Assembly (NCBI GenBank): GCA_002395805.1
Contig: DGVB01000018.1
Location: 28,492-92,491, forward strand
Reading direction: 5' to 3'
From: Bacteroidales bacterium UBA4295
GTDB lineage: Bacteria; Bacteroidota; Bacteroidia; Bacteroidales; Paludibacteraceae
DNA length: 64,000 bases
A program made the translations under genes and the position numbers. The notes below the pieces were generated by a model. The model was not told the DNA's origin. It searched no databases and saw nothing but the letters and a program-made list of their open reading frames with translations. This document shows, in pieces, positions 1 through 64,000 of the stretch; position 1 is the first letter of the stretch, and each line of letters opens with the position of its first letter.

Positions 1-1357
1 GATGCCCCGTCGTATCCGCCACCTGACGAACGGAAGCGAACTGTATGTCATTGTTCGACTCGCACTTGTTGCCCCAGAACACGGAGTTGTAAATCATACC
101 GCAGTCGCGGATATAGATTCCTCCTGAGCGTCCGTGACGGCGACCGTAATAGGTGACATCGGGGGAGATACAGTTATTAGCCGTCACCGTGGCGTGGTTA
201 ATCGTACCGCCTTCCGCGAGGTAGATACCTCCGGCTTCGGCGGTAGCGGTGTTGTTATTGATGACGCAGGCGGAGGAGAAGGGCGAGTAATAACTGATAC
301 CTCTGTCTGTGGGGTACTCGCTTGGTATATGGCATATCGCCAGACCGCCACCGCATCGTGCTACGCAGTTGGTGATATGGCTATGCCCCACCTGTCCGTC
401 ATACTCGACGCAGGCACCGCCGCCGTAGCCTTGCAGCACGCCGATACCGATGGTCTGGCAGGTATGGATATAGCAGAACTCCACTATACCGCCACCGTCG
501 CAATAGACGCCACCGCCACGCATCGTAGCGGAACAACGCTCGACAAGACAGTTCTTCAGCGTGGCATTGCCCACGAGATAGGCTCCTCCTCCGTAGGCTG
601 TGTGCTCACGCACCGACGTGTTACGTGTGGAGGCGTTACCGCTGGAGATGACGCATCCGTCCAAAGAGGCAGGGTACTCCAAGGGCTTGAAGTGATCCTT
701 GAGCGCATCATCCGTCGTCTCGAACTTGCCGTTCGTACCGAACCATACGACATGGTAGGAGCTGGCAGGGAAAGTAGTGTTATACCGTCCGCGCTCTTTG
801 TCGAACGAGAACGTAGGCGGCGTGGTGGAGTGGTTACCGGAGAGGACGGTCTTGTATCGCAAATCCCATTGGGAGGCAATTTCTTCGCCGGAGGTTGTTC
901 CAATACCGTTCGGGTCCGCCCAGTTCTCGCTGCATTTTTTGCCGTTGGACATGATACGGTCGCCGGGTTTGGACTCCGGATTGGCAGGGTTGAAACCGCC
1001 ATAGACATGAATACCGCTATAGATCTTAAACGAGGTATTGAGCATGGAGCCGCCGGAGGACTCAGTGGACTCCGTCGGTACATACTGGCCTGCGGCTATA
1101 TAGACGGAGCCGGAGGTGAGGTTGTTGGCTTTGAGGTAGTCGCGGAGGTCGTTGATAGCGTCCTGCACACGGTTTTTAGGTGCACCCCAAGAACGACCGT
1201 CGTTCTCAAACGAGCCGTTCGGGTGCACATACCGTATCGTATCTGTTTGCGCGTGCGCGCCTGCACACGCACACACGTTCATTATTATTAATAGTACAAA
1301 TGTTAATATGTTTCCTCTATTTCTCAACAACACAATTCCTCTCTTTCTGTTAGTCAA
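1..1357 (-). CDS. Secreted beta-helix surface protein, 3' end beyond window
   Basis: The minus-strand frame is open from 1357 to the window edge (about 452 codons), so the C-terminus is missing. The product starts with a signal peptide (hydrophobic core ILTFVLLIIM, then ACAGAHAQ). It continues with Gly-, Asn- and Cys-rich text containing SVFWGN, GGIYL and GGGAYLVGNATLKNC, the style of right-handed parallel beta-helix adhesins of Bacteroidota. The first ATG (1282) falls inside the hydrophobic core, so translation probably begins at TTG 1357 (signal MTNRKRGIVLL) or GTG 1333. It follows the fimbrial genes on the same strand after a 94-nt gap holding an 11-nt repeat array. It is probably exported and surface bound; the sorting domain would lie off the left edge. 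The plus-strand open frame over the same bases is rejected as a shadow. Confidence 0.7.
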   Translation of the reverse strand, partial: MTNRKRGIVLLRNRGNILTFVLLIIMNVCACAGAHAQTDTIRYVHPNGSFENDGRSWGAPKNRVQDAINDLRDYLKANNLTSGSVYIAAGQYVPTESTESSGGSMLNTSFKIYSGIHVYGGFNPANPESKPGDRIMSNGKKCSENWADPNGIGTTSGEEIASQWDLRYKTVLSGNHSTTPPTFSFDKERGRYNTTFPASSYHVVWFGTNGKFETTDDALKDHFKPLEYPASLDGCVISSGNASTRNTSVREHTAYGGGAYLVGNATLKNCLVERCSATMRGGGVYCDGGGIVEFCYIHTCQTIGIGVLQGYGGGACVEYDGQVGHSHITNCVARCGGGLAICHIPSEYPTDRGISYYSPFSSACVINNNTATAEAGGIYLAEGGTINHATVTANNCISPDVTYYGRRHGRSGGIYIRDCGMIYNSVFWGNKCESNNDIQFASVRQVADTTGH

Positions 1358-1395
1358 AAATTATCAACAATTAATCAAAAATTTTCTTTAATTTT

Positions 1396-1439
1396 CGTGG
1401 TTTTGTCGTGGTTGTTTCGTGGTTGTTTCGGGGTTAAAT
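1396..1439. repeat. Four 11-nt direct repeats between surface-protein genes
   Basis: Units begin at 1396, 1407, 1418 and 1429 with core CGTGGTT(G/T)TTT; the fourth is degenerate (CGGGGTTAAAT). The exact 11-nt period, about one helical turn, sits in the gap between the accessory lipoprotein gene and the beta-helix gene. No function is shown. Confidence 0.75.
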
Positions 1440-1451
1440 GCTTAAATAGAT

Positions 1452-2525
1452 TTAATTATCTACTGTTTTGGTTTCTGTTTTGTTCTCCAATGGGGCGGTC
1501 AGATTGAAATTCGCCCGCATCCAAGGAACAAAAACGGCTGTTGTATCAATCCGCATGTTCAGCGTAGGTTGGTATCCTGTTCCCGCACTGCCGTTTGTTC
1601 GCATCAGCATTTGCAAAGGAAAATAAACTTTACCTTCTACGTCTTCATCGGTCACTACGTATGGAATGGTATAGAAATACGTTCTACCTTCCCACCATAA
1701 GCCTTCATCCGCAGCTGTTACAATATTCTCTATCGAGTAGCCTGTGCTGATTTTGGCCGCTAACTCATTTCGCATCGGCTTGAAGCAATACGCATAGTCA
1801 TCAAATAGATGCTGCGCCTCCATGTACGTCAATCGTACAGCTTCTGCCGGATTAGCCTTCACCCTCTCAGCCTCCTCTACGTTCCATTTGATATCCACCT
1901 TTGCCGCTACGTGATACATCAGTAGATCCAAGGAAAATGAGTTTCCTAAACTGCAATCATACGTGCAGTAATATTTGCCTCCCACTTCGTAATTATACGG
2001 TGTGGAATATATATTTTGTATGTTCTCCCGAATACTGTCAGGAGCTACATTAAATTTCATATTAAGGACATCATTCAATGTCGATACACTCGCTATAGAT
2101 GGTGCTAAAGTCAAGCGTTTGTTACTACATATAATGTAAATCCTACCTTTTGGTGTTTCATTTGCTAAAAGGAATTTGAGGTTTTCTTTGTATTGGTATA
2201 TATCATCCCCTCTTCCTATTAATATACCATTATAGTTCGTCCGCTCCCATTTTTCCGCAGTTAATTTCAATTCTTCTTTGCGCCATACGGACCAAGTTTC
2301 ACCTACCTGTTTCATGATAAAAATATATGCATATTTAGGTAAAGCGAATACCTCGTTTGTCCCCGGATCGCCGATGACGCGGCGAGGAGCATAGTGTGCT
2401 AACTCTTCAGAAGGCAAGCACAAGTTCAGCTCAAACAGAACCTCTCGATCCGGTTCTGTGGAACGGCAGGAAACAAATCCTATCAACAACGAGAGAAACA
2501 ATATGTGCTTATAAATCAATCTCAT
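1452..2525 (-). CDS. Fimbrial accessory lipoprotein
   Basis: A 357-residue predicted lipoprotein: the N-terminus is a short basic stretch plus the hydrophobic run ILFLSLLIGFVSC with a lipobox cysteine near residue 20. The body shows no motif I can name. It has beta-rich text with conserved-looking Tyr and Trp and ends in a Thr/Lys-rich tail. Its start overlaps the end of the Mfa2-like gene by 17 nt, so the two are translationally linked. Position as third structural gene after an Mfa1-like fimbrillin and an Mfa2-like anchor suggests an accessory or tip fimbrial component, as in Porphyromonas mfa and fim operons. That role is inferred from context only. Confidence 0.6.
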   Translation of the reverse strand: MRLIYKHILFLSLLIGFVSCRSTEPDREVLFELNLCLPSEELAHYAPRRVIGDPGTNEVFALPKYAYIFIMKQVGETWSVWRKEELKLTAEKWERTNYNGILIGRGDDIYQYKENLKFLLANETPKGRIYIICSNKRLTLAPSIASVSTLNDVLNMKFNVAPDSIRENIQNIYSTPYNYEVGGKYYCTYDCSLGNSFSLDLLMYHVAAKVDIKWNVEEAERVKANPAEAVRLTYMEAQHLFDDYAYCFKPMRNELAAKISTGYSIENIVTAADEGLWWEGRTYFYTIPYVVTDEDVEGKVYFPLQMLMRTNGSAGTGYQPTLNMRIDTTAVFVPWMRANFNLTAPLENKTETKTVDN

Positions 2526-3519
2526 GCTCTCCTCCGTCGTTCCAGTCTAACTTTATTGTAATACCTACTTCGCTGCTGTCATCATCCGTCAAACTACCGT
2601 CTGCATTCATTCGCAACCGGATGATTCGCAGAGTTCCGGCTTGCAGCGGGTCTTCTAATGTTAACGTACTCGTCGTATAGCGGTTGCCTAACAACTTTGC
2701 CTTGACAGTCACTGTCCATGGCGCATCGTCACGCGATGGCATGCCTACGGTTGCCAAACAAGCTGTGGTGGCACTCTCCTCTTCCGCCTTTACCCGTCTC
2801 TGTGCATCGGGTGCACCGGCCGCTTTTCGGATAGGCACGTTTACCAATTGGAACGCGCACGGGGTGGCGTACGAGAAGATACTGTCGCGCAGCAAGAAAC
2901 CGCAAGATACATCGTTCAGCGTTCCTTCCATCGATACTAACGAATCGCAGGCCGTGGTGTCTATCACCAACGCTACTGCCGTATTGATCATGTATAGGAA
3001 CACCTCAAAATGCTTGGAATCATCGTCCACAGTCATATCCAGTCTCGCTGTGAACACGCCCGTGTTCAGCGACTTTAATGGTGACGATTTCGGTAAAGTC
3101 AAGCTCATCGTTTCGGAACGGTCTCTTTCTGCAAGGGACATCTGGTTGTTGTCTGCGATGTTCGCTAACGCCAGATGCATGTAGTTTTCTTTTGGTAACT
3201 TTAGCGTATAACTGGTTTGACTCGCATAAATCACATCCTGTATCCGACGGCGAAGTTTATCCGTCTCTTTGTTAAAGAAATGTAAATCAATGTCTTTCGC
3301 CTTGTCGGTGAATACCGGCGATAACCATTCTCTCAGTGCTTCACGCACCAAGCTGTCCGCCTCTTCTGACAACTCAGTCTGCAACTGCGTACTCAGTTCG
3401 GTACGCAGCTGCAACTGATAGTCAATCACCAGCTCTTCACCGCATACACTCAGATCATCATCGATCATCGTGCATGCGACGAAGAACAAGGGAAATAATA
3501 TGACGAATAACCGTTTCAA
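2509..3519 (-). CDS. FimB/Mfa2-family fimbrial anchor lipoprotein
   Basis: A 336-residue lipoprotein with signal MKRLFVILFPLFFVAC followed directly by TMIDDDLSVCGEEL and then a DYQLQL beta strand. That opening is characteristic of the Mfa2/FimB family (DUF1812), whose members anchor fimbriae to the outer membrane and limit their length. It further contains a segment describing extracellular strand content (IDLHFFNKETDKL) typical of the first transthyretin-like domain. It lies 23 nt downstream of the fimbrillin gene and overlaps the next lipoprotein gene, so it belongs to the same operon. The family call is good; the specific partner is inferred to be the adjacent fimbrillin. Confidence 0.8.
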   Translation of the reverse strand: MKRLFVILFPLFFVACTMIDDDLSVCGEELVIDYQLQLRTELSTQLQTELSEEADSLVREALREWLSPVFTDKAKDIDLHFFNKETDKLRRRIQDVIYASQTSYTLKLPKENYMHLALANIADNNQMSLAERDRSETMSLTLPKSSPLKSLNTGVFTARLDMTVDDDSKHFEVFLYMINTAVALVIDTTACDSLVSMEGTLNDVSCGFLLRDSIFSYATPCAFQLVNVPIRKAAGAPDAQRRVKAEEESATTACLATVGMPSRDDAPWTVTVKAKLLGNRYTTSTLTLEDPLQAGTLRIIRLRMNADGSLTDDDSSEVGITIKLDWNDGGEHEIDL

Positions 3520-3542
3520 GTTATACGCGTGTTAGCAATGAA

Positions 3543-5321
3543 TTAGAGAGTAATCTCATATACGTTACCTGCGGTCCACTCAAGGTTAACCGAGAAACCG
3601 ATTTCTACGCTCGGAGCCTTCAGGTCAGGAATCGTATTGTAAGCGCTCTTCAGATCACCAATCGTTATCTTAGCCGTAGTGGTGTAGTCCTGCTTAAATA
3701 CTTGATTCGAAGTTACCGAAGCCGTTGCAGCCGTCAGTTTACCTACAAGATAGAACTTACCTCCATTCGGTACCATTTGATGATCTACACCATAAAAGTC
3801 CTTGCCCGAATTGTTGAGCAATTCAATAGCAATATATACATCTTTAGCAGCACCTACTTCTGAAGCCAAAACCAACGTGGAGTTCTTAGCAACGCTATAA
3901 TCCGATACAGTCGCTTTTACCTCAGCCGTCATCTCCTTGTCGTAGATAGTATAAATCTTGTTGCGAGTACCAGCTGCAGGATATGTCTCCGGACTGAAAT
4001 CCCAACCTACACTCTTTTGACCACCAATGAGTACACCGGTTAACTGATATCCGGTGGTATTGGTAATTTGGTTTGCTGCTGTATTGGTATTATTATCTGC
4101 CAGTGTCTCTGCAGCCTTCAGTTGGATATCCAAACGTGCTACACCATATTGAACCTCGTTCTTAAGTGCGATAGAACGGGTAGTAGAGTTAACCGTTCCA
4201 TTATCAGTAGGATATTCAGCTAAGATAAGGCCCCAGTTTGCCTTACCTGCATAATTATCCTTCTCGGAATCCGGAGAGGTTTTAATCTTACTATTAGCAA
4301 AATACCACAATGATGCAGGATATGTATATTGGTCAATAGCTGCCGGATTCAAATTGGCGCTGAAAGAAGTTACGCCGCCATTGCCTTTAAATTCATGGTC
4401 TGTTCCATCCCATGCGACAGAGAGGGCACCAACCGGGAGATACAATTTCTCCGGGAAGTTAATGTAGGCATCCTTCAAAGTTACTACATCACCGGTCATA
4501 TTGTCCACATAAGTTGTCGTATTAGCGATTGCTGTCCGAATGGCGGTTGCCATTTCGTTACCATTAGTAGCAAGCGGTTCGAGCGTATTGTACAAATCTG
4601 TCATCATACGAGCGATACCGAAAGAAGAAAGCACTTTCGCAGTCTTGTACGTGTTGAACAGGTCAACCAAGCCGGCAGTATTGTCTGCGTATTCGTACCA
4701 TTTTACGCCAGCTACATCTGCATTAGCTACAGAGTTCATGTATGCGATCAAGCCGGTGTATGCGGCATTGCCGGTTACAGTAGCGGGATTTTCTTGAATC
4801 GGAGAGAGGTAGAACTCATAGTTCTGTGGATACGCATTCGAATAATCTGCGGTTAACTTACCAGTCTTGAAATTCGCATCATCGCCGGTTTCAGTAGCGC
4901 CGGACTCAGCATAAAACAAGAATGCGCCAGTACCAGCCGGAACAGGTTTGTTCTCAAACACTTTAGTACGAGAGCCGGATTCCGGAGTATATGCTCCGGT
5001 CGAACTACCTGTGATAGCTCCCAGCTCAATTTTGCTACCGAGACGCTTGTCTGTACCACTAACCTCGATAGATTTTGCAAACGGCATAAGAACAATGTCT
5101 TTCATTCCATTTACACTGAAGTCAGAGTAACCATTCGTTTGTACCCTTGTACTCGGCATCTTAGCCGGACCTCCTACTTGAGTCGGCAGTGCGATGGTAA
5201 TGTCAGTAGCTACGTTTTGTACGTTCTGCTGATCAGGACCATTGTTGTCGCTTTGACATCCTGTGAAAGCGATCGCGCTTGCCAGCAGTGCTGCGCAAGC
5301 CATAAATGTCATTTTTTTCAT
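3543..5321 (-). CDS. Mfa1-like major fimbrillin
   Basis: A 592-residue lipoprotein precursor: MKKMTFMACAALLASAIAF then TGC lipobox. An ATG four codons upstream (5333) is also possible. After a short Asn/Gln/Asp-rich linker comes TDITIALPT, the first strand of the FimA/Mfa1-type fimbrillin domain. Later text includes LYLPVGALSVAWDG and a C-terminal EIGFSVNLEW TAGNVYEITL, close to the usual ending of Mfa1 subunits. In this family the precursor is lipidated, exported, cleaved by an Arg- or Lys-specific protease and polymerised by strand exchange; STRVQTNG is a plausible cleavage region. It sits between the OmpA-like and anchor genes on one strand. The 5' gap is very T-rich on the plus strand. 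Confidence 0.8.
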   Translation of the reverse strand: MKKMTFMACAALLASAIAFTGCQSDNNGPDQQNVQNVATDITIALPTQVGGPAKMPSTRVQTNGYSDFSVNGMKDIVLMPFAKSIEVSGTDKRLGSKIELGAITGSSTGAYTPESGSRTKVFENKPVPAGTGAFLFYAESGATETGDDANFKTGKLTADYSNAYPQNYEFYLSPIQENPATVTGNAAYTGLIAYMNSVANADVAGVKWYEYADNTAGLVDLFNTYKTAKVLSSFGIARMMTDLYNTLEPLATNGNEMATAIRTAIANTTTYVDNMTGDVVTLKDAYINFPEKLYLPVGALSVAWDGTDHEFKGNGGVTSFSANLNPAAIDQYTYPASLWYFANSKIKTSPDSEKDNYAGKANWGLILAEYPTDNGTVNSTTRSIALKNEVQYGVARLDIQLKAAETLADNNTNTAANQITNTTGYQLTGVLIGGQKSVGWDFSPETYPAAGTRNKIYTIYDKEMTAEVKATVSDYSVAKNSTLVLASEVGAAKDVYIAIELLNNSGKDFYGVDHQMVPNGGKFYLVGKLTAATASVTSNQVFKQDYTTTAKITIGDLKSAYNTIPDLKAPSVEIGFSVNLEWTAGNVYEITL

Positions 5322-5399
5322 AAATTTAAACATTTAAATTTGGGGTTAATAAATAGGGTTAATTTGTTTTGTTTTTGTTGTTTTTAATTTATTTGGTTA

Positions 5400-6947
5400 T
5401 TATTCAACAGTTTCGCAATATATGGTAATGCAACCAAGGTTGCGAAGTATCTTCTTCAGTTCGTCTCGCATATAGCGGTAGGTAGCTCCGCCGTGGAGCG
5501 CCTTGATCTTCTTCTCACGCGTATCCAGATCCGGCTCCGTATCCATGATCTCGAATACTTCGTCGCGGCCGATAAACTCTACTTTCTGCAGACCGTAACG
5601 CAACTCTGCCCAACTCTCGCCGCCGTTCTCTACCGCAAAAATACTGTCGTTCAGCTCCGGATGCAGCGATTGCATGTATTCCTTAATAGTCCGTGCACGG
5701 CTACCCGCGAGGCCTTCGTTGTAGGCCAGACGGCCGTCGAAGGACGCAAAGCCGACGATACGGATATGCGAGATGCGGATCGTGCTGTCCTCGATAGCTT
5801 CGCTCAGAATATTCATGATACTATCCATGAGCAGGTCGTTCTGGATAAACGAACGGTCCATCTTCGTCACGTCCACATCGAAATAGATAAATACATTCCG
5901 CGGATCGGCGCTGAGCGCCATCGAGCGGTCGTACGGCTCGTACTCATCCTCGCTGCGCAGCAAGCGGCTTCGCAGATAGCGCATCTTGTCCACCTCCGGC
6001 GTCTTGATCTCCGGGATTACCGGTACTACCGGAGCCGGCACCGCTACCGGAGCTACCGCTATCGCCTCAGCCGGGATAAACTCGATCTCCGGCTCTGCCG
6101 GCATCGTATCTACCGGAACTACCGCTACCTCCTCTACCGGAGCAGGAGTCTCCTCCACCGGAGCAGGAGTCTCTTCGATCAGTTCCTCTACCGCCTCTGC
6201 CGCTGTCTCCAGCTTCTCGCAGTCGCAGCGCTTAGCCAGCGATTGCTCGTCGCCGCCGAGCGGGAAGACGAGGTTCACCGCCAACTTCGGCAGGATGAAC
6301 CAACGACCGCTCTGATCGGTCATGTCGCCGCAATGCTTGCATTCGTATTGCTTGTACCAGGTATAACCGGCGTCGATACCACCCTCCAGCTCGATACTGA
6401 AATACGGCTTGATCGGGAAATGCCAACCGCCGCTGGCACCCGCCATGATCGCGTCGCCCTGATAACGGCCGTCCTTCACCTCCTTGTACATCCAGCTCAC
6501 CGGATAGGCATTGCCGGCTACGTTGTAGTGCGCGTACGCAGCGTTAACGGATATAAATCCACGATTAAATACATTACAGAACCAATAACGGGGAGCTATC
6601 CACGCTGCGATATGACGCCATTTGGGGAACTTGGTATCATCCAGCGGGAACGGATTGAATCCTACGCCGAGCTCCATCGACCATTTCGGAGCCAACAGAA
6701 TCTCCAGCATGATATTCGGAGTAGCGGCCGCGTCATAGATCAAATTATTCTTAATCGCCACATGCTCCTTCTTCCCCTCCTGCTTCTTCTCTTCCTTCGG
6801 CTGCTCCTGTACTTCTTTCAGCCCGAGCGAGTCAGCCCGCATAGCGAATGCGCGCGTAGCAGTACAAAACAGCGACGCTATCGCCACCAGACAAACCAGT
6901 GAGCGACGCGTCGAAATCAATGATATTTTTTCGGAATTTCTAAACAT
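5400..6947 (-). CDS. DUF3575 beta-barrel with OmpA-like C-terminal domain
   Basis: A 515-residue outer membrane protein. It has a signal peptide (core SLVCLVAIASLFCTATRAFA), a Glu/Lys-rich linker, and then the DUF3575 barrel starting KNNLIYDAAATPNIMLE with aromatic-terminated strands up to about residue 235. Next is a Pro/Val/Glu linker with repeats of APVEET and an OmpA-like domain (FIYFDVDVTKMD, SHIRIVGFASFDG, NEGLAGSRARTIKEYM). DUF3575 proteins regularly open fimbrial gene clusters of Bacteroidales, and the OmpA part should bind peptidoglycan. It is the first gene of the fimbrial run, with a clear -33/-7 promoter just upstream, and 67 nt separate it from the fimbrillin gene. Confidence 0.8.
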   Translation of the reverse strand: MFRNSEKISLISTRRSLVCLVAIASLFCTATRAFAMRADSLGLKEVQEQPKEEKKQEGKKEHVAIKNNLIYDAAATPNIMLEILLAPKWSMELGVGFNPFPLDDTKFPKWRHIAAWIAPRYWFCNVFNRGFISVNAAYAHYNVAGNAYPVSWMYKEVKDGRYQGDAIMAGASGGWHFPIKPYFSIELEGGIDAGYTWYKQYECKHCGDMTDQSGRWFILPKLAVNLVFPLGGDEQSLAKRCDCEKLETAAEAVEELIEETPAPVEETPAPVEEVAVVPVDTMPAEPEIEFIPAEAIAVAPVAVPAPVVPVIPEIKTPEVDKMRYLRSRLLRSEDEYEPYDRSMALSADPRNVFIYFDVDVTKMDRSFIQNDLLMDSIMNILSEAIEDSTIRISHIRIVGFASFDGRLAYNEGLAGSRARTIKEYMQSLHPELNDSIFAVENGGESWAELRYGLQKVEFIGRDEVFEIMDTEPDLDTREKKIKALHGGATYRYMRDELKKILRNLGCITIYCETVE

Positions 6948-6963
6948 GACTAAAAACCGAGCG

Positions 6964-6994
6964 CAAAGGTACTACTTTCCTCGCATATACGCAA
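6964..6994 (-). promoter_or_regulatory. Promoter of the fimbrial operon
   Basis: On the minus strand TTGCGTATATGCG (from 6994) is followed 23 nt later by TACCTTTG (ending 6964), matching the Bacteroidota -33/-7 pattern. The predicted leader is about 10-15 nt. The -33 element is part of a near palindrome found at many promoters here. Confidence 0.75.
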
Positions 6995-7041
6995 GAAAAA
7001 TTTCAATTATTGAATAATTGTTAAGAAAAAAAGGCTGTTTT

Positions 7042-8247
7042 TTACGAATTGTCAACCGAAGAGCTCCATTCACGGGGCGAAAAACCGGTTTCGCGGGAGA
7101 AAGTCCTGGAGAATACAGCCGCTGACGCAAAGCCGCTCTGTTCGGCTACCTCCTGCATCTTCAGCTCCGGATGCTCGCGCATCAAACGCTTCGCCTCCGC
7201 GATACGATAGTTCGTGACATATTGGTAGAAATTGCAGCCGTATTCGGCATTGATCAGCTGCGACAGATACGTTCTGTTGGTCGGCAGGATAGCACGCAGG
7301 TCCATCAGCTTGAAATCCGGATTCAGATACGGCTTCTCCTCCTCCATCCATTTCTCCAGCGCCTCACGATAAGCCGCATTCTCCGACGACGACGCTGCGC
7401 CCGCTTGCTGCGCACCCTGCTCCGTCTGCATAGTTCCGCCCATCTCAGGACTCTCATCCATATCCACTCCGGCCTTCTCTATCCATGCGCCGGAACGGAA
7501 AATAACCTGGTCATTAGTATAAAAGAGGACGAAGAACATGAGCCACTGCTGGGTAAAAAGCCGGTTCGGCGCCTCTGTAAAACAGAGATACAGATAGGAT
7601 GCACCGAGCACGAACATCATCGACAGATAACGAACCACCCAATGTTCGTCCGTGTCCTCCAGAGAACTGAAGTTCTCCTCGCAATACCGGTGGTACGAAT
7701 GTACATGGTTGAATACCAGCAATACCCATACCAGCAACACGACCACAAACAGCCACCGCAGATCCCAAGGCACGAAAAAGTCAATCATGCCGACCACAAG
7801 CACCGGCAAAAGACGAATCAGCGCATTCTTCCATGTCAGCCATCCCGGCCGCATCAGTTCGGTAGGATAAGCCAGCAACAGCCAAGCTATAATAGCGCCG
7901 AGCACCATCTCCCAGCCCGTGAAAGCAAGCATTCCTTCCGGGGCCATGGCATAACTGTCCTCATGCAGCCGGAGAAAGAATCCGTAGATAAAAATAAGGG
8001 TTAGCAGCCCCATAATCCATGCGCAGATCTTGCGCAGACGCAAGCCGCCATGATGGAACGCAAGACACAGCGTACTCACTCCCGCCAGAATAACAATGGA
8101 GCAATTCTGTATAGGAGAAATCAACAACCGGAAGGTATCCTCCGGAATAAGCGGAGACAGCGCATAACTGACCGCCACCAATGCCGCCAAGATGATTCCG
8201 AACACAAATTCGGACTTATACTCGTAATATAAATAGCGAAGAGTCAT
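7042..8247 (-). CDS. Membrane-anchored AraC-family regulator
   Basis: A 401-residue protein. The N-terminal ~250 residues hold seven or eight hydrophobic segments (for example FGIILAALVAVSYAL, IVILAGVSTLCLAF and LRWLFVVVLLVWVLLVF). A polar Gln/Ser/Ala linker follows, then a C-terminal AraC-type DNA-binding domain with its two helix-turn-helix units: NRTYLSQLINAEYGCNFYQY and MQEVAEQSGFASAAVFSRTF, ending GFSPREW. This multi-TM plus HTH_18 design is common in Bacteroidales and suggests direct signalling from the membrane to DNA. It is encoded immediately upstream of, and on the same strand as, the fimbrial operon but has its own promoter, so it is a likely regulator of those genes (inference). 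A run of nine G lies four nt before its start codon. Confidence 0.8.
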   Translation of the reverse strand: MTLRYLYYEYKSEFVFGIILAALVAVSYALSPLIPEDTFRLLISPIQNCSIVILAGVSTLCLAFHHGGLRLRKICAWIMGLLTLIFIYGFFLRLHEDSYAMAPEGMLAFTGWEMVLGAIIAWLLLAYPTELMRPGWLTWKNALIRLLPVLVVGMIDFFVPWDLRWLFVVVLLVWVLLVFNHVHSYHRYCEENFSSLEDTDEHWVVRYLSMMFVLGASYLYLCFTEAPNRLFTQQWLMFFVLFYTNDQVIFRSGAWIEKAGVDMDESPEMGGTMQTEQGAQQAGAASSSENAAYREALEKWMEEEKPYLNPDFKLMDLRAILPTNRTYLSQLINAEYGCNFYQYVTNYRIAEAKRLMREHPELKMQEVAEQSGFASAAVFSRTFSRETGFSPREWSSSVDNS

Positions 8248-8251
8248 TCTA

Positions 8252-8260
8252 CCCCCCCCC
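8252..8260 (-). repeat. G9 homopolymer in the leader of the AraC gene
   Basis: Nine C on the plus strand read as G9 in the mRNA, four nt upstream of the ATG, where a ribosome binding site would lie. Runs of this kind are prone to slipped-strand length change. Confidence 0.8.
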
Positions 8261-8327
8261 AGCTATACAATTCGCTGATTTTATGGCTGTTGTACGTTTC
8301 ATTGTCCATTTTTTTCAAATTGCGTCA

Positions 8328-8358
8328 CAAAATTACTGCTTTTTTTTGACATGTGCAA
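8328..8358 (-). promoter_or_regulatory. Promoter of the AraC-type regulator gene
   Basis: Minus strand TTGCACATGTC (from 8358) and TAATTTTG (ending 8328) with 23-nt spacing. The leader would be about 75 nt and carries the G9 tract. The gap 8248-8600 otherwise holds only this promoter and the divergent one at 8540. Confidence 0.7.
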
Positions 8359-8539
8359 ATAAAAAACAATAATTCTTCTAAAAAAATCATTTTTAAAACG
8401 CCATAATTTTATTTATTGTCAAAAACGAATTTACCAATTGTCAAAATGTGCACAGCTATAGAACACAAAAATATGCCCCTCCGGCTCTTTAACAATCGCG
8501 GTATTCTATACCGCCCTGCAAAAAAAATCGCTCAAAAAC

Positions 8540-8570
8540 TTGCGTATATGCAATTTTTGTTGTACCTTTG
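8540..8570 (+). promoter_or_regulatory. Promoter of the DUF5606 gene
   Basis: TTGCGTATATGCAA (8540-8553) then TACCTTTG (8563-8570), 23 nt apart. The start codon follows 30 nt downstream. Confidence 0.75.
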
Positions 8571-8600
8571 CAGCCGATTTGGATTTAAACATAAAGAATC

Positions 8601-9020
8601 ATGACAAAATTATCGGAAATATTGGCAATCACCGGCAAGCCGGGTTTGTACAAATTGGTTAGTCGCGGCAACAACATGCTGATCGTAGAGAGTCTGGTGG
8701 ACGGCAAGCGCATGCCTACTTACGCCCGCGACAAGATTGTAGCTCTCAGCGACGTGTCGATGTTTACCGATGCGGACGACATTGCGCTGCACGAGGTGCT
8801 GACCTCTGCGGGTAAGAAAGAGAACCTGAAGCCGGTAGCGATGGATCCGAAAAAAGCCTCCAATGCCGAGTTGCAAACTTGGTTTGACGAGGTATTGCCT
8901 AACTGGGACCGCGACCGCGTCTATCCGTCCGATATCCGCAAGCTGATCCAGTGGTACAATATCCTCATCAACGCCGGCATCACGGAATTCAAGATTGAAG
9001 AGCCGGAAGCGGAGGAATAA
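8601..9020 (+). CDS. DUF5606 protein
   Basis: A 139-residue soluble protein that matches the DUF5606 family, conserved in Bacteroidota: opening LSEILAITGKPGLYKLVSRG, then a VALSDVSMFT stretch, a helical middle and the conserved YPSDIRKLIQWYNIL region. The tail is acidic (EEPEAEE). No signal or membrane segment is present. It sits 8 nt ahead of the Nif3-like gene and is probably co-transcribed with it and the following zinc-ribbon gene, an arrangement I recall from other Bacteroidales. The function is unknown. The GKPGLYKLVSRG opening suggests a small beta-barrel domain, but this is a guess. Confidence 0.8.
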   Translation: MTKLSEILAITGKPGLYKLVSRGNNMLIVESLVDGKRMPTYARDKIVALSDVSMFTDADDIALHEVLTSAGKKENLKPVAMDPKKASNAELQTWFDEVLPNWDRDRVYPSDIRKLIQWYNILINAGITEFKIEEPEAEE

Positions 9021-9028
9021 AAAGAAAC

Positions 9029-9814
9029 GTGCTCCTTAGGGAGATAATCAATAGCATAGAATCTGTAGCGCCACGGAGTGCCCAGGAGAAATGGGATAAC
9101 TCGGGAATGCAGGTAGGTGACACAGGACGGGATATCCAGTCTGTCCTCTTGACCACAGACGTAACGTCGGAGGTGGTCGGTGAAGCTATTGAGCACGGGT
9201 GCCAACTCATTATCTCCCATCATCCCCTATTGTTCCACCCCCTGAAGCAGGTATGCGGCCAGACGCCGCAAGCGCGCATCGTAGAGCAAGCTATCAAACA
9301 TGATATCGCTATCTATTCCGCCCATACTTCGCTCGATTCCGTATCCGGAGGCATCAACACCCGCCTCGCGGATATATTAGGCATCAAGGACTATCGGATT
9401 CTCGTTCCCTCATCGGAGGGAGGCGATACGGGACTCGGCGTAATAGGCCGGTTGGATGAACCGATGCCATTTGACTCCTTATTAAAACGCGTGCGCGAGC
9501 GCCTGAATACTACCTATATCCGCTATACAATTCACAATGCACAATTCACAATTGAGAAAGTGGCTCTATGCGGAGGCAGCGGTGCGGAGTTTATCGAAGA
9601 GGCGATCCGCCAGGGAGCAGACGCCTATCTCACAGCGGACTGCAAATACCATGATTTTCAGGCGGCAGAAGGACGCATCGCCCTTATCGATATCGACCAT
9701 TGGATCAGCGAGCGTCATGCGCGTGATATATTCCGCGATATCCTCGCTCCCCTCGGCGTCACATGCTTTATATCCCAAAAAGACAAAACACCGATATTAA
9801 TTGCAAATATATAA
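9029..9814 (+). CDS. Nif3-like dinuclear metal protein
   Basis: A 261-residue member of the Nif3/YqfO/YbgI family (once called GTP cyclohydrolase 1 type 2). Motifs seen are KWDNSGMQVGD, the metal-binding SHHPLLFHPLK, YSAHTSLDSVSGGINTRLAD, VALCGGSGAEF, ADAYLTADCKYHDFQ and the closing IDIDHWISERH. The start is GTG, placed by the family's LLREIINSIE opening. Members form toroidal hexamers with two metals; the cellular role is unsettled. A four-unit 7-nt repeat (ACAATTC) encodes IHNAQFTI just before the CGGSG loop, an unusual low-complexity patch in a conserved protein. The frame is intact. Confidence 0.85.
   Translation: MLLREIINSIESVAPRSAQEKWDNSGMQVGDTGRDIQSVLLTTDVTSEVVGEAIEHGCQLIISHHPLLFHPLKQVCGQTPQARIVEQAIKHDIAIYSAHTSLDSVSGGINTRLADILGIKDYRILVPSSEGGDTGLGVIGRLDEPMPFDSLLKRVRERLNTTYIRYTIHNAQFTIEKVALCGGSGAEFIEEAIRQGADAYLTADCKYHDFQAAEGRIALIDIDHWISERHARDIFRDILAPLGVTCFISQKDKTPILIANI
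9527..9554 (+). repeat. Heptanucleotide array inside the Nif3-like gene
   Basis: Four contiguous 7-nt units, ACAATTC, ACAATGC, ACAATTC and ACAATTG, 28 nt in all. They are in frame within coding sequence and encode HNAQFTI. Confidence 0.85.
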
Positions 9815-9840
9815 TTGATAATTTAAAAATTTATAATAAT

Positions 9841-10575
9841 ATGGCTAGAACGAAAGAATTGACCATCGAGGAGAAACTCAAAGTCCTCTATGAATTACAG
9901 CAGGTTGACTCCAAGATCGACGCTCTGCGTACCTTGGCCGGCGAACTGCCGCAGGAAGTGAAAGATATGGCCGACGAAGTAGAAGGTCTGAAGACCCGTC
10001 TGGTGAATATCGAGAATGATATCAAGGAATGCGAGACCCAGATCTCGGACCACCGTGTGCGTACCGAGAACGCCAACGCATCCATCTCCCGCTATCGCGA
10101 GCAGCAGAACACGGTTCGTAATAACCGCGAGTTTGACAATCTGAACAAGGAGATTGAGTACCAGGAACTGGAGATCGAGGCTTCGCAGCGTAAGATCAAG
10201 CATTACTCGGCTGAACTCGAGGCGCGTCAGGCAGAGAAAGCCAAGACCGTCAAGGATATCGAGGAGCGCACCGTGGATCTGAACCAAAAGCGCTCGGAAC
10301 TGGACCAGATCTTAGCCGAGACCAAGGCAGAGACCGAAGCGCTGGTGCTCAAAGCAAGCGAACTCGAGAAGAAAATCGACGAGCGACTGCTGACCGCTTT
10401 CAAGCGTATCCGTAAGAACGCCCGCAACGGCCTCGCTGTCGTTAAGATAGAGCGTGACTCCTGCGGCGGATGCCACGCTAAGATCCCTGCTCAGAGCCAG
10501 TTGGATATCCGTGCCCGCAAGAAGATTATTCCTTGCGAGTTCTGCGGACGTATCCTGGTAGATCCTGAGATGTAA
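9841..10575 (+). CDS. Coiled-coil protein with C-terminal C4 zinc ribbon
   Basis: A 244-residue protein. Residues about 15-190 are a long charged coiled coil rich in Glu, Lys, Arg and Leu. The C-terminal domain carries CGGCHAKIP and, 21 residues on, IPCEFCGRIL, the paired Cys motifs of the zf-RING_7/CdsZ-type zinc ribbon. The ATG at 9841 matches the start MARTKELTIEEKLKVLYELQ typical of the family; an upstream in-frame start would lie inside the preceding gene. It is probably co-transcribed with the Nif3-like gene 26 nt upstream. The two genes are neighbours in many bacteria. The function is not established. The 3' end overlaps the convergent CPBP gene by 50 nt. Confidence 0.8.
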   Translation: MARTKELTIEEKLKVLYELQQVDSKIDALRTLAGELPQEVKDMADEVEGLKTRLVNIENDIKECETQISDHRVRTENANASISRYREQQNTVRNNREFDNLNKEIEYQELEIEASQRKIKHYSAELEARQAEKAKTVKDIEERTVDLNQKRSELDQILAETKAETEALVLKASELEKKIDERLLTAFKRIRKNARNGLAVVKIERDSCGGCHAKIPAQSQLDIRARKKIIPCEFCGRILVDPEM

Positions 10576-11431
10576 TCAGTATCCATACCAGAAACGCTAC
10601 AACCAGTAGGCTGATGACGCCTACCCACCATGTATCGCCGGCACCTATCGTGTCGGCGATATTGTTAGCCCCTTCCCGATCTCCCCCCGCAGGGGAGGAG
10701 AAAGCCTGATTTCTGAATGTTGCAATCTGATAACTCACAACGGCTATACCGTTGTTGATGAAATGCATCACTATCGGAACCCAGAGGCTTCCTGTCCATA
10801 CGAAGACATAGCCGAACAACGCGCCCATCATCATTCGTGGGATAAAGCCGTAAAACTGCATATGTATCGCCGAGAAAATAAAAGCCGTCACCCAAATAGC
10901 TACATGAGTGTGGCGCTGAGGGCTGAGGACTCCCTGCAGCACACCGCGGAACGACATCTCTTCCGCGAGCGCAGGCAGCAACGCCATCAGGCCGAGATTG
11001 AGGAGCAAGCCGCCGATGCCGTCTGCCGCTAAAAACCGCTCCGTCAGCGCCATAGCACTCGCTTCCATCGCTTTTATCCATGCCTCTATACCCGCCAAAC
11101 TCTCCGGCAGCCGGATTCGACCGTTCAGATCCGCCAGAAGGTTAATCGCCGGAATGGCACAAACCATGATGCCTATCGCGAGAGCAAAGACCTGCCATCC
11201 CGCGCCTTTGTCCATCTGCAGCCAGTGAAAGGGCCGGTGACCGCTGTCCCATAGCCATGCGCAGAGAACAGGCGGCAGAAGGAAGGTAGCGACAGTCTGC
11301 AGAAACTGCAGCCATTTGAGGCTCTCTGTCTCCTGGCTTCCATGCCATACCACCGTCCAGACTACCATCGCTATGAGCGTCAGTACCGACATGATTCCCA
11401 GCCAGGTCAATATCTGTATAAATTTTTTCAT
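10526..11431 (-). CDS. CPBP-family intramembrane glutamic protease
   Basis: A 301-residue multi-pass membrane protein with the CPBP (CAAX protease/Abi) signature: EEMSFRGVLQG in one helix, then a FSAIHMQFYGFIPRMMMGALFG helix and a third-motif helix with HFINNG. Glu-Glu and the two His are the expected active-site residues. The ATG at 11431 (MKKFIQILTW) is preferred. The -7 box ends only four nt before it, implying an mRNA with almost no leader. The segment encoding FSSPAGGDREGANN, between membrane helices, is a GC-rich palindromic element also found in other places in the window. Substrates are unknown; relatives process prenylated proteins or bacteriocins. Confidence 0.8.
   Translation of the reverse strand: MKKFIQILTWLGIMSVLTLIAMVVWTVVWHGSQETESLKWLQFLQTVATFLLPPVLCAWLWDSGHRPFHWLQMDKGAGWQVFALAIGIMVCAIPAINLLADLNGRIRLPESLAGIEAWIKAMEASAMALTERFLAADGIGGLLLNLGLMALLPALAEEMSFRGVLQGVLSPQRHTHVAIWVTAFIFSAIHMQFYGFIPRMMMGALFGYVFVWTGSLWVPIVMHFINNGIAVVSYQIATFRNQAFSSPAGGDREGANNIADTIGAGDTWWVGVISLLVVAFLVWILITSQDLPGYVRRTRKE
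10671..10702. repeat. GC-rich palindromic element inside the CPBP gene
   Basis: CCTTCCCGATCTCCCC, then CCGCA and GGGGAGGAG. It forms a hairpin (CTCCCC with GGGGAG) and is read in frame on the minus strand as a Ser/Pro/Gly-rich insert. It resembles elements at 27412, 54536 and 63145. Confidence 0.55.
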
Positions 11432-11435
11432 GCTG

Positions 11436-11466
11436 CAAAAATACAACTATTTTGCGAGATACGCAA
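11436..11466 (-). promoter_or_regulatory. Promoter of the CPBP gene (near-leaderless)
   Basis: Minus strand TTGCGTATCTCGCAA (from 11466) and TATTTTTG (ending 11436), 23 nt apart. The ATG begins at 11431, so transcription should start at or within a few nt of it. Confidence 0.7.
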
Positions 11467-11493
11467 GAGTTCTGGCGAATTTTTGCTTTTTAT

Positions 11494-11524
11494 TTGCATA
11501 TATGCAAAAAAAGCAGTAAATTTG
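11494..11524 (+). promoter_or_regulatory. Promoter of the CNNM/CBS gene
   Basis: The perfect palindrome TTGCATATATGCAA (11494-11507) is followed by TAAATTTG at 11517, with 23-nt spacing. It lies back to back with the CPBP promoter. Confidence 0.75.
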
Positions 11525-11563
11525 CAGCGTTTTTGTACGAATCATGCCTTCGGGCTAAACTAT

Positions 11564-12682
11564 ATGGGATTACTTTTATTATTTTTGCTCGGTTCGATGG
11601 CCGTCAGTTTCTTATGCTCCGTACTGGAGTCGGTGCTGATGAGTACATCGCTCAGTTATATCAATTTGCGTGAAGAGGAGGGCTATGCGCCAGCGAAGCT
11701 GATGAGCAGTTACAAGGAGGACACCGGTCGTCCTTTAGCCGCTATTCTATCGTTAAACACCATTGCAAACACCATCGGTGCAGCCGGCGTGGGTATGCAG
11801 GCGACGGCTCTTTTCGGCTCCAAATGGTTCGGCCTGGTATCCGCGATCACGACGATACTGATTCTCTTTTTCGGCGAGATCATACCGAAGGTCATCGGTA
11901 CGACCTACTGGCGCGAGCTGATGGGTATCAGCGCGCGTATCATCCGTGCGCTGATATTCATCCTGTACCCGCTGGTATGGCTGGTGGAGTTGATCTCCCG
12001 CATGGTGCCGGATAACGAAGATGACCCGTCGGTGAGCCGCGAAGAAGTGCTGGCGATGGTGAACGTAGGCGAGGAAGAAGGCGTGGTGGACGAGGACGAG
12101 AACAAGATATTCTCGAACCTGATGCGGCTGGATTCGATTCATGCCTACGACGTGATGACGCCGCGCGTGGTAGCAAAGACCGCACCGGAGAACATGACCC
12201 TGCGGGCCTACTACGACAACGACGAATACGACCATTTCTCGCGTATTCCGCTGTACAAGCCCGAATCGCCGGAGTATATCACCGGCTATATCCTGCGCAA
12301 CGATGCGCTGGAGGACCTGACAGAAGACCATTTCCGCAAGACCTTGGGCAGTATCAAACGCCCCCTGCCGGCTTTCGACCAGGATCTGACATTAGGTACG
12401 ATATTCGACAGCATGCTGAAGCAGAAAAGCCAGATCGCGCAGGTGATCGACGAATACGGTATGTTCGTAGGCATCCTGACGCTGGAGGATATCATCGAGA
12501 CCATCTTCGGTCTGGAGATCATCGACGAGAACGACACGGTGATAGACATGCAGCAGTACGCCCGCGAGCGATGGGAGCAGAGGCAGAAGAAGTACAGGAA
12601 AGTAGAAAGTCAAAAGTCGAAAGTCGAAAGCAATGAGGAAGCAGAGCGAGATACGGATACTGAACAAGAAGGCGAAGTTTGA
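11564..12682 (+). CDS. CNNM/CBS-domain membrane protein (HlyC/CorC type)
   Basis: A 372-residue protein. Residues 1-150 carry hydrophobic helices of a CNNM (DUF21) domain, including [13 protein letters not shown] and [14 protein letters not shown]. An acidic linker ([21 protein letters not shown]) and two CBS domains follow ([13 protein letters not shown] with HFSRIPLY, then [22 protein letters not shown]). Relatives act in Mg/Co transport or, as GldE, in gliding. The ATG at 11564 begins the first membrane helix, and longer starts would cross the promoter. The C-terminus is odd: after the CBS domain it runs through a GTCGAAA-type repeat ([14 protein letters not shown]) and 50 nt into smpB. 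Confidence 0.8.
12602..12629 (+). repeat. Heptanucleotide array at the CNNM gene/smpB overlap
   Basis: Units GTAGAAA, GTCAAAA, GTCGAAA and GTCGAAA end three nt before the smpB start codon. They are in frame with the upstream gene and encode [10 protein letters not shown]. Confidence 0.85.
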
Positions 12683-13097
12683 ATACATCATTCTGGACCG
12701 GTATACGGCAGGTATTCAACTATTCGGCACCGAGATCAAATCCATCCGTGAAGGAAAAGCTTCGCTGATAGATTCGTACTGCGCGGTAGAACACGGGGAG
12801 ATATACGTCAAACAGATGCATATCGCGGAGTACCGGTTCGGCTCCTACGCCAACCATGAGGTTCGCCGCGACCGCAAACTGCTGCTGCAGCGGCGCGAGA
12901 TACGCAAACTGGAGAAAGCGACAAAAGACACCGGCAAGACCATCATTCCGCTGGTGCTTTTCATCAACGAGAAAGGGTTAGCGAAGATGGAGATCGCGCT
13001 ATGCCAGGGCAAGCACAGCTACGACAAGCGCCAGAGCCTGCGCGAAGCGGATGACAAGCGTGAGATGGCGCAGGTGCGGAAGTTCACGCTTCGTTGA
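12633..13097 (+). CDS. smpB: SsrA-binding protein SmpB
   Basis: A 154-residue protein with the SmpB signatures [39 protein letters not shown] and the [20 protein letters not shown] core, ending in the basic tail [10 protein letters not shown]. It binds tmRNA and delivers it to stalled ribosomes for trans-translation. The start overlaps the end of the upstream gene by 50 nt, and a 7-nt repeat array sits directly in front, where a leader would be. Length and motif order are normal. tmRNA itself is not in the window. Confidence 0.95.
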
Positions 13098-13154
13098 TGT
13101 TGATAAGAAAATAAACAGAAATAAATTTTTATCAGACACTAATAATATTATAAT

Positions 13155-14690
13155 ATGAGTAAAGCATTATTAATGATTTTGGACGGCTGGGGCATCGGCA
13201 ACAAGAGTAAAGCCGATGTGATCAGCTGCACGCCGACACCGCACTGGGATGCGTTGTTAGCACAATACCCTCATTCACAGCTCCAGGCAAGCGGCGAGAA
13301 CGTCGGTTTGCCGGACGGACAGATGGGTAACTCGGAGGTCGGACACCTCAATATAGGTGCTGGCCGCGTGGTATATCAGGACCTGGTGAAGATCAACCGC
13401 TCCATCCGCGACAACTCGATCATGCAGAACCCCGAGATCATCGCTGCTTACAAGGCAGCGCAGGCGGAGGGCAAGAAACTGCATATCATGGGTCTATGCT
13501 CCAACGGCGGCGTACACAGTTCGCTCGACCACCTATTCAAACTGGTGGAGATAGCGAAAGAATACGGCGTAGGGGAGAAGACTTTCGTGCATTGCTTCAT
13601 GGACGGCCGCGACACCGACCCGCGCAGCGGAAAAGGATTCATCGCCGACCTGCAGCAGGTATGCGACGCCAACGGCGCCCATATCGCCTCTATCATCGGT
13701 CGTTTCTACGCCATGGACCGCGACAAGAGATGGGAGCGCATCAAAGTGGCATATGACCAGTTGGTGAACGGTATCGGTCGCCAGGAGACCGATATGGTAG
13801 CCGCCGTACAGGGATGCTACGACCGCCATACGGAGGAGCACAAGGACACGGACGAGTTCATGGAGCCGCTGGTGAACGCCGGCTGCGACGGACGTATCGC
13901 CGAAGGCGATGTGGTCATCTTCTTCAACTACCGCAACGATCGCGCGAAAGAGATCACGATCGTGCTGACCCAGCAAGACATGCCGGAGCAAGGCATGCAT
14001 ACCATCCCCGGATTACACTACTGCTGCATGACGCCGTACGACAGTTCATTCCAGGGGCTGCATATCCTCTATCCGAAAGAGAACGTAGAGAATACCTTCG
14101 GCGAAGTGGTTAGCAATTTAGGTCTGAAGCAATTACGTATCGCCGAGACGGAGAAATTCGCCCATGTGACGTTCTTCTTCAACGGCGGCCGCGAAGCGGA
14201 GTATCCGGGTGAGGAGCGTATATTGATCCCGAGTCCGAAGGTACCGACCTACGACATGAAGCCGGAGATGAGTGCACCGGAGGTGACGGAAGCGCTGATA
14301 GCGGCTATCAAGACGCAGAAATTTGACTACATCACTCTCAATTTCGCAAACGGTGACATGGTAGGTCATACGGGTGTGTATGAAGCTATCGAGAAAGCCG
14401 TGAGGACGATAGACGACTGCTCCCACCGCGTGATCGAGGCTGCGCTGGAGAACGGCTATGAGATCATCGTGATAGCCGACCACGGCAACTGCGACAACGC
14501 CATCAATCCGGACGGCACCCCAAACACCGCACACTCGCTCAACCCCGTTCCGTTCGTATATATCAGTAAGGAACACACGGACGCGCGCGTAGAGAACGGT
14601 ATCCTCGCCGACGTAGCTCCGTCGCTATGCCATATCATGGGTATCGCGCAGCCGAAGGAGATGACGGGAAAAAATCTAATTAAGGATTAG
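13155..14690 (+). CDS. gpmI: 2,3-bisphosphoglycerate-independent phosphoglycerate mutase
   Basis: A 511-residue cofactor-independent mutase that interconverts 3- and 2-phosphoglycerate with two Mn ions. It opens [12 protein letters not shown] with the first metal Asp. The catalytic serine lies in [15 protein letters not shown] (Ser60). Later metal-site motifs are [30 protein letters not shown] and [10 protein letters not shown]. Length is typical. The stop codon TAG is part of the first unit of a 16-unit 7-nt tandem array that runs to 14797, and a hairpin terminator follows at 14826. It starts 57 nt after smpB. Confidence 0.97.
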
Positions 14691-14797
14691 AGGTTAGAGG
14701 TTAGAGGTTAGAAGTTAGAAGTTAGAAGTTAGAAGTTAGAAGTTAGAAGTTAGAAGTTAGAAGTTAGAAGTTAGAAGTTAGAAGTTAGAAGTTAGAA
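14686..14797 (+). repeat. Sixteen-unit heptanucleotide array after gpmI
   Basis: One ATTAGAG, two GTTAGAG and thirteen GTTAGAA units run without interruption from 14686 to 14797. The gpmI stop codon is in the first unit. This is the longest array of its kind in the window and is almost perfect in its last thirteen units. Confidence 0.95.
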
Positions 14798-14825
14798 GAA
14801 AGAAAAAGAAAAAAGAAAAAAGAAA

Positions 14826-14851
14826 GCGGCCCCGAAAGGGTCGCTTCTTTT
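14826..14851 (+). terminator. Hairpin terminator after gpmI
   Basis: GCGGCCC, loop CGAAA, GGGTCGC, then TTCTTTT. The arms pair with one G-U. On the plus strand it follows the repeat array. The A-rich left side could let it also serve the minus-strand lipoprotein gene that ends at 14887. Confidence 0.7.
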
Positions 14852-14886
14852 CATGTTTCCGAAGAAACAAATCGAGCAACAAGCGA

Positions 14887-15078
14887 TTACTCTGCAACCG
14901 GAGCCTCTGCCTCAGCGGGAGCTTCAGCAGCCTCTGCACAGCAAGCAGCGCTGTCTGCCTTTTGGCAGCATGCAACGCTATCTTTGCAGCACTCTTTCTC
15001 TGCACATTTGTCGCAGCACTTGTTGCCGCAGCTCATTGCAGCGAATGCAACAGCTACGATAAGAAGCATTTTCTTCAT
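14887..15078 (-). CDS. Small cysteine-rich lipoprotein
   Basis: A 63-residue product. The signal MKKMLLIVAVAFAAMSC has a lipobox, and the mature part is full of Cys pairs (CC four times plus single Cys; ten Cys including the lipidated one). It ends in an Ala/Glu/Pro tail. The ATG at 15078 is chosen because the hydrophobic signal starts there. It is paralogous in signal and leader to the gene at 15322-15552. The Cys pattern suggests metal binding or a redox role in the periplasm; I know no named family, so this is only a suggestion. It has its own promoter about 140 nt upstream and a structured leader. Confidence 0.7.
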   Translation of the reverse strand: MKKMLLIVAVAFAAMSCGNKCCDKCAEKECCKDSVACCQKADSAACCAEAAEAPAEAEAPVAE

Positions 15079-15116
15079 AATTTTAAAGAATTTTAAAATT
15101 CTGGAGCTTTGGCATC

Positions 15117-15147
15117 GTCGAGTCGGGTAAGCGAGCTTACACTCGAC
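15117..15147 (-). promoter_or_regulatory. Long hairpin in the leader of the Cys-rich lipoprotein gene
   Basis: GTCGAGT and GTAAGC pair with GCTTAC and ACTCGAC across a GA loop, with a 3-nt bulge on one side: 13 bp in all. It lies in the predicted 5' leader about 40 nt before the start codon. A role in translation control is possible but unproven. Confidence 0.5.
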
Positions 15148-15175
15148 TAGCACAAAACTTCATTGTCTTTGGGTT

Positions 15176-15211
15176 AATAAAGCTTTATTCTTTTCGCCTA
15201 TATGCGAAAAA
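15176..15211 (-). promoter_or_regulatory. Leader stem and palindrome shared by two lipoprotein genes
   Basis: TTTTTCGC with GGCGAAAA forms a hairpin at the very start of the transcript. It is followed by the palindrome AATAAAGCTTTATT (15176-15189). The same pair of elements recurs at 15576-15617 before the paralogous gene. Confidence 0.55.
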
Positions 15212-15216
15212 CGGTG

Positions 15217-15247
15217 CAAAAGTACAACATTTTTTCCGAATGCACAA
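15217..15247 (-). promoter_or_regulatory. Promoter of the Cys-rich lipoprotein gene
   Basis: Minus strand TTGTGCATTCGG (from 15247) and TACTTTTG (ending 15217), 23-nt spacing. Confidence 0.65.
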
Positions 15248-15321
15248 AAAAAAGTACTTTTTGCATAGTGAATATTACAAAACACCGCAAAAAGTACCCC
15301 AATTGTAGCGGGAAGGAAGAA

Positions 15322-15552
15322 TTATTTATTCTTCTCTACCTCAGTAGCTACATCTTGACCGAGCTCAACAGCGCGCTCGATGAGGGTAGCCTCTTTTTGA
15401 GCTTGGGTCTCTTCCTCTGCAGGAGCAGCCGGCTCAGCAACTACCTCAACTGCTGCAGGAGCAGCCTCTTCAGCCTCGGCTTTCTCAGCCTCTTTGTTTG
15501 CGCAGCTGAGTGCAGCAAATGCAACAGCTACAAGAATCATTAATTTTTTCAT
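15322..15552 (-). CDS. Small Ala/Glu-rich lipoprotein
   Basis: A 76-residue product with signal MKKLMILVAVAFAALSC, almost the same as that of the Cys-rich lipoprotein 240 nt downstream. The mature part is low in complexity (EAEKAEAEEAAPAAVEVV) and ends in a likely amphipathic helix (TLIERAVELGQDVATEVEKN). No Cys is present apart from the lipidated one. The leader shares a 5' hairpin and the palindrome AATAAAGCTTTATT with the neighbour, so the two genes probably arose by duplication followed by divergence of the mature part. Function is unknown. It is transcribed from one side of a symmetric bidirectional promoter. Confidence 0.7.
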   Translation of the reverse strand: MKKLMILVAVAFAALSCANKEAEKAEAEEAAPAAVEVVAEPAAPAEEETQAQKEATLIERAVELGQDVATEVEKNK

Positions 15553-15575
15553 TGTTTTAAAGAATTTTTAAAGTT

Positions 15576-15617
15576 AATAAAGCTTTATTTTACTTTTTGT
15601 TTCGCCTTTTTGCGAAA
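15576..15617 (-). promoter_or_regulatory. Second copy of the shared lipoprotein leader
   Basis: Holds TTTCGC/GCGAAA hairpin arms (15600-15617) and AATAAAGCTTTATT (15576-15589), as in the leader at 15176. Confidence 0.5.
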
Positions 15618-15624
15618 AACGATG

Positions 15625-15655
15625 CAAAAGTACTAACTTTTTTGCATATATCCAA
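15625..15655 (-). promoter_or_regulatory. Left half of a symmetric bidirectional promoter
   Basis: Minus strand TTGGATATATGCAA (from 15655) and TACTTTTG (ending 15625), 23 nt apart. It shares its -33 palindrome with the plus-strand promoter 15642-15672. Confidence 0.7.
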
Positions 15656-15672
15656 AAAAAATTGTAATTTTG
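15642..15672 (+). promoter_or_regulatory. Right half of the symmetric bidirectional promoter
   Basis: TTGCATATATCCAA (15642-15655) and TAATTTTG (15665-15672), 23 nt apart. The two -7 boxes are equidistant from the palindrome centre. Confidence 0.7.
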
Positions 15673-15692
15673 CGCAATAAATTGCGTTTTTT

Positions 15693-16514
15693 ATGAAAAA
15701 ACCTGACTTTTTGGATAAATCCGACCTCAAATTTATCGGGTGGAATATTGCAGCCGCCATCGTGGTAGGAATCGTGATTCTGATCGTTCTGATAGCGTAC
15801 CTCAGGAGGTATACCGAGCACGGTGTAGAAGTGGATGTGGCCGATGTGCGCGGGCTGGTGGTAGAGGAAGCCACTCCTCTGCTCGCCGACCAGGGGTTGC
15901 ATCTGGTGGTGGTAGATTCCACGTATTCGGACAAAGTGCCGTTCGGCACTATCGTAGAGCAGGATCCGAAGCCGATGAGTCATGCCAAACACGGACGGGC
16001 CGTCTATGTGACGATCAACGCTACTACCAAACGCCAGGTAGCTATGCCAAACCTGCAGGATATCAGTTATCGCCAGGCGGAAACGACCTTGCGAGGTATG
16101 GGTCTGCGGGTTGATTCCGTCTATGAATACGAGCCGTCCGAATACCGGGATCTGGTACTGGATGTCAAATGCAACGGCGTGAGTGTACAGCCGGGAGAGA
16201 AACTGGCGGTAGGTACAAAAGTGCGGCTGGTAGTCGGTTTCGGGCGAGGAACCGAGCAGGTGGAGGTGCCGTCGGTAATAGGGCTGACCCTGCAAGACGC
16301 CCGCAGCCTGCTGTTGAGAAACCGGCTGACCGTAGGTGCTGTTAGTTACGACGAGCCGAGCGAAGAAGGCGTGGAGCAATATATCTATCGCCAGACACCG
16401 AGTGCCGGCGAGAAACTAATCGAAGGCGAGACAGTGGCGCTACGTCTGTCGGCTGATATCGAGAAAGCAGCCAGCGGAGAGGGAGGGCACACCGAGGAAG
16501 AAGAATGGTTTTGA
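15693..16514 (+). CDS. PASTA-domain membrane protein
   Basis: A 273-residue protein: short basic N-terminus, one membrane helix (IAAAIVVGIVILIVLIAYL), then three PASTA modules outside the membrane (about residues 45-110, 115-185 and 190-258). Their hallmarks are DVRGLVVEEATPLLADQGL, MPNLQDISYRQAETTLRGMGL and VPSVIGLTLQDARSLLLRNRL. PASTA modules bind peptidoglycan or muropeptides in kinases and PBPs; here there is no kinase part. The acidic tail (GHTEEEEWF) overlaps the next gene by 10 nt. The operon PASTA protein, RluA-type synthase, porX is one I recall as conserved in Bacteroidota. Confidence 0.85.
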   Translation: MKKPDFLDKSDLKFIGWNIAAAIVVGIVILIVLIAYLRRYTEHGVEVDVADVRGLVVEEATPLLADQGLHLVVVDSTYSDKVPFGTIVEQDPKPMSHAKHGRAVYVTINATTKRQVAMPNLQDISYRQAETTLRGMGLRVDSVYEYEPSEYRDLVLDVKCNGVSVQPGEKLAVGTKVRLVVGFGRGTEQVEVPSVIGLTLQDARSLLLRNRLTVGAVSYDEPSEEGVEQYIYRQTPSAGEKLIEGETVALRLSADIEKAASGEGGHTEEEEWF

Positions 16515-17566
16515 TGCAAAACACAGAAGACATAGAAACCGAGGAGTTGTGGGAGAGATGGCGATGCGAGGTAGATAAGGGTCAAGGCAAAGAGCGGATT
16601 GACAAATACCTGGCGGAGCATATGACCAACACCAGCCGCAACCGCATCCAGAATGCGGCTGATGCGGGTAATGTATGGGTGAACGGTCAGCCGGTGGCTT
16701 CCAATTATAAGGTTAAGCCGGGCGATATCATCCAGGTGCTGCTGGACCACGAGCCGCATGATTTCACCATCACGCCGGAGAATATCCCGCTGGATATCGT
16801 CTATGAAGACGAGGACCTGATGGTAATCAACAAACCGGCAGGACTGGTGGTTCACCCCGGCCACGGCAACTATGAGCATACACTGCTGCATGCGTTAGCA
16901 TGGCATTTTGAGCAATGTTCAATTCACAATTCACAATTCACAATTGACATCAATGATCCCAATATCGGGTTGGTGCACCGGATAGACAAAGATACCTCGG
17001 GTCTGCTGCTGATTGCCAAGACGCCGGAGGCGAAGACGAACCTGGCCAAACAATTTTTCGACCACACGACCGAGCGCGCCTACAACGCCTTGGTCTGGGG
17101 TACCTTCCCGGAAGAGAGCGGCACGATAGAAGGCGCACTGGCGCGGGACAACAGAGACCGGACGATATACAGGGTATGGGATCCGGAAGAATGTCCTCAG
17201 GCCAAAGAAGCGGTCACCCATTGGAGGGTTTTGGAACGGTTTTTGTACGTGACTCTGGTGGAGTGCCGCCTCGAGACCGGTCGCACCCATCAAATACGCG
17301 TGCATATGAAGCATATCGGTCATCCGCTGTTTAGCGATGAGAAGTATGGCGGCTGCGAGATTCTCAAAGGTCTTCGCACCCAGAAATACCGCCAGTTTGT
17401 CGAGAATTGCTTTGCGCTTTGTCCGCGGCAGGTGCTGCACGCCAAAACACTCGGATTCACGCATCCGCGAACCGGCGAACGGATGCTTTTCGACAGCGAA
17501 TGGCCGGAAGATATGACGAACCTGATAAATAAATGGAGAAACTATGAACCAAATACTATGGGTTGA
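16505..17566 (+). CDS. RluA-family 23S rRNA pseudouridine synthase (RluD-like)
   Basis: A 353-residue enzyme. The N-terminal S4 RNA-binding domain (RIDKYLAEHMTNTSRNRIQN, VKPGDIIQV) is followed by the catalytic domain with HRIDKDTSGLLLIAKT, whose Asp is the catalytic residue, and with RLETGRTHQIRVHMKHIGHP. It makes pseudouridine in rRNA. Order and length fit RluD. A four-unit AATTCAC array encodes CSIHNSQFTID just before the catalytic motif. The gene overlaps its upstream neighbour by 10 nt and porX by 23 nt. Confidence 0.9.
   Translation: MVLMQNTEDIETEELWERWRCEVDKGQGKERIDKYLAEHMTNTSRNRIQNAADAGNVWVNGQPVASNYKVKPGDIIQVLLDHEPHDFTITPENIPLDIVYEDEDLMVINKPAGLVVHPGHGNYEHTLLHALAWHFEQCSIHNSQFTIDINDPNIGLVHRIDKDTSGLLLIAKTPEAKTNLAKQFFDHTTERAYNALVWGTFPEESGTIEGALARDNRDRTIYRVWDPEECPQAKEAVTHWRVLERFLYVTLVECRLETGRTHQIRVHMKHIGHPLFSDEKYGGCEILKGLRTQKYRQFVENCFALCPRQVLHAKTLGFTHPRTGERMLFDSEWPEDMTNLINKWRNYEPNTMG
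16921..16948 (+). repeat. Heptanucleotide array inside the RluA-family gene
   Basis: Three AATTCAC units plus AATTGAC, 28 nt, in frame within the catalytic domain region just before the HRIDKDTSG motif. Confidence 0.85.
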
Positions 17567-19139
17567 CGATGAGATAGACCTGCTGCAACCGTATATCATC
17601 TATCTCAAGGACAAAGGATACGAGGTACTGACAGCAAGCAACGGAGAAGACGCGATAGAAGCCATCAGCCGTCAGAGATCAGATGTCAGCATTGTTTTTC
17701 TGGACGAAAACATGCCGGGTATGTCCGGTCTGGAGACGCTGCAGGAAATCAAACGACTGCGGCCGGAGGTGCCGGTGGTGATGATCACCAAGAGCGAGGA
17801 AGAGCATATCATGGAGCAGGCTATCGGCGGCAAGATAGCCGATTATCTGATCAAGCCTGTCAACCCCAGTCAGATATTGCTTTGCCTCAAAAAACATATC
17901 CATCAGCATGCGATTGTAAGCGAGCAGGTGCAACAGAATTACCGCCAGGAATGGAGCGATATCACCTACCTCATCGACACGGCTTCGACCATCGAAGAAT
18001 GGCAGGCTATCGAGCGGATGCTGACCAAATGGGATATTGAGTTATCCGAGGTAGAGGCCGAACAAGCCGGCCGCTCCGGCATGCACAGTCTGATTGAAGA
18101 CCAGCGAACGCAAGCCAATGCAGCTTTCGCCAAATGGATTAGCAAGAACTACGAATCGATAGTCGAAAGTAGAAAATCGAAAGTCGAAAGCGGAAAGTCG
18201 AAAGTCGAAAGCATGATCATGTCGCCGGACGTGATGAAGCATGCTGTTTTTCCGCTGCTGGACAAAGGGGAGAAGGTGCTGCTATGCGTGATTGATAATT
18301 TCCGCTACGACCAATGGAAAATCATCCAGCCTCTCATCAGCGAATTCTACTCCATCCGGACGGAAGAGCAATATACCTCTATCCTGCCTACCGCTACCCA
18401 GTATGCCCGCAATGCTATTTTCTCGGGTTTGCTTCCCCTTCAGATACAGGAGATGTATCCGCAATACTGGGTGGAAGAGGGCGACGAGGAGAGCAAGAAC
18501 CAATACGAGAAAGAGTTGGTACAGACCTTGCTGGACCGCTATCGCAGGAGAGAGACGTTCAACTACTGGAAGGTAAACGAGAGCGATTTTTGCGAACGGG
18601 TGATTCACCAACTCAAGGGCGTACAGGCGCCCCTCAATATCGTGGTGCTCAATTTCATCGACATGCTGTCGCATTCGCGTACGGAGAGTAAGATCATGCG
18701 CGAATTGGCCAACGACGAGTCGGCCTACCGGAGTCTGACCCTCAGTTGGTTCCGCCATTCACCGACCCATGAACTGCTCCGCCGTGCAGCGGAATTAGGC
18801 TTTACGCTCGTGCTGACCACCGACCATGGTACGACCCGGGTGAAGAACGCCGTACAGATAGTGGCCGACAAGAATACCAATACCAATATCCGTTACAAGG
18901 TAGGCAAGGCGCTTAACTGCGGATCCAAGAACGTGATGGCCATCGAGCAGCCGAAACGCGTAGGACTACCCTGCCCGAACGTAAGCAGCAGTTATATGTT
19001 CTGCACCGGCAGCGATTTCTTCGCCTACCCGAACCAGTTCAATTATTACGCCCAGTATTTCCGCAATACCTTCCAGCACGGCGGCATATCGCTGGAGGAG
19101 ATGATTATTCCGCTGGTGACGCTGGAGCCAAAAAGGTAA
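17544..19139 (+). CDS. porX: PorX-type response regulator with PglZ domain
   Basis: A 531-residue two-component regulator. The receiver domain (1-120) has acidic residues Asp8/Asp9, phospho-acceptor Asp54 in FLDENMPGMSG, Thr82 and Lys104. A helical linker follows, then an alkaline-phosphatase-like PglZ domain with LCVIDNFRYDQW, LPTATQYARNAIFSG and TTDHGTTRV. This layout is that of PorX, which with PorY controls type IX secretion and acts on nucleotide substrates. Two 7-nt arrays lie in the gene: a four-unit one in the receiver domain (17664) and a seven-unit one at the linker/PglZ junction (18162). Both keep the frame. It overlaps the synthase gene by 23 nt. Confidence 0.88.
   Translation: MNQILWVDDEIDLLQPYIIYLKDKGYEVLTASNGEDAIEAISRQRSDVSIVFLDENMPGMSGLETLQEIKRLRPEVPVVMITKSEEEHIMEQAIGGKIADYLIKPVNPSQILLCLKKHIHQHAIVSEQVQQNYRQEWSDITYLIDTASTIEEWQAIERMLTKWDIELSEVEAEQAGRSGMHSLIEDQRTQANAAFAKWISKNYESIVESRKSKVESGKSKVESMIMSPDVMKHAVFPLLDKGEKVLLCVIDNFRYDQWKIIQPLISEFYSIRTEEQYTSILPTATQYARNAIFSGLLPLQIQEMYPQYWVEEGDEESKNQYEKELVQTLLDRYRRRETFNYWKVNESDFCERVIHQLKGVQAPLNIVVLNFIDMLSHSRTESKIMRELANDESAYRSLTLSWFRHSPTHELLRRAAELGFTLVLTTDHGTTRVKNAVQIVADKNTNTNIRYKVGKALNCGSKNVMAIEQPKRVGLPCPNVSSSYMFCTGSDFFAYPNQFNYYAQYFRNTFQHGGISLEEMIIPLVTLEPKR
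17664..17691 (+). repeat. Heptanucleotide array in the porX receiver domain
   Basis: ATCAGCC, GTCAGAG, ATCAGAT and GTCAGCA, four degenerate units that encode ISRQRSDVS before the phospho-acceptor strand. Confidence 0.7.
18162..18210 (+). repeat. Seven-unit heptanucleotide array in porX
   Basis: GTCGAAA, GTAGAAA, ATCGAAA, GTCGAAA, GCGGAAA, GTCGAAA, GTCGAAA. The 49 nt encode [17 protein letters not shown] in the interdomain linker. Confidence 0.9.
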
Positions 19140-19145
19140 AGCCCC

Positions 19146-19952
19146 GTGTTTAATTATTTGCTCATAGCGATCAGCGTGCTGACCTGGAATACAGGGAGGA
19201 TGGGTGGTTTTGAGAAGCCGGAGAAGAACGAGGTGCTGCAATACCTCCTCTCTCAGGATGCGGATGTGATATGTCTGCAGGAGGTAGATGTGTACAAAGA
19301 TCCCAAATATCTGACCCTGCCGGAGGTACGGGCCACACTCGGCAAGAAATATCCGTATTCGTATATCGATTTCTCCGTCTACAACAAACGGCACCAATAC
19401 GGGACCATGGTATGGGCAAGATACCCGCTGATCAACAAACAGAGTATCCACTATGAGACTCGGGGAAACCTGTCCAACCGATGCGACATGGTGGTAGGAA
19501 AGGACACGATACGACTGATTAACAATCATTTGGAGTCGTACAGTTTCACGAAAGAGGACCTGAGCGAGGCGGAAGAACTGCGCACTTATCAGGGGCTCAA
19601 AGAGACTATCCGCCGCCTGAAAGCCAAATGGGAACGAGCTATCCCGCTACGCAATAACCAGGCGCGTGTGATTCGCGAAGAGATAGAGAGAAGCCCTTAT
19701 CCGGTGATTGTAGTAGGGGATTTTAACGCACCCGCATGGAGTTATGCTTACCGTCATATCAGCGAAGGTCTGCATGACGCATGGAGTGAAACCCACCTAT
19801 TCTGGCAATGGGGCGCAACCTGCGAGAAAAAAGGATACGGCCTACGCATAGACTATATCCTTTGTTCCGATCCGCTTCGGCCTACGGCATGCACCGTCCC
19901 CGACGCACCTGGAAGCGACCATAAACCGGTGGTAGCCACCCTAAATCTCTAA
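19146..19952 (+). CDS. Endonuclease/exonuclease/phosphatase (EEP) superfamily hydrolase
   Basis: A 268-residue protein starting with GTG. EEP motifs are visible in order: LTWNTGRMGG, CLQEVD (metal Glu), NNHLES, VVGDFNAP (Asp-Phe-Asn) and the closing GSDHKPVVATL (catalytic Asp-His). The N-terminus is a short hydrophobic stretch (FNYLLIAISVL) that may be a signal or just the first beta strand. The superfamily includes nucleases, lipid phosphatases and sphingomyelinases, so the substrate cannot be named. It lies 6 nt after porX in the same orientation and converges on the rhomboid gene. Confidence 0.8.
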   Translation: MFNYLLIAISVLTWNTGRMGGFEKPEKNEVLQYLLSQDADVICLQEVDVYKDPKYLTLPEVRATLGKKYPYSYIDFSVYNKRHQYGTMVWARYPLINKQSIHYETRGNLSNRCDMVVGKDTIRLINNHLESYSFTKEDLSEAEELRTYQGLKETIRRLKAKWERAIPLRNNQARVIREEIERSPYPVIVVGDFNAPAWSYAYRHISEGLHDAWSETHLFWQWGATCEKKGYGLRIDYILCSDPLRPTACTVPDAPGSDHKPVVATLNL

Positions 19953-19955
19953 ATC

Positions 19956-20720
19956 TCAGACCCTCTTCTGATAGTGGTAGTCATCGAATTTACCACCACT
20001 CTCCGAACTATCCAACCTATCGTGAATGCCAAGCTTGGCTTTCAGCTCCCGCCAGCACTCACCGGGCTCTCGCCAGTTCGTTTTCTTCCAGTACAGAATC
20101 AGCAACCAACCGAATAGCATTCCTCCCAGATGGGCGAAATGGGCTACATTGTCCGCCGTGAAGCCCGCTACCGAACCTAGACCGGCAAAGAGCTCTATCA
20201 GCGCATAAATAATTACGAAGATACGTGCGCGAATAGGAATCGGAATAAAAAGGATGAACATCGGTACGTCCGGATAGAGCCATCCGAAAGCAAACAAGAT
20301 GCCGAATACGGCGCCCGAAGCACCGATAGTATTGAGCATCGTGGCATAATAAGCAATCGCTTCCGCGCTATACGAAGCACTCATATTGGACAGCATCAGC
20401 ATCCATACCAACTCCTGAATCAGAGCAGCGCCGAGTCCGCATATCAGATAATAAATCGCAAAACGTCTTGCACCCCACTCCTGCTCAATCATAGGCGCAA
20501 ACATCCAGACCGCAAACATATTAAAAAATATGTGGCTGAAATTGGCATGGAGGAACATATAGGTGAAGGGTTGCCACCAATGGAATGAAGACGCGGAGAT
20601 ATAATGAAGTCCGCAGAGCGTATTCAGGTCTATTCCGTATCGCTGTAGGATAGCAACAAAGAAAAAGACTATAAAATTAGCTATCAACAGATAGCGCGTA
20701 ACAACAGGTATATTTCTCAT
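19956..20720 (-). CDS. Rhomboid-family intramembrane serine protease
   Basis: A 254-residue protein with six likely membrane helices. The catalytic serine lies in IGASGAVFG (Ser135), the catalytic His in NVAHFAHLGGMLFG (His197), and HANFSHIFFNM gives the oxyanion-side His and Asn. The N-terminus (PVVTRYLLIANFIVFF) is typical of bacterial rhomboids. It cleaves membrane proteins within the bilayer; the target is unknown. It is a single gene with its own weak promoter and a very short predicted leader. Confidence 0.9.
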   Translation of the reverse strand: MRNIPVVTRYLLIANFIVFFFVAILQRYGIDLNTLCGLHYISASSFHWWQPFTYMFLHANFSHIFFNMFAVWMFAPMIEQEWGARRFAIYYLICGLGAALIQELVWMLMLSNMSASYSAEAIAYYATMLNTIGASGAVFGILFAFGWLYPDVPMFILFIPIPIRARIFVIIYALIELFAGLGSVAGFTADNVAHFAHLGGMLFGWLLILYWKKTNWREPGECWRELKAKLGIHDRLDSSESGGKFDDYHYQKRV

Positions 20721-20728
20721 AACGAGTG

Positions 20729-20759
20729 CAAAATTACATTTTTTTCACGATATAAGCAT
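20729..20759 (-). promoter_or_regulatory. Promoter of the rhomboid gene (weak -33)
   Basis: TAATTTTG ends at 20729, nine nt before the start codon. The -33 region reads ATGCTTATATCG, a poor match. Confidence 0.45.
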
Positions 20760-20830
20760 ACAAAAAACGCACCAAATAGCAAAAAAATCCGTTTTTTTTA
20801 CTAAAAATGCATTTTTTTTGCCCAAAATAT

Positions 20831-20860
20831 TTGGTATATAAATAAAAAGTTGTAACTTTG
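20831..20860 (+). promoter_or_regulatory. Promoter of the HU gene
   Basis: TTGGTATATAAAT (20831) and TAACTTTG (20853-20860), 22 nt apart. Leader about 60 nt. Confidence 0.65.
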
Positions 20861-20924
20861 CACTCGCAAAACTGGGATTGGAACCCAATAGTTCACATTA
20901 TTAATAACCAAAACAACAAAAGTT

Positions 20925-21188
20925 ATGAACAAATCAGCTCTTATTGAGGCAGCTGCAGCTAAGGCTCAGGTAAGCAAAGCAGAGGCAGCTAAAGTGATCG
21001 ACGCAGCTCTTGAAGCAGCAGTTGAGGCAGTTAAGAAAGGCGAAGGCGTACAGCTCGTAGGTTATGCTACTATCGCTATCGCTAACCGTAGCGCTCGCAA
21101 GGCTAAAAACCCGCGCACCGGTGCTATCGTTGACGTACCTGCAAAGAAGATCGTTCGCATCAAACCGGGTGCTAAATTTGCTCTCTAA
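20925..21188 (+). CDS. HU-family DNA-binding protein
   Basis: An 87-residue histone-like protein. It opens MNKSALIEAAAAKAQVSKAE and carries the HU beta-arm text GYATIAIANRSARKAKNPRT with the ARKAKNPRTG signature, ending RIKPGAKFAL. It binds and bends DNA without strong sequence preference. It is a single gene with its own promoter and a strong hairpin terminator, fitting a highly expressed gene. Codon use is strongly biased (GCT, GAA, AAG). Confidence 0.95.
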   Translation: MNKSALIEAAAAKAQVSKAEAAKVIDAALEAAVEAVKKGEGVQLVGYATIAIANRSARKAKNPRTGAIVDVPAKKIVRIKPGAKFAL

Positions 21189-21209
21189 TCAAGGCAATGT
21201 AGCTTTATA

Positions 21210-21242
21210 AACGAGTTGCCCGCATTGGGGCAACTCGTTTTG
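21210..21242 (+). terminator. Terminator of the HU gene
   Basis: AACGAGTTGCCC and GGGCAACTCGTT form a 12-bp stem with a 6-nt loop, followed by TTGT. Confidence 0.9.
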
Positions 21243-21264
21243 TCTGTTTATTTAAATAAGGTAT

Positions 21265-21849
21265 ATGCTGAATATTATTTTATGCGGAGCTCCGGGTAGC
21301 GGAAAAGGCACCCAGTCCGCTTTTATCGCTCAGAAATACGGTGTACAGCATCTGTCCACAGGCGACGTGCTGCGCGCCGAGATAGCCTCCGGTAGTGAAT
21401 TAGGCAAAAAAATCGATTCGCTCATCTCGCAAGGCAATTTAGTGCCGGACGATATGATGTATGGCGTGATTGAGAATTATATTGCCCATCTGCCTGCTGA
21501 TTGCAAGGGTACGATTTTTGACGGTTATCCCCGCACCGTAGCCCAAGCTGAGTCGCTGACAGCACTGCTGAAGAAATATAATATGGGGGCCATTATGATT
21601 GATTTGCTGGTAGATGAGCAGTTGCTGATCCAACGTCTCATCGAGCGCGGCAAAGTCAGCGGACGTGCGGACGACAACCTGAATACCATCCGTCACCGCA
21701 TTGCCGTTTATCACAACCAGACAGAACCTATCGCTCATTATTATCTGCATAACGGCAACTACTGCCCCGTAAACGGCAACCACTCCATGGCCGATGTATT
21801 CCTGCAGATCATGCGTATCATTGACCGGTTTCTCGAAGAGAAACATTAA
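21265..21849 (+). CDS. adk: Adenylate kinase
   Basis: A 194-residue enzyme that interconverts ATP, AMP and ADP. The P-loop is CGAPGSGKGTQS. Other motifs are the AMP-site HLSTGDVLRAEI, DGYPRTVAQAE, and GRADDN in a short lid without zinc Cys. The length is that of the short-lid form. It is followed 22 nt later by obgE, a pairing common in Bacteroidota. Confidence 0.95.
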   Translation: MLNIILCGAPGSGKGTQSAFIAQKYGVQHLSTGDVLRAEIASGSELGKKIDSLISQGNLVPDDMMYGVIENYIAHLPADCKGTIFDGYPRTVAQAESLTALLKKYNMGAIMIDLLVDEQLLIQRLIERGKVSGRADDNLNTIRHRIAVYHNQTEPIAHYYLHNGNYCPVNGNHSMADVFLQIMRIIDRFLEEKH

Positions 21850-21871
21850 ACCGCAAAACTATTAAAGTGTT

Positions 21872-23041
21872 ATGCCAAGCAATTTTATCGACTATGTCAA
21901 GATCTACTGCCGCTCCGGAAAGGGCGGCGCAGGGTGTATGCACCTTCATCGCGCCAAATATCTGCCGAAAGGCGGTCCTGACGGCGGCGACGGCGGCAAA
22001 GGCGGGTCGGTAATATTGCAAGGCAACCGCAATCTATGGACGCTCCTGCACCTCAAGTACCAAAAGCACATCATGGCTACAGACGGAGGCAAGGGAGGTC
22101 AGAGCCGCTCGTTCGGCAAAGACGGTGAAGACAAGATCATCGAGGTACCATGCGGTACGGTGGTCTATGACGGCGAGACGGGTGAGTATATATGTGAGGT
22201 GAAGGAGCATGGCGAGCGCGTGGTGCTGCTCAAAGGCGGTCGCGGCGGTTTGGGCAACTGGCATTTCCGTACGGCTACCAACCAGGCTCCGCGGTATGCC
22301 CAGCCGGGAGAGCCGGCGCAGGAGCGCACCGTGATCATGCAACTCAAGGTATTGGCGGACGTAGGTCTGGTAGGATTCCCCAATGCCGGTAAATCAACTC
22401 TACTGAGTGTCGTTTCAGCCGCCAAGCCGGAGATAGCGGATTATCCTTTCACGACGCTCACGCCCCAATTAGGTATCGTCTCTTACCGGGACGGAAGGTC
22501 GTTCTGCATGGCCGACATCCCCGGTATCATCGAGGGTGCCAGCGAGGGCAAAGGTCTGGGGCTGCGATTTCTGAGACATATCGAGCGGAACGCGGTGCTT
22601 CTATTTATGGTTCCCGCTACCAGCGAAAACATCGTGGCGGAATACAAGATCCTGCTAAGCGAACTGGAGAAATACAACCCGGAGTTACTGACCAAAGCAC
22701 GGATTCTGGCTATCTCCAAATGCGACGCAGTAACCGAGAAGGAGCTGGACAAAATCAAGAAATCCAAAGCGCTGAAGAATCTGGATATTGCTGTTGTATT
22801 CATTTCATCCGTTGCCGGTCAAGGTATCGATGAACTTAAAGATGCGCTGTGGGTGGAACTGAACAAAGAGCAGAACCAGATCATCGAGATCAGTCACGCA
22901 CCGATAGATGTGACAGTGGTGGAGCCTTCAGAGGTCAGCCAACAGCCATCAGACGACGAAGAAGAGCATACCATTTACCTGAACGAAGTAGAGGAAGAGT
23001 GGGATCTCGACAAATACAAAGGCATTGGATGGGATGAATAG
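21872..23041 (+). CDS. obgE: GTPase ObgE/CgtA
   Basis: A 389-residue GTPase. The Gly-rich Obg fold (1-158, with [15 protein letters not shown] and [10 protein letters not shown]) precedes the G domain with GFPNAGKST (168-176), the switch TTLTPQLG, and [12 protein letters not shown]. It binds the 50S subunit and takes part in ribosome assembly and stress control. The acidic C-terminal extension includes a CAGCC-type 7-nt array ([11 protein letters not shown]). The last 8 nt overlap the ClC gene. Confidence 0.95.
22927..22954 (+). repeat. Degenerate heptanucleotide array in obgE
   Basis: TTCAGAG, GTCAGCC, AACAGCC and ATCAGAC, read in frame as part of the variable C-terminal tail. Confidence 0.65.
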
Positions 23042-24821
23042 CACGTGGTACGACAGAATGATCGAATGGCGGGAACGCCATATCAGCGAGAAGCATCTGG
23101 TTCTTCTCCTGTCGTTTTTCGTAGGTGCATTCTCCGCTGCCGCAGCTGCGCTGCTGAAATCCTTCATCCATCTGATCCAATGGCTGGTAGAAGAGCAGTT
23201 GATCAGCGACGGGCATACCTGGTGGTATCTGATTACGCCAATCATCGGTATCACGCTGGCGGCGTTGTTCGTCAAATATATTGTCCGTGACGATATCAGC
23301 CACGGTATCACCAAGATTCTCTACGCCATCTCGCAGCGTAAATCCATCATCAAGGCGCATAACATGTGGTCGTCAATTGTCGGCTCCGGTCTTACCATCG
23401 GTTTCGGCGGATCGGTCGGAGCAGAGGCACCTATTGTGTTAACCGGTGCAGCCATCGGTTCCAACTTGGCGAAAGCTTTCCGTCTCGACCAGAAGACGAT
23501 GATGCTGATGATCGCCTGCGGTGCCGCAGGTGCAATAGGCGGTATCTTCAAAGCTCCTATCGCGGGTCTGGTCTTTACCCTTGAGGTGCTGATGATGGAT
23601 CTGACGATGACATCCGTGGCGCCACTGCTGATCTCTTCTGTCACAGCAACCGCTATCTCCTACATTCTGACCGGCACAGATCCGATGTTCCCGCTGGATA
23701 ATGCAGAGCCGTTTATGGTGAACCGCATTCCGTGGTATCTGGTGCTGGGTGTGGTTTGCGGTCTGGTGAGTCTCTATTTCACCCGAGGCATGAACAGTCT
23801 GGAGCAGTGGTTCAAGCACTCGATTCAAAACATGTGGGTCAAGCTGCTGCTCGGAGGCATGACGCTGAGTGTGCTGATCTTCATTTTCCCGCCTCTGTAC
23901 GGCGAGGGTTACGACGTCATCCGCCAGTTGATCAACGGCGACTGCATGTCCGCTCTGGAGAACAGTCCGCTGGAACATAACGAATGGGCGGCGCGTAACG
24001 GATCATGGCTGCTGCTGACCTATTTCGGCTTTATCATTCTTTTCAAGATCGTTGCGAGTGTTGCGACGAACGGTGCCGGAGGTGTCGGGGGTATCTTCGC
24101 TCCTTCGCTTTTCATGGGTGCTATCACCGGATTTCTAACCGCCCGGATAATGAACATGACCGGTCTCATGGTTCCGGAGTCTAATTTTGCATTGGTGGGC
24201 ATGGCCGGTCTGATGTCGGGCGTCATGCATGCTCCGCTGACCGGTATCTTCCTGATTGCGGAACTGACAGGCGGCTACCACCTGTTCATGCCGCTGATGA
24301 TCGTTTCTGTCATCTCATACCTTACCATTATGCTCTTCGAGCCGCACTCGTTGTACGCCATGCGTCTGGCGCAGAAAGGCGAGCTGCTCACGCATAACAA
24401 AGACCGTAATGTATTGACGCTATTGAAGATGGACAGCGTGCTGGAGACCGATTTTATCGCTATCTTCCCGGATATAACCTTGGGCGAACTGGTTAAAGTG
24501 ATCAGTGAGAGCCATCGTAATATATTCCCTGTCATTGACCATGAAGGGCATCTGAAAGGCATTCTGCTACTTGACGAAGTACGTAATATTATGTTCCAAC
24601 CGAGGCTGTACAAACGCTTCACGGTAGGTCAACTGATGACTTCTCCAGCCGCTATTCTGCGGTTCGATCTGCCAATGGAGAAAGTGATGGAGATTTTCGA
24701 AGACACCGGCGCCTGGAACCTGCCGGTAGTGGATAGCGATCGCCGTTATTTGGGATTTGTATCCAAATCCAAGATTTTCAATTCGTACCGCCACGTCCTC
24801 GTCCATTTCAGCGAGGAATAA
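23034..24821 (+). CDS. ClC-family chloride channel/transporter with CBS domains
   Basis: A 595-residue membrane protein. ClC motifs are [16 protein letters not shown] (selectivity-filter helix), [16 protein letters not shown] (gating-Glu region; the usual Glu position reads Lys-Ala-Pro) and [17 protein letters not shown]. The C-terminal part has two CBS domains ([44 protein letters not shown]). The ATG at 23034 overlaps the obgE stop. It carries chloride or related anions, by channel or proton exchange. Direction and ion cannot be read from the sequence. Confidence 0.88.
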
Positions 24822-24850
24822 AATCCCAAGTTTTTTCCCAAGTTAAAAAT

Positions 24851-24881
24851 TTGCATATATCGCTAAATATCCGTACCTTTG
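24851..24881 (+). promoter_or_regulatory. Promoter of the TonB receptor gene
   Basis: TTGCATATATCGC (24851) and TACCTTTG (24874-24881), 23 nt apart. The ATG is 18 nt downstream. Confidence 0.75.
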
Positions 24882-24898
24882 CAGCGTCAAACGATCCG

Positions 24899-27406
24899 AT
24901 GAAGCGACTACTACTCATATTCATTAGCATCCTATGCGCTGTTTTGGTCTTGGCGCAACGGGCAAACAGCTACACCATCAGCGGCTATGTGAGCGATGCG
25001 GCGAGCGGCGAGCGGTTAATCGGCGCTGCTGTCTATGACACGGTGTCCCGTCAAGGCACTGTGACCAATACGGCAGGATTCTATACGCTGACAATAGTAG
25101 AAAATAGAAAGAACCAGGTAGGGCCGCTCAAAGTCGAAAGACCAGAAGTGGTATTGGTGGCATCTTATGTGGGATATGAGCCATCGGAAGTCAGCCTTCA
25201 GCCATCAGAAGTCAGCGGTCAGACGGTAAATTTTGCTTTGCAGCTTGCCACACGGTTACAGGAAGTGACAGTGACGGGGCATCAGTCTGTTTCCGCGCCG
25301 GATAATGTACAGATGAGCGCCATCGAAGTGCCGGTGACGCAGATACAGGCTATTCCTGCCATCGGCGGCGAAGTGGATGTGCTGAAAGCGATCCAGTTGC
25401 TGCCGGGCGTGCAGAGCGGCGGCGAAGGCAGTGCCGGTATCTATGTCCGCGGCGGCGGACCGGATGAGAACCTGGTGATGCTGGACGGCGCACCGCTATA
25501 CAATATCAACCATGCCCTCGGTATGTTCTCCGTCTTCAATGCCGATGCCATCAAAAACGTGACACTCTACAAGGGCAATTTCCCTGCACGCTTCGGTTCC
25601 AGACTCAGTTCCGTGATAGACGTATGGCAGAAAGAAGGCAACAACACGTTCTGGCACGGCGGCATCTCGGTGGGACTCATTGCCAGCAAGATCAATCTGG
25701 AAGGTCCCATCTTCAGCAAAGCGCAGTTGGACAGTCTGAAAGCCGGCTATTCGCCTCGCGCCAAGACGACCTTCAATATCTCCGCCCGCAGGACGTACTT
25801 CGATCTTTTCACCGCACCCCTGATTGCCGCCATGACTTCGGGCGACGGCATGTCGCTATGGGCGGGGTACTATTTCTACGATATCAATGCCAAACTGAGC
25901 CATACCTTCTCCGAGAAAGACCGCCTGAGTATCGGTATCTACAGCGGTTCGGACGTGGAGTACATGCGGATGAGTGAGAAAGACACATATGGCGGGAGCA
26001 CGAGTGAATTCGGGATGTCAATGCGCTACGGCTGGGGCAACACGCTTGCCGCGATAGACTGGCAACACCAGATCAACCATCAGCTTTTCCTCAACACCCG
26101 CGTTCATTACAGCGGCTACCGCAGCAAACTGAGCCAATCGATGAGCGAGAAAAAGACCGGAGAAGAAAATACCAGTTTTGAGCAACAGATGGGTTTTAAC
26201 AGCCAGATCAACGATGTGTCCGTTTCCTCCCAACTGGAATTCACGCCGAACCAAAAGCACAAGGTGCAGGCAGGACTGGAATATATCTACCATCATTTCC
26301 AGCCCTCCGTCCAGAACACGATGATTCTCTCTATGGGCGATTCAGCAGCAGCGGCATTCAATATGGACACCACGATCGGCAACAAGGCATTGCACGGACA
26401 CGAAGTGGCGGCTTATATCGAAGACACATGGAGTCCTATCCGTTGGTTCAGGCTGAACTACGGCGCACGGTTCAGTATGTACGGTATCCGCGGCAAGGTG
26501 TATCCTTCGGTCGAGCCGCGGGTAGGAATGCGTTTTCTGGTGCATAAAGATGTAGCGATCAAGGCCAGTTATTCGTACATGAGCCAGTATGTGCATCTGC
26601 TGAGCAACAGTTCGCTCTCGCTGCCGAGCGATATGTGGGTACCCGTGACACATGACCTGCCTCCGATGCGATCCATGCAAGTGGCAGCGGGTATCAGTTA
26701 TGACGTGCTCGGGCAAGTGGAATTGAGCGTGGAAGGCTATTACAAACGCTCGCTGAACCTGATCGAATACAAAGAAGGAGCATCGTATATGGGCTACACG
26801 GCTGACTGGGAATCCAAAGTGACGACCGGAACGGGCTGGAGTTATGGTGTAGAGTTTCTGGCGCAGCGTAAGATAGGGCCTGTGACAGGATGGATAGGTT
26901 ATACCTGGAGCCGCACGATGCGCCAGTTTGACGAGATCAACTACGGCAAACCTTTCCATGCCAAATACGACCGCGAGCACGACCTGAGTATCACGCTTCA
27001 GTACCAGATCACCCCGCGCATCGACATCGCCGGCACTTGGGTTTATGCCACCGGCAACAGAGGAACACTTGTGTCGCAGGTTTATATAGATCCGTGGATC
27101 GGCACCGTCGAGTATTTCAGCGAGCGAAACGGATACCAACTGCCGGACTACCACCGTCTGGATCTGGCAGCTAATTTTCATTTCCCGCACAAACGGTCCG
27201 AGAAAGGCAAGAAAGGGAAGGCGGACGGCTACTATGGCAAAGGCGGCTGGCTGCGGCATGCCGAGCATATTCTGAATATCAGCTGCTACAACGTCTATTG
27301 CCATATGAACCCTATGTTCGTCGAAGCCGATCCCTACTCCGGCAAACTATACCAGATCACCCTATTCCCGATATTGCCGAGCATCAGTTATCATTTCAAG
27401 TTTTAG
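24899..27406 (+). CDS. TonB-dependent outer membrane receptor
   Basis: An 835-residue protein. It has a signal peptide (RLLLIFISILCAVLVLAQ) and an N-terminal carboxypeptidase-regulatory-like domain (YTISGYVSDAASGERLIGA, ending near residue 120). A plug domain follows (LPGVQSGGEGSAGIYVRGGGPDENLVMLDGAPLYN cut into the usual boxes), then a beta-barrel with many aromatic-ended strands and a C-terminal HFKF. The ATG at 24899 opens the signal. It imports a substrate that cannot be named and is followed by a DUF4249 lipoprotein, its usual partner. A degenerate CAGCC-type 7-nt array encodes PSEVSLQPSEVSGQ at the end of the first domain. Confidence 0.9.
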   Translation: MKRLLLIFISILCAVLVLAQRANSYTISGYVSDAASGERLIGAAVYDTVSRQGTVTNTAGFYTLTIVENRKNQVGPLKVERPEVVLVASYVGYEPSEVSLQPSEVSGQTVNFALQLATRLQEVTVTGHQSVSAPDNVQMSAIEVPVTQIQAIPAIGGEVDVLKAIQLLPGVQSGGEGSAGIYVRGGGPDENLVMLDGAPLYNINHALGMFSVFNADAIKNVTLYKGNFPARFGSRLSSVIDVWQKEGNNTFWHGGISVGLIASKINLEGPIFSKAQLDSLKAGYSPRAKTTFNISARRTYFDLFTAPLIAAMTSGDGMSLWAGYYFYDINAKLSHTFSEKDRLSIGIYSGSDVEYMRMSEKDTYGGSTSEFGMSMRYGWGNTLAAIDWQHQINHQLFLNTRVHYSGYRSKLSQSMSEKKTGEENTSFEQQMGFNSQINDVSVSSQLEFTPNQKHKVQAGLEYIYHHFQPSVQNTMILSMGDSAAAAFNMDTTIGNKALHGHEVAAYIEDTWSPIRWFRLNYGARFSMYGIRGKVYPSVEPRVGMRFLVHKDVAIKASYSYMSQYVHLLSNSSLSLPSDMWVPVTHDLPPMRSMQVAAGISYDVLGQVELSVEGYYKRSLNLIEYKEGASYMGYTADWESKVTTGTGWSYGVEFLAQRKIGPVTGWIGYTWSRTMRQFDEINYGKPFHAKYDREHDLSITLQYQITPRIDIAGTWVYATGNRGTLVSQVYIDPWIGTVEYFSERNGYQLPDYHRLDLAANFHFPHKRSEKGKKGKADGYYGKGGWLRHAEHILNISCYNVYCHMNPMFVEADPYSGKLYQITLFPILPSISYHFKF
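25183..25224 (+). repeat. Six-unit degenerate heptanucleotide array in the TonB receptor gene
   Basis: ATCGGAA, GTCAGCC, TTCAGCC, ATCAGAA, GTCAGCG and GTCAGAC, in frame between the N-terminal domain and the plug. Confidence 0.7.
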
Positions 27407-27411
27407 CCCAA

Positions 27412-27492
27412 TAACCCCACCCCGGGAGAGTTCTACGACCGTCCACTGGACGCTCGATCGAGCGGAGCTCTTCACCCCTCAAGGGAGGGAGA
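27412..27492. repeat. GC-rich palindromic element between the TonB receptor and DUF4249 genes
   Basis: ACCCCACCCCGGGAGAG at one side and ACCCCTCAAGGGAGGGAG at the other flank a middle with GGACGCTCGATCGAGCGG. Parts match the GC-rich elements at 10671, 54536 and 63145. The insert fills most of the intergenic gap. Confidence 0.5.
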
Positions 27493-27501
27493 AAGAGATA
27501 T

Positions 27502-28530
27502 ATGATGAAATTTTATAAAATATTATTGTGCGCTGCTCTTGTAAGCCTCAGCGGATGCGAGGAGATGTTCTATCGCGAAGTGGATTTCACGATCGAGGGG
27601 GAAGAAGAGATGCTGGTGCTGGAGACCGAGAATATCGTAGGACAATCGCCGAACATCCTCGTTAACCATACCTTCCTTTTCGGCTCCGACCGCGATGAGC
27701 GCATAGGTGTCGTGCTTGATGCGGATGTGTCGCTGCGCATCAACGGCGGCGAATGGATGCCGCTCTACCGGTATGGCGTTTCCCCTGCATACAGAATTCT
27801 GGCAGACAGCACCAAAGCACCCAAGATACAAGCGCTGGACACCGTGGAGATAGCGGTCTCGCACCCCAAATACGCTCCTATTACGGCACGGCAAATCATG
27901 CCGAATACGATCAAGGCGGAGATGAGGGAATATGAGTTGATGAACAACGGATGGGTGAGTGTCACGCTGCGGCTGGACGCCTATCGCGGCAATCCGGATG
28001 ATATGATCGCCATCCGGTTAGACAGCGGAATGGTGCAAATGACCTATCGCCGAACAGGAAAAATACTCGATAATGTGTTTGATGCAATCTATTCAACCGA
28101 ACCTGTGTTTGCCGAGGCGCTTAACTTACAAGCGGCGGGGTACTATGGCGGTCACACAGGATATGATCTCTTTTTCCCCGCTTCGGCTTTGAGCGAACCG
28201 ATGGATATCCATCTGATAGCAGATTGTATGAGGGGGGTCAACCAAGAACTCTACCGCAATCTGACGGTAAGGAATCTGACCTTTTCCGTACGAGCCTGTA
28301 CCTACGACTACTACCTGTATGAGCAGTTCCACCGAGCCTACAAAAATCTATGGCTTGAAGAGCCGAGCGGCGTTCCTTCACAGGAAGGCAATATCATGGA
28401 AGAGATTTTGAAAACCGTGTCCGAGACCCTGGGACAGCAAGAGAAAATAGCGGTCTATACGAATGTAGAAGGAGGCTTGGGATATCTGACCGGCTACAGC
28501 AAAGTATCGGTAACGCTGCCTGAACCTTGA
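27502..28530 (+). CDS. DUF4249 lipoprotein
   Basis: A 342-residue lipoprotein (signal KFYKILLCAALVSLSGC). It matches DUF4249: ADVSLRINGGEWMPL, a VEIAVSHPKYAPITARQIMPN strand pair, and a late YDYYLYEQFHRAY region. In Bacteroidota this family is encoded right after CarboxypepD-reg TonB receptors and is thought to be a surface or periplasmic partner. Here 95 nt separate the two, largely taken by a GC-rich repeat. The substrate is unknown. The 3' end overlaps the convergent xseB by 37 nt. Confidence 0.8.
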   Translation: MMKFYKILLCAALVSLSGCEEMFYREVDFTIEGEEEMLVLETENIVGQSPNILVNHTFLFGSDRDERIGVVLDADVSLRINGGEWMPLYRYGVSPAYRILADSTKAPKIQALDTVEIAVSHPKYAPITARQIMPNTIKAEMREYELMNNGWVSVTLRLDAYRGNPDDMIAIRLDSGMVQMTYRRTGKILDNVFDAIYSTEPVFAEALNLQAAGYYGGHTGYDLFFPASALSEPMDIHLIADCMRGVNQELYRNLTVRNLTFSVRACTYDYYLYEQFHRAYKNLWLEEPSGVPSQEGNIMEEILKTVSETLGQQEKIAVYTNVEGGLGYLTGYSKVSVTLPEP

Positions 28531-28673
28531 GTCTCAAGTTCTTCTTTGCATTGTTTGAGCAGCGCAGTAGCCTCAGCTGCCAGACGTTTGTATTCCTCCA
28601 AACTGATGGCTTCCGAAGCCTCTAATTGCGCAATGATAGCTTCGGCTTTCTCTATTTTTTCGTCGTAAGACAT
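28494..28673 (-). CDS. xseB: Exodeoxyribonuclease VII small subunit
   Basis: A 59-residue protein. MSYDEKIEKAEAIIAQLEAS, then ISLEEYKRLAAEATALLKQC and KEELETQ, is the two-helix pattern of XseB: an EIxxxLE first helix, a Ser/Leu turn and a K/R-rich second helix with a Cys. With XseA it forms the nuclease that degrades single-stranded DNA. The partner gene xseA is not next to it: upstream on the same strand is the sugar transferase gene, only one nt away. The 3' end runs 37 nt into the convergent DUF4249 gene. Short length alone makes this call less certain. Confidence 0.75.
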   Translation of the reverse strand: MSYDEKIEKAEAIIAQLEASEAISLEEYKRLAAEATALLKQCKEELETQGSGSVTDTLL

Positions 28674-28674
28674 G

Positions 28675-29946
28675 TTATTTCCCCTTTCCTTTCAGGATCA
28701 CTCCTGTCGTATAGAATAATATCTTCAAATCGAGCAGTAGCGACATATTCTCCACATAGACGATATCGCAATTAAGCCGCTCGATCATTTTCTCCAGCGT
28801 ATCGGTATATCCCACACGAATCGGTCCCCAACTGGTCAAACCCGGACGCACTTTGTATAACAGACAGTAATACGGCGCCTCTTTCATGATCTGCTCGATG
28901 AAAAACGCTCTTTCCGGCCGCGGACCGACAATAGACATGTCGCCGCAGAGGATGTTCCATAACTGGGGCAGTTCGTCCAAACGGTATTTGCGAAGCCAAT
29001 GACCGATCTTTGTGATACGCGGGTCGTCGTCCTTGGTGAGTTGCGGTTCACCTTCGCCTTCGGCATGCTCAACCATCGTACGGAACTTATGGATCCGGAA
29101 CGGCAGACCGTAGCGCCCTATGCGCTCCTGCGAATAGAAGACCGAGCCCCTGGACGACAGTTTGATCTGTATCGCAAGGAGGGCGAAAAGAGGAGAAAGT
29201 AGCAGCAATCCCGTAGCGGAGGCGCCTATATCAAATGCCCGTTTTATACATAACTCGGCGTCGGTCATATTGAAATCAGTGATACGGATGAGAGACGGCC
29301 GGTCCAGATGACCTATTCTCGCAGCACCGGTCAACATATCGTACACGCGCGGAACCATACTAATCTCGCACGTCAGCGGGTACAAGCGCGCGATGAGTTC
29401 GTACAGATCGCGATCCGTATAACCATCCGGCAAATCAATAATCACTTCATCCTGTTCACCTGCACGCAAAGTCTCTGCCTCTGCCAGAGAATGAACCGTT
29501 TTTGTCCGCTGGATACCTCTCCTGCGGGAGAGCAAAGTGATTGTCAGACGGGGAAGATAACTGAGTACAAACTGCAGACCGAACAACACAGCAAGCGAAA
29601 CGATGTACCTATTGTATGTTTCCACTTCATCATCGATGATGATCACGAAAAAGAAAAACAATGATATGACCGCTGCGGAGAAGAAAGTACGCAGAAACTC
29701 CCGCCAGAGCGGTTTCTGCAGCGGCCGGAGATAGTATCCCGACAGGTAATACACCAAAAGGCATACCAGCGGATAAATCAAGAGAGGAGGCCAGAAACTG
29801 AACGCGGGTACCAACACATCATTTAAGGTCTCTACCCTACTTTCATAGACCATCCACCGAAATCCGAGGAAACACAACCATACCAATTCGCTGCTAAGCA
29901 AATCGGCAATGAGGTACCATATTTGTTGTTTTCGCCGGAGTGTCAT
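28675..29946 (-). CDS. Polyprenyl-phosphate sugar-1-phosphate transferase (WcaJ/WbaP type)
   Basis: A 423-residue membrane enzyme. The N-terminal half has about four helices (LVWLCFLGFRWMVY, LLIYPLVCLLVYYL, ISLFFFFVIIID, IVSLAVLFGLQFVL). A soluble CoA-binding-like middle follows. The C-terminal bacterial sugar transferase domain has KRAFDIGASATGLLLLSPLF, SQERIGRYGLPFRIHKFRTM, LRKYRLDELPQLWNI and DMSIVGPRPERAFF. It loads the first sugar phosphate onto undecaprenyl phosphate for exopolysaccharide or glycan synthesis. No other glycan genes are close, so it may be a stand-alone initiator. Its stop is one nt from the xseB start. Confidence 0.9.
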   Translation of the reverse strand: MTLRRKQQIWYLIADLLSSELVWLCFLGFRWMVYESRVETLNDVLVPAFSFWPPLLIYPLVCLLVYYLSGYYLRPLQKPLWREFLRTFFSAAVISLFFFFVIIIDDEVETYNRYIVSLAVLFGLQFVLSYLPRLTITLLSRRRGIQRTKTVHSLAEAETLRAGEQDEVIIDLPDGYTDRDLYELIARLYPLTCEISMVPRVYDMLTGAARIGHLDRPSLIRITDFNMTDAELCIKRAFDIGASATGLLLLSPLFALLAIQIKLSSRGSVFYSQERIGRYGLPFRIHKFRTMVEHAEGEGEPQLTKDDDPRITKIGHWLRKYRLDELPQLWNILCGDMSIVGPRPERAFFIEQIMKEAPYYCLLYKVRPGLTSWGPIRVGYTDTLEKMIERLNCDIVYVENMSLLLDLKILFYTTGVILKGKGK

Positions 29947-29954
29947 AAATTAAC

Positions 29955-29983
29955 GTACAATTAGACAAAGTACAATGTACAAA
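29955..29983 (+). repeat. GTACAAA-type heptanucleotide array between the sugar transferase and Sua5-type genes
   Basis: GTACAAT, an 8-nt spacer TAGACAAA, GTACAAT and GTACAAA. It is intergenic and begins nine nt from the sugar transferase start codon. Confidence 0.65.
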
Positions 29984-29992
29984 GGGAAGTTA

Positions 29993-30628
29993 TTATCGGA
30001 TGATTTTAAACGTATTGTCTGTGTTTACTTTGATGATGGAAGACGGTTCGTGGGGTGTTTCGTCTTCTCTTCTAAAACGGCAGACATAGTCTGCTCCCTG
30101 CAGGATTGCTTCCTCTATCTCGTGAAAGAAATGCGCCGTAGGATGTCCGCTGATATTCGCGGAGGTAGAGACAATCGGCCGTTTCAGTTGAGCACAAAGG
30201 GCTTTACTGAAGGGTTCGCTCGTAATTCGAATGCCGATAGATCCATCTTCGGCAATCAGATTTTTCGCCAGATGGCGTGCATTGGGATAGATGATCGTCA
30301 TCGGCTTTTCATCTTGTAAATCGGTCTGTGCTCCGTATTCTATAGAATTTTGAATTTTGAATTTTGAATTTTGAATTTCCAAGAGCATCTCCGCGGTCTC
30401 CGGCACATCTACATAGTAATCCAATTTCGCCGCCGAATCGAGGAGTACGAGCATGGATTTGCTATCTTCGCGCTGCTTGAGAGCGTATATCTTAGCCACC
30501 GCCGCTTCGTTCGTCGCGTCACAACCTATACCCCACACTGTGTCCGTCGGATAGACAATGATGCCTCCTTCGCGAAGCACCCGCAGTGCTTCCTGCAAAT
30601 CCTCTCTGTCGTACCTGCCAAAATCCAT
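29993..30628 (-). CDS. Sua5/YciO/YrdC-family threonylcarbamoyl-AMP synthase
   Basis: A 211-residue protein with YrdC motifs: [51 protein letters not shown] and [14 protein letters not shown]. It makes threonylcarbamoyl-AMP from Thr, bicarbonate and ATP for the t6A37 modification of ANN-decoding tRNAs. The ATG at 30628 is preferred because an upstream start would precede the likely transcription start. A five-unit GAATTTT array, read as [16 protein letters not shown], is inserted in the middle of the fold. This region is normally a short loop, so the insert may be tolerated. Confidence 0.85.
30345..30379 (-). repeat. Heptanucleotide array inside the Sua5-type gene
   Basis: Four GAATTTT units and a fifth ending in C (plus-strand sense), 35 nt. 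On the coding strand it is AAAATTC and encodes [10 protein letters not shown]. Confidence 0.9.
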
Positions 30629-30636
30629 AGCGGGTG

Positions 30637-30667
30637 CAAAGGTACTGCTTTTTGGCGAAATTGGCAA
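30637..30667 (-). promoter_or_regulatory. Promoter of the Sua5-type gene
   Basis: Minus strand TTGCCAATTTCGCC (from 30667) and TACCTTTG (ending 30637), 23 nt apart. The ATG is eight nt past the -7 box. Confidence 0.65.
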
Positions 30668-30715
30668 ACAAAAATAGCAAATTTAAGAATTTTTCTTAAA
30701 AAAGACAGCCCTTCC

Positions 30716-30746
30716 TTGCATATTTGCAAAATTTGTTGTAATTTTG
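30716..30746 (+). promoter_or_regulatory. Promoter of pckA
   Basis: TTGCATATTTGCAA (30716-30729) and TAATTTTG (30739-30746), 23 nt apart. Confidence 0.75.
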
Positions 30747-30802
30747 TAGCCGATTTAGTAGGCGCAAAGTCGAAAGACAATTTCAAACAAAATATATATC
30801 TT

Positions 30803-32407
30803 ATGAAAGAATTAGATCTTACCAAGTATGGTATTCAGGGCGCACGTGTGATCGCCCACAACCCCTCCTACGAGTATCTGTTCGCAGAGGAGACCAAGCC
30901 CGGACTTACCGGTTATGACAAAGGTCAGCTGACCGAGCTCGGTGCTGTTAACGTAATGACCGGTATCTACACCGGCCGTTCGCCTAAAGACAAATACATC
31001 GTGATGGACGAGAACTCGAAGGACACCGTTTGGTGGACCAGCGAGGGTTACAAGAACGATAATCACCCGATGTCCGAGGATGTTTGGGCTAAGGTAAAAG
31101 CTTTGGCTATCAAGGAGCTGAGCGGCAAGAACCTCTACGTAGTAGATGCTTTCTGCGGCGCCAACAAAGACACCCGCATGGCTGTTCGCTTCATCGTTGA
31201 GGTAGCATGGCAGGCTCATTTCGTAAAGAACATGTTCATCCAGCCGAGCGAAGAGGAACTCGCTAACTTCGAGCCGGATTTCGTGATCTACAACGCTTCG
31301 TTGGCTAAGGTAGAGAACTACAAAGAGCTCGGCCTCAACTCCGAGACCTGTGTGGCCTTCAATACTACGAGCCGCGAGCAAGTAATCCTCAACACCTGGT
31401 ATGGCGGTGAGATGAAAAAAGGTATGTTCTCTATGATGAACTACTACCTCCCGCTCCGCGGTATCGCTTCTATGCACTGCTCCGCTAACACCGACATGGA
31501 GGGTAAAAACACCGCTATCTTCTTCGGTCTGTCCGGTACCGGCAAGACCACTCTGAGTACCGACCCGAAACGTCTGCTTATTGGCGACGACGAGCACGGA
31601 TGGGACGATCAGGGTGTATTCAACTTCGAAGGAGGTTGCTATGCAAAAGTGATTAATCTGGACAAAGAGTCCGAGCCGGACATCTACGCAGCTATCCGTC
31701 GTAACGCGCTGTTGGAGAACGTAACCGTTGACGAGAACGGCAAGATCGATTTCGCAGACAAGAGCGTAACCGAGAACACTCGCGTTTCGTATCCTATCAA
31801 CCATATCGAGAAGATCGTTAAACCGATTAGTGCAGGTCCTGCAGCCAAGAACGTGATCTTCCTCTCCGCAGACGCATTCGGCGTACTGCCTCCTGTTTCT
31901 ATCCTGACTCCGGAGCAGACGAAGTACTATTTTCTCTCCGGCTTCACGGCTAAACTCGCTGGTACTGAGCGCGGCATCACCGAGCCGACTCCCACTTTCT
32001 CCGCTTGCTTCGGACAGGCTTTCTTGGAGCTCCATCCTACCAAATATGCAGAGGAGCTGGTTAAACGCATGGAGAAATCCGGCGCGAAGGCTTACCTCGT
32101 TAACACCGGTTGGAACGGAACGGGCAAACGTATCTCGATCCGCGACACACGTGGTATCATCGACGCTATCCTTGGTGGCGATATCCTCACCGCTCCGACG
32201 AAGAAGATTCCGTACTTCAACTTCGAGGTTCCGACCGCTCTGCCGGGCGTAGATCCTGCTATCCTCGATCCGCGCGATACCTACAAAGACGCTGCTGAGT
32301 GGGAAGTTAAGGCAAAAGACCTCGCTGCCCGCTTCATCAAGAACTTTGACAAGTACACCACCAACGAAGCAGGTAAGGCCCTCGTTGCTGCCGGCCCGCA
32401 ACTCTAA
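30803..32407 (+). CDS. pckA: Phosphoenolpyruvate carboxykinase (ATP)
   Basis: A 534-residue ATP-type PEPCK, which converts oxaloacetate and ATP to PEP and CO2 (or runs in reverse in succinate-forming anaerobes). Seen: substrate-binding TGRSPKDK (Arg59), P-loop GLSGTGKTT (242-250), metal/active-site GDDEHGWDD, and [17 protein letters not shown]. Length is normal. The ATG at 30803 follows a clear promoter. The last 1113 nt, from codon 165, are repeated at 38427-39539 with mostly synonymous differences, so its 3' two-thirds may have been exchanged by recombination. A hairpin follows the stop codon. Confidence 0.96.
31295..32407 (+). repeat. Left copy of a 1113-nt direct repeat (pckA 3' part)
   Basis: It is equal in length to 38427-39539, with no indel seen. 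Differences are scattered and mainly at third codon positions, becoming denser toward the 3' end. The copies are 7132 nt apart start to start. Confidence 0.95.
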
Positions 32408-32431
32408 TCCTTGCGGAATAATTAAGAAAAG

Positions 32432-32465
32432 TGGCATACGCGCTTGCGTATGTCATTTTTTTTTC
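32432..32465 (+). terminator. pckA terminator merged with the next promoter
   Basis: GGCATACGC, loop GCTT, GCGTATGTC and then T9 form a terminator. The right arm also supplies the -33 element TTGCGTATG of the promoter 32444-32474. Confidence 0.75.
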
Positions 32466-32474
32466 GTACCTTTG
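32444..32474 (+). promoter_or_regulatory. Promoter after pckA (for a relic gene)
   Basis: TTGCGTATGTCAT (32444) and TACCTTTG (32467-32474), 23 nt apart. It overlaps the pckA terminator hairpin. Confidence 0.65.
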
Positions 32475-32509
32475 CAGTCGCAAAGGTTTATTGTTTTATA
32501 CTCATCCGT

Positions 32510-32739
32510 ATGGCACAGGAAGAAGTAATAAAGTTATTTGATGCAAAGAAGATACGCATTGTGTGGAATAGCGACGCGGAGAAGTACTATTTCTCCGTAG
32601 TAGATGTTATCCAAGTATTAACCGCTGCAGATGGCAAGCAGCGCTTAACCGATGTCGCTGATTTTCCAATCCCCCGGAGGAGTTACCTCTGCCAAAAGAA
32701 AAGGATGACTTGGCCGACCTAACTGATATAATTCAATAG
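32510..32739 (+). pseudogene. Relic of a Bro-N/antirepressor-like gene
   Basis: The start codon and first 40 codons are intact (AQEEVIKLFDAKKIRIVWNS, EKYYFSVVDVIQVLT). They match the opening of Bro-N type proteins common in Bacteroidales genomes and phages. The text then jumps to AADGKQRLTDVAD, which in those proteins lies after a longer Bro-N body, so an internal deletion is likely. After a run of five C the continuing family sequence PPEELPLPKEKDDLADLTD is in another frame and ends at TAG 32739. Deletion plus frameshift mark it as dead. The identification rests on my memory of the family. Confidence 0.6.
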
Positions 32740-32740
32740 C

Positions 32741-32809
32741 CAAAATTCAGTTGTTCGGAATTTCCGAACTACCACTCAGTTAGTCGCATTCTTCGTCAAA
32801 TGCGTTTAA
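32741..32809 (+). pseudogene. Short relic resembling a RhuM-type protein
   Basis: A 22-codon frame reads QNSVVRNFRTT before it diverges and stops. NSVVRNFRTT is a stretch I recall from RhuM/virulence-type proteins that often sit with phage-like genes. Too short for certainty; it marks the island's left border as a degraded mobile-gene zone. Confidence 0.3.
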
Positions 32810-32830
32810 ATTGAATTAGGACAACGTATC

Positions 32831-32873
32831 AAAATTTCTCAATTTAATTTAAAATGACACTCAAATTTGCGAG
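32831..32873 (+). repeat. Operator-like direct repeat, copy A
   Basis: Forty-three nt that match 36326-36367 with one indel and one substitution. Both end in AAATTTGCGAG, which overlaps the -33 box of a promoter. A looser third copy ends at 37175. Confidence 0.8.
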
Positions 32874-32897
32874 ATTCAACAAAATGTAGTAATTTTG
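32867..32897 (+). promoter_or_regulatory. Island promoter A
   Basis: TTGCGAGATTCAA (32867) and TAATTTTG (32890-32897), 23 nt apart. Probable promoter for the run of genes to 36326. Confidence 0.7.
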
Positions 32898-33298
32898 CAA
32901 ACAAAAAACATCAAACGACGGTTGACATACGTCAAGTTAAGCGTATAGATGGTACAAGTACCGGATTCTCTGCCGAATATCGGTTAATCGGGATAAAGGC
33001 TCCAGATGTTATTCCGTATACTGTATGCATTGCTTCGGACAAATGTTTTTCTATTGTAATCTCATTTGAACGCATCTTAAGTGTCTCGTATTTTGCGAAC
33101 GATAATACAGGTGTGCGCTATGGGATAGAAAAGTTTGAGGACGAAGAGGCAAAATGTTTTGAGGAAGGCAAGGAGATAAGTACGTCAAAATGGTGGGCAG
33201 TATATGGAAATACTTTCATGGCATACTTGGCTCCATATAAAGAAATTCTTTTTGACTTCCTTGGAGAAGACATTACAAGTCCTTCATATTGGTACTAG
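32867..33298 (+). CDS. Unknown protein, start uncertain (possibly 5'-truncated)
   Basis: The frame is open to 33298 and codes for up to 143 residues. The only in-frame start, a TTG at 32867, is the -33 box of promoter A. Downstream of the expected transcription start (about 32903) there is no ATG, GTG or TTG until well inside. The gene is therefore either truncated at its 5' end or uses a rare start such as ATA. The readable product (VKRIDGTSTGFSAEYRLIGI, DNTGVRYGIEKFEDEEAKCF, TSKWWAVYGNTFMAYLAPYK) looks soluble, acidic and globular. I recognise no family. Strong AT bias, as in the rest of the island. Confidence 0.45.
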   Translation: MRDSTKCSNFANKKHQTTVDIRQVKRIDGTSTGFSAEYRLIGIKAPDVIPYTVCIASDKCFSIVISFERILSVSYFANDNTGVRYGIEKFEDEEAKCFEEGKEISTSKWWAVYGNTFMAYLAPYKEILFDFLGEDITSPSYWY

Positions 33299-33318
33299 CA
33301 TTCCGTTTACCTTCATTT

Positions 33319-33597
33319 ATGTCGCTACCATCCTATATTCAAAACTGCTTGCGTCAGTATGACAATAACGAGTTGAGTTGGGGTGGTGTGAATAACTCCA
33401 AGCTAATGGATCAATTAGTCAAAGGCGTACAAAATAACAATGATGAAAAGTACGTAAAGTCACGACGATTCGCCAAAGACATGAGGGAGTTTGCTTCAAG
33501 GATCTATACAACTGCTCAATTGCAATCGGATCCTGCACCGATGCCTTTTAGAACTTGCTGGAATGCTATCAAATGTCTGCGTAGAAAAATCAAGTAG
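33319..33597 (+). CDS. Small unknown protein (island)
   Basis: A 92-residue basic, soluble product from ATG 33319 (MSLPSYIQNCLRQYDNNELS). An upstream TTG would extend it into the preceding gene. It contains a Lys/Arg-rich middle (KYVKSRRFAKDMREFASRIY) and the basic end CLRRKIK. No signal peptide, membrane helix or family I know. It follows the previous frame by 20 nt and precedes the membrane-protein gene by 57 nt. Confidence 0.45.
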   Translation: MSLPSYIQNCLRQYDNNELSWGGVNNSKLMDQLVKGVQNNNDEKYVKSRRFAKDMREFASRIYTTAQLQSDPAPMPFRTCWNAIKCLRRKIK

Positions 33598-33654
33598 GTT
33601 TACTTTTGAGAATCTCAAATCATACAATAATAGACAACATTATTACTGCGTACT

Positions 33655-34023
33655 ATGAATGAGTTCTTAACATGGAGTGCTTTGGTGATAGTTAGCATAC
33701 CTGCGCTATGGTTTGTGCTTTATTTGCTATCGCTCATTTGGGAGTTCGGGAAGAATACCATATTGGGATGTTTGATGATTCCTATATACCTACTTGTGAT
33801 GGCTATACGCTATCTATTTGTTATTTACGCTAGCGCAATATTAGCTTTCCTTCCGATGATACCAGTAATAATATTTGGTAAATGGCTCGTAGTAAATGAT
33901 GTGTGTTCGAAGAATCTCGTATGGTCCATAGATGTAATCATAATGTTGCCGTGTTTTTACTTGTTTTATAAATTATTAGGGTGGTTATTTGATTGGACTG
34001 AGAAACTAATAGAAAAGTTATGA
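33655..34023 (+). CDS. Small membrane protein (island)
   Basis: A 122-residue protein with about four hydrophobic helices: SALVIVSIPALWFVLYLLSL, ILGCLMIPIYLLVMAIRYLF, AILAFLPMIPVIIFG and a final LVWSIDVIIMLPCFYLFYKLL, ending in a charged amphipathic tail (DWTEKLIEKL). No family is recognised. Its stop overlaps the next start (ATGA), so the two are translated together. In a candidate defence or toxin cassette it could be a membrane effector or anchor; that is speculation from context. Confidence 0.6.
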   Translation: MNEFLTWSALVIVSIPALWFVLYLLSLIWEFGKNTILGCLMIPIYLLVMAIRYLFVIYASAILAFLPMIPVIIFGKWLVVNDVCSKNLVWSIDVIIMLPCFYLFYKLLGWLFDWTEKLIEKL

Positions 34024-34304
34024 CTCGCGAGGAATTTGATAAAATCAAAGAACAGATATTTTCAAGCGATAAAGAAGCTGAGTTGCAAGGTTTAGGGTTG
34101 CTATTATCTGCTAATGATTTTGATTCGTTAAGATATGAAATTGCTGAAGAGCCTATCGCATTCTGGCAATTTCGGCACTTTGGTGAGATGTGCAACTACA
34201 TTGAAAATATATACATACCGCAAGAAAACAAAAGTATGTCTAATTATGCGCGCTGTGAACTAAAGAAGTACTTTGTACAATTTGTCGAAAATCACCTATC
34301 TTAA
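34020..34304 (+). CDS. Small acidic unknown protein (island)
   Basis: A 94-residue soluble protein (TREEFDKIKEQIFSSDKEAE, LGLLLSANDFDSLRYEIAEE, FWQFRHFGEMCNYIENIYIP). It looks helical, perhaps a short repeat-type fold. The start overlaps the upstream membrane gene by 4 nt, which suggests an obligate pair. Function is unknown. Confidence 0.55.
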   Translation: MTREEFDKIKEQIFSSDKEAELQGLGLLLSANDFDSLRYEIAEEPIAFWQFRHFGEMCNYIENIYIPQENKSMSNYARCELKKYFVQFVENHLS

Positions 34305-34329
34305 TTAAGTAGCTTAATAGAAATGTTAT

Positions 34330-34749
34330 ATGAGAATAATTAAAATAGAGAAAAGGTATACGGAAGATTGTGTAATTCGTTACGAAATGATAGCATCAAA
34401 TGTAGCAAACGTTTATGTAAATAACGAGCGTCATTTCCCACCGCAGCAACTCGTTGAGGGTGATGTAGAAACCAATATGGATGAATTTTATCGAGAAACA
34501 TTCAATAAGAGCCCTTTACAATGGTTGCGTAAAGCCACTATTTATCGTCAAGATAATCCATCTCGCAATGACATTCCATATGGAGTTGAAATTACTTGTA
34601 ATGAGAAACCTGCAAAGATCGAATCTTACATTGTGGAATATGCCGGCAGGAAATATGTCCACGAAGGAATGGTGGCTGATAGACTGGATTTGGAAAAAGC
34701 TTTGTATGAAGAATGGCAATCAAAATATACAGCCAAAGATAAGAAGTAG
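34330..34749 (+). CDS. Unknown soluble protein (island)
   Basis: A 139-residue product starting MRIIKIEKRYTEDCVIRYEM. Mixed alpha/beta composition, with ATIYRQDNPSRNDIPYGVEI and a Lys-rich C-terminus (EEWQSKYTAKDKK). No motif or membrane segment is recognised. It lies 25 nt after the previous gene and 5 nt before the LRR-exonuclease gene, so it is within the same transcription unit. Confidence 0.5.
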   Translation: MRIIKIEKRYTEDCVIRYEMIASNVANVYVNNERHFPPQQLVEGDVETNMDEFYRETFNKSPLQWLRKATIYRQDNPSRNDIPYGVEITCNEKPAKIESYIVEYAGRKYVHEGMVADRLDLEKALYEEWQSKYTAKDKK

Positions 34750-34754
34750 ATATT

Positions 34755-36326
34755 ATGGCATACTTTGATAAATACGGAGTAGAGTTCTCCGATGACCGCA
34801 AAATGTTGGAAAAGTGTCCACAAGATTTTCGTGGTGAGTACTATATCCCCGATGATGTAGTTTATATCCAAATTGGAGCTTTTAATGGGTGTACAGAGTT
34901 GACATCTATAAAAGTTTCAGTAGACCATCCATCATTATGTTCCGATGATGGAGTTTTGTTTAACAAGGCGAAGACTATACTTTTGGCATATCCTCCTGGC
35001 AAGGGAGAGAAATATGTAATCCCTAATGGCGTTACAGAGATTTGGGAGAATGCGTTTAAAGGGTGTCGGCAATTAAAATCGATCATCATGCCAGATACTG
35101 TAACTTATATTGGCAGATCTGCGTTTAAGGATTGCATAAATTTAACATCTATCAATCTTCCGGATAACGTAACTCTTTCTACACATGCATTTGCAAGTTG
35201 TATTTCGCTTACCATTCGTGTACCAAAGAATGTGATCTTTGACACAAGTGCTCCCGAAGATATAGGCGAGGGTGTTTTTCCGGGTGTAGCTAATATCTTA
35301 TACGATGGAGACCTTACTCGGGACGTTTTATTAAATGGATTTGGGAATGAAAGAAGAGCCGTCAATGGATACGAAGAGGAAGATTTTATATTTTCCGATG
35401 CCACAAAGACAGAATTATTAGTGTGTTTGCCACGAGCTAAAGGGAAAATCGTGATTCCTGAAGGAGTTAAAATAGTATGGCCTTTTGTGTTCTGGGGATG
35501 TAAAGAGATTACGGAGATATATTTCCCGAAAACGCTTGAGAAGGTTGTCTGTGATGCTGATATATCTGATTGTGAGCAGTTAACAAAATTAGTTTTCCCT
35601 ATTGAAAAAGTAGAAAGTTTTTGTAATGATAGACATTTGCATCCATTCGCAGAATTAATAAGGGTATCGTCGTATAATTATTATCGCGAAGAACAGGAGC
35701 AAAAACAATTGCAAGAACAGCAACGTCAAGCGTTGTTACATAACTCCATCTTATTCTTTGACACAGAAACTACGGGTCTTCCAATTAGATACAATGCTCC
35801 TGTTAATGATTCTGACAATTGGCCGCGATTGGTCCAATTGGCATGGTTAATGGTAAACGAGGAGGGAAAGATTCTTCAGGAGAAGTCTTTCATAATCTAT
35901 CCAGATGGATTTACTATTCCCAAAGATAAGACATTAAAACATAGTATAACAACAGAACAAGCTCAGAGAGAAGGTCGCCCATTACGAGATGTAATGGAGG
36001 AATTTATGTTTGATCTTCATTTGGCTCAATCTGTGGTAGGGTATAATATTGACTTTGACAAACATATCGTAGGCGCAGAGTTGTGTCGTCTTGATATGGA
36101 TTACGATCAATTGATGGATAAGCCAACTACCTGTACTATGCAATCTTCTACTGATTATTGCGCGATTCCAAATCCTAATGGCTATTTTGGCTACAAATGG
36201 CCTTCGTTGCAAGAACTCTACTACAAACTTTTCAACAAATACTTTGACGATGCCCACGATGCTTTAGCCGACATCACCGCCACCAAAGAATGTTTCTTCG
36301 AACTAAAAAAACGAAGAATTATATAA
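34755..36326 (+). CDS. BspA-type leucine-rich repeats fused to a DEDDh 3'-5' exonuclease
   Basis: A 523-residue protein without signal peptide. Residues about 30-300 are LRR_5 (BspA-type) repeats, for example IQIGAFNGCTELTSIKVS, IPNGVTEIWENAFKGCRQLK and VTYIGRSAFKDCINLTSINL. A Gln-rich helix (about 308-330) leads to a DnaQ-like exonuclease domain. That domain has FDTETTGLP (Asp336, Glu338), VVGYNIDFDKHIVGAELC and AHDALADITATKECFFEL with His501 and Asp506, so all four catalytic acids and the His look present. LRR_5 domains are usually extracellular; one fused to a cytoplasmic-type nuclease is unusual and could act as a sensor coupled to an effector. It is last of the run from promoter A and ends at a terminator-promoter hairpin. 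Confidence 0.8.
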   Translation: MAYFDKYGVEFSDDRKMLEKCPQDFRGEYYIPDDVVYIQIGAFNGCTELTSIKVSVDHPSLCSDDGVLFNKAKTILLAYPPGKGEKYVIPNGVTEIWENAFKGCRQLKSIIMPDTVTYIGRSAFKDCINLTSINLPDNVTLSTHAFASCISLTIRVPKNVIFDTSAPEDIGEGVFPGVANILYDGDLTRDVLLNGFGNERRAVNGYEEEDFIFSDATKTELLVCLPRAKGKIVIPEGVKIVWPFVFWGCKEITEIYFPKTLEKVVCDADISDCEQLTKLVFPIEKVESFCNDRHLHPFAELIRVSSYNYYREEQEQKQLQEQQRQALLHNSILFFDTETTGLPIRYNAPVNDSDNWPRLVQLAWLMVNEEGKILQEKSFIIYPDGFTIPKDKTLKHSITTEQAQREGRPLRDVMEEFMFDLHLAQSVVGYNIDFDKHIVGAELCRLDMDYDQLMDKPTTCTMQSSTDYCAIPNPNGYFGYKWPSLQELYYKLFNKYFDDAHDALADITATKECFFELKKRRII

Positions 36327-36367
36327 AAATTCTCAATTTAATTTAAAATGACGCTCAAATTTGCGAG
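36326..36367 (+). repeat. Operator-like direct repeat, copy B
   Basis: Forty-two nt matching 32831-32873 with one indel and one base change. It begins at the stop codon of the LRR-exonuclease gene. Confidence 0.8.
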
Positions 36368-36379
36368 TGTCATTTTTTT
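36349..36379 (+). terminator. Terminator merged with island promoter B
   Basis: TGACGCTC and GAGTGTCA pair (one G-U) around AAATTTGC and are followed by T7. The right arm is part of the -33 element at 36361. Confidence 0.65.
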
Positions 36380-36391
36380 GTACTACTTTTG
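36361..36391 (+). promoter_or_regulatory. Island promoter B
   Basis: TTGCGAGTGTCA (36361) and TACTTTTG (36384-36391), 23 nt apart. It drives the helix-turn-helix gene at 36424. Confidence 0.7.
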
Positions 36392-36423
36392 CACAAAATT
36401 TCAAATATAATCCAAACCAAGGT

Positions 36424-37113
36424 ATGAATAAAAATCGTATTCCAATAGGAAAGTTGATTGCCGACGAATTGGAGCGACAAGGACAATCAGTCATGTGGTT
36501 GGCTGATCGTGCCAACACCTCATTGCAGAACTGTTACAAAATGTTGCACGCAACTTCTCTGAACACCGATGTGCTGAGAACACTTTCTATTGCGCTGAAT
36601 CATAATTTCTTTGCTGACTATGCAGCTTTATTAGAATTGCCGCAAACACCACCTCCGGCATTGCGACCGGAACCGATACCGGATTTTCATCAAGAATTTT
36701 ATGCCCTCGCAGAGCCGTATCTTAAGAGTTACGGATACAAAGGGAAAATGAATGGCAGATGGCTGACAGTATGGCTTGGCGATCCGAAGATTGACATTTT
36801 TCACTGGCCTCATTATAACTATCCCGGCTACGAATACGTCACTTTACAATACAAACTCCGAGATAAACGGCTTAAAGATATGGATGAGTTGGGAGGTCCG
36901 GTGTTGGCAAATGAGTTGTCGCTATACAGCTCATATTGGCGGTTGACTTATTTATTCAAAAAAAGAGTAATATTAGCGCAGTATCATTGTTGTGTCTATT
37001 ATCCTCAAGAATTGGTAGACCACTTAAACATCAGCAATGAATTGTTTTGCAAACTTTATGAGGATTATCAAGAACTAATACCCTGTATCCTCAAAGATTT
37101 CCCTAAAGACTAA
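36424..37113 (+). CDS. Helix-turn-helix protein with unknown C-terminal domain
   Basis: A 229-residue protein. Residues 1-70 form a small HTH-like domain (IPIGKLIADELERQGQSVMW, LADRANTSLQNCYKMLHATS, LRTLSIALNHNFFADYAALL) closely related to the whole of the protein at 37258. After a Pro-rich linker (QTPPPALRPEPIPDFH) comes a domain of about 145 residues rich in Tyr, Trp and His (GRWLTVWLGDPKIDIFHWPH, LSLYSSYWRLTYLFKKRVIL) that I cannot place. The ATG at 36424 is downstream of promoter B. It may be a repressor of the three promoters that share an operator-like repeat. Confidence 0.65.
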   Translation: MNKNRIPIGKLIADELERQGQSVMWLADRANTSLQNCYKMLHATSLNTDVLRTLSIALNHNFFADYAALLELPQTPPPALRPEPIPDFHQEFYALAEPYLKSYGYKGKMNGRWLTVWLGDPKIDIFHWPHYNYPGYEYVTLQYKLRDKRLKDMDELGGPVLANELSLYSSYWRLTYLFKKRVILAQYHCCVYYPQELVDHLNISNELFCKLYEDYQELIPCILKDFPKD

Positions 37114-37168
37114 ACTCCTATCGCCGTTAAACCAACCGTATCAAAATTCGCAAAAATGATACCATAAT

Positions 37169-37199
37169 TTGCGAGAGTCAAAAATTTGTAGTACCTTTG
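37169..37199 (+). promoter_or_regulatory. Island promoter C
   Basis: TTGCGAGAGTCAA (37169) and TACCTTTG (37192-37199), 23 nt apart. The region 37138-37199 resembles promoters A and B (GTATCAAAATT, then ATTTGCGAGA, then GTAGTA). Confidence 0.7.
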
Positions 37200-37257
37200 C
37201 GTCACTTTTTCGGAATAGCCGAAAAGCGATTTTTTAACAACCTAAACTTATATAGCT

Positions 37258-37488
37258 ATGGATCCTAACCTTATCCACATCGGCTCTGTTGTACATGCCG
37301 AACTCCAAAAACAACATCGTACAGTAAACTGGCTTGCAGAACAATTAGGCATTCTGCGCCCGAATTGTTATCGTCTTTTGCATGCCTCGTCCCTGCACAC
37401 GGACACGCTGCTTCAAATCTCTGTGGTTCTCCGTCGTGACTTCTTCCGCGAGTACTCACACGTATTAGAGAAGAATATAAACAACTAA
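37258..37488 (+). CDS. Small helix-turn-helix protein
   Basis: A 76-residue protein. Shared positions with the N-terminus of the protein at 36424 include IGxxxxxEL, VNWLAEQLG, NCYRLLHASSLHTDTL and FFREYSHVLE, so the two are paralogues. Stand-alone domains of this type are common in Bacteroidota next to membrane or stress genes. It lies 12 nt ahead of the membrane-protein gene. It is a likely DNA-binding regulator. Confidence 0.65.
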   Translation: MDPNLIHIGSVVHAELQKQHRTVNWLAEQLGILRPNCYRLLHASSLHTDTLLQISVVLRRDFFREYSHVLEKNINN

Positions 37489-37500
37489 ATCAATACAACT

Positions 37501-38406
37501 ATGAAACTTTCTTTTAAAACAACTACCTTCATCGCCGCTATCGGCATGACTATCGCCGCCGGCTATGTAATAGTCGAGCAGTTTATCGATGTCATTTTAG
37601 GCATTGACCTTTATGTTCACCCCATCCGAATGCAAGGACTTTGGCGTTTGCATGATAGCATCTGGTGGGCGAGTATCGCTATCTTTTTCTGGGGCTTGTT
37701 TCGTTATCCCCACCAGCTCCCCCAGCGAACCAAACAGAGCAAAGTATTCGGCATCATTTCTCTAATTACTATCGCTTTGCTATTCGTTATGCGTCTTTGG
37801 ATAATCTCATGGGATGATCCGCAATGGGTGCATTATATTCGTTTCATTGTGCGCTGCGCTGCCAATATTGGCTGGCCGATTGTGCTATGGTGGCTTTTCG
37901 TTAAAAGCGACTCGCGACAGACACCCAATGCCATGCGTTATATAGCGATCATAACTTTCGTTATTAGCATCATAGCTGTATTGTTCGAAGTGTGTTCTGA
38001 TACTGCTTGGTGGTATAATCTCGAGTTATGGGTCTATGCATCCTTCTACACCATGACACCATTTTACAACGCGCTATATGTCGCTGCGGCTAGTTGTGTG
38101 CTCATCTGTATGTATGGCAAAGAACAATGGACAGATAGTGTTATTTCAGACAACAAGACCTTTAAATCCCTCAAACATACCTACGTCGCCGGATGGGTAA
38201 TCCTCGGAGTATTCGCCATGAATGCCCTTTTATTGGTGTTTGTTATCAGTCATCATTTTGCTCCTGATTGGTTGATTGCAATCCTCGCCTTCTTCTTTTT
38301 CGTCATCCCTGTCATTGCCGGCATCTACCTCCTCAAAACTTGCCGCCTCATCTCCCAAGTCCTCAAATCAATCGAATCTCAAAACTCAAATATTCAACAA
38401 TCATGA
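37501..38406 (+). CDS. Multi-pass membrane protein (island)
   Basis: A 301-residue protein with about eight hydrophobic helices, starting [20 protein letters not shown] and ending [20 protein letters not shown]. Charged loops are short ([20 protein letters not shown]). No family is recognised. It is downstream of the small HTH gene under promoter C. The stop overlaps the ATG of the chimeric pckA fragment (ATGA), so whatever gene originally followed was translationally coupled to it. Confidence 0.6.
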
Positions 38407-39539
38407 ATCCTTATAAATTTATATTAGCCTCGTTGGCTAAGGTTGAGAACTACAAAGAGCTCGGCCTCAACTCCGAGACCTGTGTGGCCTTCAATACTAC
38501 GAGCCGCGAGCAAGTAATCCTCAACACCTGGTATGGCGGTGAGATGAAAAAAGGTATGTTCTCCATGATGAACTACTACCTCCCGCTCCGCGGTATCGCT
38601 TCTATGCACTGCTCCGCTAACACCGACATGGAGGGTAAAAACACCGCTATCTTCTTCGGTCTGTCCGGTACCGGCAAGACCACTCTGAGTACCGACCCGA
38701 AACGTCTGCTTATTGGCGACGACGAGCACGGATGGGATGATCAGGGCGTATTCAATTTCGAAGGCGGTTGCTATGCAAAAGTGATCAATCTGGATAAAGA
38801 GTCCGAGCCGGACATCTACGCAGCTATCCGTCGTAACGCACTGTTGGAGAACGTAACCGTTGACGAGAACGGCAAGATCGATTTCGCAGACAAGAGCGTA
38901 ACCGAGAACACTCGCGTTTCGTATCCTATCAACCATATCGAGAAGATCGTCCGTCCTATCTCTGCAGGTCCTGCAGCCAAGAACGTGATCTTCCTCTCCG
39001 CAGACGCATTCGGCGTGCTGCCTCCTGTTTCTATCCTGACTCCGGAGCAAACGAAGTATTACTTCCTCTCCGGCTTCACTGCTAAGTTGGCAGGTACCGA
39101 GCGCGGTATCACCGAGCCGACTCCTACTTTCTCCGCTTGCTTCGGACAGGCTTTCTTGGAGCTCCATCCTACCAAATATGCAGAGGAGCTCGTTAAGAAA
39201 ATGGAGAAATCCGGTGCGAAGGCTTACCTCGTTAACACCGGTTGGAACGGAACGGGCAAACGTATCTCGATCCGCGACACACGTGGTATCATCGACGCTA
39301 TCCTCGGTGGCGATATCCTCACCGCTCCGACCAAGAAGATCCCATACTTCAACTTCGAAGTACCGACCGCTCTGCCGGGCGTAGATCCTGCCATCCTCGA
39401 TCCGCGCGACACCTATGCTGATCCTGCTCAGTGGGAAGAGAAAGCAAAAGATCTCGCTGCCCGTTTCATCAAGAACTTCGACAAATATACGTCGAACGAA
39501 GCCGGTAAGGCACTTGTTGCTGCCGGACCGCAACTCTAA
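38403..39539 (+). pseudogene. 5'-truncated pckA copy fused in frame to a foreign start
   Basis: A 378-residue open frame. The first eight or nine codons (MNPYKFILA) have no match in pckA. From Ser10 the product equals PckA from residue 166 to its end, with few changes (for example Lys to Arg near IVRPISAG and a [12 protein letters not shown] segment). The P-loop GLSGTGKTT and [10 protein letters not shown] remain, but the N-terminal domain with the substrate-binding Arg59 is gone, so PEPCK activity is unlikely. Nearly all nucleotide differences are synonymous, which points to a recent loss of function. The ATG overlaps the upstream stop. A strong terminator follows. Confidence 0.85.
38427..39539 (+). 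repeat. Right copy of the 1113-nt direct repeat (pckA 3' part)
   Basis: Collinear with 31295-32407. The shared sequence begins at GC(C/T)TCGTTGGCTAAGGT. Confidence 0.95.
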
Positions 39540-39555
39540 TGAAACACTGCGAAAA

Positions 39556-39590
39556 AAAGACAGGCACCTTCACGGGTGTCTGTCTTTTTT
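39556..39590 (+). terminator. Terminator after the pckA fragment
   Basis: AAAAGACAGGCACC, short loop, GGGTGTCTGTCTTTT form a long stem with a T tract. It differs from the hairpin after the full-length pckA and may be the original pckA terminator. It could also act on the minus strand. Confidence 0.85.
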
Positions 39591-40128
39591 AGTCTTTCTG
39601 CGGAATATTCTCTTCCATATCATCCGTTTCGTCGACCCGGCTTTGAATCGCACTTCTACGCGTAAGAACCATCATCTGCATGATTATCGCAGGCAAAATA
39701 GTAATCCATGTAGGATACAGAGTGGCAAAATGAATATCAGAAATCCGCATGGCATAGATGACCATCAACACGTAATACACCCCGGCAGTGATCATCACAA
39801 TATCGCATACCACAATGCGCCATCGGAAACTGAAGAAACAAAGCAGGCATGCAATACAGCCCCATAAAAGAGCCTTATAGCAATAATATAGACCTTTGAC
39901 CGACATCGAATCTGTGACCGTTTGTATGCCGGTTTCCATTTCCGTTTGGGTGACATAAAAAGTCTTTTGGTCCATTTCAAAACTGCGTATGTAGATAATA
40001 CCCTTGTCTTCCTGAAAACTAAACGCAGGTTTCAAGGGCAGCAACGCAGCTGCCAATATGGCTATTACCATATACAGTAAACGGCGATATATCGCGTTTC
40101 TTCTACTTTTTTCTACTTCCTGGTCCAT
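39589..40128 (-). CDS. Four-helix membrane protein (DUF4293-like)
   Basis: A 179-residue protein with likely helices LLYMVIAILAAALLPL, YKALLWGCIACLLCFFSF, IVMITAGVYYVLMVIYAM and ITILPAIIMQMMVL, a cytoplasmic Arg-rich tail and an extracellular-type loop between helices 1 and 2. Layout and size recall the DUF4293 family of Bacteroidota, but the sequence match is not firm. It is a single gene with its own promoter and a leader of under ten nt. Function is unknown. Confidence 0.6.
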   Translation of the reverse strand: MDQEVEKSRRNAIYRRLLYMVIAILAAALLPLKPAFSFQEDKGIIYIRSFEMDQKTFYVTQTEMETGIQTVTDSMSVKGLYYCYKALLWGCIACLLCFFSFRWRIVVCDIVMITAGVYYVLMVIYAMRISDIHFATLYPTWITILPAIIMQMMVLTRRSAIQSRVDETDDMEENIPQKD

Positions 40129-40138
40129 AAATCGGCTG

Positions 40139-40169
40139 CAAAAGTACTATAAAATCGGCAAATACACAA
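40139..40169 (-). promoter_or_regulatory. Promoter of the four-helix membrane protein gene
   Basis: Minus strand TTGTGTATTTGCCG (from 40169) and TACTTTTG (ending 40139), 23 nt apart. Confidence 0.65.
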
Positions 40170-40186
40170 GTTTTTCGTCATTTTTC

Positions 40187-40217
40187 TTGCATATGTCAGA
40201 TTTTTTTTGTAATTTTG
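40187..40217 (+). promoter_or_regulatory. Promoter of secDF
   Basis: TTGCATATGTCAG (40187) and TAATTTTG (40210-40217), 23 nt apart. The leader is about 140 nt, with nothing recognisable in it. Confidence 0.7.
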
Positions 40218-40359
40218 CGCACTTTTTGTGTTTCGTGCGCGTGTATATGCATGCTAGAGGTATATTAGAATTGCCTATTTAAGGTAATGACCAGCATTTA
40301 ATAAGCATATAACCCCGATAAAGTGTGATAAAAAATACAAACAATAAACAAAAACAATT

Positions 40360-43300
40360 ATGCAAAACAAAGGACTTGTTAGATTCATGGCGGTGTGCCT
40401 TGCATTGGTATGCGCCTTTTATCTGTCGTTCTCTTTGGTAACGAGTCATTATGACAAGAAGGCCAAAGAGTACGCGGCAGGTGACGATGTAAAAGAGTAC
40501 CAGTATTTGGACTCTATTGCAGCTAAGAAAGTTTGGTTTGGCTACACGCTCAAGGAGTGCCGTGAGAAAGAGATCAATCTTGGTCTTGACCTCAAGGGCG
40601 GTATGAACGTGACCATGGAGGTATCTGTACCGGACATCCTCGACGCATTGAGCGGCCACAACGAGACTCCGAATTACAAAGAGGCTCTGGCTCGTGCGAA
40701 ACAGAAACAAAAATCCAGCGGTGCTGATTTCGTAACGCTTTTCATCGAGTCGTATAACGAAGTAGACCCGAATGGTCAGTTGGCATCTATTTTCTCTACA
40801 TTTGAGCTCAAAGACAAAGTGACGCTCAATTCGACCAACGCAGAGGTGGAGAAAGTGATCCGCGAGGAGGTTGACGGTGCTATCAACAACTCGTTCAACG
40901 TACTCCGTACCCGTATTGACCGTTTCGGTGTTGTTCAGCCGAACATCCAGAAGCTGTCCCAGCCGGGCCGTATCCTGATTGAGCTGCCGGGTATTAAAGA
41001 GCCGGAGCGTGTACGTAAACTGCTTCAGGGTTCTGCTAACCTGGAGTTCTGGGAGACCTATGAGGCATCCGAGTTACTGCCGATGCTGGCTCAGATTAAC
41101 CGTGAGTTCGCGGCATCTGAAGTACAAAGTGACGAAGTACAAAGTACAAAGGAAGAGGCTCCGAAAGCAGAAGAAGCTCCGAAAGCTGAGAGCGATGAAC
41201 TCGCAGAATTGTTAGGAGATTCCGCTGCCGCTGCAGAGGCTGACCAAGCTGCTCAAATCGCTGAGTACAAGAAAAACAACCCGCTCTTCGCAATCCTCAA
41301 TCCGTCTGTTAATCAGGCAGGACAGGCATATCGCGGACCGGTGGTAGGTACTGTTCACTACGTAGATACCGCTAAGGTCAATGCCATGCTGAACTCGCAG
41401 ATTGCAAAAGCTATTCTGCCGCGCGACGCACGTTTCTATTGGACGGTTAAGGCTATTGACGAGGCAGGTAGTTATTTCAACCTCGTAGCTTTGAAAGCGC
41501 AGCGTGACGGCCGTGCTTCTCTCGAAGGCGATGTCATCACCGACGCACGCGCGGATTTCTCGCAACTGAGCGCATATGCAAACGTATCTATGTCGATGAA
41601 CGCTGAGGGCGCTAAGACATGGCAGCGTTTGACCAAAGACAATATCGGCAAATCCGTAGCTATCGTCCTCGACGGATACGTTTATTCGTTCCCGACCGTA
41701 CAGAGCGAGATTGCCGGCGGTAACAGCCAGATCACCGGTAACTTCACCGTAGAAGAGGCAAAAGACTTGGCTAACACCCTCAAATCCGGTAAGATGCCGG
41801 CTCCTGCCCGCATCATCGAGGAGAGCGTGGTTGGTCCGTCCCTCGGTCGTGAGGCTATCCAGTCCGGTCTCTGGTCCTTCGTGCTCGGCTTCGTACTGAT
41901 CCTCATCTACATGATCTTCTACTATGGCTGGATTCCGGGTCTCATCGCCGATGCCGCGTTGTTGTGCAACGTGTTCCTGCTGCTCGGTATCCTTGCTTCC
42001 TTCTCCGCAGTGCTCACACTGCCGGGTATCGCCGGTATCGTCCTGACAATGGGTACCGCCGTGGATGCCAACGTGCTGATCTACGAGCGTATCCGTGAGG
42101 AGTTGCGCGCAGGTAAAGGCATGAGAAAAGCTATTGAAGATGGTTTCAAAGGTGCCATTAGCGCCATCGTCGATGCGAACGTAACTTCGTTCCTCACCGG
42201 TGCCATCTTGGCTATCTTCGGTACCGGTCCTATCAAGGGCTTCGCCGTTACCTATATGATCGGTATTATCTCCTCGTTCCTCACCGCTGTGTTCATCACG
42301 CGTCTCTTGCTCGAGGATTACGCTAAGAATGAGAACGCTAAGGAACTGAGCTTCACCACCAAACTGATGAAGAACTTCCTCCAGAACGTACATTTCGATT
42401 TCGTCAATGCACGCAAGTGGGCTTACTGCCTGTCGGGCGCATTGGTTATCTTCGCTATTCTGGGTCTGGAGCCGCATATCTTCGGTAAACTGAACCTCGG
42501 TATTGACTTCTCCGGAGGACGTAACTATGTTGTCCGTTTCGACCAGAATATCAACACCCAGGATGTACGCGAGAGCCTTGATAAGACTTTCAGCGCTACG
42601 CTGGAGGACGGCGAGCTCTTCTCGCTCAATGTGATTACCTACGGTAACGACGCTAACCAGGTTCGTATCTCTACCAACTATCGTATCCACGAGGAGACCG
42701 CTGAGGCTGACGAGGCTATCGAGGCACTGCTCTACGAGGGATGCAAGCCGTTCCTGGGCGAGGATATAACCTTCAATGATTTCCGTTCGACCGAGTCCAA
42801 CGCAGCTGTAGGTATCATGCAGAGCCAGAAAGTAGGTCCGGCTATCGCCGATGATATCACCACCAGCGCTATCTGGGCTGTCCTCGCTGCGCTTATTGTG
42901 ATCTTCCTCTATATCCTCTTGCGCTTCCGTAACTTCGCATACTCGGTAGGTGCCCTGACAGCTCTTGCGCACGATACCGTTATCGTGCTCGGTCTGTACG
43001 CTATCCTCTGGAAGGTCATGCCTTTCTCCATGGAGATTGACCAGGCATTTATCGCTGCTATCCTGACCGTCATCGGTTATTCGATCAACGATACCGTGGT
43101 TATCTTCGACCGTGTACGCGAGTACAACAAACTCTATCCGAAACGCGAGAAGAAGGTCAATATCAACGACGCTTTGAATAATACGCTCAGCCGTACCTTC
43201 TCAACCTCTATGAGTACATTCGTTGTCCTCCTCGCTATCTTTATCTTCGGTGGCGAGACCATCCAGGGCTTCGTATTCGCACTCTTGGTAGGTGTGATTG

Positions 43301-43398
43301 TAGGTACCTATTCGTCTGTGTTCATCGCTTCGCCGATTGCTTACGATATTCAGCAAGCACAGGCACGTCGTGCGGAGAAGAAAGCAGCTCAAAAATAA
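40360..43398 (+). CDS. secDF: Protein translocase SecDF fusion
   Basis: A 1012-residue fusion of SecD and SecF, the usual form in Bacteroidota. SecD half: N-terminal helix, GLDLKGGMNVTMEVSVPD, the P1 domain with LRTRIDRFGVVQPNIQK, and helices with GIVLTMGTAVDANVLIYERI. SecF half: LNLGIDFSGGRNYVVRF and IGYSINDTVVIFDRVRE. It uses the proton gradient to assist Sec export. A low-complexity insert (SEVQSDEVQSTKEEAPKAEE) in the P1 region contains a GTACAAA-type 7-nt array. clpX follows after 10 nt. Confidence 0.95.
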   Translation: MQNKGLVRFMAVCLALVCAFYLSFSLVTSHYDKKAKEYAAGDDVKEYQYLDSIAAKKVWFGYTLKECREKEINLGLDLKGGMNVTMEVSVPDILDALSGHNETPNYKEALARAKQKQKSSGADFVTLFIESYNEVDPNGQLASIFSTFELKDKVTLNSTNAEVEKVIREEVDGAINNSFNVLRTRIDRFGVVQPNIQKLSQPGRILIELPGIKEPERVRKLLQGSANLEFWETYEASELLPMLAQINREFAASEVQSDEVQSTKEEAPKAEEAPKAESDELAELLGDSAAAAEADQAAQIAEYKKNNPLFAILNPSVNQAGQAYRGPVVGTVHYVDTAKVNAMLNSQIAKAILPRDARFYWTVKAIDEAGSYFNLVALKAQRDGRASLEGDVITDARADFSQLSAYANVSMSMNAEGAKTWQRLTKDNIGKSVAIVLDGYVYSFPTVQSEIAGGNSQITGNFTVEEAKDLANTLKSGKMPAPARIIEESVVGPSLGREAIQSGLWSFVLGFVLILIYMIFYYGWIPGLIADAALLCNVFLLLGILASFSAVLTLPGIAGIVLTMGTAVDANVLIYERIREELRAGKGMRKAIEDGFKGAISAIVDANVTSFLTGAILAIFGTGPIKGFAVTYMIGIISSFLTAVFITRLLLEDYAKNENAKELSFTTKLMKNFLQNVHFDFVNARKWAYCLSGALVIFAILGLEPHIFGKLNLGIDFSGGRNYVVRFDQNINTQDVRESLDKTFSATLEDGELFSLNVITYGNDANQVRISTNYRIHEETAEADEAIEALLYEGCKPFLGEDITFNDFRSTESNAAVGIMQSQKVGPAIADDITTSAIWAVLAALIVIFLYILLRFRNFAYSVGALTALAHDTVIVLGLYAILWKVMPFSMEIDQAFIAAILTVIGYSINDTVVIFDRVREYNKLYPKREKKVNINDALNNTLSRTFSTSMSTFVVLLAIFIFGGETIQGFVFALLVGVIVGTYSSVFIASPIAYDIQQAQARRAEKKAAQK
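41122..41150 (+). repeat. GTACAAA-type heptanucleotide array in secDF
   Basis: GTACAAA, an 8-nt spacer GTGACGAA, then GTACAAA twice. It is in frame and encodes VQSDEVQST in a periplasmic low-complexity insert. Confidence 0.75.
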
Positions 43399-43408
43399 GT
43401 GATTATTC

Positions 43409-44656
43409 ATGGCAAAAGAGCGTAAACCCAACACTTGTTTCTTCTGCGGACAGGTCAAGCCGAATATGTTCTCCGGCATCGGTGATGCATTGATCTGTTC
43501 GGACTGTATAGAAGCGGGATACCAATTGGTACAAAGTCTGCCTAAGAGGGCACGCACCTCTTCTAATGACGACCTGCGAATAGATACATTACCCACTCCG
43601 CAGAAAATCAAAGAATTTCTCGATCAATATGTCATCGGCCAGGAGGAAGCAAAACGCTTCCTCTCGGTCGCTGTGTATAATCACTACAAGCGTCTTTTGC
43701 AAGAAATCACCAACGACGATGTAGAGATCGAGAAGAGTAATATTCTGCTGGTAGGACCTACCGGTACGGGTAAAACGCTATTGGCACGAACGATAGCGAA
43801 AATGCTTAAAGTGCCATTTGCTATCTCCGACGCCACCTCGCTTACACAAGCAGGATACGTAGGAGAGGACGTGGAAAATATTCTAGTCCGGCTGCTGCAG
43901 GACGCCAATTATGATGTTCAGAAAGCGGAGCGAGGCATTGTTTTTCTGGATGAAATTGATAAGATCTCTCGCAAGAGTGAGAATATGTCCATCACCCGCG
44001 ATGTGAGTGGCGAGGGAGTACAGCAAGCATTGTTAAAGATGCTGGAAGGTACAGTGGTGAATGTGCCGCCTCAAGGCGGACGCAAACATCCGGATCAGGA
44101 GTTTATACATGTCAACACCAGCAATATTCTCTTCATATGCGGTGGAGCGTTCGAGGGTATTGAACGCACTATTGCGCAGCGATTGCACACTCAGGTAATT
44201 GGTTTTACTGCCCAGCAGGAGACCGAACATCTGGATAAAAACAACCTGCTCCAATACATAGCTCCACAGGACCTGAAGGCCTACGGACTCATCCCTGAGA
44301 TTATCGGACGTCTACCGGTATTAACGCATCTCGACCCATTGGATCATGATGCACTGCGTGCTATTCTGACGCAGCCTAAAAATGCTTTGACTAAGCAATA
44401 TCAAAAACTGCTGGCGATGGACAATGTGACTCTCTTGTTTGAGAATGAGGCATTAGATTATATCGTGGATAAAGCATTGGAGTATAAACTCGGTGCGCGC
44501 GGTTTACGCGGACTGATGGAAGCTGTGATGACCGATTTGATGTTTGAGTTGCCGAATCATAAAAAAGTCGGTCCGCAGACGTTCACGGTTACAAAAGAAT
44601 ATGCACAACAGAAACTGGCACGAGCAGACTTATTCCGGATGCAGAATGCTGTATAA
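43409..44656 (+). CDS. clpX: ATP-dependent Clp protease ATPase subunit ClpX
   Basis: A 415-residue AAA+ unfoldase. The N-terminal zinc-binding domain has CFFCGQ and CSDCIE (Cys10, 13, 30, 33). Walker A is GPTGTGKT (116-123), Walker [11 protein letters not shown], and the sensor/loop region has [13 protein letters not shown]. It unfolds tagged proteins and feeds ClpP; clpP is not in the window. A hairpin terminator follows. Confidence 0.97.
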
Positions 44657-44661
44657 AACAA

Positions 44662-44690
44662 AAACGCGGTCAAAAGCCGCGTTTTTTTTA
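44662..44690 (+). terminator. Terminator of clpX
   Basis: AAACGCGG, loop, CCGCGTTT and a T tract. It may also end the convergent DUF4270 transcript. Confidence 0.9.
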
Positions 44691-44704
44691 TGCCTCTTGG
44701 GTGA

Positions 44705-46141
44705 TCAGAACCCGCTGTAAACGATTTCTAACTTCATACCATTCTTTGCTGATCTGATCTTGGTAGCGGAAACAGTCTGCTGCTGACGGACGGAAGAAAC
44801 AGCAGTGGATGAAGTAGCCGTGGTACTGGTCTTTATCGCTACCGGCACTAATAGCATATTCAATGTAGGATCGTTATTCTCTTTGCGCAGCTGCGTGGTC
44901 AGGAAATCTGACAAATCATAGGTATAGTAATAGGTCGCATTTCCTAATGAATCCGTACCTTGCCTTAAGGTACCAAGGAGTGCACATGTATCCGAAGGTA
45001 ACTCACGCTTCTTAAAGAAACGGTCCATGCTTTGCTCTTTGATCAATAGCATATTTTCTGCCGGCTGCAACCATTCGTTACGCGTGATATCGCTGCTTGC
45101 GCCGGTGAATTTGTTCTCTACCGCTACGCGCACCTCTGCTTTGTTGACATACGGACGCTTGATGGTATCTCCTGTCAGCGGATCCCGCATATGACGCATG
45201 ATAGAATCCGCTATCTGCTTCATCGGGAAACTCAAGCGCGTATATACGCCCGCGGGCGCGATAATATAATTATAGGTGTCGGAATCATTCTGAAGCGTCT
45301 GTATCAGTTGCTGTTTGTCCTCGTAATACAAATGATTGACAGTACGAACCTCTGAATTGGCATAGAAAGCTTTCATATCGTACACGAGTGTATCCTTTCC
45401 GGGTGTTTTCTCGTACTCGAAATGATAAAACACTCCCAATGCTATATCCGATATATTTAATATAGTAGAAGAGCCGAAGGAAGTCTCTAATACCAAACCT
45501 TTGAACTGATCATTGAACTGATCCTGATCCTCAAAACTCTGTATATTCCAGAAATAATCAGCAAAATCATCATTCACTCGCATCCGGACCATCGGCGAAT
45601 ATGTGCCGTCGCTATTTCGGATCGAGTCGAGTTTCTCAGACGCCACTACAATGCGGTGATTCGTCAATATACTCTTCTCATGCGTGCAATAGTCACTGAT
45701 TTTTAGATCGGTAGGATAGACACCCGAATACCGGAATGTCTTTTTGTCCATCATATAGGCATTTATTGCCAGTGGCGAGTCGTCATCCCCTTCCCAACTG
45801 CTGTAGTACATAAACAGGCATACCGAATCCAAACCAAGATTCTTGATTCCTTCTCCGACAGGATATCGGAAACCTTCCGGGCAGGCCAATTGAGTCAGGA
45901 TAGAAGCACGTAAGACTCCATAATTGGTCTCTATCTCGCCCAACAAGAATGAATCAGCCTGCGAAATGATTGCAGCACAGCTATCTATAGCCGAACGGAA
46001 CGCAAATGTATCGGCCAGTACGATAATCTCATCGTCCTCGTCCAAAACAGACATTCCGGTATTCGCTACGTCGTTCTTACAAGCCGAAAACACCGACATG
46101 ACCGCCAATAAACACCCTATATACCATCCAGATTTAGTCAT
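44705..46141 (-). CDS. DUF4270 lipoprotein
   Basis: A 478-residue lipoprotein (signal WYIGCLLAVMSVFSAC). It fits DUF4270: an early FLLGEIETNYGVLRASILTQ, a VCLFMYYSSWEGDDDSPLAI strand pair, and later LVLETSFGSSTILNI. These Bacteroidota proteins are of unknown function and are often encoded beside the GT5-type protein and panC, as here. It overlaps the upstream GT5 gene by 8 nt. The C-terminal Thr/Ser-rich segment (SSTAVSSVRQQQTVSATK) is low in complexity. Confidence 0.8.
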   Translation of the reverse strand: MTKSGWYIGCLLAVMSVFSACKNDVANTGMSVLDEDDEIIVLADTFAFRSAIDSCAAIISQADSFLLGEIETNYGVLRASILTQLACPEGFRYPVGEGIKNLGLDSVCLFMYYSSWEGDDDSPLAINAYMMDKKTFRYSGVYPTDLKISDYCTHEKSILTNHRIVVASEKLDSIRNSDGTYSPMVRMRVNDDFADYFWNIQSFEDQDQFNDQFKGLVLETSFGSSTILNISDIALGVFYHFEYEKTPGKDTLVYDMKAFYANSEVRTVNHLYYEDKQQLIQTLQNDSDTYNYIIAPAGVYTRLSFPMKQIADSIMRHMRDPLTGDTIKRPYVNKAEVRVAVENKFTGASSDITRNEWLQPAENMLLIKEQSMDRFFKKRELPSDTCALLGTLRQGTDSLGNATYYYTYDLSDFLTTQLRKENNDPTLNMLLVPVAIKTSTTATSSTAVSSVRQQQTVSATKIRSAKNGMKLEIVYSGF

Positions 46142-46985
46142 TTTCCTCCTTTGCGCCTAAAAGCTGCTGATAAAACTCCCATTGCTTTTTCGCAGCAGCC
46201 ACTACATCTTCCACTGCCTCATACGGCAAGATAGGTTTACCTTTCGTCTCTGCATAGTTCGCTACTCGCTGATTCACTTTGGGCGTTGCATAGACGATTG
46301 CATCCGAGAAATCCACCGCCAAACGCATCAACTCCTCGTATCCGACAGGGAAGTCTGCTATGCCGCGAACGTCGGTATTGCTGATCCCCTCTATCCGCAG
46401 TTTATCCGCAAACTTCGTCGGGAAAGGCTTCTGGTATTCATTATCATCCAGCATCAAAACGATCTTCGAATTGGCGAAGAATGGTTCGTCATTGTATGCT
46501 TTTTTCAAATAAAGCGGCGCCAATGCACTCATCCAGCCGGAACATACGATAATATCCGGAGTCCAACGCAGTTTTTTGACAGTCTCAATTACACCGCGGG
46601 CAAAGAATATTACACGGTCGTCATTGTCAGCATATTCGGTGCCATGCTCATCCATCACCCCCTTGCGACGATGGAATAAATCATCATTATCGATGAAATA
46701 AATTTGGATTCGGGCTGATTGAATGGATGCTACTTTGATGAGCAGCGGATGGTCCGAATCCTCAATAATCAAGTTCATTCCCGAGAGACGAATCACTTCA
46801 TGTAACTGATTACGACGCTCATTAATCTCTCCGAACTTAGGCATGAACGTACGGGTCTCATAACCATGTCCCTGGAAGTACTCCGGAAGCTGACGATTAA
46901 GCTGACGGATGGGGTTTTCTTCCGCCAAATAAGGGTTTATCTCTTGCGAGATAAATAGGATACGTTTCGGCTCTTTCATAGGCAT
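46134..46985 (-). CDS. Glycogen/starch synthase N-terminal domain protein (GT5-like)
   Basis: A 283-residue protein resembling only the first half of bacterial glycogen synthases: RILFISQEINPYLAEENPIR, FMPKFGEINERRNQLHEVIR, YFIDNDDLFHRRKG and DIIVCSGWMSALAPLYLKKA. The second GT-B half with the nucleotide-sugar site is absent. This short form is conserved in Bacteroidota next to panC, so it is probably not a broken gene, but catalysis as a glycogen synthase is doubtful. The start is taken at ATG 46985 (46979 is also possible); the TTG further up is inside the -7 box. Confidence 0.75.
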   Translation of the reverse strand: MPMKEPKRILFISQEINPYLAEENPIRQLNRQLPEYFQGHGYETRTFMPKFGEINERRNQLHEVIRLSGMNLIIEDSDHPLLIKVASIQSARIQIYFIDNDDLFHRRKGVMDEHGTEYADNDDRVIFFARGVIETVKKLRWTPDIIVCSGWMSALAPLYLKKAYNDEPFFANSKIVLMLDDNEYQKPFPTKFADKLRIEGISNTDVRGIADFPVGYEELMRLAVDFSDAIVYATPKVNQRVANYAETKGKPILPYEAVEDVVAAAKKQWEFYQQLLGAKEEND

Positions 46986-47003
46986 GTGCGCTTTTTCGCA
47001 ATG

Positions 47004-47034
47004 CAAAGGTACAAAAAAATTCCGACATGACGAA
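47004..47034 (-). promoter_or_regulatory. Promoter of the GT5-like gene (weak -33)
   Basis: TACCTTTG ends at 47004. The -33 region reads TTCGTCATGTCGG. Confidence 0.5.
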
Positions 47035-47062
47035 AAAAAATAGACAAAAAGTGACGAAAAAT

Positions 47063-47093
47063 TTTATTTTTCGACAATTTTTGATTAACTTTG
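47063..47093 (+). promoter_or_regulatory. Promoter of panC (weak -33)
   Basis: TAACTTTG at 47086-47093 with no TTG at the expected spacing. The palindromic -33 is missing here. Confidence 0.45.
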
Positions 47094-47134
47094 CACGTTT
47101 TTTGAAAAAATTGTATCGTTTTTAACTCATATCT

Positions 47135-47989
47135 ATGCAAATTATTACTACTAAAAAAGAACTGCTGGCTGTCGTAAAGGCATGCAAACAAGAAAGAAAA
47201 ACAATCGGTTTGGTACCTACTATGGGAGCCCTGCACGAGGGGCACGCCAGTCTCGTCAAAAGAGCGGTCGCAGAGAACAATGTATGCTTCGTTTCCGTCT
47301 TCGTCAACCCGACTCAGTTTAACAACAAAGAGGACCTGGAGAAATACCCCCGGAACATCAACCGGGACGCTGAATTGCTCAGCTCCATCGGAGCGGATTT
47401 TGTCTTTGCGCCCACACCCGAAGAGATGTATTCGCAGGAGGAAATGAGCACTACCTTCCAGTTCGACTTTGCCGGTCTGGACCAAGTGATGGAGGGCAAA
47501 ATGAGACCCGGACATTTCAATGGAGTGGTACAGGTCGTAAGCCGACTCTTCTATCTCGTGCAACCGGACAAAGCGTATTTCGGCGAAAAAGATTTCCAGC
47601 AACTGGCTATCATTCATCACATGGTAGAACGCAGTTCTATGGCCGGCACGTTCGGAAAACTGCAAATCATCGGTTGCCCGATCGTGCGCGAAAAATCAGG
47701 CTTGGCGCTCTCCAGCCGCAACGAAAGACTCTCGCCCGAAGAGAAAGAGACAGCACTGGCTATCTCCAAAACGCTTTTTGAGTCGTTGAAATGGGCAAAA
47801 TCCGCCTCTGTAGCCGAAGTGCAGCAACGGGTGATTGACACCATCAATGCGGTGGAGGGACTCGAAGTGGAATACTACGAAATCGTAGATCAAACCACCC
47901 TGCTCCCAACTAACACGTTTGACCATGCCATCGGATGCGTCACCGTGTATTGTGGACCCGTTCGACTGATTGACAATATCAAATATTGA
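47135..47989 (+). CDS. panC: Pantothenate synthetase
   Basis: A 284-residue enzyme that joins pantoate and beta-alanine using ATP. It carries VPTMGALHEGHASLVKRA with the HIGH-like motif (28-37), VFVNPTQFNNKEDLEKYPR, the binding-site FGEKDFQQL, and REKSGLALSSRN in the KMSKS-like position. Length is normal. panD, often the next gene, does not follow here; an 11-nt repeat array and pdxB do. Confidence 0.96.
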   Translation: MQIITTKKELLAVVKACKQERKTIGLVPTMGALHEGHASLVKRAVAENNVCFVSVFVNPTQFNNKEDLEKYPRNINRDAELLSSIGADFVFAPTPEEMYSQEEMSTTFQFDFAGLDQVMEGKMRPGHFNGVVQVVSRLFYLVQPDKAYFGEKDFQQLAIIHHMVERSSMAGTFGKLQIIGCPIVREKSGLALSSRNERLSPEEKETALAISKTLFESLKWAKSASVAEVQQRVIDTINAVEGLEVEYYEIVDQTTLLPTNTFDHAIGCVTVYCGPVRLIDNIKY

Positions 47990-48006
47990 CTATTTTCTGC
48001 CACTAA

Positions 48007-48050
48007 ATAGGGGTTTGATAGGGATCTTATAGGGGTTATATAGGGGTTTT
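48007..48050 (+). repeat. Four 11-nt direct repeats between panC and pdxB
   Basis: ATAGGGGTTTG, ATAGGGATCTT, ATAGGGGTTAT and ATAGGGGTTTT run end to end and finish eight nt before the pdxB ATG. The period is 11 nt, as in the array at 1396. Confidence 0.9.
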
Positions 48051-48058
48051 GTTGACGT

Positions 48059-49084
48059 ATGAAGATTGTATTTGACCAACATATTCCGTTTTTGGAAGAA
48101 GCCGTAAGAAACGAATGGCCGAAGGTGGAGATTTATCCGATGGAATCGGAGGAAATCACACCTTCCGCCGTTCAGGACGCGGATGTGTTGGTCGTGCGCA
48201 CCAGAACTCAAATCAACGAATCACTTCTGGCGCATTCCTCCGTACGATTAGCCTGCACAGCTACTATCGGATTTGACCATATCGACACCGTTTACTGCGA
48301 AGCACAAGGCATCCGATGGATGTCTTGCCCCGGATGCAATGCACAGGCCGTTTGCGACTATATTGATGAAGCCTTGAATGAATATCTTTCAGCGAACTCC
48401 GTGAGCGGTCTTATAGCGAAGCGATCTTACAGCGAAGCGGTCTTACAGCGAAGCGGTCTCTGTATCGGTATCATCGGTGTCGGACATGTCGGTTCGTTAG
48501 TAGCACAAATGGCGGAGCGCAGAGGCATGCAGGTGCTGCTGAATGATCCTCCGAAAGGAATTGGCGTCTCACTCGATGACATCGCTAAAAACTGCGATAT
48601 CATCACCTTCCATGTCCCGCTCACAAATCACCGGTATCCCACCTTCCATATCTGCGACGAAGCCTTTTTAGATAAATGCAAACCGGGTGCACTAATCATC
48701 AACGCCGCCCGGGGAGGTGTGGTAGATGAGCAGGCTCTGCTGCGAAGCGGACATCCGTATATTCTGGATACATGGGAAAATGAACCGGATATCGACCGCG
48801 AAGTACTTGCTCACGCCCGTCTGGCATCCATGCATATCGCCGGCTACTCCGTGCAAGGGAAACGGAATGCTACACAGATGTGTTTGGATGCTATTGCGGA
48901 ACAGTTCAACCTCCCTAAAATCGATATATCGGGATATCGATATACCGAATTATCGACAAAAAAAGAAGATTCGGCACCCGGATGGCTGTCCCGAATCTCC
49001 TCTGCCTTAAAGAACGATCCTACTGCTTTTGAGTCTCTCCGCAAAGCGTATCCTCTGCGCGGAGAGTTAATCGACAGAGCGTAA
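48059..49084 (+). CDS. pdxB: Erythronate-4-phosphate dehydrogenase
   Basis: A 341-residue D-2-hydroxyacid dehydrogenase of pyridoxal phosphate synthesis. Seen: DADVLVVRTRTQIN, IGFDHIDTVYCEAQGI, the NAD-binding IGIIGVGHVGSLVAQMAERRG, FHVPLTNH, INAARGGVVDEQAL and a HIAGYSVQGKRNATQM C-terminal signature that fits PdxB. An imperfect 16-nt tandem repeat (48404-48460) codes for SGLIAKRSYSEAVLQRSG just before the Rossmann Gly-rich loop. Since 16 is not a multiple of three, each unit is read in a different frame. The 3' end overlaps the convergent peptidase gene by 18 nt. Confidence 0.92.
   Translation: MKIVFDQHIPFLEEAVRNEWPKVEIYPMESEEITPSAVQDADVLVVRTRTQINESLLAHSSVRLACTATIGFDHIDTVYCEAQGIRWMSCPGCNAQAVCDYIDEALNEYLSANSVSGLIAKRSYSEAVLQRSGLCIGIIGVGHVGSLVAQMAERRGMQVLLNDPPKGIGVSLDDIAKNCDIITFHVPLTNHRYPTFHICDEAFLDKCKPGALIINAARGGVVDEQALLRSGHPYILDTWENEPDIDREVLAHARLASMHIAGYSVQGKRNATQMCLDAIAEQFNLPKIDISGYRYTELSTKKEDSAPGWLSRISSALKNDPTAFESLRKAYPLRGELIDRA
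48404..48460 (+). repeat. 16-nt tandem repeat inside pdxB
   Basis: AGCGGTCTTATAGCGA, AGCGATCTTACAGCGA, AGCGGTCTTACAGCGA and a partial AGCGGTCTC: 3.6 units. Part of the unit (GTAGCGGTCTTT) occurs again near 55828. Confidence 0.85.
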
Positions 49085-51028
49085 GCGGCGGAGAATGGGG
49101 TCTATGGACGGCGCTTCGCCTACCGCCTCAATCATCCATTGTTTCGGCGTCAGCCGCCCCAAACGATAGATTCGCATATACTCCTGTGCAAACTCCTGCT
49201 GCGTCTTGCATTTCGCCAGATGTTCCTCCAACTGGTACTGAACAATATGTCCCAACGGATAATTAGGCAGATACATCGGCGCATTCACCATATGGCTGTA
49301 CACGGCCAAAAGGATGCAGTCATGCTCTCCCAATATCGGTTCGTAATAAGCATTCCAGATTTCTTTCGCGATTTGCTGAGTCGCCTCGCACAACTCCTTG
49401 GCGGTAGTTTTCGGGTGCGCGTAGATCCACCGCCACATTGCCATATCCACCAGACTTACTCCCATAATCTCGTACATGGACCAAAATTGGTCCAGTACCT
49501 CGTCCGGGTTGTTGATGCCATTCCCCATCTTACCATCCGGCAGGAGTTGGAGATCGCGATGTTGCCAGAGGAATGCAGAAGCCTCCGTATAGGCGGTATT
49601 CGGCACGCCGGAGAGCATGTAATGATCAATAAAATACATATCAAGCACCTGCTCCACACAATGGCCAAACTCATGCACGGCGATGTTATACCCCTTATAA
49701 TCCATGCCGTTATCCGATATCCTGGTGCGCAAGCGAGAATCTTCTTTACGTCCAAGAGTAGGCCATGCGTGTCCGGAGCCGCGGGCAGGCTCTACTACGA
49801 TATGATGCGCTATACGGCGGGCGTCTTCGGAATAAAATCCCATCTTTGCCAACAGCCGCTCCATGTCTGCTGCAAAAGCAATGGCATCGGGATACAATTT
49901 GCGTGTCTGCGCACTCAGGTCGTCCTCATTCAGGCTCGCACGGGCTTTGAAACCATCGTACCAGATATCATACGGGCGAAGATCACGTTTCAGACGCTCT
50001 TTGATGATGGCGGCTACTTGCGCTACTTGCTTCGATCCCACCAACGCACGGAAGAGACTGTCTAATTCCTCTGCCGGAATCTCCACTCCTTCTTCAAAAT
50101 TACGCTGAATACCGGTCGGTGCAGAAGGGCAATAGGCATCTTCCGCGAAATAGGCACGCGCGATTTCCAGTATCTTTTCGTACCGTGTATAAGGCTCATT
50201 TTCTTCGATTTCATCGGCATAAGGCTGCCAAATAAAATCCGGATTATTGATAGCGTTTGCAGGAATAGTCTGGCTCACAATACGCTGCATCACCTGATAA
50301 ATCATCTCTTGTTTCTCGCGGTTCGCACCCCTCGACTCCAAGTTATCGGACTGATAGAGGGCCTTCAGTTCATCGCGCAAATTCCAGTGGCTCAGCAGGA
50401 TCTTGTCGCTATCCCATAACTGGCGTCCGTCCTCCGTACGCAGATTACCCATATAAATATTATAGTCCGCAATGTAGTTCTCAGCATCAGCAAGTGCCTG
50501 CGCCATGCGGGCCTTTACCTCTGCCGGCACACGGGTGGTGAACACATCTCCCATCCGCACGAAAGCCCACTCCTGACGCGTCCACTCCTTGCCTAAGCGG
50601 TTCTTTTCCTCCAAACTATAGTGCGGAAAATTGATGATGGTGATAAAGGCCAGTTTATTGGCGAACATATCATCCGAGAAATGTGCCAGAGGGCTATAAC
50701 CGGACATAATCAAGTCGGGCTCCTCGGGAGAAGCGGCATTGGTAAGTTGGGTAGGCCGCAGCAGCTCTACCGTCAGCATGTCAGCTGACTGATAGACTTG
50801 CTCAAAAATACGGCTGAGAGACTCGAAAAGCGCCAGACGGGCACTGTCTGTCGTGCAGTAATGAGCCGCTACAAAGCGGTCAAAATCCTCTTGAGTTCCG
50901 TCTTCGGCGGTCCACAAAGCAGCCGCTTGCTGCACACCGAGAGGTGCAGATTCACTCGTTTTAATCGGACTTTTTGTCGTACAGGAGGCCACCATAACAA
51001 AGCCTAAAAGAAGGTGTTTGATTTTCAT
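49067..51028 (-). CDS. Zinc metallopeptidase lipoprotein of unclear family
   Basis: A 653-residue lipoprotein (signal [12 protein letters not shown]). The active site reads [12 protein letters not shown] (His452, Glu453, His456) with a candidate third ligand Glu482 in [13 protein letters not shown], the spacing of gluzincins. Other regions are mostly helical ([36 protein letters not shown]), as in M2/M3/M32-type peptidases, but I cannot assign the family. It likely sits in the periplasm or on the outer membrane. It is followed by trmB with a 4-nt overlap of start and stop... the trmB stop overlaps this gene's start, so this gene is downstream of trmB. Confidence 0.7.
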
Positions 51029-51798
51029 ATGTCAGAAGATGTCTGATAGTTTCTTCCGTAGGAGCGGTAGGTGTCTTTCTCGATCTCTATGGTAGGTTCT
51101 TCCCACGCGGTAAGAGGCGAGAGCTGCCACTCAATATATTTGATGCTCATACCTCTGTCCAGCCATTGCTTCTCATAATGGGTCTGCAAAGCTCTGGCAT
51201 CCGCATAAAGCGCGATTTCTTTGCCTTGAACAGGCACGGTAGCTTCATCGGATTTTTCTCCGTATAAATCGTCCGTAGTACAGAGTACAGGATACGGATT
51301 AAGCCGCAGCATCTCGGTGGTGTAGGTATAGAGGAAAGGACTGTCGGTTTTAAGATGAATCAAACCGTTCGGTTTTACGATTCGTTGATAACGCTGCATG
51401 AAATAGGTGGAAGTAAGACGTTTCGTCGCTTTTTTCATCTGCGGATCGCAGAATGTGATCCATATCTCATCCACCTCATCGGCAGCAAAAAACTCGGTGA
51501 TAAACTCAATATTGGTGCGCAGGAATGCCACATTTCTCAGTTCCTTCTGCTCTGCTTCTTTGGCTCCCGCCCACATGCGCGCCCCCTTGATATCCACACC
51601 GATAAAATTCTTCTCAGGGTACCGCTCTGCCATTCCTACCGTATATTCCCCCCGGCCGCAACCGAGTTCCAGTATGATGGGATGGTTATTCTGAAAATAG
51701 CGATCGCGCCAATGCCCCGCCATCGGTTCATACGGAGGCTGGAAGACATTATGAAAAGTCTCCATCTCCGCAAATTTCTTCAACTTATTCTTCCCCAT
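51025..51798 (-). CDS. trmB: tRNA (guanine-N7-)-methyltransferase
   Basis: A 257-residue SAM-dependent enzyme that makes m7G46 in tRNA. Seen: [20 protein letters not shown] (SAM site), [48 protein letters not shown] and [17 protein letters not shown]. The ATG at 51798 ([15 protein letters not shown]) is preferred because a longer form would overlap gldH. It lies 7 nt after gldH and overlaps the peptidase start by 4 nt, forming one operon. Confidence 0.92.
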
Positions 51799-51805
51799 GG
51801 ATAAT

Positions 51806-52279
51806 TTATTCTTTCCCGTTTCGAATGATTTCCACACCTACATCTGCCACGCCGCGTAACAAGGTGTCGCGCATACCATGCTGAATAGCCATCGAGTAGC
51901 GGCCGGTATCCGGGAAATGATAGTCCGGCTCAAAGAGCACCGGCATTTCGATAAAACCGTGATTCTTGTCTCCGAGCCATCGTCCTCTGTCGTCCGCCAG
52001 ATAGAACTCTATCGTGTCGCGACGGGCTCCGTTGTCAATAAAAAGCCACATGTTCTGATACGGATACCGCTCGGTATGCCGCACATAAACCAGCATCCGA
52101 TATCCGGCAGAAGCATCTGTGATCGTATAGTCAAAATATTGCACCGAGTCAATATGCCATTTCTCCGATTTCATCGGGGAAAAATGGCTATACACGATAT
52201 CACTCCGGCAGGATGAAAGAGCGATGAACGCCATGCATAGAATGAGAGATACGGAACCTCTGATAACTATTCTTCTCAT
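51806..52279 (-). CDS. gldH: Gliding motility lipoprotein GldH
   Basis: A 157-residue lipoprotein (signal [15 protein letters not shown]). GldH-type features are [40 protein letters not shown] and [20 protein letters not shown]. In Flavobacterium it is needed for gliding. In Bacteroidales it is kept in species that do not glide, so its role there is unclear. The start overlaps the RicT-type gene by 4 nt. Confidence 0.85.
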
Positions 52280-53358
52280 CTTCTGGGGTGTTTTTTCTTT
52301 TTCTTATCGAAACGTGTTAACTCTCCGTGCCCGGTCTGGTATCCTATCTCCGCATCGGCCACACGGTTGCTTTCCAGCGAGATGGGTTTCTCGCCGCGTT
52401 TGTTCATAGCAATCACCTCATTCGCCCGAGCCGCAGAGAGGGTAACCAGATTCGCCGGTACATGCTCGTCAGTCGAATAGGTCACAGTGCCGGCGAGCGG
52501 ATCGGTAGAGAAGACATAATAGGTGGCATCCTTCGTTTCCAAAGGCAGGTTGCGTGGAGGTAAGGCTTTGGCAGCATCCTCATACACCGGCATCTCATAG
52601 TTGAGACAGCATTTGAGTTTGGCGCACATACCTGCCAGTTTCTGCGGGTTCGGAGAGATATTCTGCATTCTGGCGGCTCCTGTACCTACGGAAGAGAAAT
52701 TGATCATCCAGGTGGAGCAACATAATTCTCGTCCGCAGGGACCTGTACCGCCGATACGACCGGCCTCTTGACGCGCACCGATCTGCTTCATCTCCACGCG
52801 AATGCGGAAAGTCTCCGCATATACCTTGATCAACTGACGGAAATCGACACGTCCGTCGGCGATATAGAAGAAGATCGCTTTCGACCCGTCGCCCTGGTAT
52901 TCCACATCACCTATCTTCATCTCGAGTCCGAGCGATTTGGCTAACTGGCGCGCCTTAATCATCGTCTCTTGCTCACGCGCGTGAGCTTGTTTGGCGCGCT
53001 CCAGGTCGTCGTCCGTGGCAATGCGTATCACCTGACGCACTTCATAGCGGGAAGTGTCTATCTTGTTCTTCTTGATCTGCAATTCCACCAGTTTTCCGGT
53101 CAGCACCACTTCGCCTACATCATAGCCCGGGTTAGCTTCCACTACCACCTTCACACCTTTCTCCAGTGGCAAATGCACGGTGTTATGGAAATATCCTTTG
53201 CGCGTATTTTTGAATTGCACCTCGATAAGGTCCGTGAGTTGCGTGTTCTCCGGCAGGTCTCCAAGCCAGTCGCATACCGGCAGCATGTGCGCCGAATTGC
53301 GTTTGGTGGCGCCCGCGCCTAACTCATGAGGACCGTTTCCTACTGTATATTTTTTCAT
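52276..53358 (-). CDS. PSP1/RicT-domain protein
   Basis: A 360-residue protein. The PSP1 C-terminal domain is clear: VEMKQIGARQEAGRIGGTGP, then CGRELCCSTWM and AGMCAKLKCCLNYEMPVYED with the Cys that in the RicT (YaaT) Y-complex bind Fe-S clusters. In Firmicutes RicT assists RNase Y-dependent mRNA maturation. In Bacteroidota the gene is next to holB and gldH, as here. The ATG at 53358 (MKKYTVGNG) avoids an overlap with holB. Confidence 0.88.
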   Translation of the reverse strand: MKKYTVGNGPHELGAGATKRNSAHMLPVCDWLGDLPENTQLTDLIEVQFKNTRKGYFHNTVHLPLEKGVKVVVEANPGYDVGEVVLTGKLVELQIKKNKIDTSRYEVRQVIRIATDDDLERAKQAHAREQETMIKARQLAKSLGLEMKIGDVEYQGDGSKAIFFYIADGRVDFRQLIKVYAETFRIRVEMKQIGARQEAGRIGGTGPCGRELCCSTWMINFSSVGTGAARMQNISPNPQKLAGMCAKLKCCLNYEMPVYEDAAKALPPRNLPLETKDATYYVFSTDPLAGTVTYSTDEHVPANLVTLSAARANEVIAMNKRGEKPISLESNRVADAEIGYQTGHGELTRFDKKKKKHPRR

Positions 53359-53369
53359 ATTTTTATTAT

Positions 53370-54530
53370 TTAACTGATTCTTGGCTTTTTGATCAATACG
53401 ATCATCTGAAGACAAAGGTCAAAGAATATCATCTTCGCGTTTCCGTTCTGCTCTATCTGCCGCTCGGCGAGATCCAGTTGATTCATGATCGCTTCTACAT
53501 TGCCGGAATGAATAAACGGCGCGAATCTATCGGAGAAAATCCGCTCGTCTTCCATCTGGTAATTGAGTTCCGGCCGCCCTACATTACGGATAAAATTTTC
53601 CCGCACTTGGGTCTGTGCGTATTGCAAAAAATGTTTCTGTCGCTCTCTACCTACTTTACTATCCGCCATTTCGAGCGCCCACCGCCGAAGCCGGGTAAGA
53701 GACTCGAATTTCTTCTGCGGATCCTTCAGAACTCCTACCGTATAGGCATCTCGGAAAAGAGCGATGAAATCGCGCAGTTCTTGCTTATTTTCTTCGGTTT
53801 CATCGGCTTTTTTGAGTGCAGAGAGATAACTGCCGTTCGCTATGCGGGCAATATCAGCGGCTTTAGCGGCATCGATTCCTCTTTGCTGCAGGGCCGCGGC
53901 TATTGTCTCCGTCTCCAAACGTGGTATTTGTACGGTCTGCACGCGCGAACGGATGGTAGAGAGTAACTGCTCCGGATGCTCGGATACCAATAGAAAGACG
54001 GTCTTCTCCGCCGGTTCCTCCAGTATCTTCAGCAATTTGTTCGCAGTAGTAGCATTCATCTTCTCCGGCTGCCAGATAATCATCACTTTGTAGCCGTCTC
54101 CATAGGCTTTGAGACTCAGTTTGCGCAGGATCTCACCACTCTCTTTCTCATAGATCATGCTCTGTTTGGTCTCCACGCCCAGGGCCTCATGCCATTCGTT
54201 GAGATCAAAATAATGCTTTGTGAGAAGAATCTGCCGCCAGGGCTCGAGAAAAGAATTGCACACCTCGTCCGAACCTACTATCGGGAAAACAAAATGCAGG
54301 TCGGGATGCTGTAGATGCTGAAACTGGAGACATGTAGGACAGGTGCCGCAGCTATCCTCCTCCGTCCTATGGGGGCAGTTGAGATACTGGGCATAGGCGA
54401 GCGCCAGCTGCAGTTTGCCGATACCGGCGATGCCGGCAAACAACTGTGCGTGCGGGATCCGTCCCTCACGCACCGCCTGACGCAATTGTTGTTTCGTCGA
54501 CTCTTGTCCTATGATGTCCTTGAAAAGCAT
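53370..54530 (-). CDS. holB: DNA polymerase III delta' subunit
   Basis: A 386-residue clamp-loader subunit. Seen: FKDIIGQESTKQQLRQAVRE, the P-loop-like AGIAGIGKLQLALAYAQYL (the usual Ser/Thr after GK is Leu, in line with a delta' that does not hydrolyse ATP), zinc Cys in SCGTCPTCLQF, IIWQPEKMNATTANKLLKIL and LVSEHPEQLLSTIRSRVQ. It is 11 nt upstream of the RicT-type gene in the same operon. Confidence 0.9.
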   Translation of the reverse strand: MLFKDIIGQESTKQQLRQAVREGRIPHAQLFAGIAGIGKLQLALAYAQYLNCPHRTEEDSCGTCPTCLQFQHLQHPDLHFVFPIVGSDEVCNSFLEPWRQILLTKHYFDLNEWHEALGVETKQSMIYEKESGEILRKLSLKAYGDGYKVMIIWQPEKMNATTANKLLKILEEPAEKTVFLLVSEHPEQLLSTIRSRVQTVQIPRLETETIAAALQQRGIDAAKAADIARIANGSYLSALKKADETEENKQELRDFIALFRDAYTVGVLKDPQKKFESLTRLRRWALEMADSKVGRERQKHFLQYAQTQVRENFIRNVGRPELNYQMEDERIFSDRFAPFIHSGNVEAIMNQLDLAERQIEQNGNAKMIFFDLCLQMIVLIKKPRIS

Positions 54531-54535
54531 AAAAG

Positions 54536-54567
54536 CCTAACCCCACCCTTCCCTGAAAGGAAGGGAG
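54536..54567. repeat. GC-rich palindromic element between holB and the HIT gene
   Basis: CCTAACCCCA, then CCCTTCCC TGAAA GGAAGGGAG hairpin. Its flank and core closely match the copy inside the gene at 63145. Confidence 0.7.
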
Positions 54568-54568
54568 A

Positions 54569-55000
54569 TTATTTTCCTAATTCGTTTTTGAGCGCAGCTA
54601 CCATCTCGGCGTACTCGGCGTCGGAGAGATAGACCTCACCGGGGTTCATCCGGAAGGTGCCGCCGTAGTCGGGTCCGTCCACATATTTGGGAGCGAGGTG
54701 GAAATGAAGATGGCTCAGTTTATCGGAGAATGCGCCGTAGTTGATTTTCTCCGGGTGGAATAGTTTCTGCATAGCGCGAGTTACATCCGCCACGTCCGCC
54801 ATGAAGAGGTTCCGCTGCTCGTCGGACAATTCATTGAGGTCATTGACATGCCCGTCGTATGCTACGAGGCAGCGTCCGCGGTAGGTTTGCTCCTTGAATA
54901 AGAACGCGCGCGACACGCGCAGGTGCGCGATCTCTATCATTAAATTGTGCAAGGTCTCATTGTTCTGGCAATAGAGACAGTCTTTCGGATCGGAATACAT
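54569..55000 (-). CDS. HIT-family nucleotide-binding protein
   Basis: A 143-residue protein with the histidine triad SHLHFHLAPK (His97, 99, 101), an N-terminal zinc-type CLYCQNN, and INYGAFSDKLSH before the triad. HIT proteins hydrolyse or transfer from nucleotide phosphoramidates and dinucleoside polyphosphates. The natural substrate is unknown. Upstream, a seven-unit 7-nt array lies between it and plsC. Confidence 0.88.
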   Translation of the reverse strand: MYSDPKDCLYCQNNETLHNLMIEIAHLRVSRAFLFKEQTYRGRCLVAYDGHVNDLNELSDEQRNLFMADVADVTRAMQKLFHPEKINYGAFSDKLSHLHFHLAPKYVDGPDYGGTFRMNPGEVYLSDAEYAEMVAALKNELGK

Positions 55001-55007
55001 GATATTA

Positions 55008-55056
55008 ATTTGTGATTTGTGATTTGTGATTTGTAATTTGTAGTTTGTGATTTATG
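55008..55056 (-). repeat. Seven-unit heptanucleotide array between plsC and the HIT gene
   Basis: ATTTGTG three times, ATTTGTA twice, GTTTGTG and ATTTATG (plus-strand sense). The plsC stop codon lies in the last unit and the array ends seven nt before the HIT ATG. Confidence 0.9.
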
Positions 55057-55798
55057 ATGGATGATTCATTCCTTCTATAACGGCATTTCGTACTGCCTCG
55101 ATGGCGGCATTGGCATCGGGGTTTCCGTCTGCATCCCGGAATTGTTTCAGGTCTATCGGTTCGCCGATATACATACTGGTCGGCACGCGATGAACAAAGG
55201 GTTTGCCTTTGGGCAGCACGTCGAAACAACCGGTGAGCGAGAGGGGGATAACCGGCAGGCCAAGGTCCAGCGCAATCTGGAATGCTCCCCTTTTGAATCG
55301 TCCCACTTCGCCGTTAAGGGTACGTGTTCCCTCCGGGAAGATGACGGTGCAGACGCCACCTACGAGTTGTTTCTCCACCTCCTTGAGGCTCTCCAGCGCC
55401 GCTTTGGCGTTGCGGCGGTCGATGAAGATATGTCCGGCGGCCTTGCACCCCGTGCCGACGAAGGGCACCTTGCGGAGCTCCGCTTTCATCAGCCATTTGA
55501 AGATCACCGGCAGCCATCCGTAGATGAGCCATACGTCGAACATCGACTGATGGTTGGAGACGAAGACATAACTCTGACCGGGTTGTATATGCTCTTGCCC
55601 CTTAACGCTCACAGGCAGAAACATCAGCCAGAAGAACGAGCGGGACCAGAACTGCTGCACTTTGTGCACAAACTCCGCATTGCGCCAGTGGACGGTGCAG
55701 ACAGTGAAGACAGCGGTAAAAACAGTAAGACCGCATAGTATCGGCCATGCGATCAGATACTGGTACAGAATGTAGAACGGTGTTATAATATATTTCAT
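55052..55798 (-). CDS. plsC: 1-acyl-glycerol-3-phosphate acyltransferase
   Basis: A 248-residue membrane enzyme. N-terminal helices (LIAWPILCGLTVFTAVF), block I SNHQSMFDVW (His83 and Asp88 of HX4D), GHIFIDRRNAKAALESL, block III FPEGTRTLNGEVGRFKRGAF and GLPVIPLSLTG. It acylates lysophosphatidic acid in phospholipid synthesis. Its stop codon is part of a 7-nt array. Confidence 0.92.
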   Translation of the reverse strand: MKYIITPFYILYQYLIAWPILCGLTVFTAVFTVCTVHWRNAEFVHKVQQFWSRSFFWLMFLPVSVKGQEHIQPGQSYVFVSNHQSMFDVWLIYGWLPVIFKWLMKAELRKVPFVGTGCKAAGHIFIDRRNAKAALESLKEVEKQLVGGVCTVIFPEGTRTLNGEVGRFKRGAFQIALDLGLPVIPLSLTGCFDVLPKGKPFVHRVPTSMYIGEPIDLKQFRDADGNPDANAAIEAVRNAVIEGMNHPS

Positions 55799-55837
55799 AA
55801 TTTCCTTTTCTTCTTTTGTCTTTGAGCGTAGCGGTCT

Positions 55838-56842
55838 TTAATCTTTATCGTATTTCTGCATAAACCCGCGGTAGAGGGCGCATATACGGCGAATCTCTTC
55901 CCATTGTTCGTCCGGCAACTTGGTACCTACGACCTCGACCACCCGTCCGGCAGCGATAGTACCGATCTCAGCGCACCGGCGTATATCGAAACCGTCCGCC
56001 AGGGCATGGAGAAATCCGCCAGCGAAATAGTCTCCGGCACCGGTAGAGTCAGTACAGGAAGTAGTGATTGCGCCTATATGATGGCGCTTGCTCCCCTGCT
56101 GTATATAGGAGCCGTTCTTGCCGACCTTCACCACCGCGATATCGCATTGCTCCGCAATCATCTGTACCGACTCCTCAGGGTTGAGATGGGTATAGGCGAA
56201 AGACTCGTCTTCGTTGGCAAAAACAATATCGACATACTGTTTTACCAAACCCTTGAGGAAAGCATGGTTTTCGTTGATCACATTATAGGAAGCGAGATCG
56301 AGCGAGACCATGCATCCCGCCTCTTTCGCCAGACGGATGGATTTCTCCAGCAACTCATGGTTCTGCACCAGATATCCCTCGATATGGAAGATATCGAATC
56401 CGTTGAAAGCATCTTTGGAGATATCATCGGCGCATAGTTCGGCCGCAGCGCCCAGATAGGTGGCGAAAGTACGCTCGCCATCCGGAGTGACCAAGACGAT
56501 GGAGAAACCGGACATAGCGTCCTGCGAAAGGAGCAAGATAGGCTTCACGCCGTTCTTCAACATGTCCTCGCGGTAGAAATCACCCACCTCGTCATTACCG
56601 ATTTTGCCGATGAAAGCGGCTTTTCCGCCGAGGGAAGCGATACAGTTGATGGTGTTGGAAGCAGAACCGCCCGCCACCATTCGTTTGCGCACCGAGAGGA
56701 AGCGATACTGGATCTGCTCCGCCTGATCTCGAGAAATAAGGTTCATGCTCCCCTTCGGGAATCCCAGTTCCCGCAAATCATCCTCGCTCACCTGGAGCAG
56801 GATATCCGTCAGGGCATTTCCTAAACCTAAAATCTTTTTCAT
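55838..56842 (-). CDS. PfkB-family sugar/nucleoside kinase
   Basis: A 334-residue ribokinase-like enzyme. Seen: GNALTDILLQVSEDDL, VAGGSASNTINCIASLGGKA, GFSIVLVTPDGERTFATYLG and the ATP/anion-hole motif CTDSTGAGDYFAGGFLHAL with catalytic Asp. It groups by eye with adenosine kinase-like members, but the substrate cannot be set. The ATG at 56842 (MKKILGLGN) is chosen over longer frames that run into the tRNA promoter. Confidence 0.85.
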   Translation of the reverse strand: MKKILGLGNALTDILLQVSEDDLRELGFPKGSMNLISRDQAEQIQYRFLSVRKRMVAGGSASNTINCIASLGGKAAFIGKIGNDEVGDFYREDMLKNGVKPILLLSQDAMSGFSIVLVTPDGERTFATYLGAAAELCADDISKDAFNGFDIFHIEGYLVQNHELLEKSIRLAKEAGCMVSLDLASYNVINENHAFLKGLVKQYVDIVFANEDESFAYTHLNPEESVQMIAEQCDIAVVKVGKNGSYIQQGSKRHHIGAITTSCTDSTGAGDYFAGGFLHALADGFDIRRCAEIGTIAAGRVVEVVGTKLPDEQWEEIRRICALYRGFMQKYDKD

Positions 56843-56920
56843 TTTTATCTCTTTTTTGACCTGTTTTCGGGTTAAATAGTAAAAAAACGGCGTATGGATG
56901 TCATTTTTTTTCAAAAAAAC

Positions 56921-56951
56921 TTGCACATGTAAAAAAAAAGCAGTACTTTTG
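56921..56951 (+). promoter_or_regulatory. Promoter of tRNA-Asn
   Basis: TTGCACATGTAAA (56921) and TACTTTTG (56944-56951), 23 nt apart. It resembles the AraC gene promoter. Confidence 0.75.
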
Positions 56952-56983
56952 CACCCGCTTTCGAAAAACGAGAGCACCAACAC

Positions 56984-57057
56984 GCTTCCTTAGCTCAGTC
57001 GGTTAGAGCATCTGACTGTTAATCAGGGGGTCCTAGGTTCAAGTCCTAGAGGGAGCG
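56984..57057 (+). tRNA. tRNA-Asn (GTT)
   Basis: Acceptor arms GCTTCCT and AGGGAGC pair with one wobble. The D arm is GCTC/GAGC. The anticodon stem TCTGA/TCAGG encloses CTGTTAA with anticodon GTT. The T arm is CTAGG TTCAAGT CCTAG. The discriminator base is G and CCA is not encoded. Confidence 0.97.
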
Positions 57058-57071
57058 CGAAAACAAGAAGG

Positions 57072-57099
57072 CATCTACATTCAGTAGATGCTTTTTTTG
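57072..57099 (+). terminator. Terminator of tRNA-Asn
   Basis: GCATCTAC, loop ATTCA, GTAGATGC, then T7. Confidence 0.9.
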
Positions 57100-57167
57100 T
57101 GCTTTTTCTCAACCGTTCAAATATCGCCAGGGTCATGTTTTTTATACAAAAAAACATAATCCGGCTG

Positions 57168-57198
57168 CAAATTTACTACAAAAAAATGACATATGCAA
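57168..57198 (-). promoter_or_regulatory. Orphan promoter-like element after the LRR gene
   Basis: Minus strand TTGCATATGTCA (from 57198) and TAAATTTG (ending 57168), 23 nt apart. It points toward the tRNA region with no gene on that strand for 300 nt. It overlaps the terminator hairpin at 57180-57207. Confidence 0.45.
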
Positions 57199-57207
57199 GC
57201 ATATGCC
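57180..57207 (-). terminator. Terminator of the two-gene surface protein operon
   Basis: Minus strand GGCATATGC, TT, GCATATGTC and then ATTTTTTT. The right arm doubles as a -33 element, as at 32432. Confidence 0.7.
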
Positions 57208-57236
57208 ATTCTTTTTTATGAAAAATCGTTTTTCTG

Positions 57237-59282
57237 CTACTTAATTCGTTTGCCGGCTACATCAAATGTGCCTTCCGAAGTAACAAACAATAGTTGGCCG
57301 TCTTGAAGCACTTTATACCTTCCCGAAACCTCGCTTACATTTCCCAGACCGGTAGGTATTCCCTGAATATTTGGATTGCCGGGAATAATAGGCGGAGTCG
57401 GAATCACTTCATTACCATCATACTGCAAGTCGCCTGTATAACCCGTCGTCGCAAAATCGCCTATATAGACATGCAGCGGAATATTGTTCTCGTCCAAAAC
57501 GGACAGCACATACGTATAGCGCGAAGCGGCATCCAAACCCGTCACCTTGAAAGAAAGGGTGTAAGGCTGAGAATCATTTACCATTTGTTCATTTACCATT
57601 TTCGCATTTTTTCGTTCCGGCGCGGAGAAATGGATAGCCAGCAACTGACCTCTGCTGCCTAATGTCAACTTACAGAAGACCACGCTGTCTTTATAGATAT
57701 CGATCTGATAACTGTGCGCCGCGCTATCTGTCGGCCAGGTGAAATCCGCCGTCGTTTCGCCCGGATCTACGGTAACCGTCTTTTGGATCATAGCGGAGTC
57801 GGGTGTGTCATTCATGCGGAAACGTCCCCAATACGGATGTTCGCGGTAAAGTTTACGGCTATCAGGTAGCACACTCAATAAAGCACTGTCCGGAATGTCC
57901 GCCAATGTCCCTTTGCTTACAGCCGGAGGAGTAGCTGCCCAGACGGAAATATGTGTTATCGCGCTGTCCCCTTTGAAGGCATTGTCCCCTATCAAAACGA
58001 CGTTTTTACCGATACTCAACTCCTTGAGACCGCTCCAGTTCTCAAAAGCGTTCGTGCCGATCGAAATCACCTTGTCGGGAATAACGAGGCTGTCCTGCAA
58101 CTTAATCCCCGAAAAAGCACTGCCGCCGATCATCGTCAAAGCCTCAGGAAGTACGATGGAATCGAGGGAACTGCAGCCTGAGAAGGCATTGTCGCCTATT
58201 GTCGTTGCACCCTTAGGAAGATGAACGCGCGCCAAAGAAGTACACCCGGCAAAACACGAAGAACTGACAGCTGTCATGCCATCCGGAAGAACAATCCGCG
58301 TAATCTTGCTGCAGTTCTGGAAAGCTTGCTGGTGAATGGCTGTCAGGCTTGAGGGCAGGACTACCGTGTCCAGTATGCTGTTTCCCATGAAAGCACCTTG
58401 ACCTATCCACTGCACGCCTTCGGGCAGCACCACCTTCTTCATTCTTGACCATTGGCATAAATGGGTCGGAACAAACTCCACATCCGGACCGAAGATAAAA
58501 TCCCCGTTCCAATAGCAGTAAAGATTATAGAACACAGACGAAGAAGCCGGCGGGTTCTTGGCGTTCCAGACAATAACAGGGCTGCTATGGATGCACCACG
58601 AAATCTGCTTGGAGGAACGGAACGTAGCAGGGAAGAACAACGTATCTTGCAGTGGAATAGTGGCTACGCTGTTCATGTCGTACACGGCACGGTTGGGTTC
58701 TCCGTCAAAGATACTGCCGTCGATCTCCTCCAGACAGTCCGACCACCGGACGGATTTCAGCCCGTAGCAGTTCTCGAATGCCATCTGGCCGATGTATTTG
58801 ACCCCTTTCCCCAAGTCGCATTTCACCATCGTTGTGCAATTGGCAAAGGCAAACTGTCCCACGGTATCTACCGAGTTGGGCAGTCTGATCTCTTTCAGCT
58901 TATAACATTTCTCAAACATGTACGCCGGTATCTTCGTCACGCCTTCCGGTATCTCGCATGCCGTCAGGTTCCACCAGTCGCGGAAAGTGGCGCCGCTGAA
59001 CCCCGTCAACCCTTCCGGCAACGAAATCGTCTTGCAGGAGTTGTACGGATAGTACGTCTTGTAATCCGTCGCCCATGACGAGGCCTGAAGCACCTGTTTG
59101 TTCCACCAGAGACTATCGACTGTGTTCTTCAACTCGCCGTACCCCTCAATGGTCATGTGCGCCGTCTCCGTGTCATAGCTCCACGTCAGATGCTCCCCGC
59201 ACACGCCCTCATACACGGTTGCACGGCTCATTCCGGCTATAAACACCAGACATACAATCAATAATAAGTACTGCCTTTTCAT
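57237..59282 (-). CDS. Secreted BspA-type leucine-rich repeat protein
   Basis: A 681-residue secreted protein. It has a signal peptide (YLLLIVCLVFIAGMSRA), an N-terminal ACGEHLTWSYD-like opening typical of BspA (here CGEHLTWSYDTETAHMTIEG), and many LRR_5 repeats over residues 80-440 (FANCTTMVKCDLGKGVKYIG, AFSGCSSLDSIVLPEALTMI). A fibronectin-like segment follows (ATADFTWPTDSAAHSYQIDI in part), then a C-terminal GRYKVLQDGQLLFVTSEG tail. That tail recurs in the next protein upstream and recalls a type IX sorting tail. It probably binds host or community partners. A CATTTAC-type array encodes MVNEQMVND. Confidence 0.8.
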   Translation of the reverse strand: MKRQYLLLIVCLVFIAGMSRATVYEGVCGEHLTWSYDTETAHMTIEGYGELKNTVDSLWWNKQVLQASSWATDYKTYYPYNSCKTISLPEGLTGFSGATFRDWWNLTACEIPEGVTKIPAYMFEKCYKLKEIRLPNSVDTVGQFAFANCTTMVKCDLGKGVKYIGQMAFENCYGLKSVRWSDCLEEIDGSIFDGEPNRAVYDMNSVATIPLQDTLFFPATFRSSKQISWCIHSSPVIVWNAKNPPASSSVFYNLYCYWNGDFIFGPDVEFVPTHLCQWSRMKKVVLPEGVQWIGQGAFMGNSILDTVVLPSSLTAIHQQAFQNCSKITRIVLPDGMTAVSSSCFAGCTSLARVHLPKGATTIGDNAFSGCSSLDSIVLPEALTMIGGSAFSGIKLQDSLVIPDKVISIGTNAFENWSGLKELSIGKNVVLIGDNAFKGDSAITHISVWAATPPAVSKGTLADIPDSALLSVLPDSRKLYREHPYWGRFRMNDTPDSAMIQKTVTVDPGETTADFTWPTDSAAHSYQIDIYKDSVVFCKLTLGSRGQLLAIHFSAPERKNAKMVNEQMVNDSQPYTLSFKVTGLDAASRYTYVLSVLDENNIPLHVYIGDFATTGYTGDLQYDGNEVIPTPPIIPGNPNIQGIPTGLGNVSEVSGRYKVLQDGQLLFVTSEGTFDVAGKRIK
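57575..57603 (-). repeat. CATTTAC-type heptanucleotide array in the LRR gene
   Basis: CATTTAC, an 8-nt CATTTGTT, CATTTAC and CATTTTC. In frame; encodes KMVNEQMVN. Confidence 0.6.
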
Positions 59283-59322
59283 AAGTGTATATATTTAATT
59301 CGTTTTTCGCGATCCGTAATTC

Positions 59323-62300
59323 TTATTGTGCGATTCTATTGCCCCGTACATCGTACATCTGTCCTCCGCGGATGAGATAGATCTGTCCGTCGCGAAGCAC
59401 CTTTGTACATTGTACATCGTCTCCTTGCACGTCCGTGAGACCTTCCGATTTATTGACGCCAAGAGTTCTGAAGGACGCCTCGCGTGTGTCAAGTATATGA
59501 TTTTCTTCATCCAGAGCCACCAGTTTGTACCAATAGGTGGTACCCGGCTCCAAGCCATCTACCATATGGTTGAATTCCGTTTGCCAGAATGCGATAGAAG
59601 GAACGGAGGTCTGCTCTGCCGCCAGACGCGCCGGCATGTGCGAGAAATCGATTTCCAACACGGTTCCGTGTGCATCAAAGAGGATGGTGCATAATTTAGC
59701 CATATGCTCCTCGTCCGCCCAGATGGTCAGTGAATAGCCGGCTGCGCCATCCACTTTGGGCCATGTAAAGAGCGCCGTTTCCTCTTCCGGCTCCACCTCC
59801 ACCGGTGCATGGAACTGAACCGGCTCTTCACTCAATGCCGTATATCGGAACCGAAGTGTATAATTGAGCTCTCCGGCTGCTGCAACAGACGTATAATGAG
59901 CCTCCAGCGGACGCGCGAGCCAGTCCTCATTGGTGAACACAGCCGCTATCTGCTGTTCGGCTACATGGTATGCCTGCGGGGAAAGGAGTGAATACTGGCT
60001 CAGCGGAGAAGCATAGGAGAAGGACCATGTCTCTGTATCGGACAGACCTTCGCAACTCACCTGGCGGGCGGTACGGGAGACGATATTGCCGTCTTCGTCA
60101 AACATATACTGCTTCAGTTTGTTTCCGCGGTAGGTGGGAGCGGCGCACCCCCATTCCTGCTCCTGCCATACGGAGCGGAAAGACATATACCAGTCTTTCT
60201 CTCCCGGCTCATAGAGATATTCGTACTGCTCTGTCGGCACGATACCGGTGCTGTCTGCGGAAGCCGCATAGTTGGTCAAAGTTACCAGACGGCCCTCGCT
60301 ATCCGATATATGTTCGCCGCTGTTGGCAAAAGCAAACTTGCTCCACACCTCTGTCTCTTTGTTATAGCCCGACCATGTGATAGCAGCTACGCACTCGCCT
60401 GTCTGCTCACTGTAGAAATAAATCTTCTTGGTGTCCGGCACACTGTCTTTGTACGCTACATGAACAGCTACACGCCCCTCTGCATCGTAAGTGAAGGCAT
60501 TATGTATCTGCGTCACAGGAGCCATGCTTCCTTCATTATAGGTGCGCGTCTCCAGCAGCCATCCGTCCTCATTGTATGTTTTGAAGGTGTGGCTGTATGT
60601 CTTCGTGCCGACTAAACGCATCTCATGCAGCGGAGCATGAATGGTGTCTGCTCCTGACAAACGGTTGTGCCAATCCACTCCGAGATTAGAGTATCTCCAT
60701 GAGCTGTAATTGCTCTGGGTGGGATCATCGGAATCAATTCCATAGTCCGTCCATGTATCAGCCAGCGAATAACTGTGACGCTTGGCAATGACAGCTTTCC
60801 CGTCTTCTTCAGGGAAATATTCATAGACGAAATAGCGCACAAGCTTCCACTCCCCGCAGAAGGCATAGCGGTACAACGTATCTATGCGTCCTTGCGCATC
60901 ATAATGACGTTTGTTGTAGATGCCGTTTACATATTCACTCGTTATAGGCAGATAGTGCGATACGCAGTTCACAAAATAGCCCAGGTAATTACCCTCACGG
61001 TCATAATACGTATAGTCCTCGCAGTCATACGGATGAATGGTTTCTTTAGAATAGATATCCGCTGTGTCATACATGCTCCATGCCACTTGCTGGCAGACGT
61101 ACCGTTGCTCGTCCTCGTCCCAGCGGTGGAACACATAATAACTCCGGTCGGTTTTTGTGTTGTTATTCTGGGTAGTGGCGGATATAGCGGACACCGGTTC
61201 GCCGGTCATGTCGAACGTCACTACATACTTGCTACTCTCCGTTATTTCCCATTTCATCGAGGAAATATCAAACTTCTCTGTGGTGTTCTCGCGGTCCCAG
61301 CCGTTGCTGTATTTCTTGGAAGTGGTACGGGTGCTGTCTTTGGTATTGACTGACATGGTCCATGTATATTCGTCCGTCACCAGTTTCTCTTTAGTCAGAT
61401 ACCATGTATCTATGAAACCATGCGTATATTCTTTTTCGTCCACAACAGAATTATCGTCCGCATACACATATTCCTTGAGTGAATAGGTTCCCCATTTAGG
61501 GCTATATCGCTTGTAAGAATATTTGGTTCCTTCCCATTCCACGGAGTCCGTATAAGGAACTTCCACTTGCGCAGAATCACCTGCCAGCAATATATTGTAT
61601 CGCTCATCATAACGATACCACTGGTGCTTCTCCAAATAAACGGTATCGTACCCGATGGTTATATACTCTATATAGTTATCATTGGGTACAGTTATATATA
61701 TCCTAAGCACCTTCGGATAAAGCTCATCCTTATAGAGCAAATGCGCCTTTTTAGCGTCTGCCGTCTCTTCTATCATCCATTGCTCTTCATTGTAGATTTT
61801 CTCGATTCCATCGGTGGTAATCGTTTTCTTGGCGTAGAGGGTTTGATTGATGGAAGAGTCATACAGACGTTGCTCACGGGTGACCTTCAAATGCTGCTCC
61901 CCTTCCGCATCAACCGGCCATGCACGCGACTCTTTGATCTCCAATACACTGTCGCCGCCCAAATTGGTCACGTCTTTCATGGCATAATACGTCGGTACGG
62001 AGTCTTCCGTCCAGCGCTCCGTCAGTTCGTAGGTTCCGGTTTGGATACCATATTTGTTATAGCGGGTGCTTTTCGTAACACGGGACGGTTTTTTATTGTA
62101 CGGCTTGATGTTTATCTCCGATTTCATCGACAAAATATGGTCTTTGTATTGCTCCGTGCGGATAGGGCTCTGCAACTCCCAAACCACAGGGAGATAGGAA
62201 TATACGGCGGTATTCAGAAACCTCATTTCCGTACTGCTGCTGTCGGTCTGAATCAGCACATTGCGGTCATACGTCTCATAGGGAAGCTTGTTGAACTCGG

Positions 62301-62883
62301 CATAAGGAAACTCATCGCTTTCTTTATAATCCTCCAGAAATTTTTCCAAGGAGTCATAGTCTATATAATGCCTCGTGTAGTCATAATTACGTATCTGGCG
62401 GAGGAGATTGCCCTCTTCGTCATATACATTGCGGTAAGTGTCATAGGCATAATCTTTGTATTCCATGGCAGCTATGACTGTATCTTTAAAAGGATCAATC
62501 TGCGGAATGCTGTCCAAGAAACGAACCTTATTGCCCCCTTTGTGCAGACGGAGATTATAGACTTTCTCCCTGTGCTTGCCGTCCGGACCGATATGGTCAT
62601 ATTCGGTTTTAGAGATGCGGTTGGAAACCTCTATCGTATCAGCAATACGGTCCACTTGCGGATACCGGACCACGCTGAAAGAAGAGTCGGTGTAGAAAAA
62701 GCGCACCAGCGAACCGCTGTAAATGGGATCTCCGTAATCCGAAACCAGATTGTTGTCATAGGTAGAGACCATTTCGTCCAACCGCCATGCGTAACGATCG
62801 GATAAATCCTCCTGCGCGTAGGCGCATGTTCCTTTCAATAATAATGCTGCAAACAGCAAACCGAAAACTTTAATCTTTTCCAT
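59323..62883 (-). CDS. Large secreted YD-repeat-like protein
   Basis: A 1186-residue protein. After a signal peptide (KVFGLLFAALLLKGTCAYAQ) comes a long region rich in Tyr-Asp and short beta repeats (RNVYDEEGNLLRQIRNYDYT, YDAQGRIDTLYRYAF, FTYDAEGRVAVHVAYKDS), similar to RHS/YD-repeat proteins but without an RHS core or toxin end. The C-terminal part has a fibronectin-like segment (ALFTWPKVDGAAGYSLTIW) and the tail CTKVLRDGQIYLIRGGQMYD, like the tail of the LRR protein downstream. It is the first gene of a two-gene operon (40-nt gap). The shared tail and the presence of porX suggest type IX export. Binding role is unknown. Confidence 0.7.
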   Translation of the reverse strand: MEKIKVFGLLFAALLLKGTCAYAQEDLSDRYAWRLDEMVSTYDNNLVSDYGDPIYSGSLVRFFYTDSSFSVVRYPQVDRIADTIEVSNRISKTEYDHIGPDGKHREKVYNLRLHKGGNKVRFLDSIPQIDPFKDTVIAAMEYKDYAYDTYRNVYDEEGNLLRQIRNYDYTRHYIDYDSLEKFLEDYKESDEFPYAEFNKLPYETYDRNVLIQTDSSSTEMRFLNTAVYSYLPVVWELQSPIRTEQYKDHILSMKSEINIKPYNKKPSRVTKSTRYNKYGIQTGTYELTERWTEDSVPTYYAMKDVTNLGGDSVLEIKESRAWPVDAEGEQHLKVTREQRLYDSSINQTLYAKKTITTDGIEKIYNEEQWMIEETADAKKAHLLYKDELYPKVLRIYITVPNDNYIEYITIGYDTVYLEKHQWYRYDERYNILLAGDSAQVEVPYTDSVEWEGTKYSYKRYSPKWGTYSLKEYVYADDNSVVDEKEYTHGFIDTWYLTKEKLVTDEYTWTMSVNTKDSTRTTSKKYSNGWDRENTTEKFDISSMKWEITESSKYVVTFDMTGEPVSAISATTQNNNTKTDRSYYVFHRWDEDEQRYVCQQVAWSMYDTADIYSKETIHPYDCEDYTYYDREGNYLGYFVNCVSHYLPITSEYVNGIYNKRHYDAQGRIDTLYRYAFCGEWKLVRYFVYEYFPEEDGKAVIAKRHSYSLADTWTDYGIDSDDPTQSNYSSWRYSNLGVDWHNRLSGADTIHAPLHEMRLVGTKTYSHTFKTYNEDGWLLETRTYNEGSMAPVTQIHNAFTYDAEGRVAVHVAYKDSVPDTKKIYFYSEQTGECVAAITWSGYNKETEVWSKFAFANSGEHISDSEGRLVTLTNYAASADSTGIVPTEQYEYLYEPGEKDWYMSFRSVWQEQEWGCAAPTYRGNKLKQYMFDEDGNIVSRTARQVSCEGLSDTETWSFSYASPLSQYSLLSPQAYHVAEQQIAAVFTNEDWLARPLEAHYTSVAAAGELNYTLRFRYTALSEEPVQFHAPVEVEPEEETALFTWPKVDGAAGYSLTIWADEEHMAKLCTILFDAHGTVLEIDFSHMPARLAAEQTSVPSIAFWQTEFNHMVDGLEPGTTYWYKLVALDEENHILDTREASFRTLGVNKSEGLTDVQGDDVQCTKVLRDGQIYLIRGGQMYDVRGNRIAQ
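59345..59416 (-). repeat. GTACA-type short repeats near the C-terminus
   Basis: Two CGTACAT units (59345-59358) and two TTGTACA units (59403-59416). They resemble the GTACAAA arrays on the opposite strand and fall in the sequence for the C-terminal tail. Confidence 0.45.
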
Positions 62884-62943
62884 GTGATTTTAGTTTTGAA
62901 GTAATCGTTCGAGGACTCCTAATCCGAGATTAGAAATCCGGTG

Positions 62944-62974
62944 CAAAATTACTGCTTTTCGCGCATATACGCAA
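62944..62974 (-). promoter_or_regulatory. Promoter of the surface protein operon
   Basis: Minus strand TTGCGTATATGCG (from 62974) and TAATTTTG (ending 62944), 23 nt apart. It overlaps the 3' end of the upstream gene. Confidence 0.75.
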
Positions 62975-63686
62975 ATTCTTCAGTTGTACGAGGAATGTTT
63001 TCTTGATTTATAATTGCCTGAATATCAGGAGGCTGCAAATCTCTGTCTTGAAAATAGTTGTACGCTCTCCGAAGAGGACTTGCAAAACGCCTCAAAATAG
63101 GATGAAATTCTATCGGTTCGAACGAAATTTCCTCGAGACAAGGACCTACCCCTGTCCCCTCCCTGAAGGGAAGGGAAAAATTATTCCTCTCGAGTTTTGC
63201 TGCCTCTTCTCTTAACTGCCGGTAGATGGCAACGTAGGTATATTGGTAGAAGCGGGAGTAGGGCTTGAGGCCGGGTTCCGGCTTGGCACCGCCTTTGAAA
63301 ACCCTGAAATAATGGTTGAAGAAACGGATCCGCCATTCGAGGGCTTCGATAGAATGGTCGTGCTCCAAGGCATGTGCCTGACGCTGCGCTTCTTTGATCA
63401 TTTCGCGGTTTGCTACGCAAGCAGCAGACCAGTGTCTCGGGAAATGGTAGGTATAGAGCTGGAGAAGTCCGTTATGCTCGGGCGCACGGCGGACGATGAT
63501 ATGTTTGCGGTAACGACGGCCTTCTTTAGCGGTATTCATCGCACCCCAAAAGGCATCGATGCCTTCCCCCGGCACAAAATAGCGCACTCCCCTGGAATGA
63601 AGAGCGGAAACGTCGGATGGCGGAACAAAATACGAAATTGCAGCATCCAAACGGCTAATTATGTGCGTTTTCAAGTGTTTTGACAT
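62949..63686 (-). CDS. Unknown protein with a repeat-derived insert
   Basis: A 245-residue soluble, basic protein (SKHLKTHIISRLDAAISYFV, RYRKHIIVRRAPEHNGLLQL, SAACVANREMIKEAQRQAHA, PYSRFYQYTYVAIYRQLREE). I recognise no family. Its many Arg/His residues and RYRKHIIVRR suggest nucleic-acid binding, but no catalytic motif is visible. The stretch NNFSLPFREGTGVGPCLEE is encoded by a GC-rich palindromic element that also occurs between genes, so it is probably an in-frame insert. Its promoter is about 125 nt upstream. The 3' end contains the promoter of the next operon. Confidence 0.55.
   Translation of the reverse strand: MSKHLKTHIISRLDAAISYFVPPSDVSALHSRGVRYFVPGEGIDAFWGAMNTAKEGRRYRKHIIVRRAPEHNGLLQLYTYHFPRHWSAACVANREMIKEAQRQAHALEHDHSIEALEWRIRFFNHYFRVFKGGAKPEPGLKPYSRFYQYTYVAIYRQLREEAAKLERNNFSLPFREGTGVGPCLEEISFEPIEFHPILRRFASPLRRAYNYFQDRDLQPPDIQAIINQENIPRTTEEFAYMREKQ
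63145..63186. repeat. GC-rich palindromic element inside an unknown gene
   Basis: CCTACCCC, then CCCCTCCC TGAA GGGAAGGG hairpin and an A/T-rich tail (AAAAATTATTCCT). Core and tail resemble 54536-54580. Confidence 0.7.
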
Positions 63687-63809
63687 GTGTCGTAACGTAT
63701 TGTATATGTGCTATTTACATCGTATTAAAATCGAGCATTGTCTAGGATTGACAGGGAATGAACTAACTGTGCTCCATTTTCGGGGCTTATTTAGTACTTA
63801 AATCGGGTA

Positions 63810-63840
63810 CAAAGATACAAAAAATATTTGGTATATGCAA
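63810..63840 (-). promoter_or_regulatory. Promoter of the unknown gene 62949-63686
   Basis: Minus strand TTGCATATACC (from 63840) and TATCTTTG (ending 63810), 23 nt apart. The rest of 63687-63810 shows nothing I can name. Confidence 0.7.
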
Positions 63841-63889
63841 ATTTTTAAGGCAAAATTCCATAACAATGACAACTCCTGAATGCCTCTCG

Positions 63890-64000
63890 ATGAGGGTTGT
63901 AAGGTGCCAAACGGTACGAAATCTTAACACCAACGTCAAAAGGATGGTACGAAGTGACGAGCCGTAAGTTCTGCCGGAAGGCGGAAACGACAGGTGTCAT
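63890..64000 (+). ncRNA. Possible 5' part of a group II intron RNA
   Basis: The last ~110 nt read as a structured, non-coding sequence: GGTGCCAAACGGTACGAAA hairpin, TTAACACCAACG, GAAGTGACGAGCCGTAAG, and CTGCCGGAAGGCGGAAACGA with a GCC/GGC stem and GAAA-type loops. This style recalls domain I of bacterial group II introns, but no GUGYG start or maturase can be seen because the window ends here. Another structured RNA is possible. Confidence 0.35.

Follow-up and report, generated by a model that had tools for sequence, protein, structure and literature searches.

The window, the whole stretch of 64,000 nt analysed here, comes from a gut bacterium related to Paludibacter and carries tandem arrays of heptanucleotide units both between genes and within loops of conserved proteins. 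Features are on the plus strand unless stated otherwise. An ACAATTC array of 3.9 units (9527..9553) lies in frame in an ORF of the NIF3 family (9029-9814), where it encodes TIHNAQFTIEK. A GTCGAAA/GTAGAAA/GTCAAAA array (12598..12630) lies at the C-terminal end of ORF 11342-12682, a CNNM/CBS gene, and stops two bases ahead of the start codon of an smpB-like ORF at 12633. The next array, 16 GTTAGAG/GTTAGAA units with an A-rich tail (14679..14825), supplies from its first unit the TAG stop codon of the gpmI-like ORF 13155-14690. An AATTCAC array of 4.3 units (16920..16949) lies within a loop of the RluA-type pseudouridine synthase encoded by ORF 16505-17566 and keeps its reading frame, and a GTCGAAA-family array of eight units (18154..18213) is in frame between the receiver and PglZ domains of PorX (ORF 17544-19139), a host confirmed by Pfam as a response regulator with PglZ.

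Units of the form TCAGNNN appear near the C-terminus of ObgE (22922..22954, ORF 21872-23041), in a degenerate array under the threshold of the period-7 detector used, and in frame in a TonB-dependent receptor (25179..25222, ORF 24851-27406). The same receptor ORF holds a GC-rich GCGAGCG repeat (24993..25015), whose membership of the period-7 class is doubtful. A GTACAAA/GTACAAT mixture (29955..29990) follows a minus-strand sugar transferase (28675-29946) and enters a doubtful ORF (29975-30319), and a perfect GAATTTT array of 4.9 units (30345..30378) lies at the 5′ end of a PEP carboxykinase ORF (30371-32407), the true start of which is probably further in. A GTACAAA array whose steps are of either 7 or 8 nt (41119..41151; EVQSDEVQSTKE) is in frame in SecDF (ORF 40360-43398). 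An ATTTGTG array (55008..55065) sits between minus-strand genes 54569-55000 and 55052-55798 and extends to the stop codon of the latter. On the minus strand, a CATTTAC-type array that steps by 7 or 8 nt (57575..57609) lies in a BspA-type LRR gene (57237-59282), and traces of GTACA, as CGTACAT and TTGTACA (59345..59417), lie near the C-terminus of ORF 59323-62883; the tandem-repeat rows there, at 59345 and 59403, hold only two units each.

An earlier note on this DNA had placed arrays at 14686, 29955 and 55008 within a range from 9527 to about 57603, and these positions are correct; arrays at 12598, 16920, 18156, 25179, 30345 and 41120 lie beyond its numbered sites. Among the hosts it named, NIF3, RluA-type, PorX, Obg and TonB plug are confirmed by Pfam, which adds the BspA-type LRR protein, and SecDF is assigned by sequence only, as are the smpB-like and PEP carboxykinase ORFs. 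Among the arrays listed above, none was encountered in a Sua5-type gene, a further host that the note had named.

Period, placement and turnover of the arrays

Period 7 accounts for 14 of the 46 tandem-repeat rows of the window (Tandem Repeats Finder, score 30), which bears out the claim of arrays with a shared 7-nt step. Exact runs of at least 12 matches number seven at period 7 (a single array contributes three); the remaining periods between 1 and 30 give zero to two each, and 20 order-2 Markov copies of the window give 0.0 at period 7. The scan that had been proposed as a refutation, should period 7 prove no commoner than others, found an excess instead, with 60 exact runs at period 7, 7 at period 6, and 6 at period 8 in 422 kb of the same genome. 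That a few unit types recur at unrelated loci also holds for the period-7 arrays of this genome, but the period is not "strict", as arrays of the GTACAAA type combine steps of 7 nt with steps of 8 nt and give 15-nt rows.

In the sample of one array-rich genome, G357 (145 period-7 arrays in 0.61 Mb), reading frames open over 150 aa or more contain 109 of the 145 period-7 arrays and 57 of the 67 TCAG arrays; because such frames cover 92% of the sample, arrays are rarer in them than expected by chance. All 57 in-ORF TCAG arrays run in the sense direction, i.e. with the strand that reads without stop codons, and units of all families that are open on one strand only are sense in 158 cases and antisense in 20 (four samples summed).

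Between two sister species, 19 of 25 same-family comparisons (run in two directions, with overlapping sets) were unchanged and the other six differed by 7 or 14 nt, so ordinary slippage operates within a conserved family. Where a same-family array was lacking, 20 of 44 comparisons showed a net length change of less than half the array length; no target-site duplication was seen by eye in the aligned pairs inspected. Sister species with unrelated unit families at one site represent real swaps. Among seven readable orthologs of the 12598 site, L044 and L051 carry GTCGAAA/GTTGAAA-type units, and L039 and L040 carry GTACCAA/GTGACAA-type units; L040 has GGACTAA at the 14679 site. A different-family array was present in 9 of 52 orthologs, while 4 of 392 random sites held an array of any kind; against indel-bearing sites the excess falls to nine swaps seen and 5.5 expected (p = 0.12). 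Sockets that accept only arrays are therefore rejected as a separate phenomenon, and indel-prone sites explain most family swaps. In the aligned samples of two sister species, 174 sites bear indels and 58 of these hold arrays, which thus accompany much local insertion and deletion change, housekeeping proteins included.

Arrays concentrate in a single clade of Paludibacteraceae made up of uncultured ruminant-gut bacteria. Seven sampled genomes hold 12.5-22.5 period-7 arrays per 100 kb and six others 0-3.8, and arrays in the RluA loop, a site compared across 52 orthologous loci, fall on the porX tree only within one supported 19-row clade, in 7 of its 11 readable rows. The border of the clade is not clean, since array loads at the porX locus require nine changes on the tree. 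GTCGAAA arrays recur in a different order, where 12 of the 17 genomes sampled from genus g31 have them, and in some genomes period 11 is elevated too, at 8.8 per 100 kb in G027 and 7.8 in G357. TCAGNNN arrays occur in at least 120 stretches in IMG/VR, with 80 loci analysed among the matches listed; a backward control likewise gave at least the matches listed, and it partly overlaps the query loci and is hence not a clean control.

Counts of TCAGCCN and GTCGAAA windows come from one set of 23 genomes, in which TCAGCCN runs from 268 down to 0 (three genomes); one genome has 268 TCAGCCN and 5 GTCGAAA windows, and another has 3 and 84, respectively. Bursts of unit families in single species were seen across the sampled genomes, all comparisons being between species with one genome per species. 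Because related species favour different repeat words, the arrays look like fast-turnover, self-expanding DNA. The earlier description as a mobile or self-expanding class thus survives in its second half, given the clade concentration and the single-species bursts, and gains no support as to transposon-like mobility.

Unit structure of the TCAG arrays and other families

Over 203 pairs of adjacent units in 64 arrays, mismatch is.03,.04,.06, and.03 in the columns of TCAG and.38,.53, and.51 in the other three. The low and high columns are unchanged by the choice of anchor, and a uniform-mutation simulation reaches at most.20 versus.29. Adjacent triplets are identical in 25 of 161 cases, compared with 17.5 when the pool is shuffled (20 of 500 shuffles reach 25) and 31.7 when shuffling is confined to each array; the three bases after TCAG vary almost like draws from a genome-wide pool. 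Since TCAG stays fixed while the next three bases approach pool draws, plain unit duplication is insufficient for this family, and random duplication as the whole story is rejected for it. The triplets include CCG, CCA, AAG, CTA, and others, with a similar spectrum in the 57 in-ORF and 10 other arrays.

Eight orthologous array pieces show 5 differences over 116 TCAG positions and 11 over 63 triplet positions, after manual removal of one non-array row. Of the changed triplets, which number just six in the arrays, four are multi-base, versus 10 of 127 in the flanks (Fisher p = 0.001). Block copying between arrays was also considered and set aside, as nine three-unit strings common to TCAG arrays were seen and 5.3 expected, with 60 of 500 shuffles reaching nine. 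Age may account for part of the triplet diversity, since certain TCAG arrays are old: at the ObgE site, TCAG units are present in L040 as in the window, and L039 has none. The sharing of this site between L040 and the window weakens the conclusion that new TCAG arrays are born heterogeneous.

AATT arrays in genome G000 are homogeneous within the array far beyond the pool (20/50 versus 3.7), as are its GAAA and ACAA arrays, and GAAA-type arrays in G356 are weakly above it (13/40 versus 9.5). The AATT arrays of three genomes and the GAAA and ACAA arrays of G000 look like plain slippage, and unit mixing is accordingly shown for the TCAG family alone. The assertion that the arrays are not random slippage is upheld by the heterogeneous TCAG units and contradicted by same-family length changes, all of 7 or 14 nt.

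Candidate origins of the arrays

The reading favoured here, with a probability of roughly 0.5, is that these are dispersed, degenerate heptanucleotide satellite arrays that grow by slippage, with a second process spreading and mixing local units. Arrays would be born and lost frequently at weakly constrained sites (intergenic stretches, linkers, and surface loops) and would grow when the nascent strand slips by one unit, and the second process would spread and mix units of the locally dominant family. The most likely candidates for it are gene conversion and template switching, in which the short invariant TCAG core would prime exchange among arrays at separate loci, and each genome would therefore drift to its own dialect. 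A host function would be unnecessary, with loops merely tolerating the arrays. The proposal gives no reason for the step of 7. It is also weakened by the non-significant excess of shared three-unit strings, by unit mixing seen in a single family, by the six changed triplets behind the multi-base comparison, by the raised period 11, by the unclean clade border and by the age of some TCAG arrays.

Slippage alone, with random 7-mers duplicating at permissive sites, polymerase geometry favouring 7 nt, and decay by point mutation, would account for all six length changes among the 25 same-family comparisons and for the homogeneous AATT, GAAA, and ACAA arrays of G000, but it is unlikely, as it produces neither species dialects nor a fixed TCAG with near-random triplets and is already strained by the pool-like triplets. 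It is doubtful that TCAG arrays are written instead of duplicated, by a process adding a 4-nt anchor and three biased bases, with TAACTGA as one dialect; the bias would be C/A, C/T/A, G/A/T, with species-specific anchor and distribution and action inside conserved genes. Quite doubtful, too, is the maintenance of sites at which a putative protein binding DNA or RNA would recognise TCAG at 7-nt intervals, selection keeping TCAG while triplets drift. The rarer differences in TCAG than in triplets (5/116 and 11/63) and the like spectra inside and outside ORFs are consistent with such sites, whereas the location of 57 of 67 arrays inside ORFs, the multi-base changes in 4/6 changed triplets, and the span of 268 to 0 TCAGCCN windows among 23 genomes argue against them.

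Horizontal allele exchange between rumen species, importing arrays of other families, would fit the unrelated families at one site in sister species and the GTCGAAA arrays in 12/17 genomes of genus g31, yet it merely shifts the origin elsewhere and is very unlikely. Highly improbable is a dedicated enzyme that writes or moves units, be it a reverse transcriptase resembling telomerase or a RAYT-like transposase of the HUH type. A parallel for the former is DRT10, which produces tandem repeats via realignment on short homology (PMC12632851); those repeats differ in being 9 nt long, made from one RNA template, and described as cDNA. An RVT_1 reverse transcriptase was found in 5 of 24 genomes searched, some incomplete, and was not detected in the other 19, including the array-rich, 97% complete G035. 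Y1_Tnp matches, mostly weak, occurred in 6/7 rich, 1/1 intermediate, and 0/5 poor genomes. A family-specific model of the HUH protein gave 6-7 matches in G024 and G008, with no array in 15 and 20 kb there, and no match in G021 (63% complete) despite five arrays in 21 kb. As matches do not follow array load in these genomes, judged on 15-21 kb each, the RAYT-like protein is rejected as driver, and the co-occurrence with a RAYT-like gene that marks RAYT/REP systems is lacking. Loss of MutS is likewise rejected, MutS_V being present in 24/24 genomes, with two matches in 22 and one each in G032 and the incomplete genome of the window. The earlier suggestion of a co-varying gene thus failed for all three types tested.

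Relation to known heptamer repeats

STRR repeats are heptanucleotide repeats of cyanobacteria such as Calothrix and Nostoc. In common with these and with bacterial heptanucleotide SSRs, the Paludibacteraceae arrays have 7-nt units above chance and neighbouring periods, dispersal over many loci as a few degenerate families, and whole-unit length differences between relatives. They differ in lying mostly in ORFs, conserved genes included (57/67 TCAG and 109/145 period-7 arrays), instead of mainly between genes, and in comprising at least eight families with opposite dialects in related species.

TAACTGA direct repeats are built of a single invariant unit, usually immediately ahead of a start codon, and are reported from five Bacteroidetes as well (MacGregor 2015, PMC4679880); their hosts include Beggiatoaceae and cyanobacteria. 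The other strand reads TCAGTTA, or TCAG plus TTA, so core and step match the TCAG arrays, in which, by contrast, the triplet varies (TTA accounts for 3 of the 186 triplets counted inside ORFs) and 57/67 arrays are in ORFs. GGGAATC/GGGGAYT repeats of Xanthomonas and Nostoc are G-rich and quadruplex-forming (Rehm 2015, PMC4692102); they resemble the present arrays in being dispersed, heptameric, and variable in length and sequence between close relatives, but the Paludibacteraceae families are not G-rich. Among open-licence PMC papers, no account was found of the fixed-four, variable-three grammar or of these families in Bacteroidales.

The arrays look like members of a known but poorly understood kind, the bacterial heptanucleotide repeats, which have long been noted while their mechanism is unsettled. 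Because this clade combines high density, opposite dialects, and a grammar of four fixed and three variable bases, it makes the origin of heptamer repeats testable.

Heptamer excess in the window and across relatives

Period 7 accounts for 14 of the 46 repeat rows found in the window with Tandem Repeats Finder, and for seven exact runs reaching 12 matches or longer; elsewhere among periods 1 to 30 there are 0-2 such runs each, and 20 order-2 Markov copies give 0.0 period-7 runs. The genome of the window (1.50 Mb, 61% complete, 40 contigs) has uncultured Paludibacteraceae/Bacteroidales of the ruminant gut as its named relatives. A 422-kb sample of it, made up of the window and 18 further stretches, holds 60 runs of 10 or more matches at period 7, compared with 7 for period 6 and 6 for period 8; the period-7 expectation under an order-3 Markov model is 0.0 (mean of three). 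This genomic scan bears out the dispersed 7-nt arrays of the earlier note. Repeats outside the class, with periods of 16 and 11, occur at 48404-48459, 48007-48050, and 1393-1435, and the GTACAAA (41119-41151) and CATTTAC (57575-57609) arrays mix 7- and 8-nt steps, resulting in 15-nt periods. Over most of the window G+C content is near 0.5; it drops to 0.39 within 32001-36000, possibly an acquired segment.

Array density, measured as period-7 arrays per 100 kb at score 11 in samples of 80-614 kb per genome, was high in G000 (17.1), the sister species G356 (13.4) and G357 (19.4), G035 (18.8), G030 (18.8), G032 (22.5), and G027 (12.5), and low in G007 (3.8), G029 (0), G016 (2.5), G017 (2.5), G028 (0), and G051 (1.2), the last from another family. 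Several relatives show an elevated period 11 too (8.8 per 100 kb in G027, 7.8 in G357, and 6.2 in G007). Among loci from named relatives further away (L079-L118), period 7 is barely distinct, with 22 versus 17 for period 8 and 15 for period 9. In a 41-row porX tree, arrays in the loop of the RluA-type synthase are confined to one supported 19-row clade, where they occur in 7 of the 11 rows with a readable site; the trait requires at least five changes, unreadable rows being scored as array-free. Array loads at the porX locus, resting mostly on 13.5 kb, are 12 per 100 kb or higher for 9 of the 19 rows within the clade and for 4 of the 22 beyond it; this load trait requires nine changes, so the clade border is not clean. 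The arrays are concentrated in one clade rather than restricted to it.

Species dialects and the TCAG unit

Favoured words were counted in overlapping windows across 23 genomes. TCAGCCN windows number 268 in G357, 104 in G356, 44 in G018, 37 in G035, 3 in G015, and zero in three genomes, with backward controls of 0-1 per strand, and GTCGAAA windows number 98 in G358, 89 in G022, 84 in G015, 71 in G359, 20 in G000, 16 in G356, and 5 in G357. For GTCGAAA the backward control is as high as 8 (G356) and 15 (G357), a probable effect of its reversed word, CTGAAAG, belonging to the TCAG family. Phylum-wide, the GTCGAAA triple is present in 14 of 296 genomes: that of the window, 12 of the 17 sampled from genus g31 (another order of the class), and G239, where the control count is 86. 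Either shared origin or convergence may account for the g31 arrays.

TCAG arrays follow a fixed-four, variable-three grammar. Across 64 period-found arrays in G357 (203 adjacent pairs), neighbouring units mismatch at rates of.03,.04,.06, and.03 over T, C, A, and G, and.38,.53, and.51 over the three bases that follow; low and high columns stay put under eight alternative 4-mer anchors, and uniform mutation, when simulated, reaches no more than.20, against the.29 seen here. Three TCAGNNN units followed by TCAG match 303 windows in G357 and none in the backward control. Triplet composition is skewed (first base C.74, A.19; second base C.50; third base G.46, A.32), and order is almost absent: identical neighbours occur in 25 of 161 pairs, versus 17.5 expected from the pool (25 reached in 20 of 500 shuffles) and 31.7 when triplets are shuffled within arrays (25 reached in 497 of 500). 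The AATT, GAAA, and ACAA arrays of G000 behave like slippage arrays (identical neighbours 20/50 versus a pool expectation of 3.7, 9/15 versus 3.9, and 9/24 versus 2.7, respectively); TGAAA is in between in G357 (32/65 versus 21) and near the pool in G356 (13/32 versus 10.2).

Nine ungapped orthologous TCAG pieces differ at 13/132 TCAG, 15/72 triplet, and 140/2034 flanking positions; in G356 one of the nine is no array, and with that row subtracted by hand, from the array counts only, the differences are 5/116 TCAG and 11/63 triplet positions. Changed triplets are multi-base in 4/6 cases versus 10/127 in flanks (p = 0.001), which points, on the thin support of six changed triplets, to whole-unit replacement. 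TCAGNNN arrays with other triplets (GGG, TTA, CGG) occur in environmental viral contigs of IMG/VR (loci L197-L276), where adjacent triplets are identical in 134/297 pairs among the matches listed (80 loci).

Array sites in genes and between sister species

In-frame hosts identified by Pfam are NIF3, RluA-type synthase, PorX, ObgE, TonB receptor, and BspA-type LRR genes, the first five substantiating earlier claims of arrays within conserved genes; SecDF, named by sequence, is another host, and further arrays in the window are intergenic. At 14687 the first unit of an array provides the stop of the ORF before it, and the next start codon lies two bases past the end of the array at 12598. Any phase of a 7-nt unit over 21 nt yields the same cyclic peptide, so genes tolerate only units that are stop-free on the sense strand. 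In the G357 sample, 57/67 TCAG arrays fall in open frames 150 aa or longer (57 sense, 0 antisense), and among in-frame arrays of all families in four samples the unit is open on the sense strand only in 158 and on the antisense strand only in 20. Such frames cover 90-94% of the four samples but hold 109/145 (75%) of the G357 period-7 arrays, which are thus under-represented in frames.

Array families can differ at a single site. Among 52 loci with a readable RluA loop (some being the same genome present twice), the loop is an array-free 35-44 nt segment in 37 and is marked by the detector as an array in 10; its families are AATTCAC (window), AATTAAA, CAATCAT, ACAATGC, TCAGCAT, TCAGCCR, and GGACAAA, and 15-nt-period arrays in L010 and L017 were recognised by eye. 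In RluA, three families are found across the window and loci L039 and L040, which the porX tree places as close kin. The PorX loop contains GTCGAAA, TCAGCCR, or GTACAAA/GGGACAA, and no array in most of the loci listed. Insertions between sister species were also seen upstream of smpB in L040 (232 nt) and after gpmI in L039 (324 nt); they have stretches such as AATTTTAAGAACA in common, found again downstream of a PASTA-like gene and possibly a separate dispersed intergenic element.

A comparison of G357 (612 kb) and G356 (614 kb), 91% identical over the porX locus, placed an orthologous site within the sample for 41/137 and 28/90 arrays, respectively, the two directions having sites in common. 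Same-family comparisons (13 + 12) had unchanged length in 19 and changes of 7 or 14 nt in 6; the ortholog carried a different family for 8 G357 and 9 G356 arrays and no array for 20 and 7. Net length change in these 44 comparisons without a same-family array is a multiple of 3 in 32 and below half the array length in 20 (4/8, 11/20, 2/9, 3/7), where the array replaces other text and is not merely added. Differences of 28 nt (four units) and 21 nt (three units), down to about one unit, are found at L176:13067 and L168:12282. With a looser detector, one direction gave the same family in 20, a different family in 9, and none in 23 (n = 52), and the other 20, 11, and 11 (n = 42), versus arrays at 4/392 and 5/323 random sites. 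Because random sites are mostly conserved, a fairer control used 174 sites with indels, drawn from 147 kb of alignment. Arrays were present at 38 of them in G357 and at 35 in G356; 15 had one in both species (6 same family, 9 different). The nine different-family pairs compare with 5.5 under independence (p = 0.12), so family swaps are largely explained by permissive sites.

Spread of array families

A RAYT-like HUH protein of 330-440 aa with a long C-terminal extension (loci L471-L476; G032:C63:508-1608, G356:C62:2571-3626, G030:C6:76551-77540, and others) carries MPDHxH and a Tyr...Asn-Pro motif. It scores close to the Pfam Y1_Tnp cut-off or under it, is matched in 33/50 genomes at E ≤ 0.001, and reaches eight matches per genome in the genus. 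As a driver it was rejected: G008 (seven matches) has no array in 20 kb and G024 (six) none in 15 kb, and G021 has no match, yet five arrays in 21 kb. A reverse transcriptase (RVT_1 in 5/24 genomes) and loss of MutS (MutS_V present in 24/24) were likewise rejected.

The arrays had been proposed to be a mobile or self-expanding class rather than slippage products. Spread of one family through a genome stands as an outcome; slippage within arrays is itself supported by the 6/25 same-family changes of 7 or 14 nt. Families would spread by template switching primed by short homology, or by conversion.

Such heptamer repeats are associated with the name STRR. Heptamer arrays of Xanthomonas and Nostoc have been described, with mention of Calothrix heptamers (Rehm 2015, PMC4692102), and the TAACTGA repeats of MacGregor 2015 (PMC4679880) correspond to TCAGTTA on the other strand. 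No function is needed to account for the arrays described here, and what goes beyond the known repeats is their opposite dialects, their fixed-four/variable-three grammar, and their abundance inside conserved genes.
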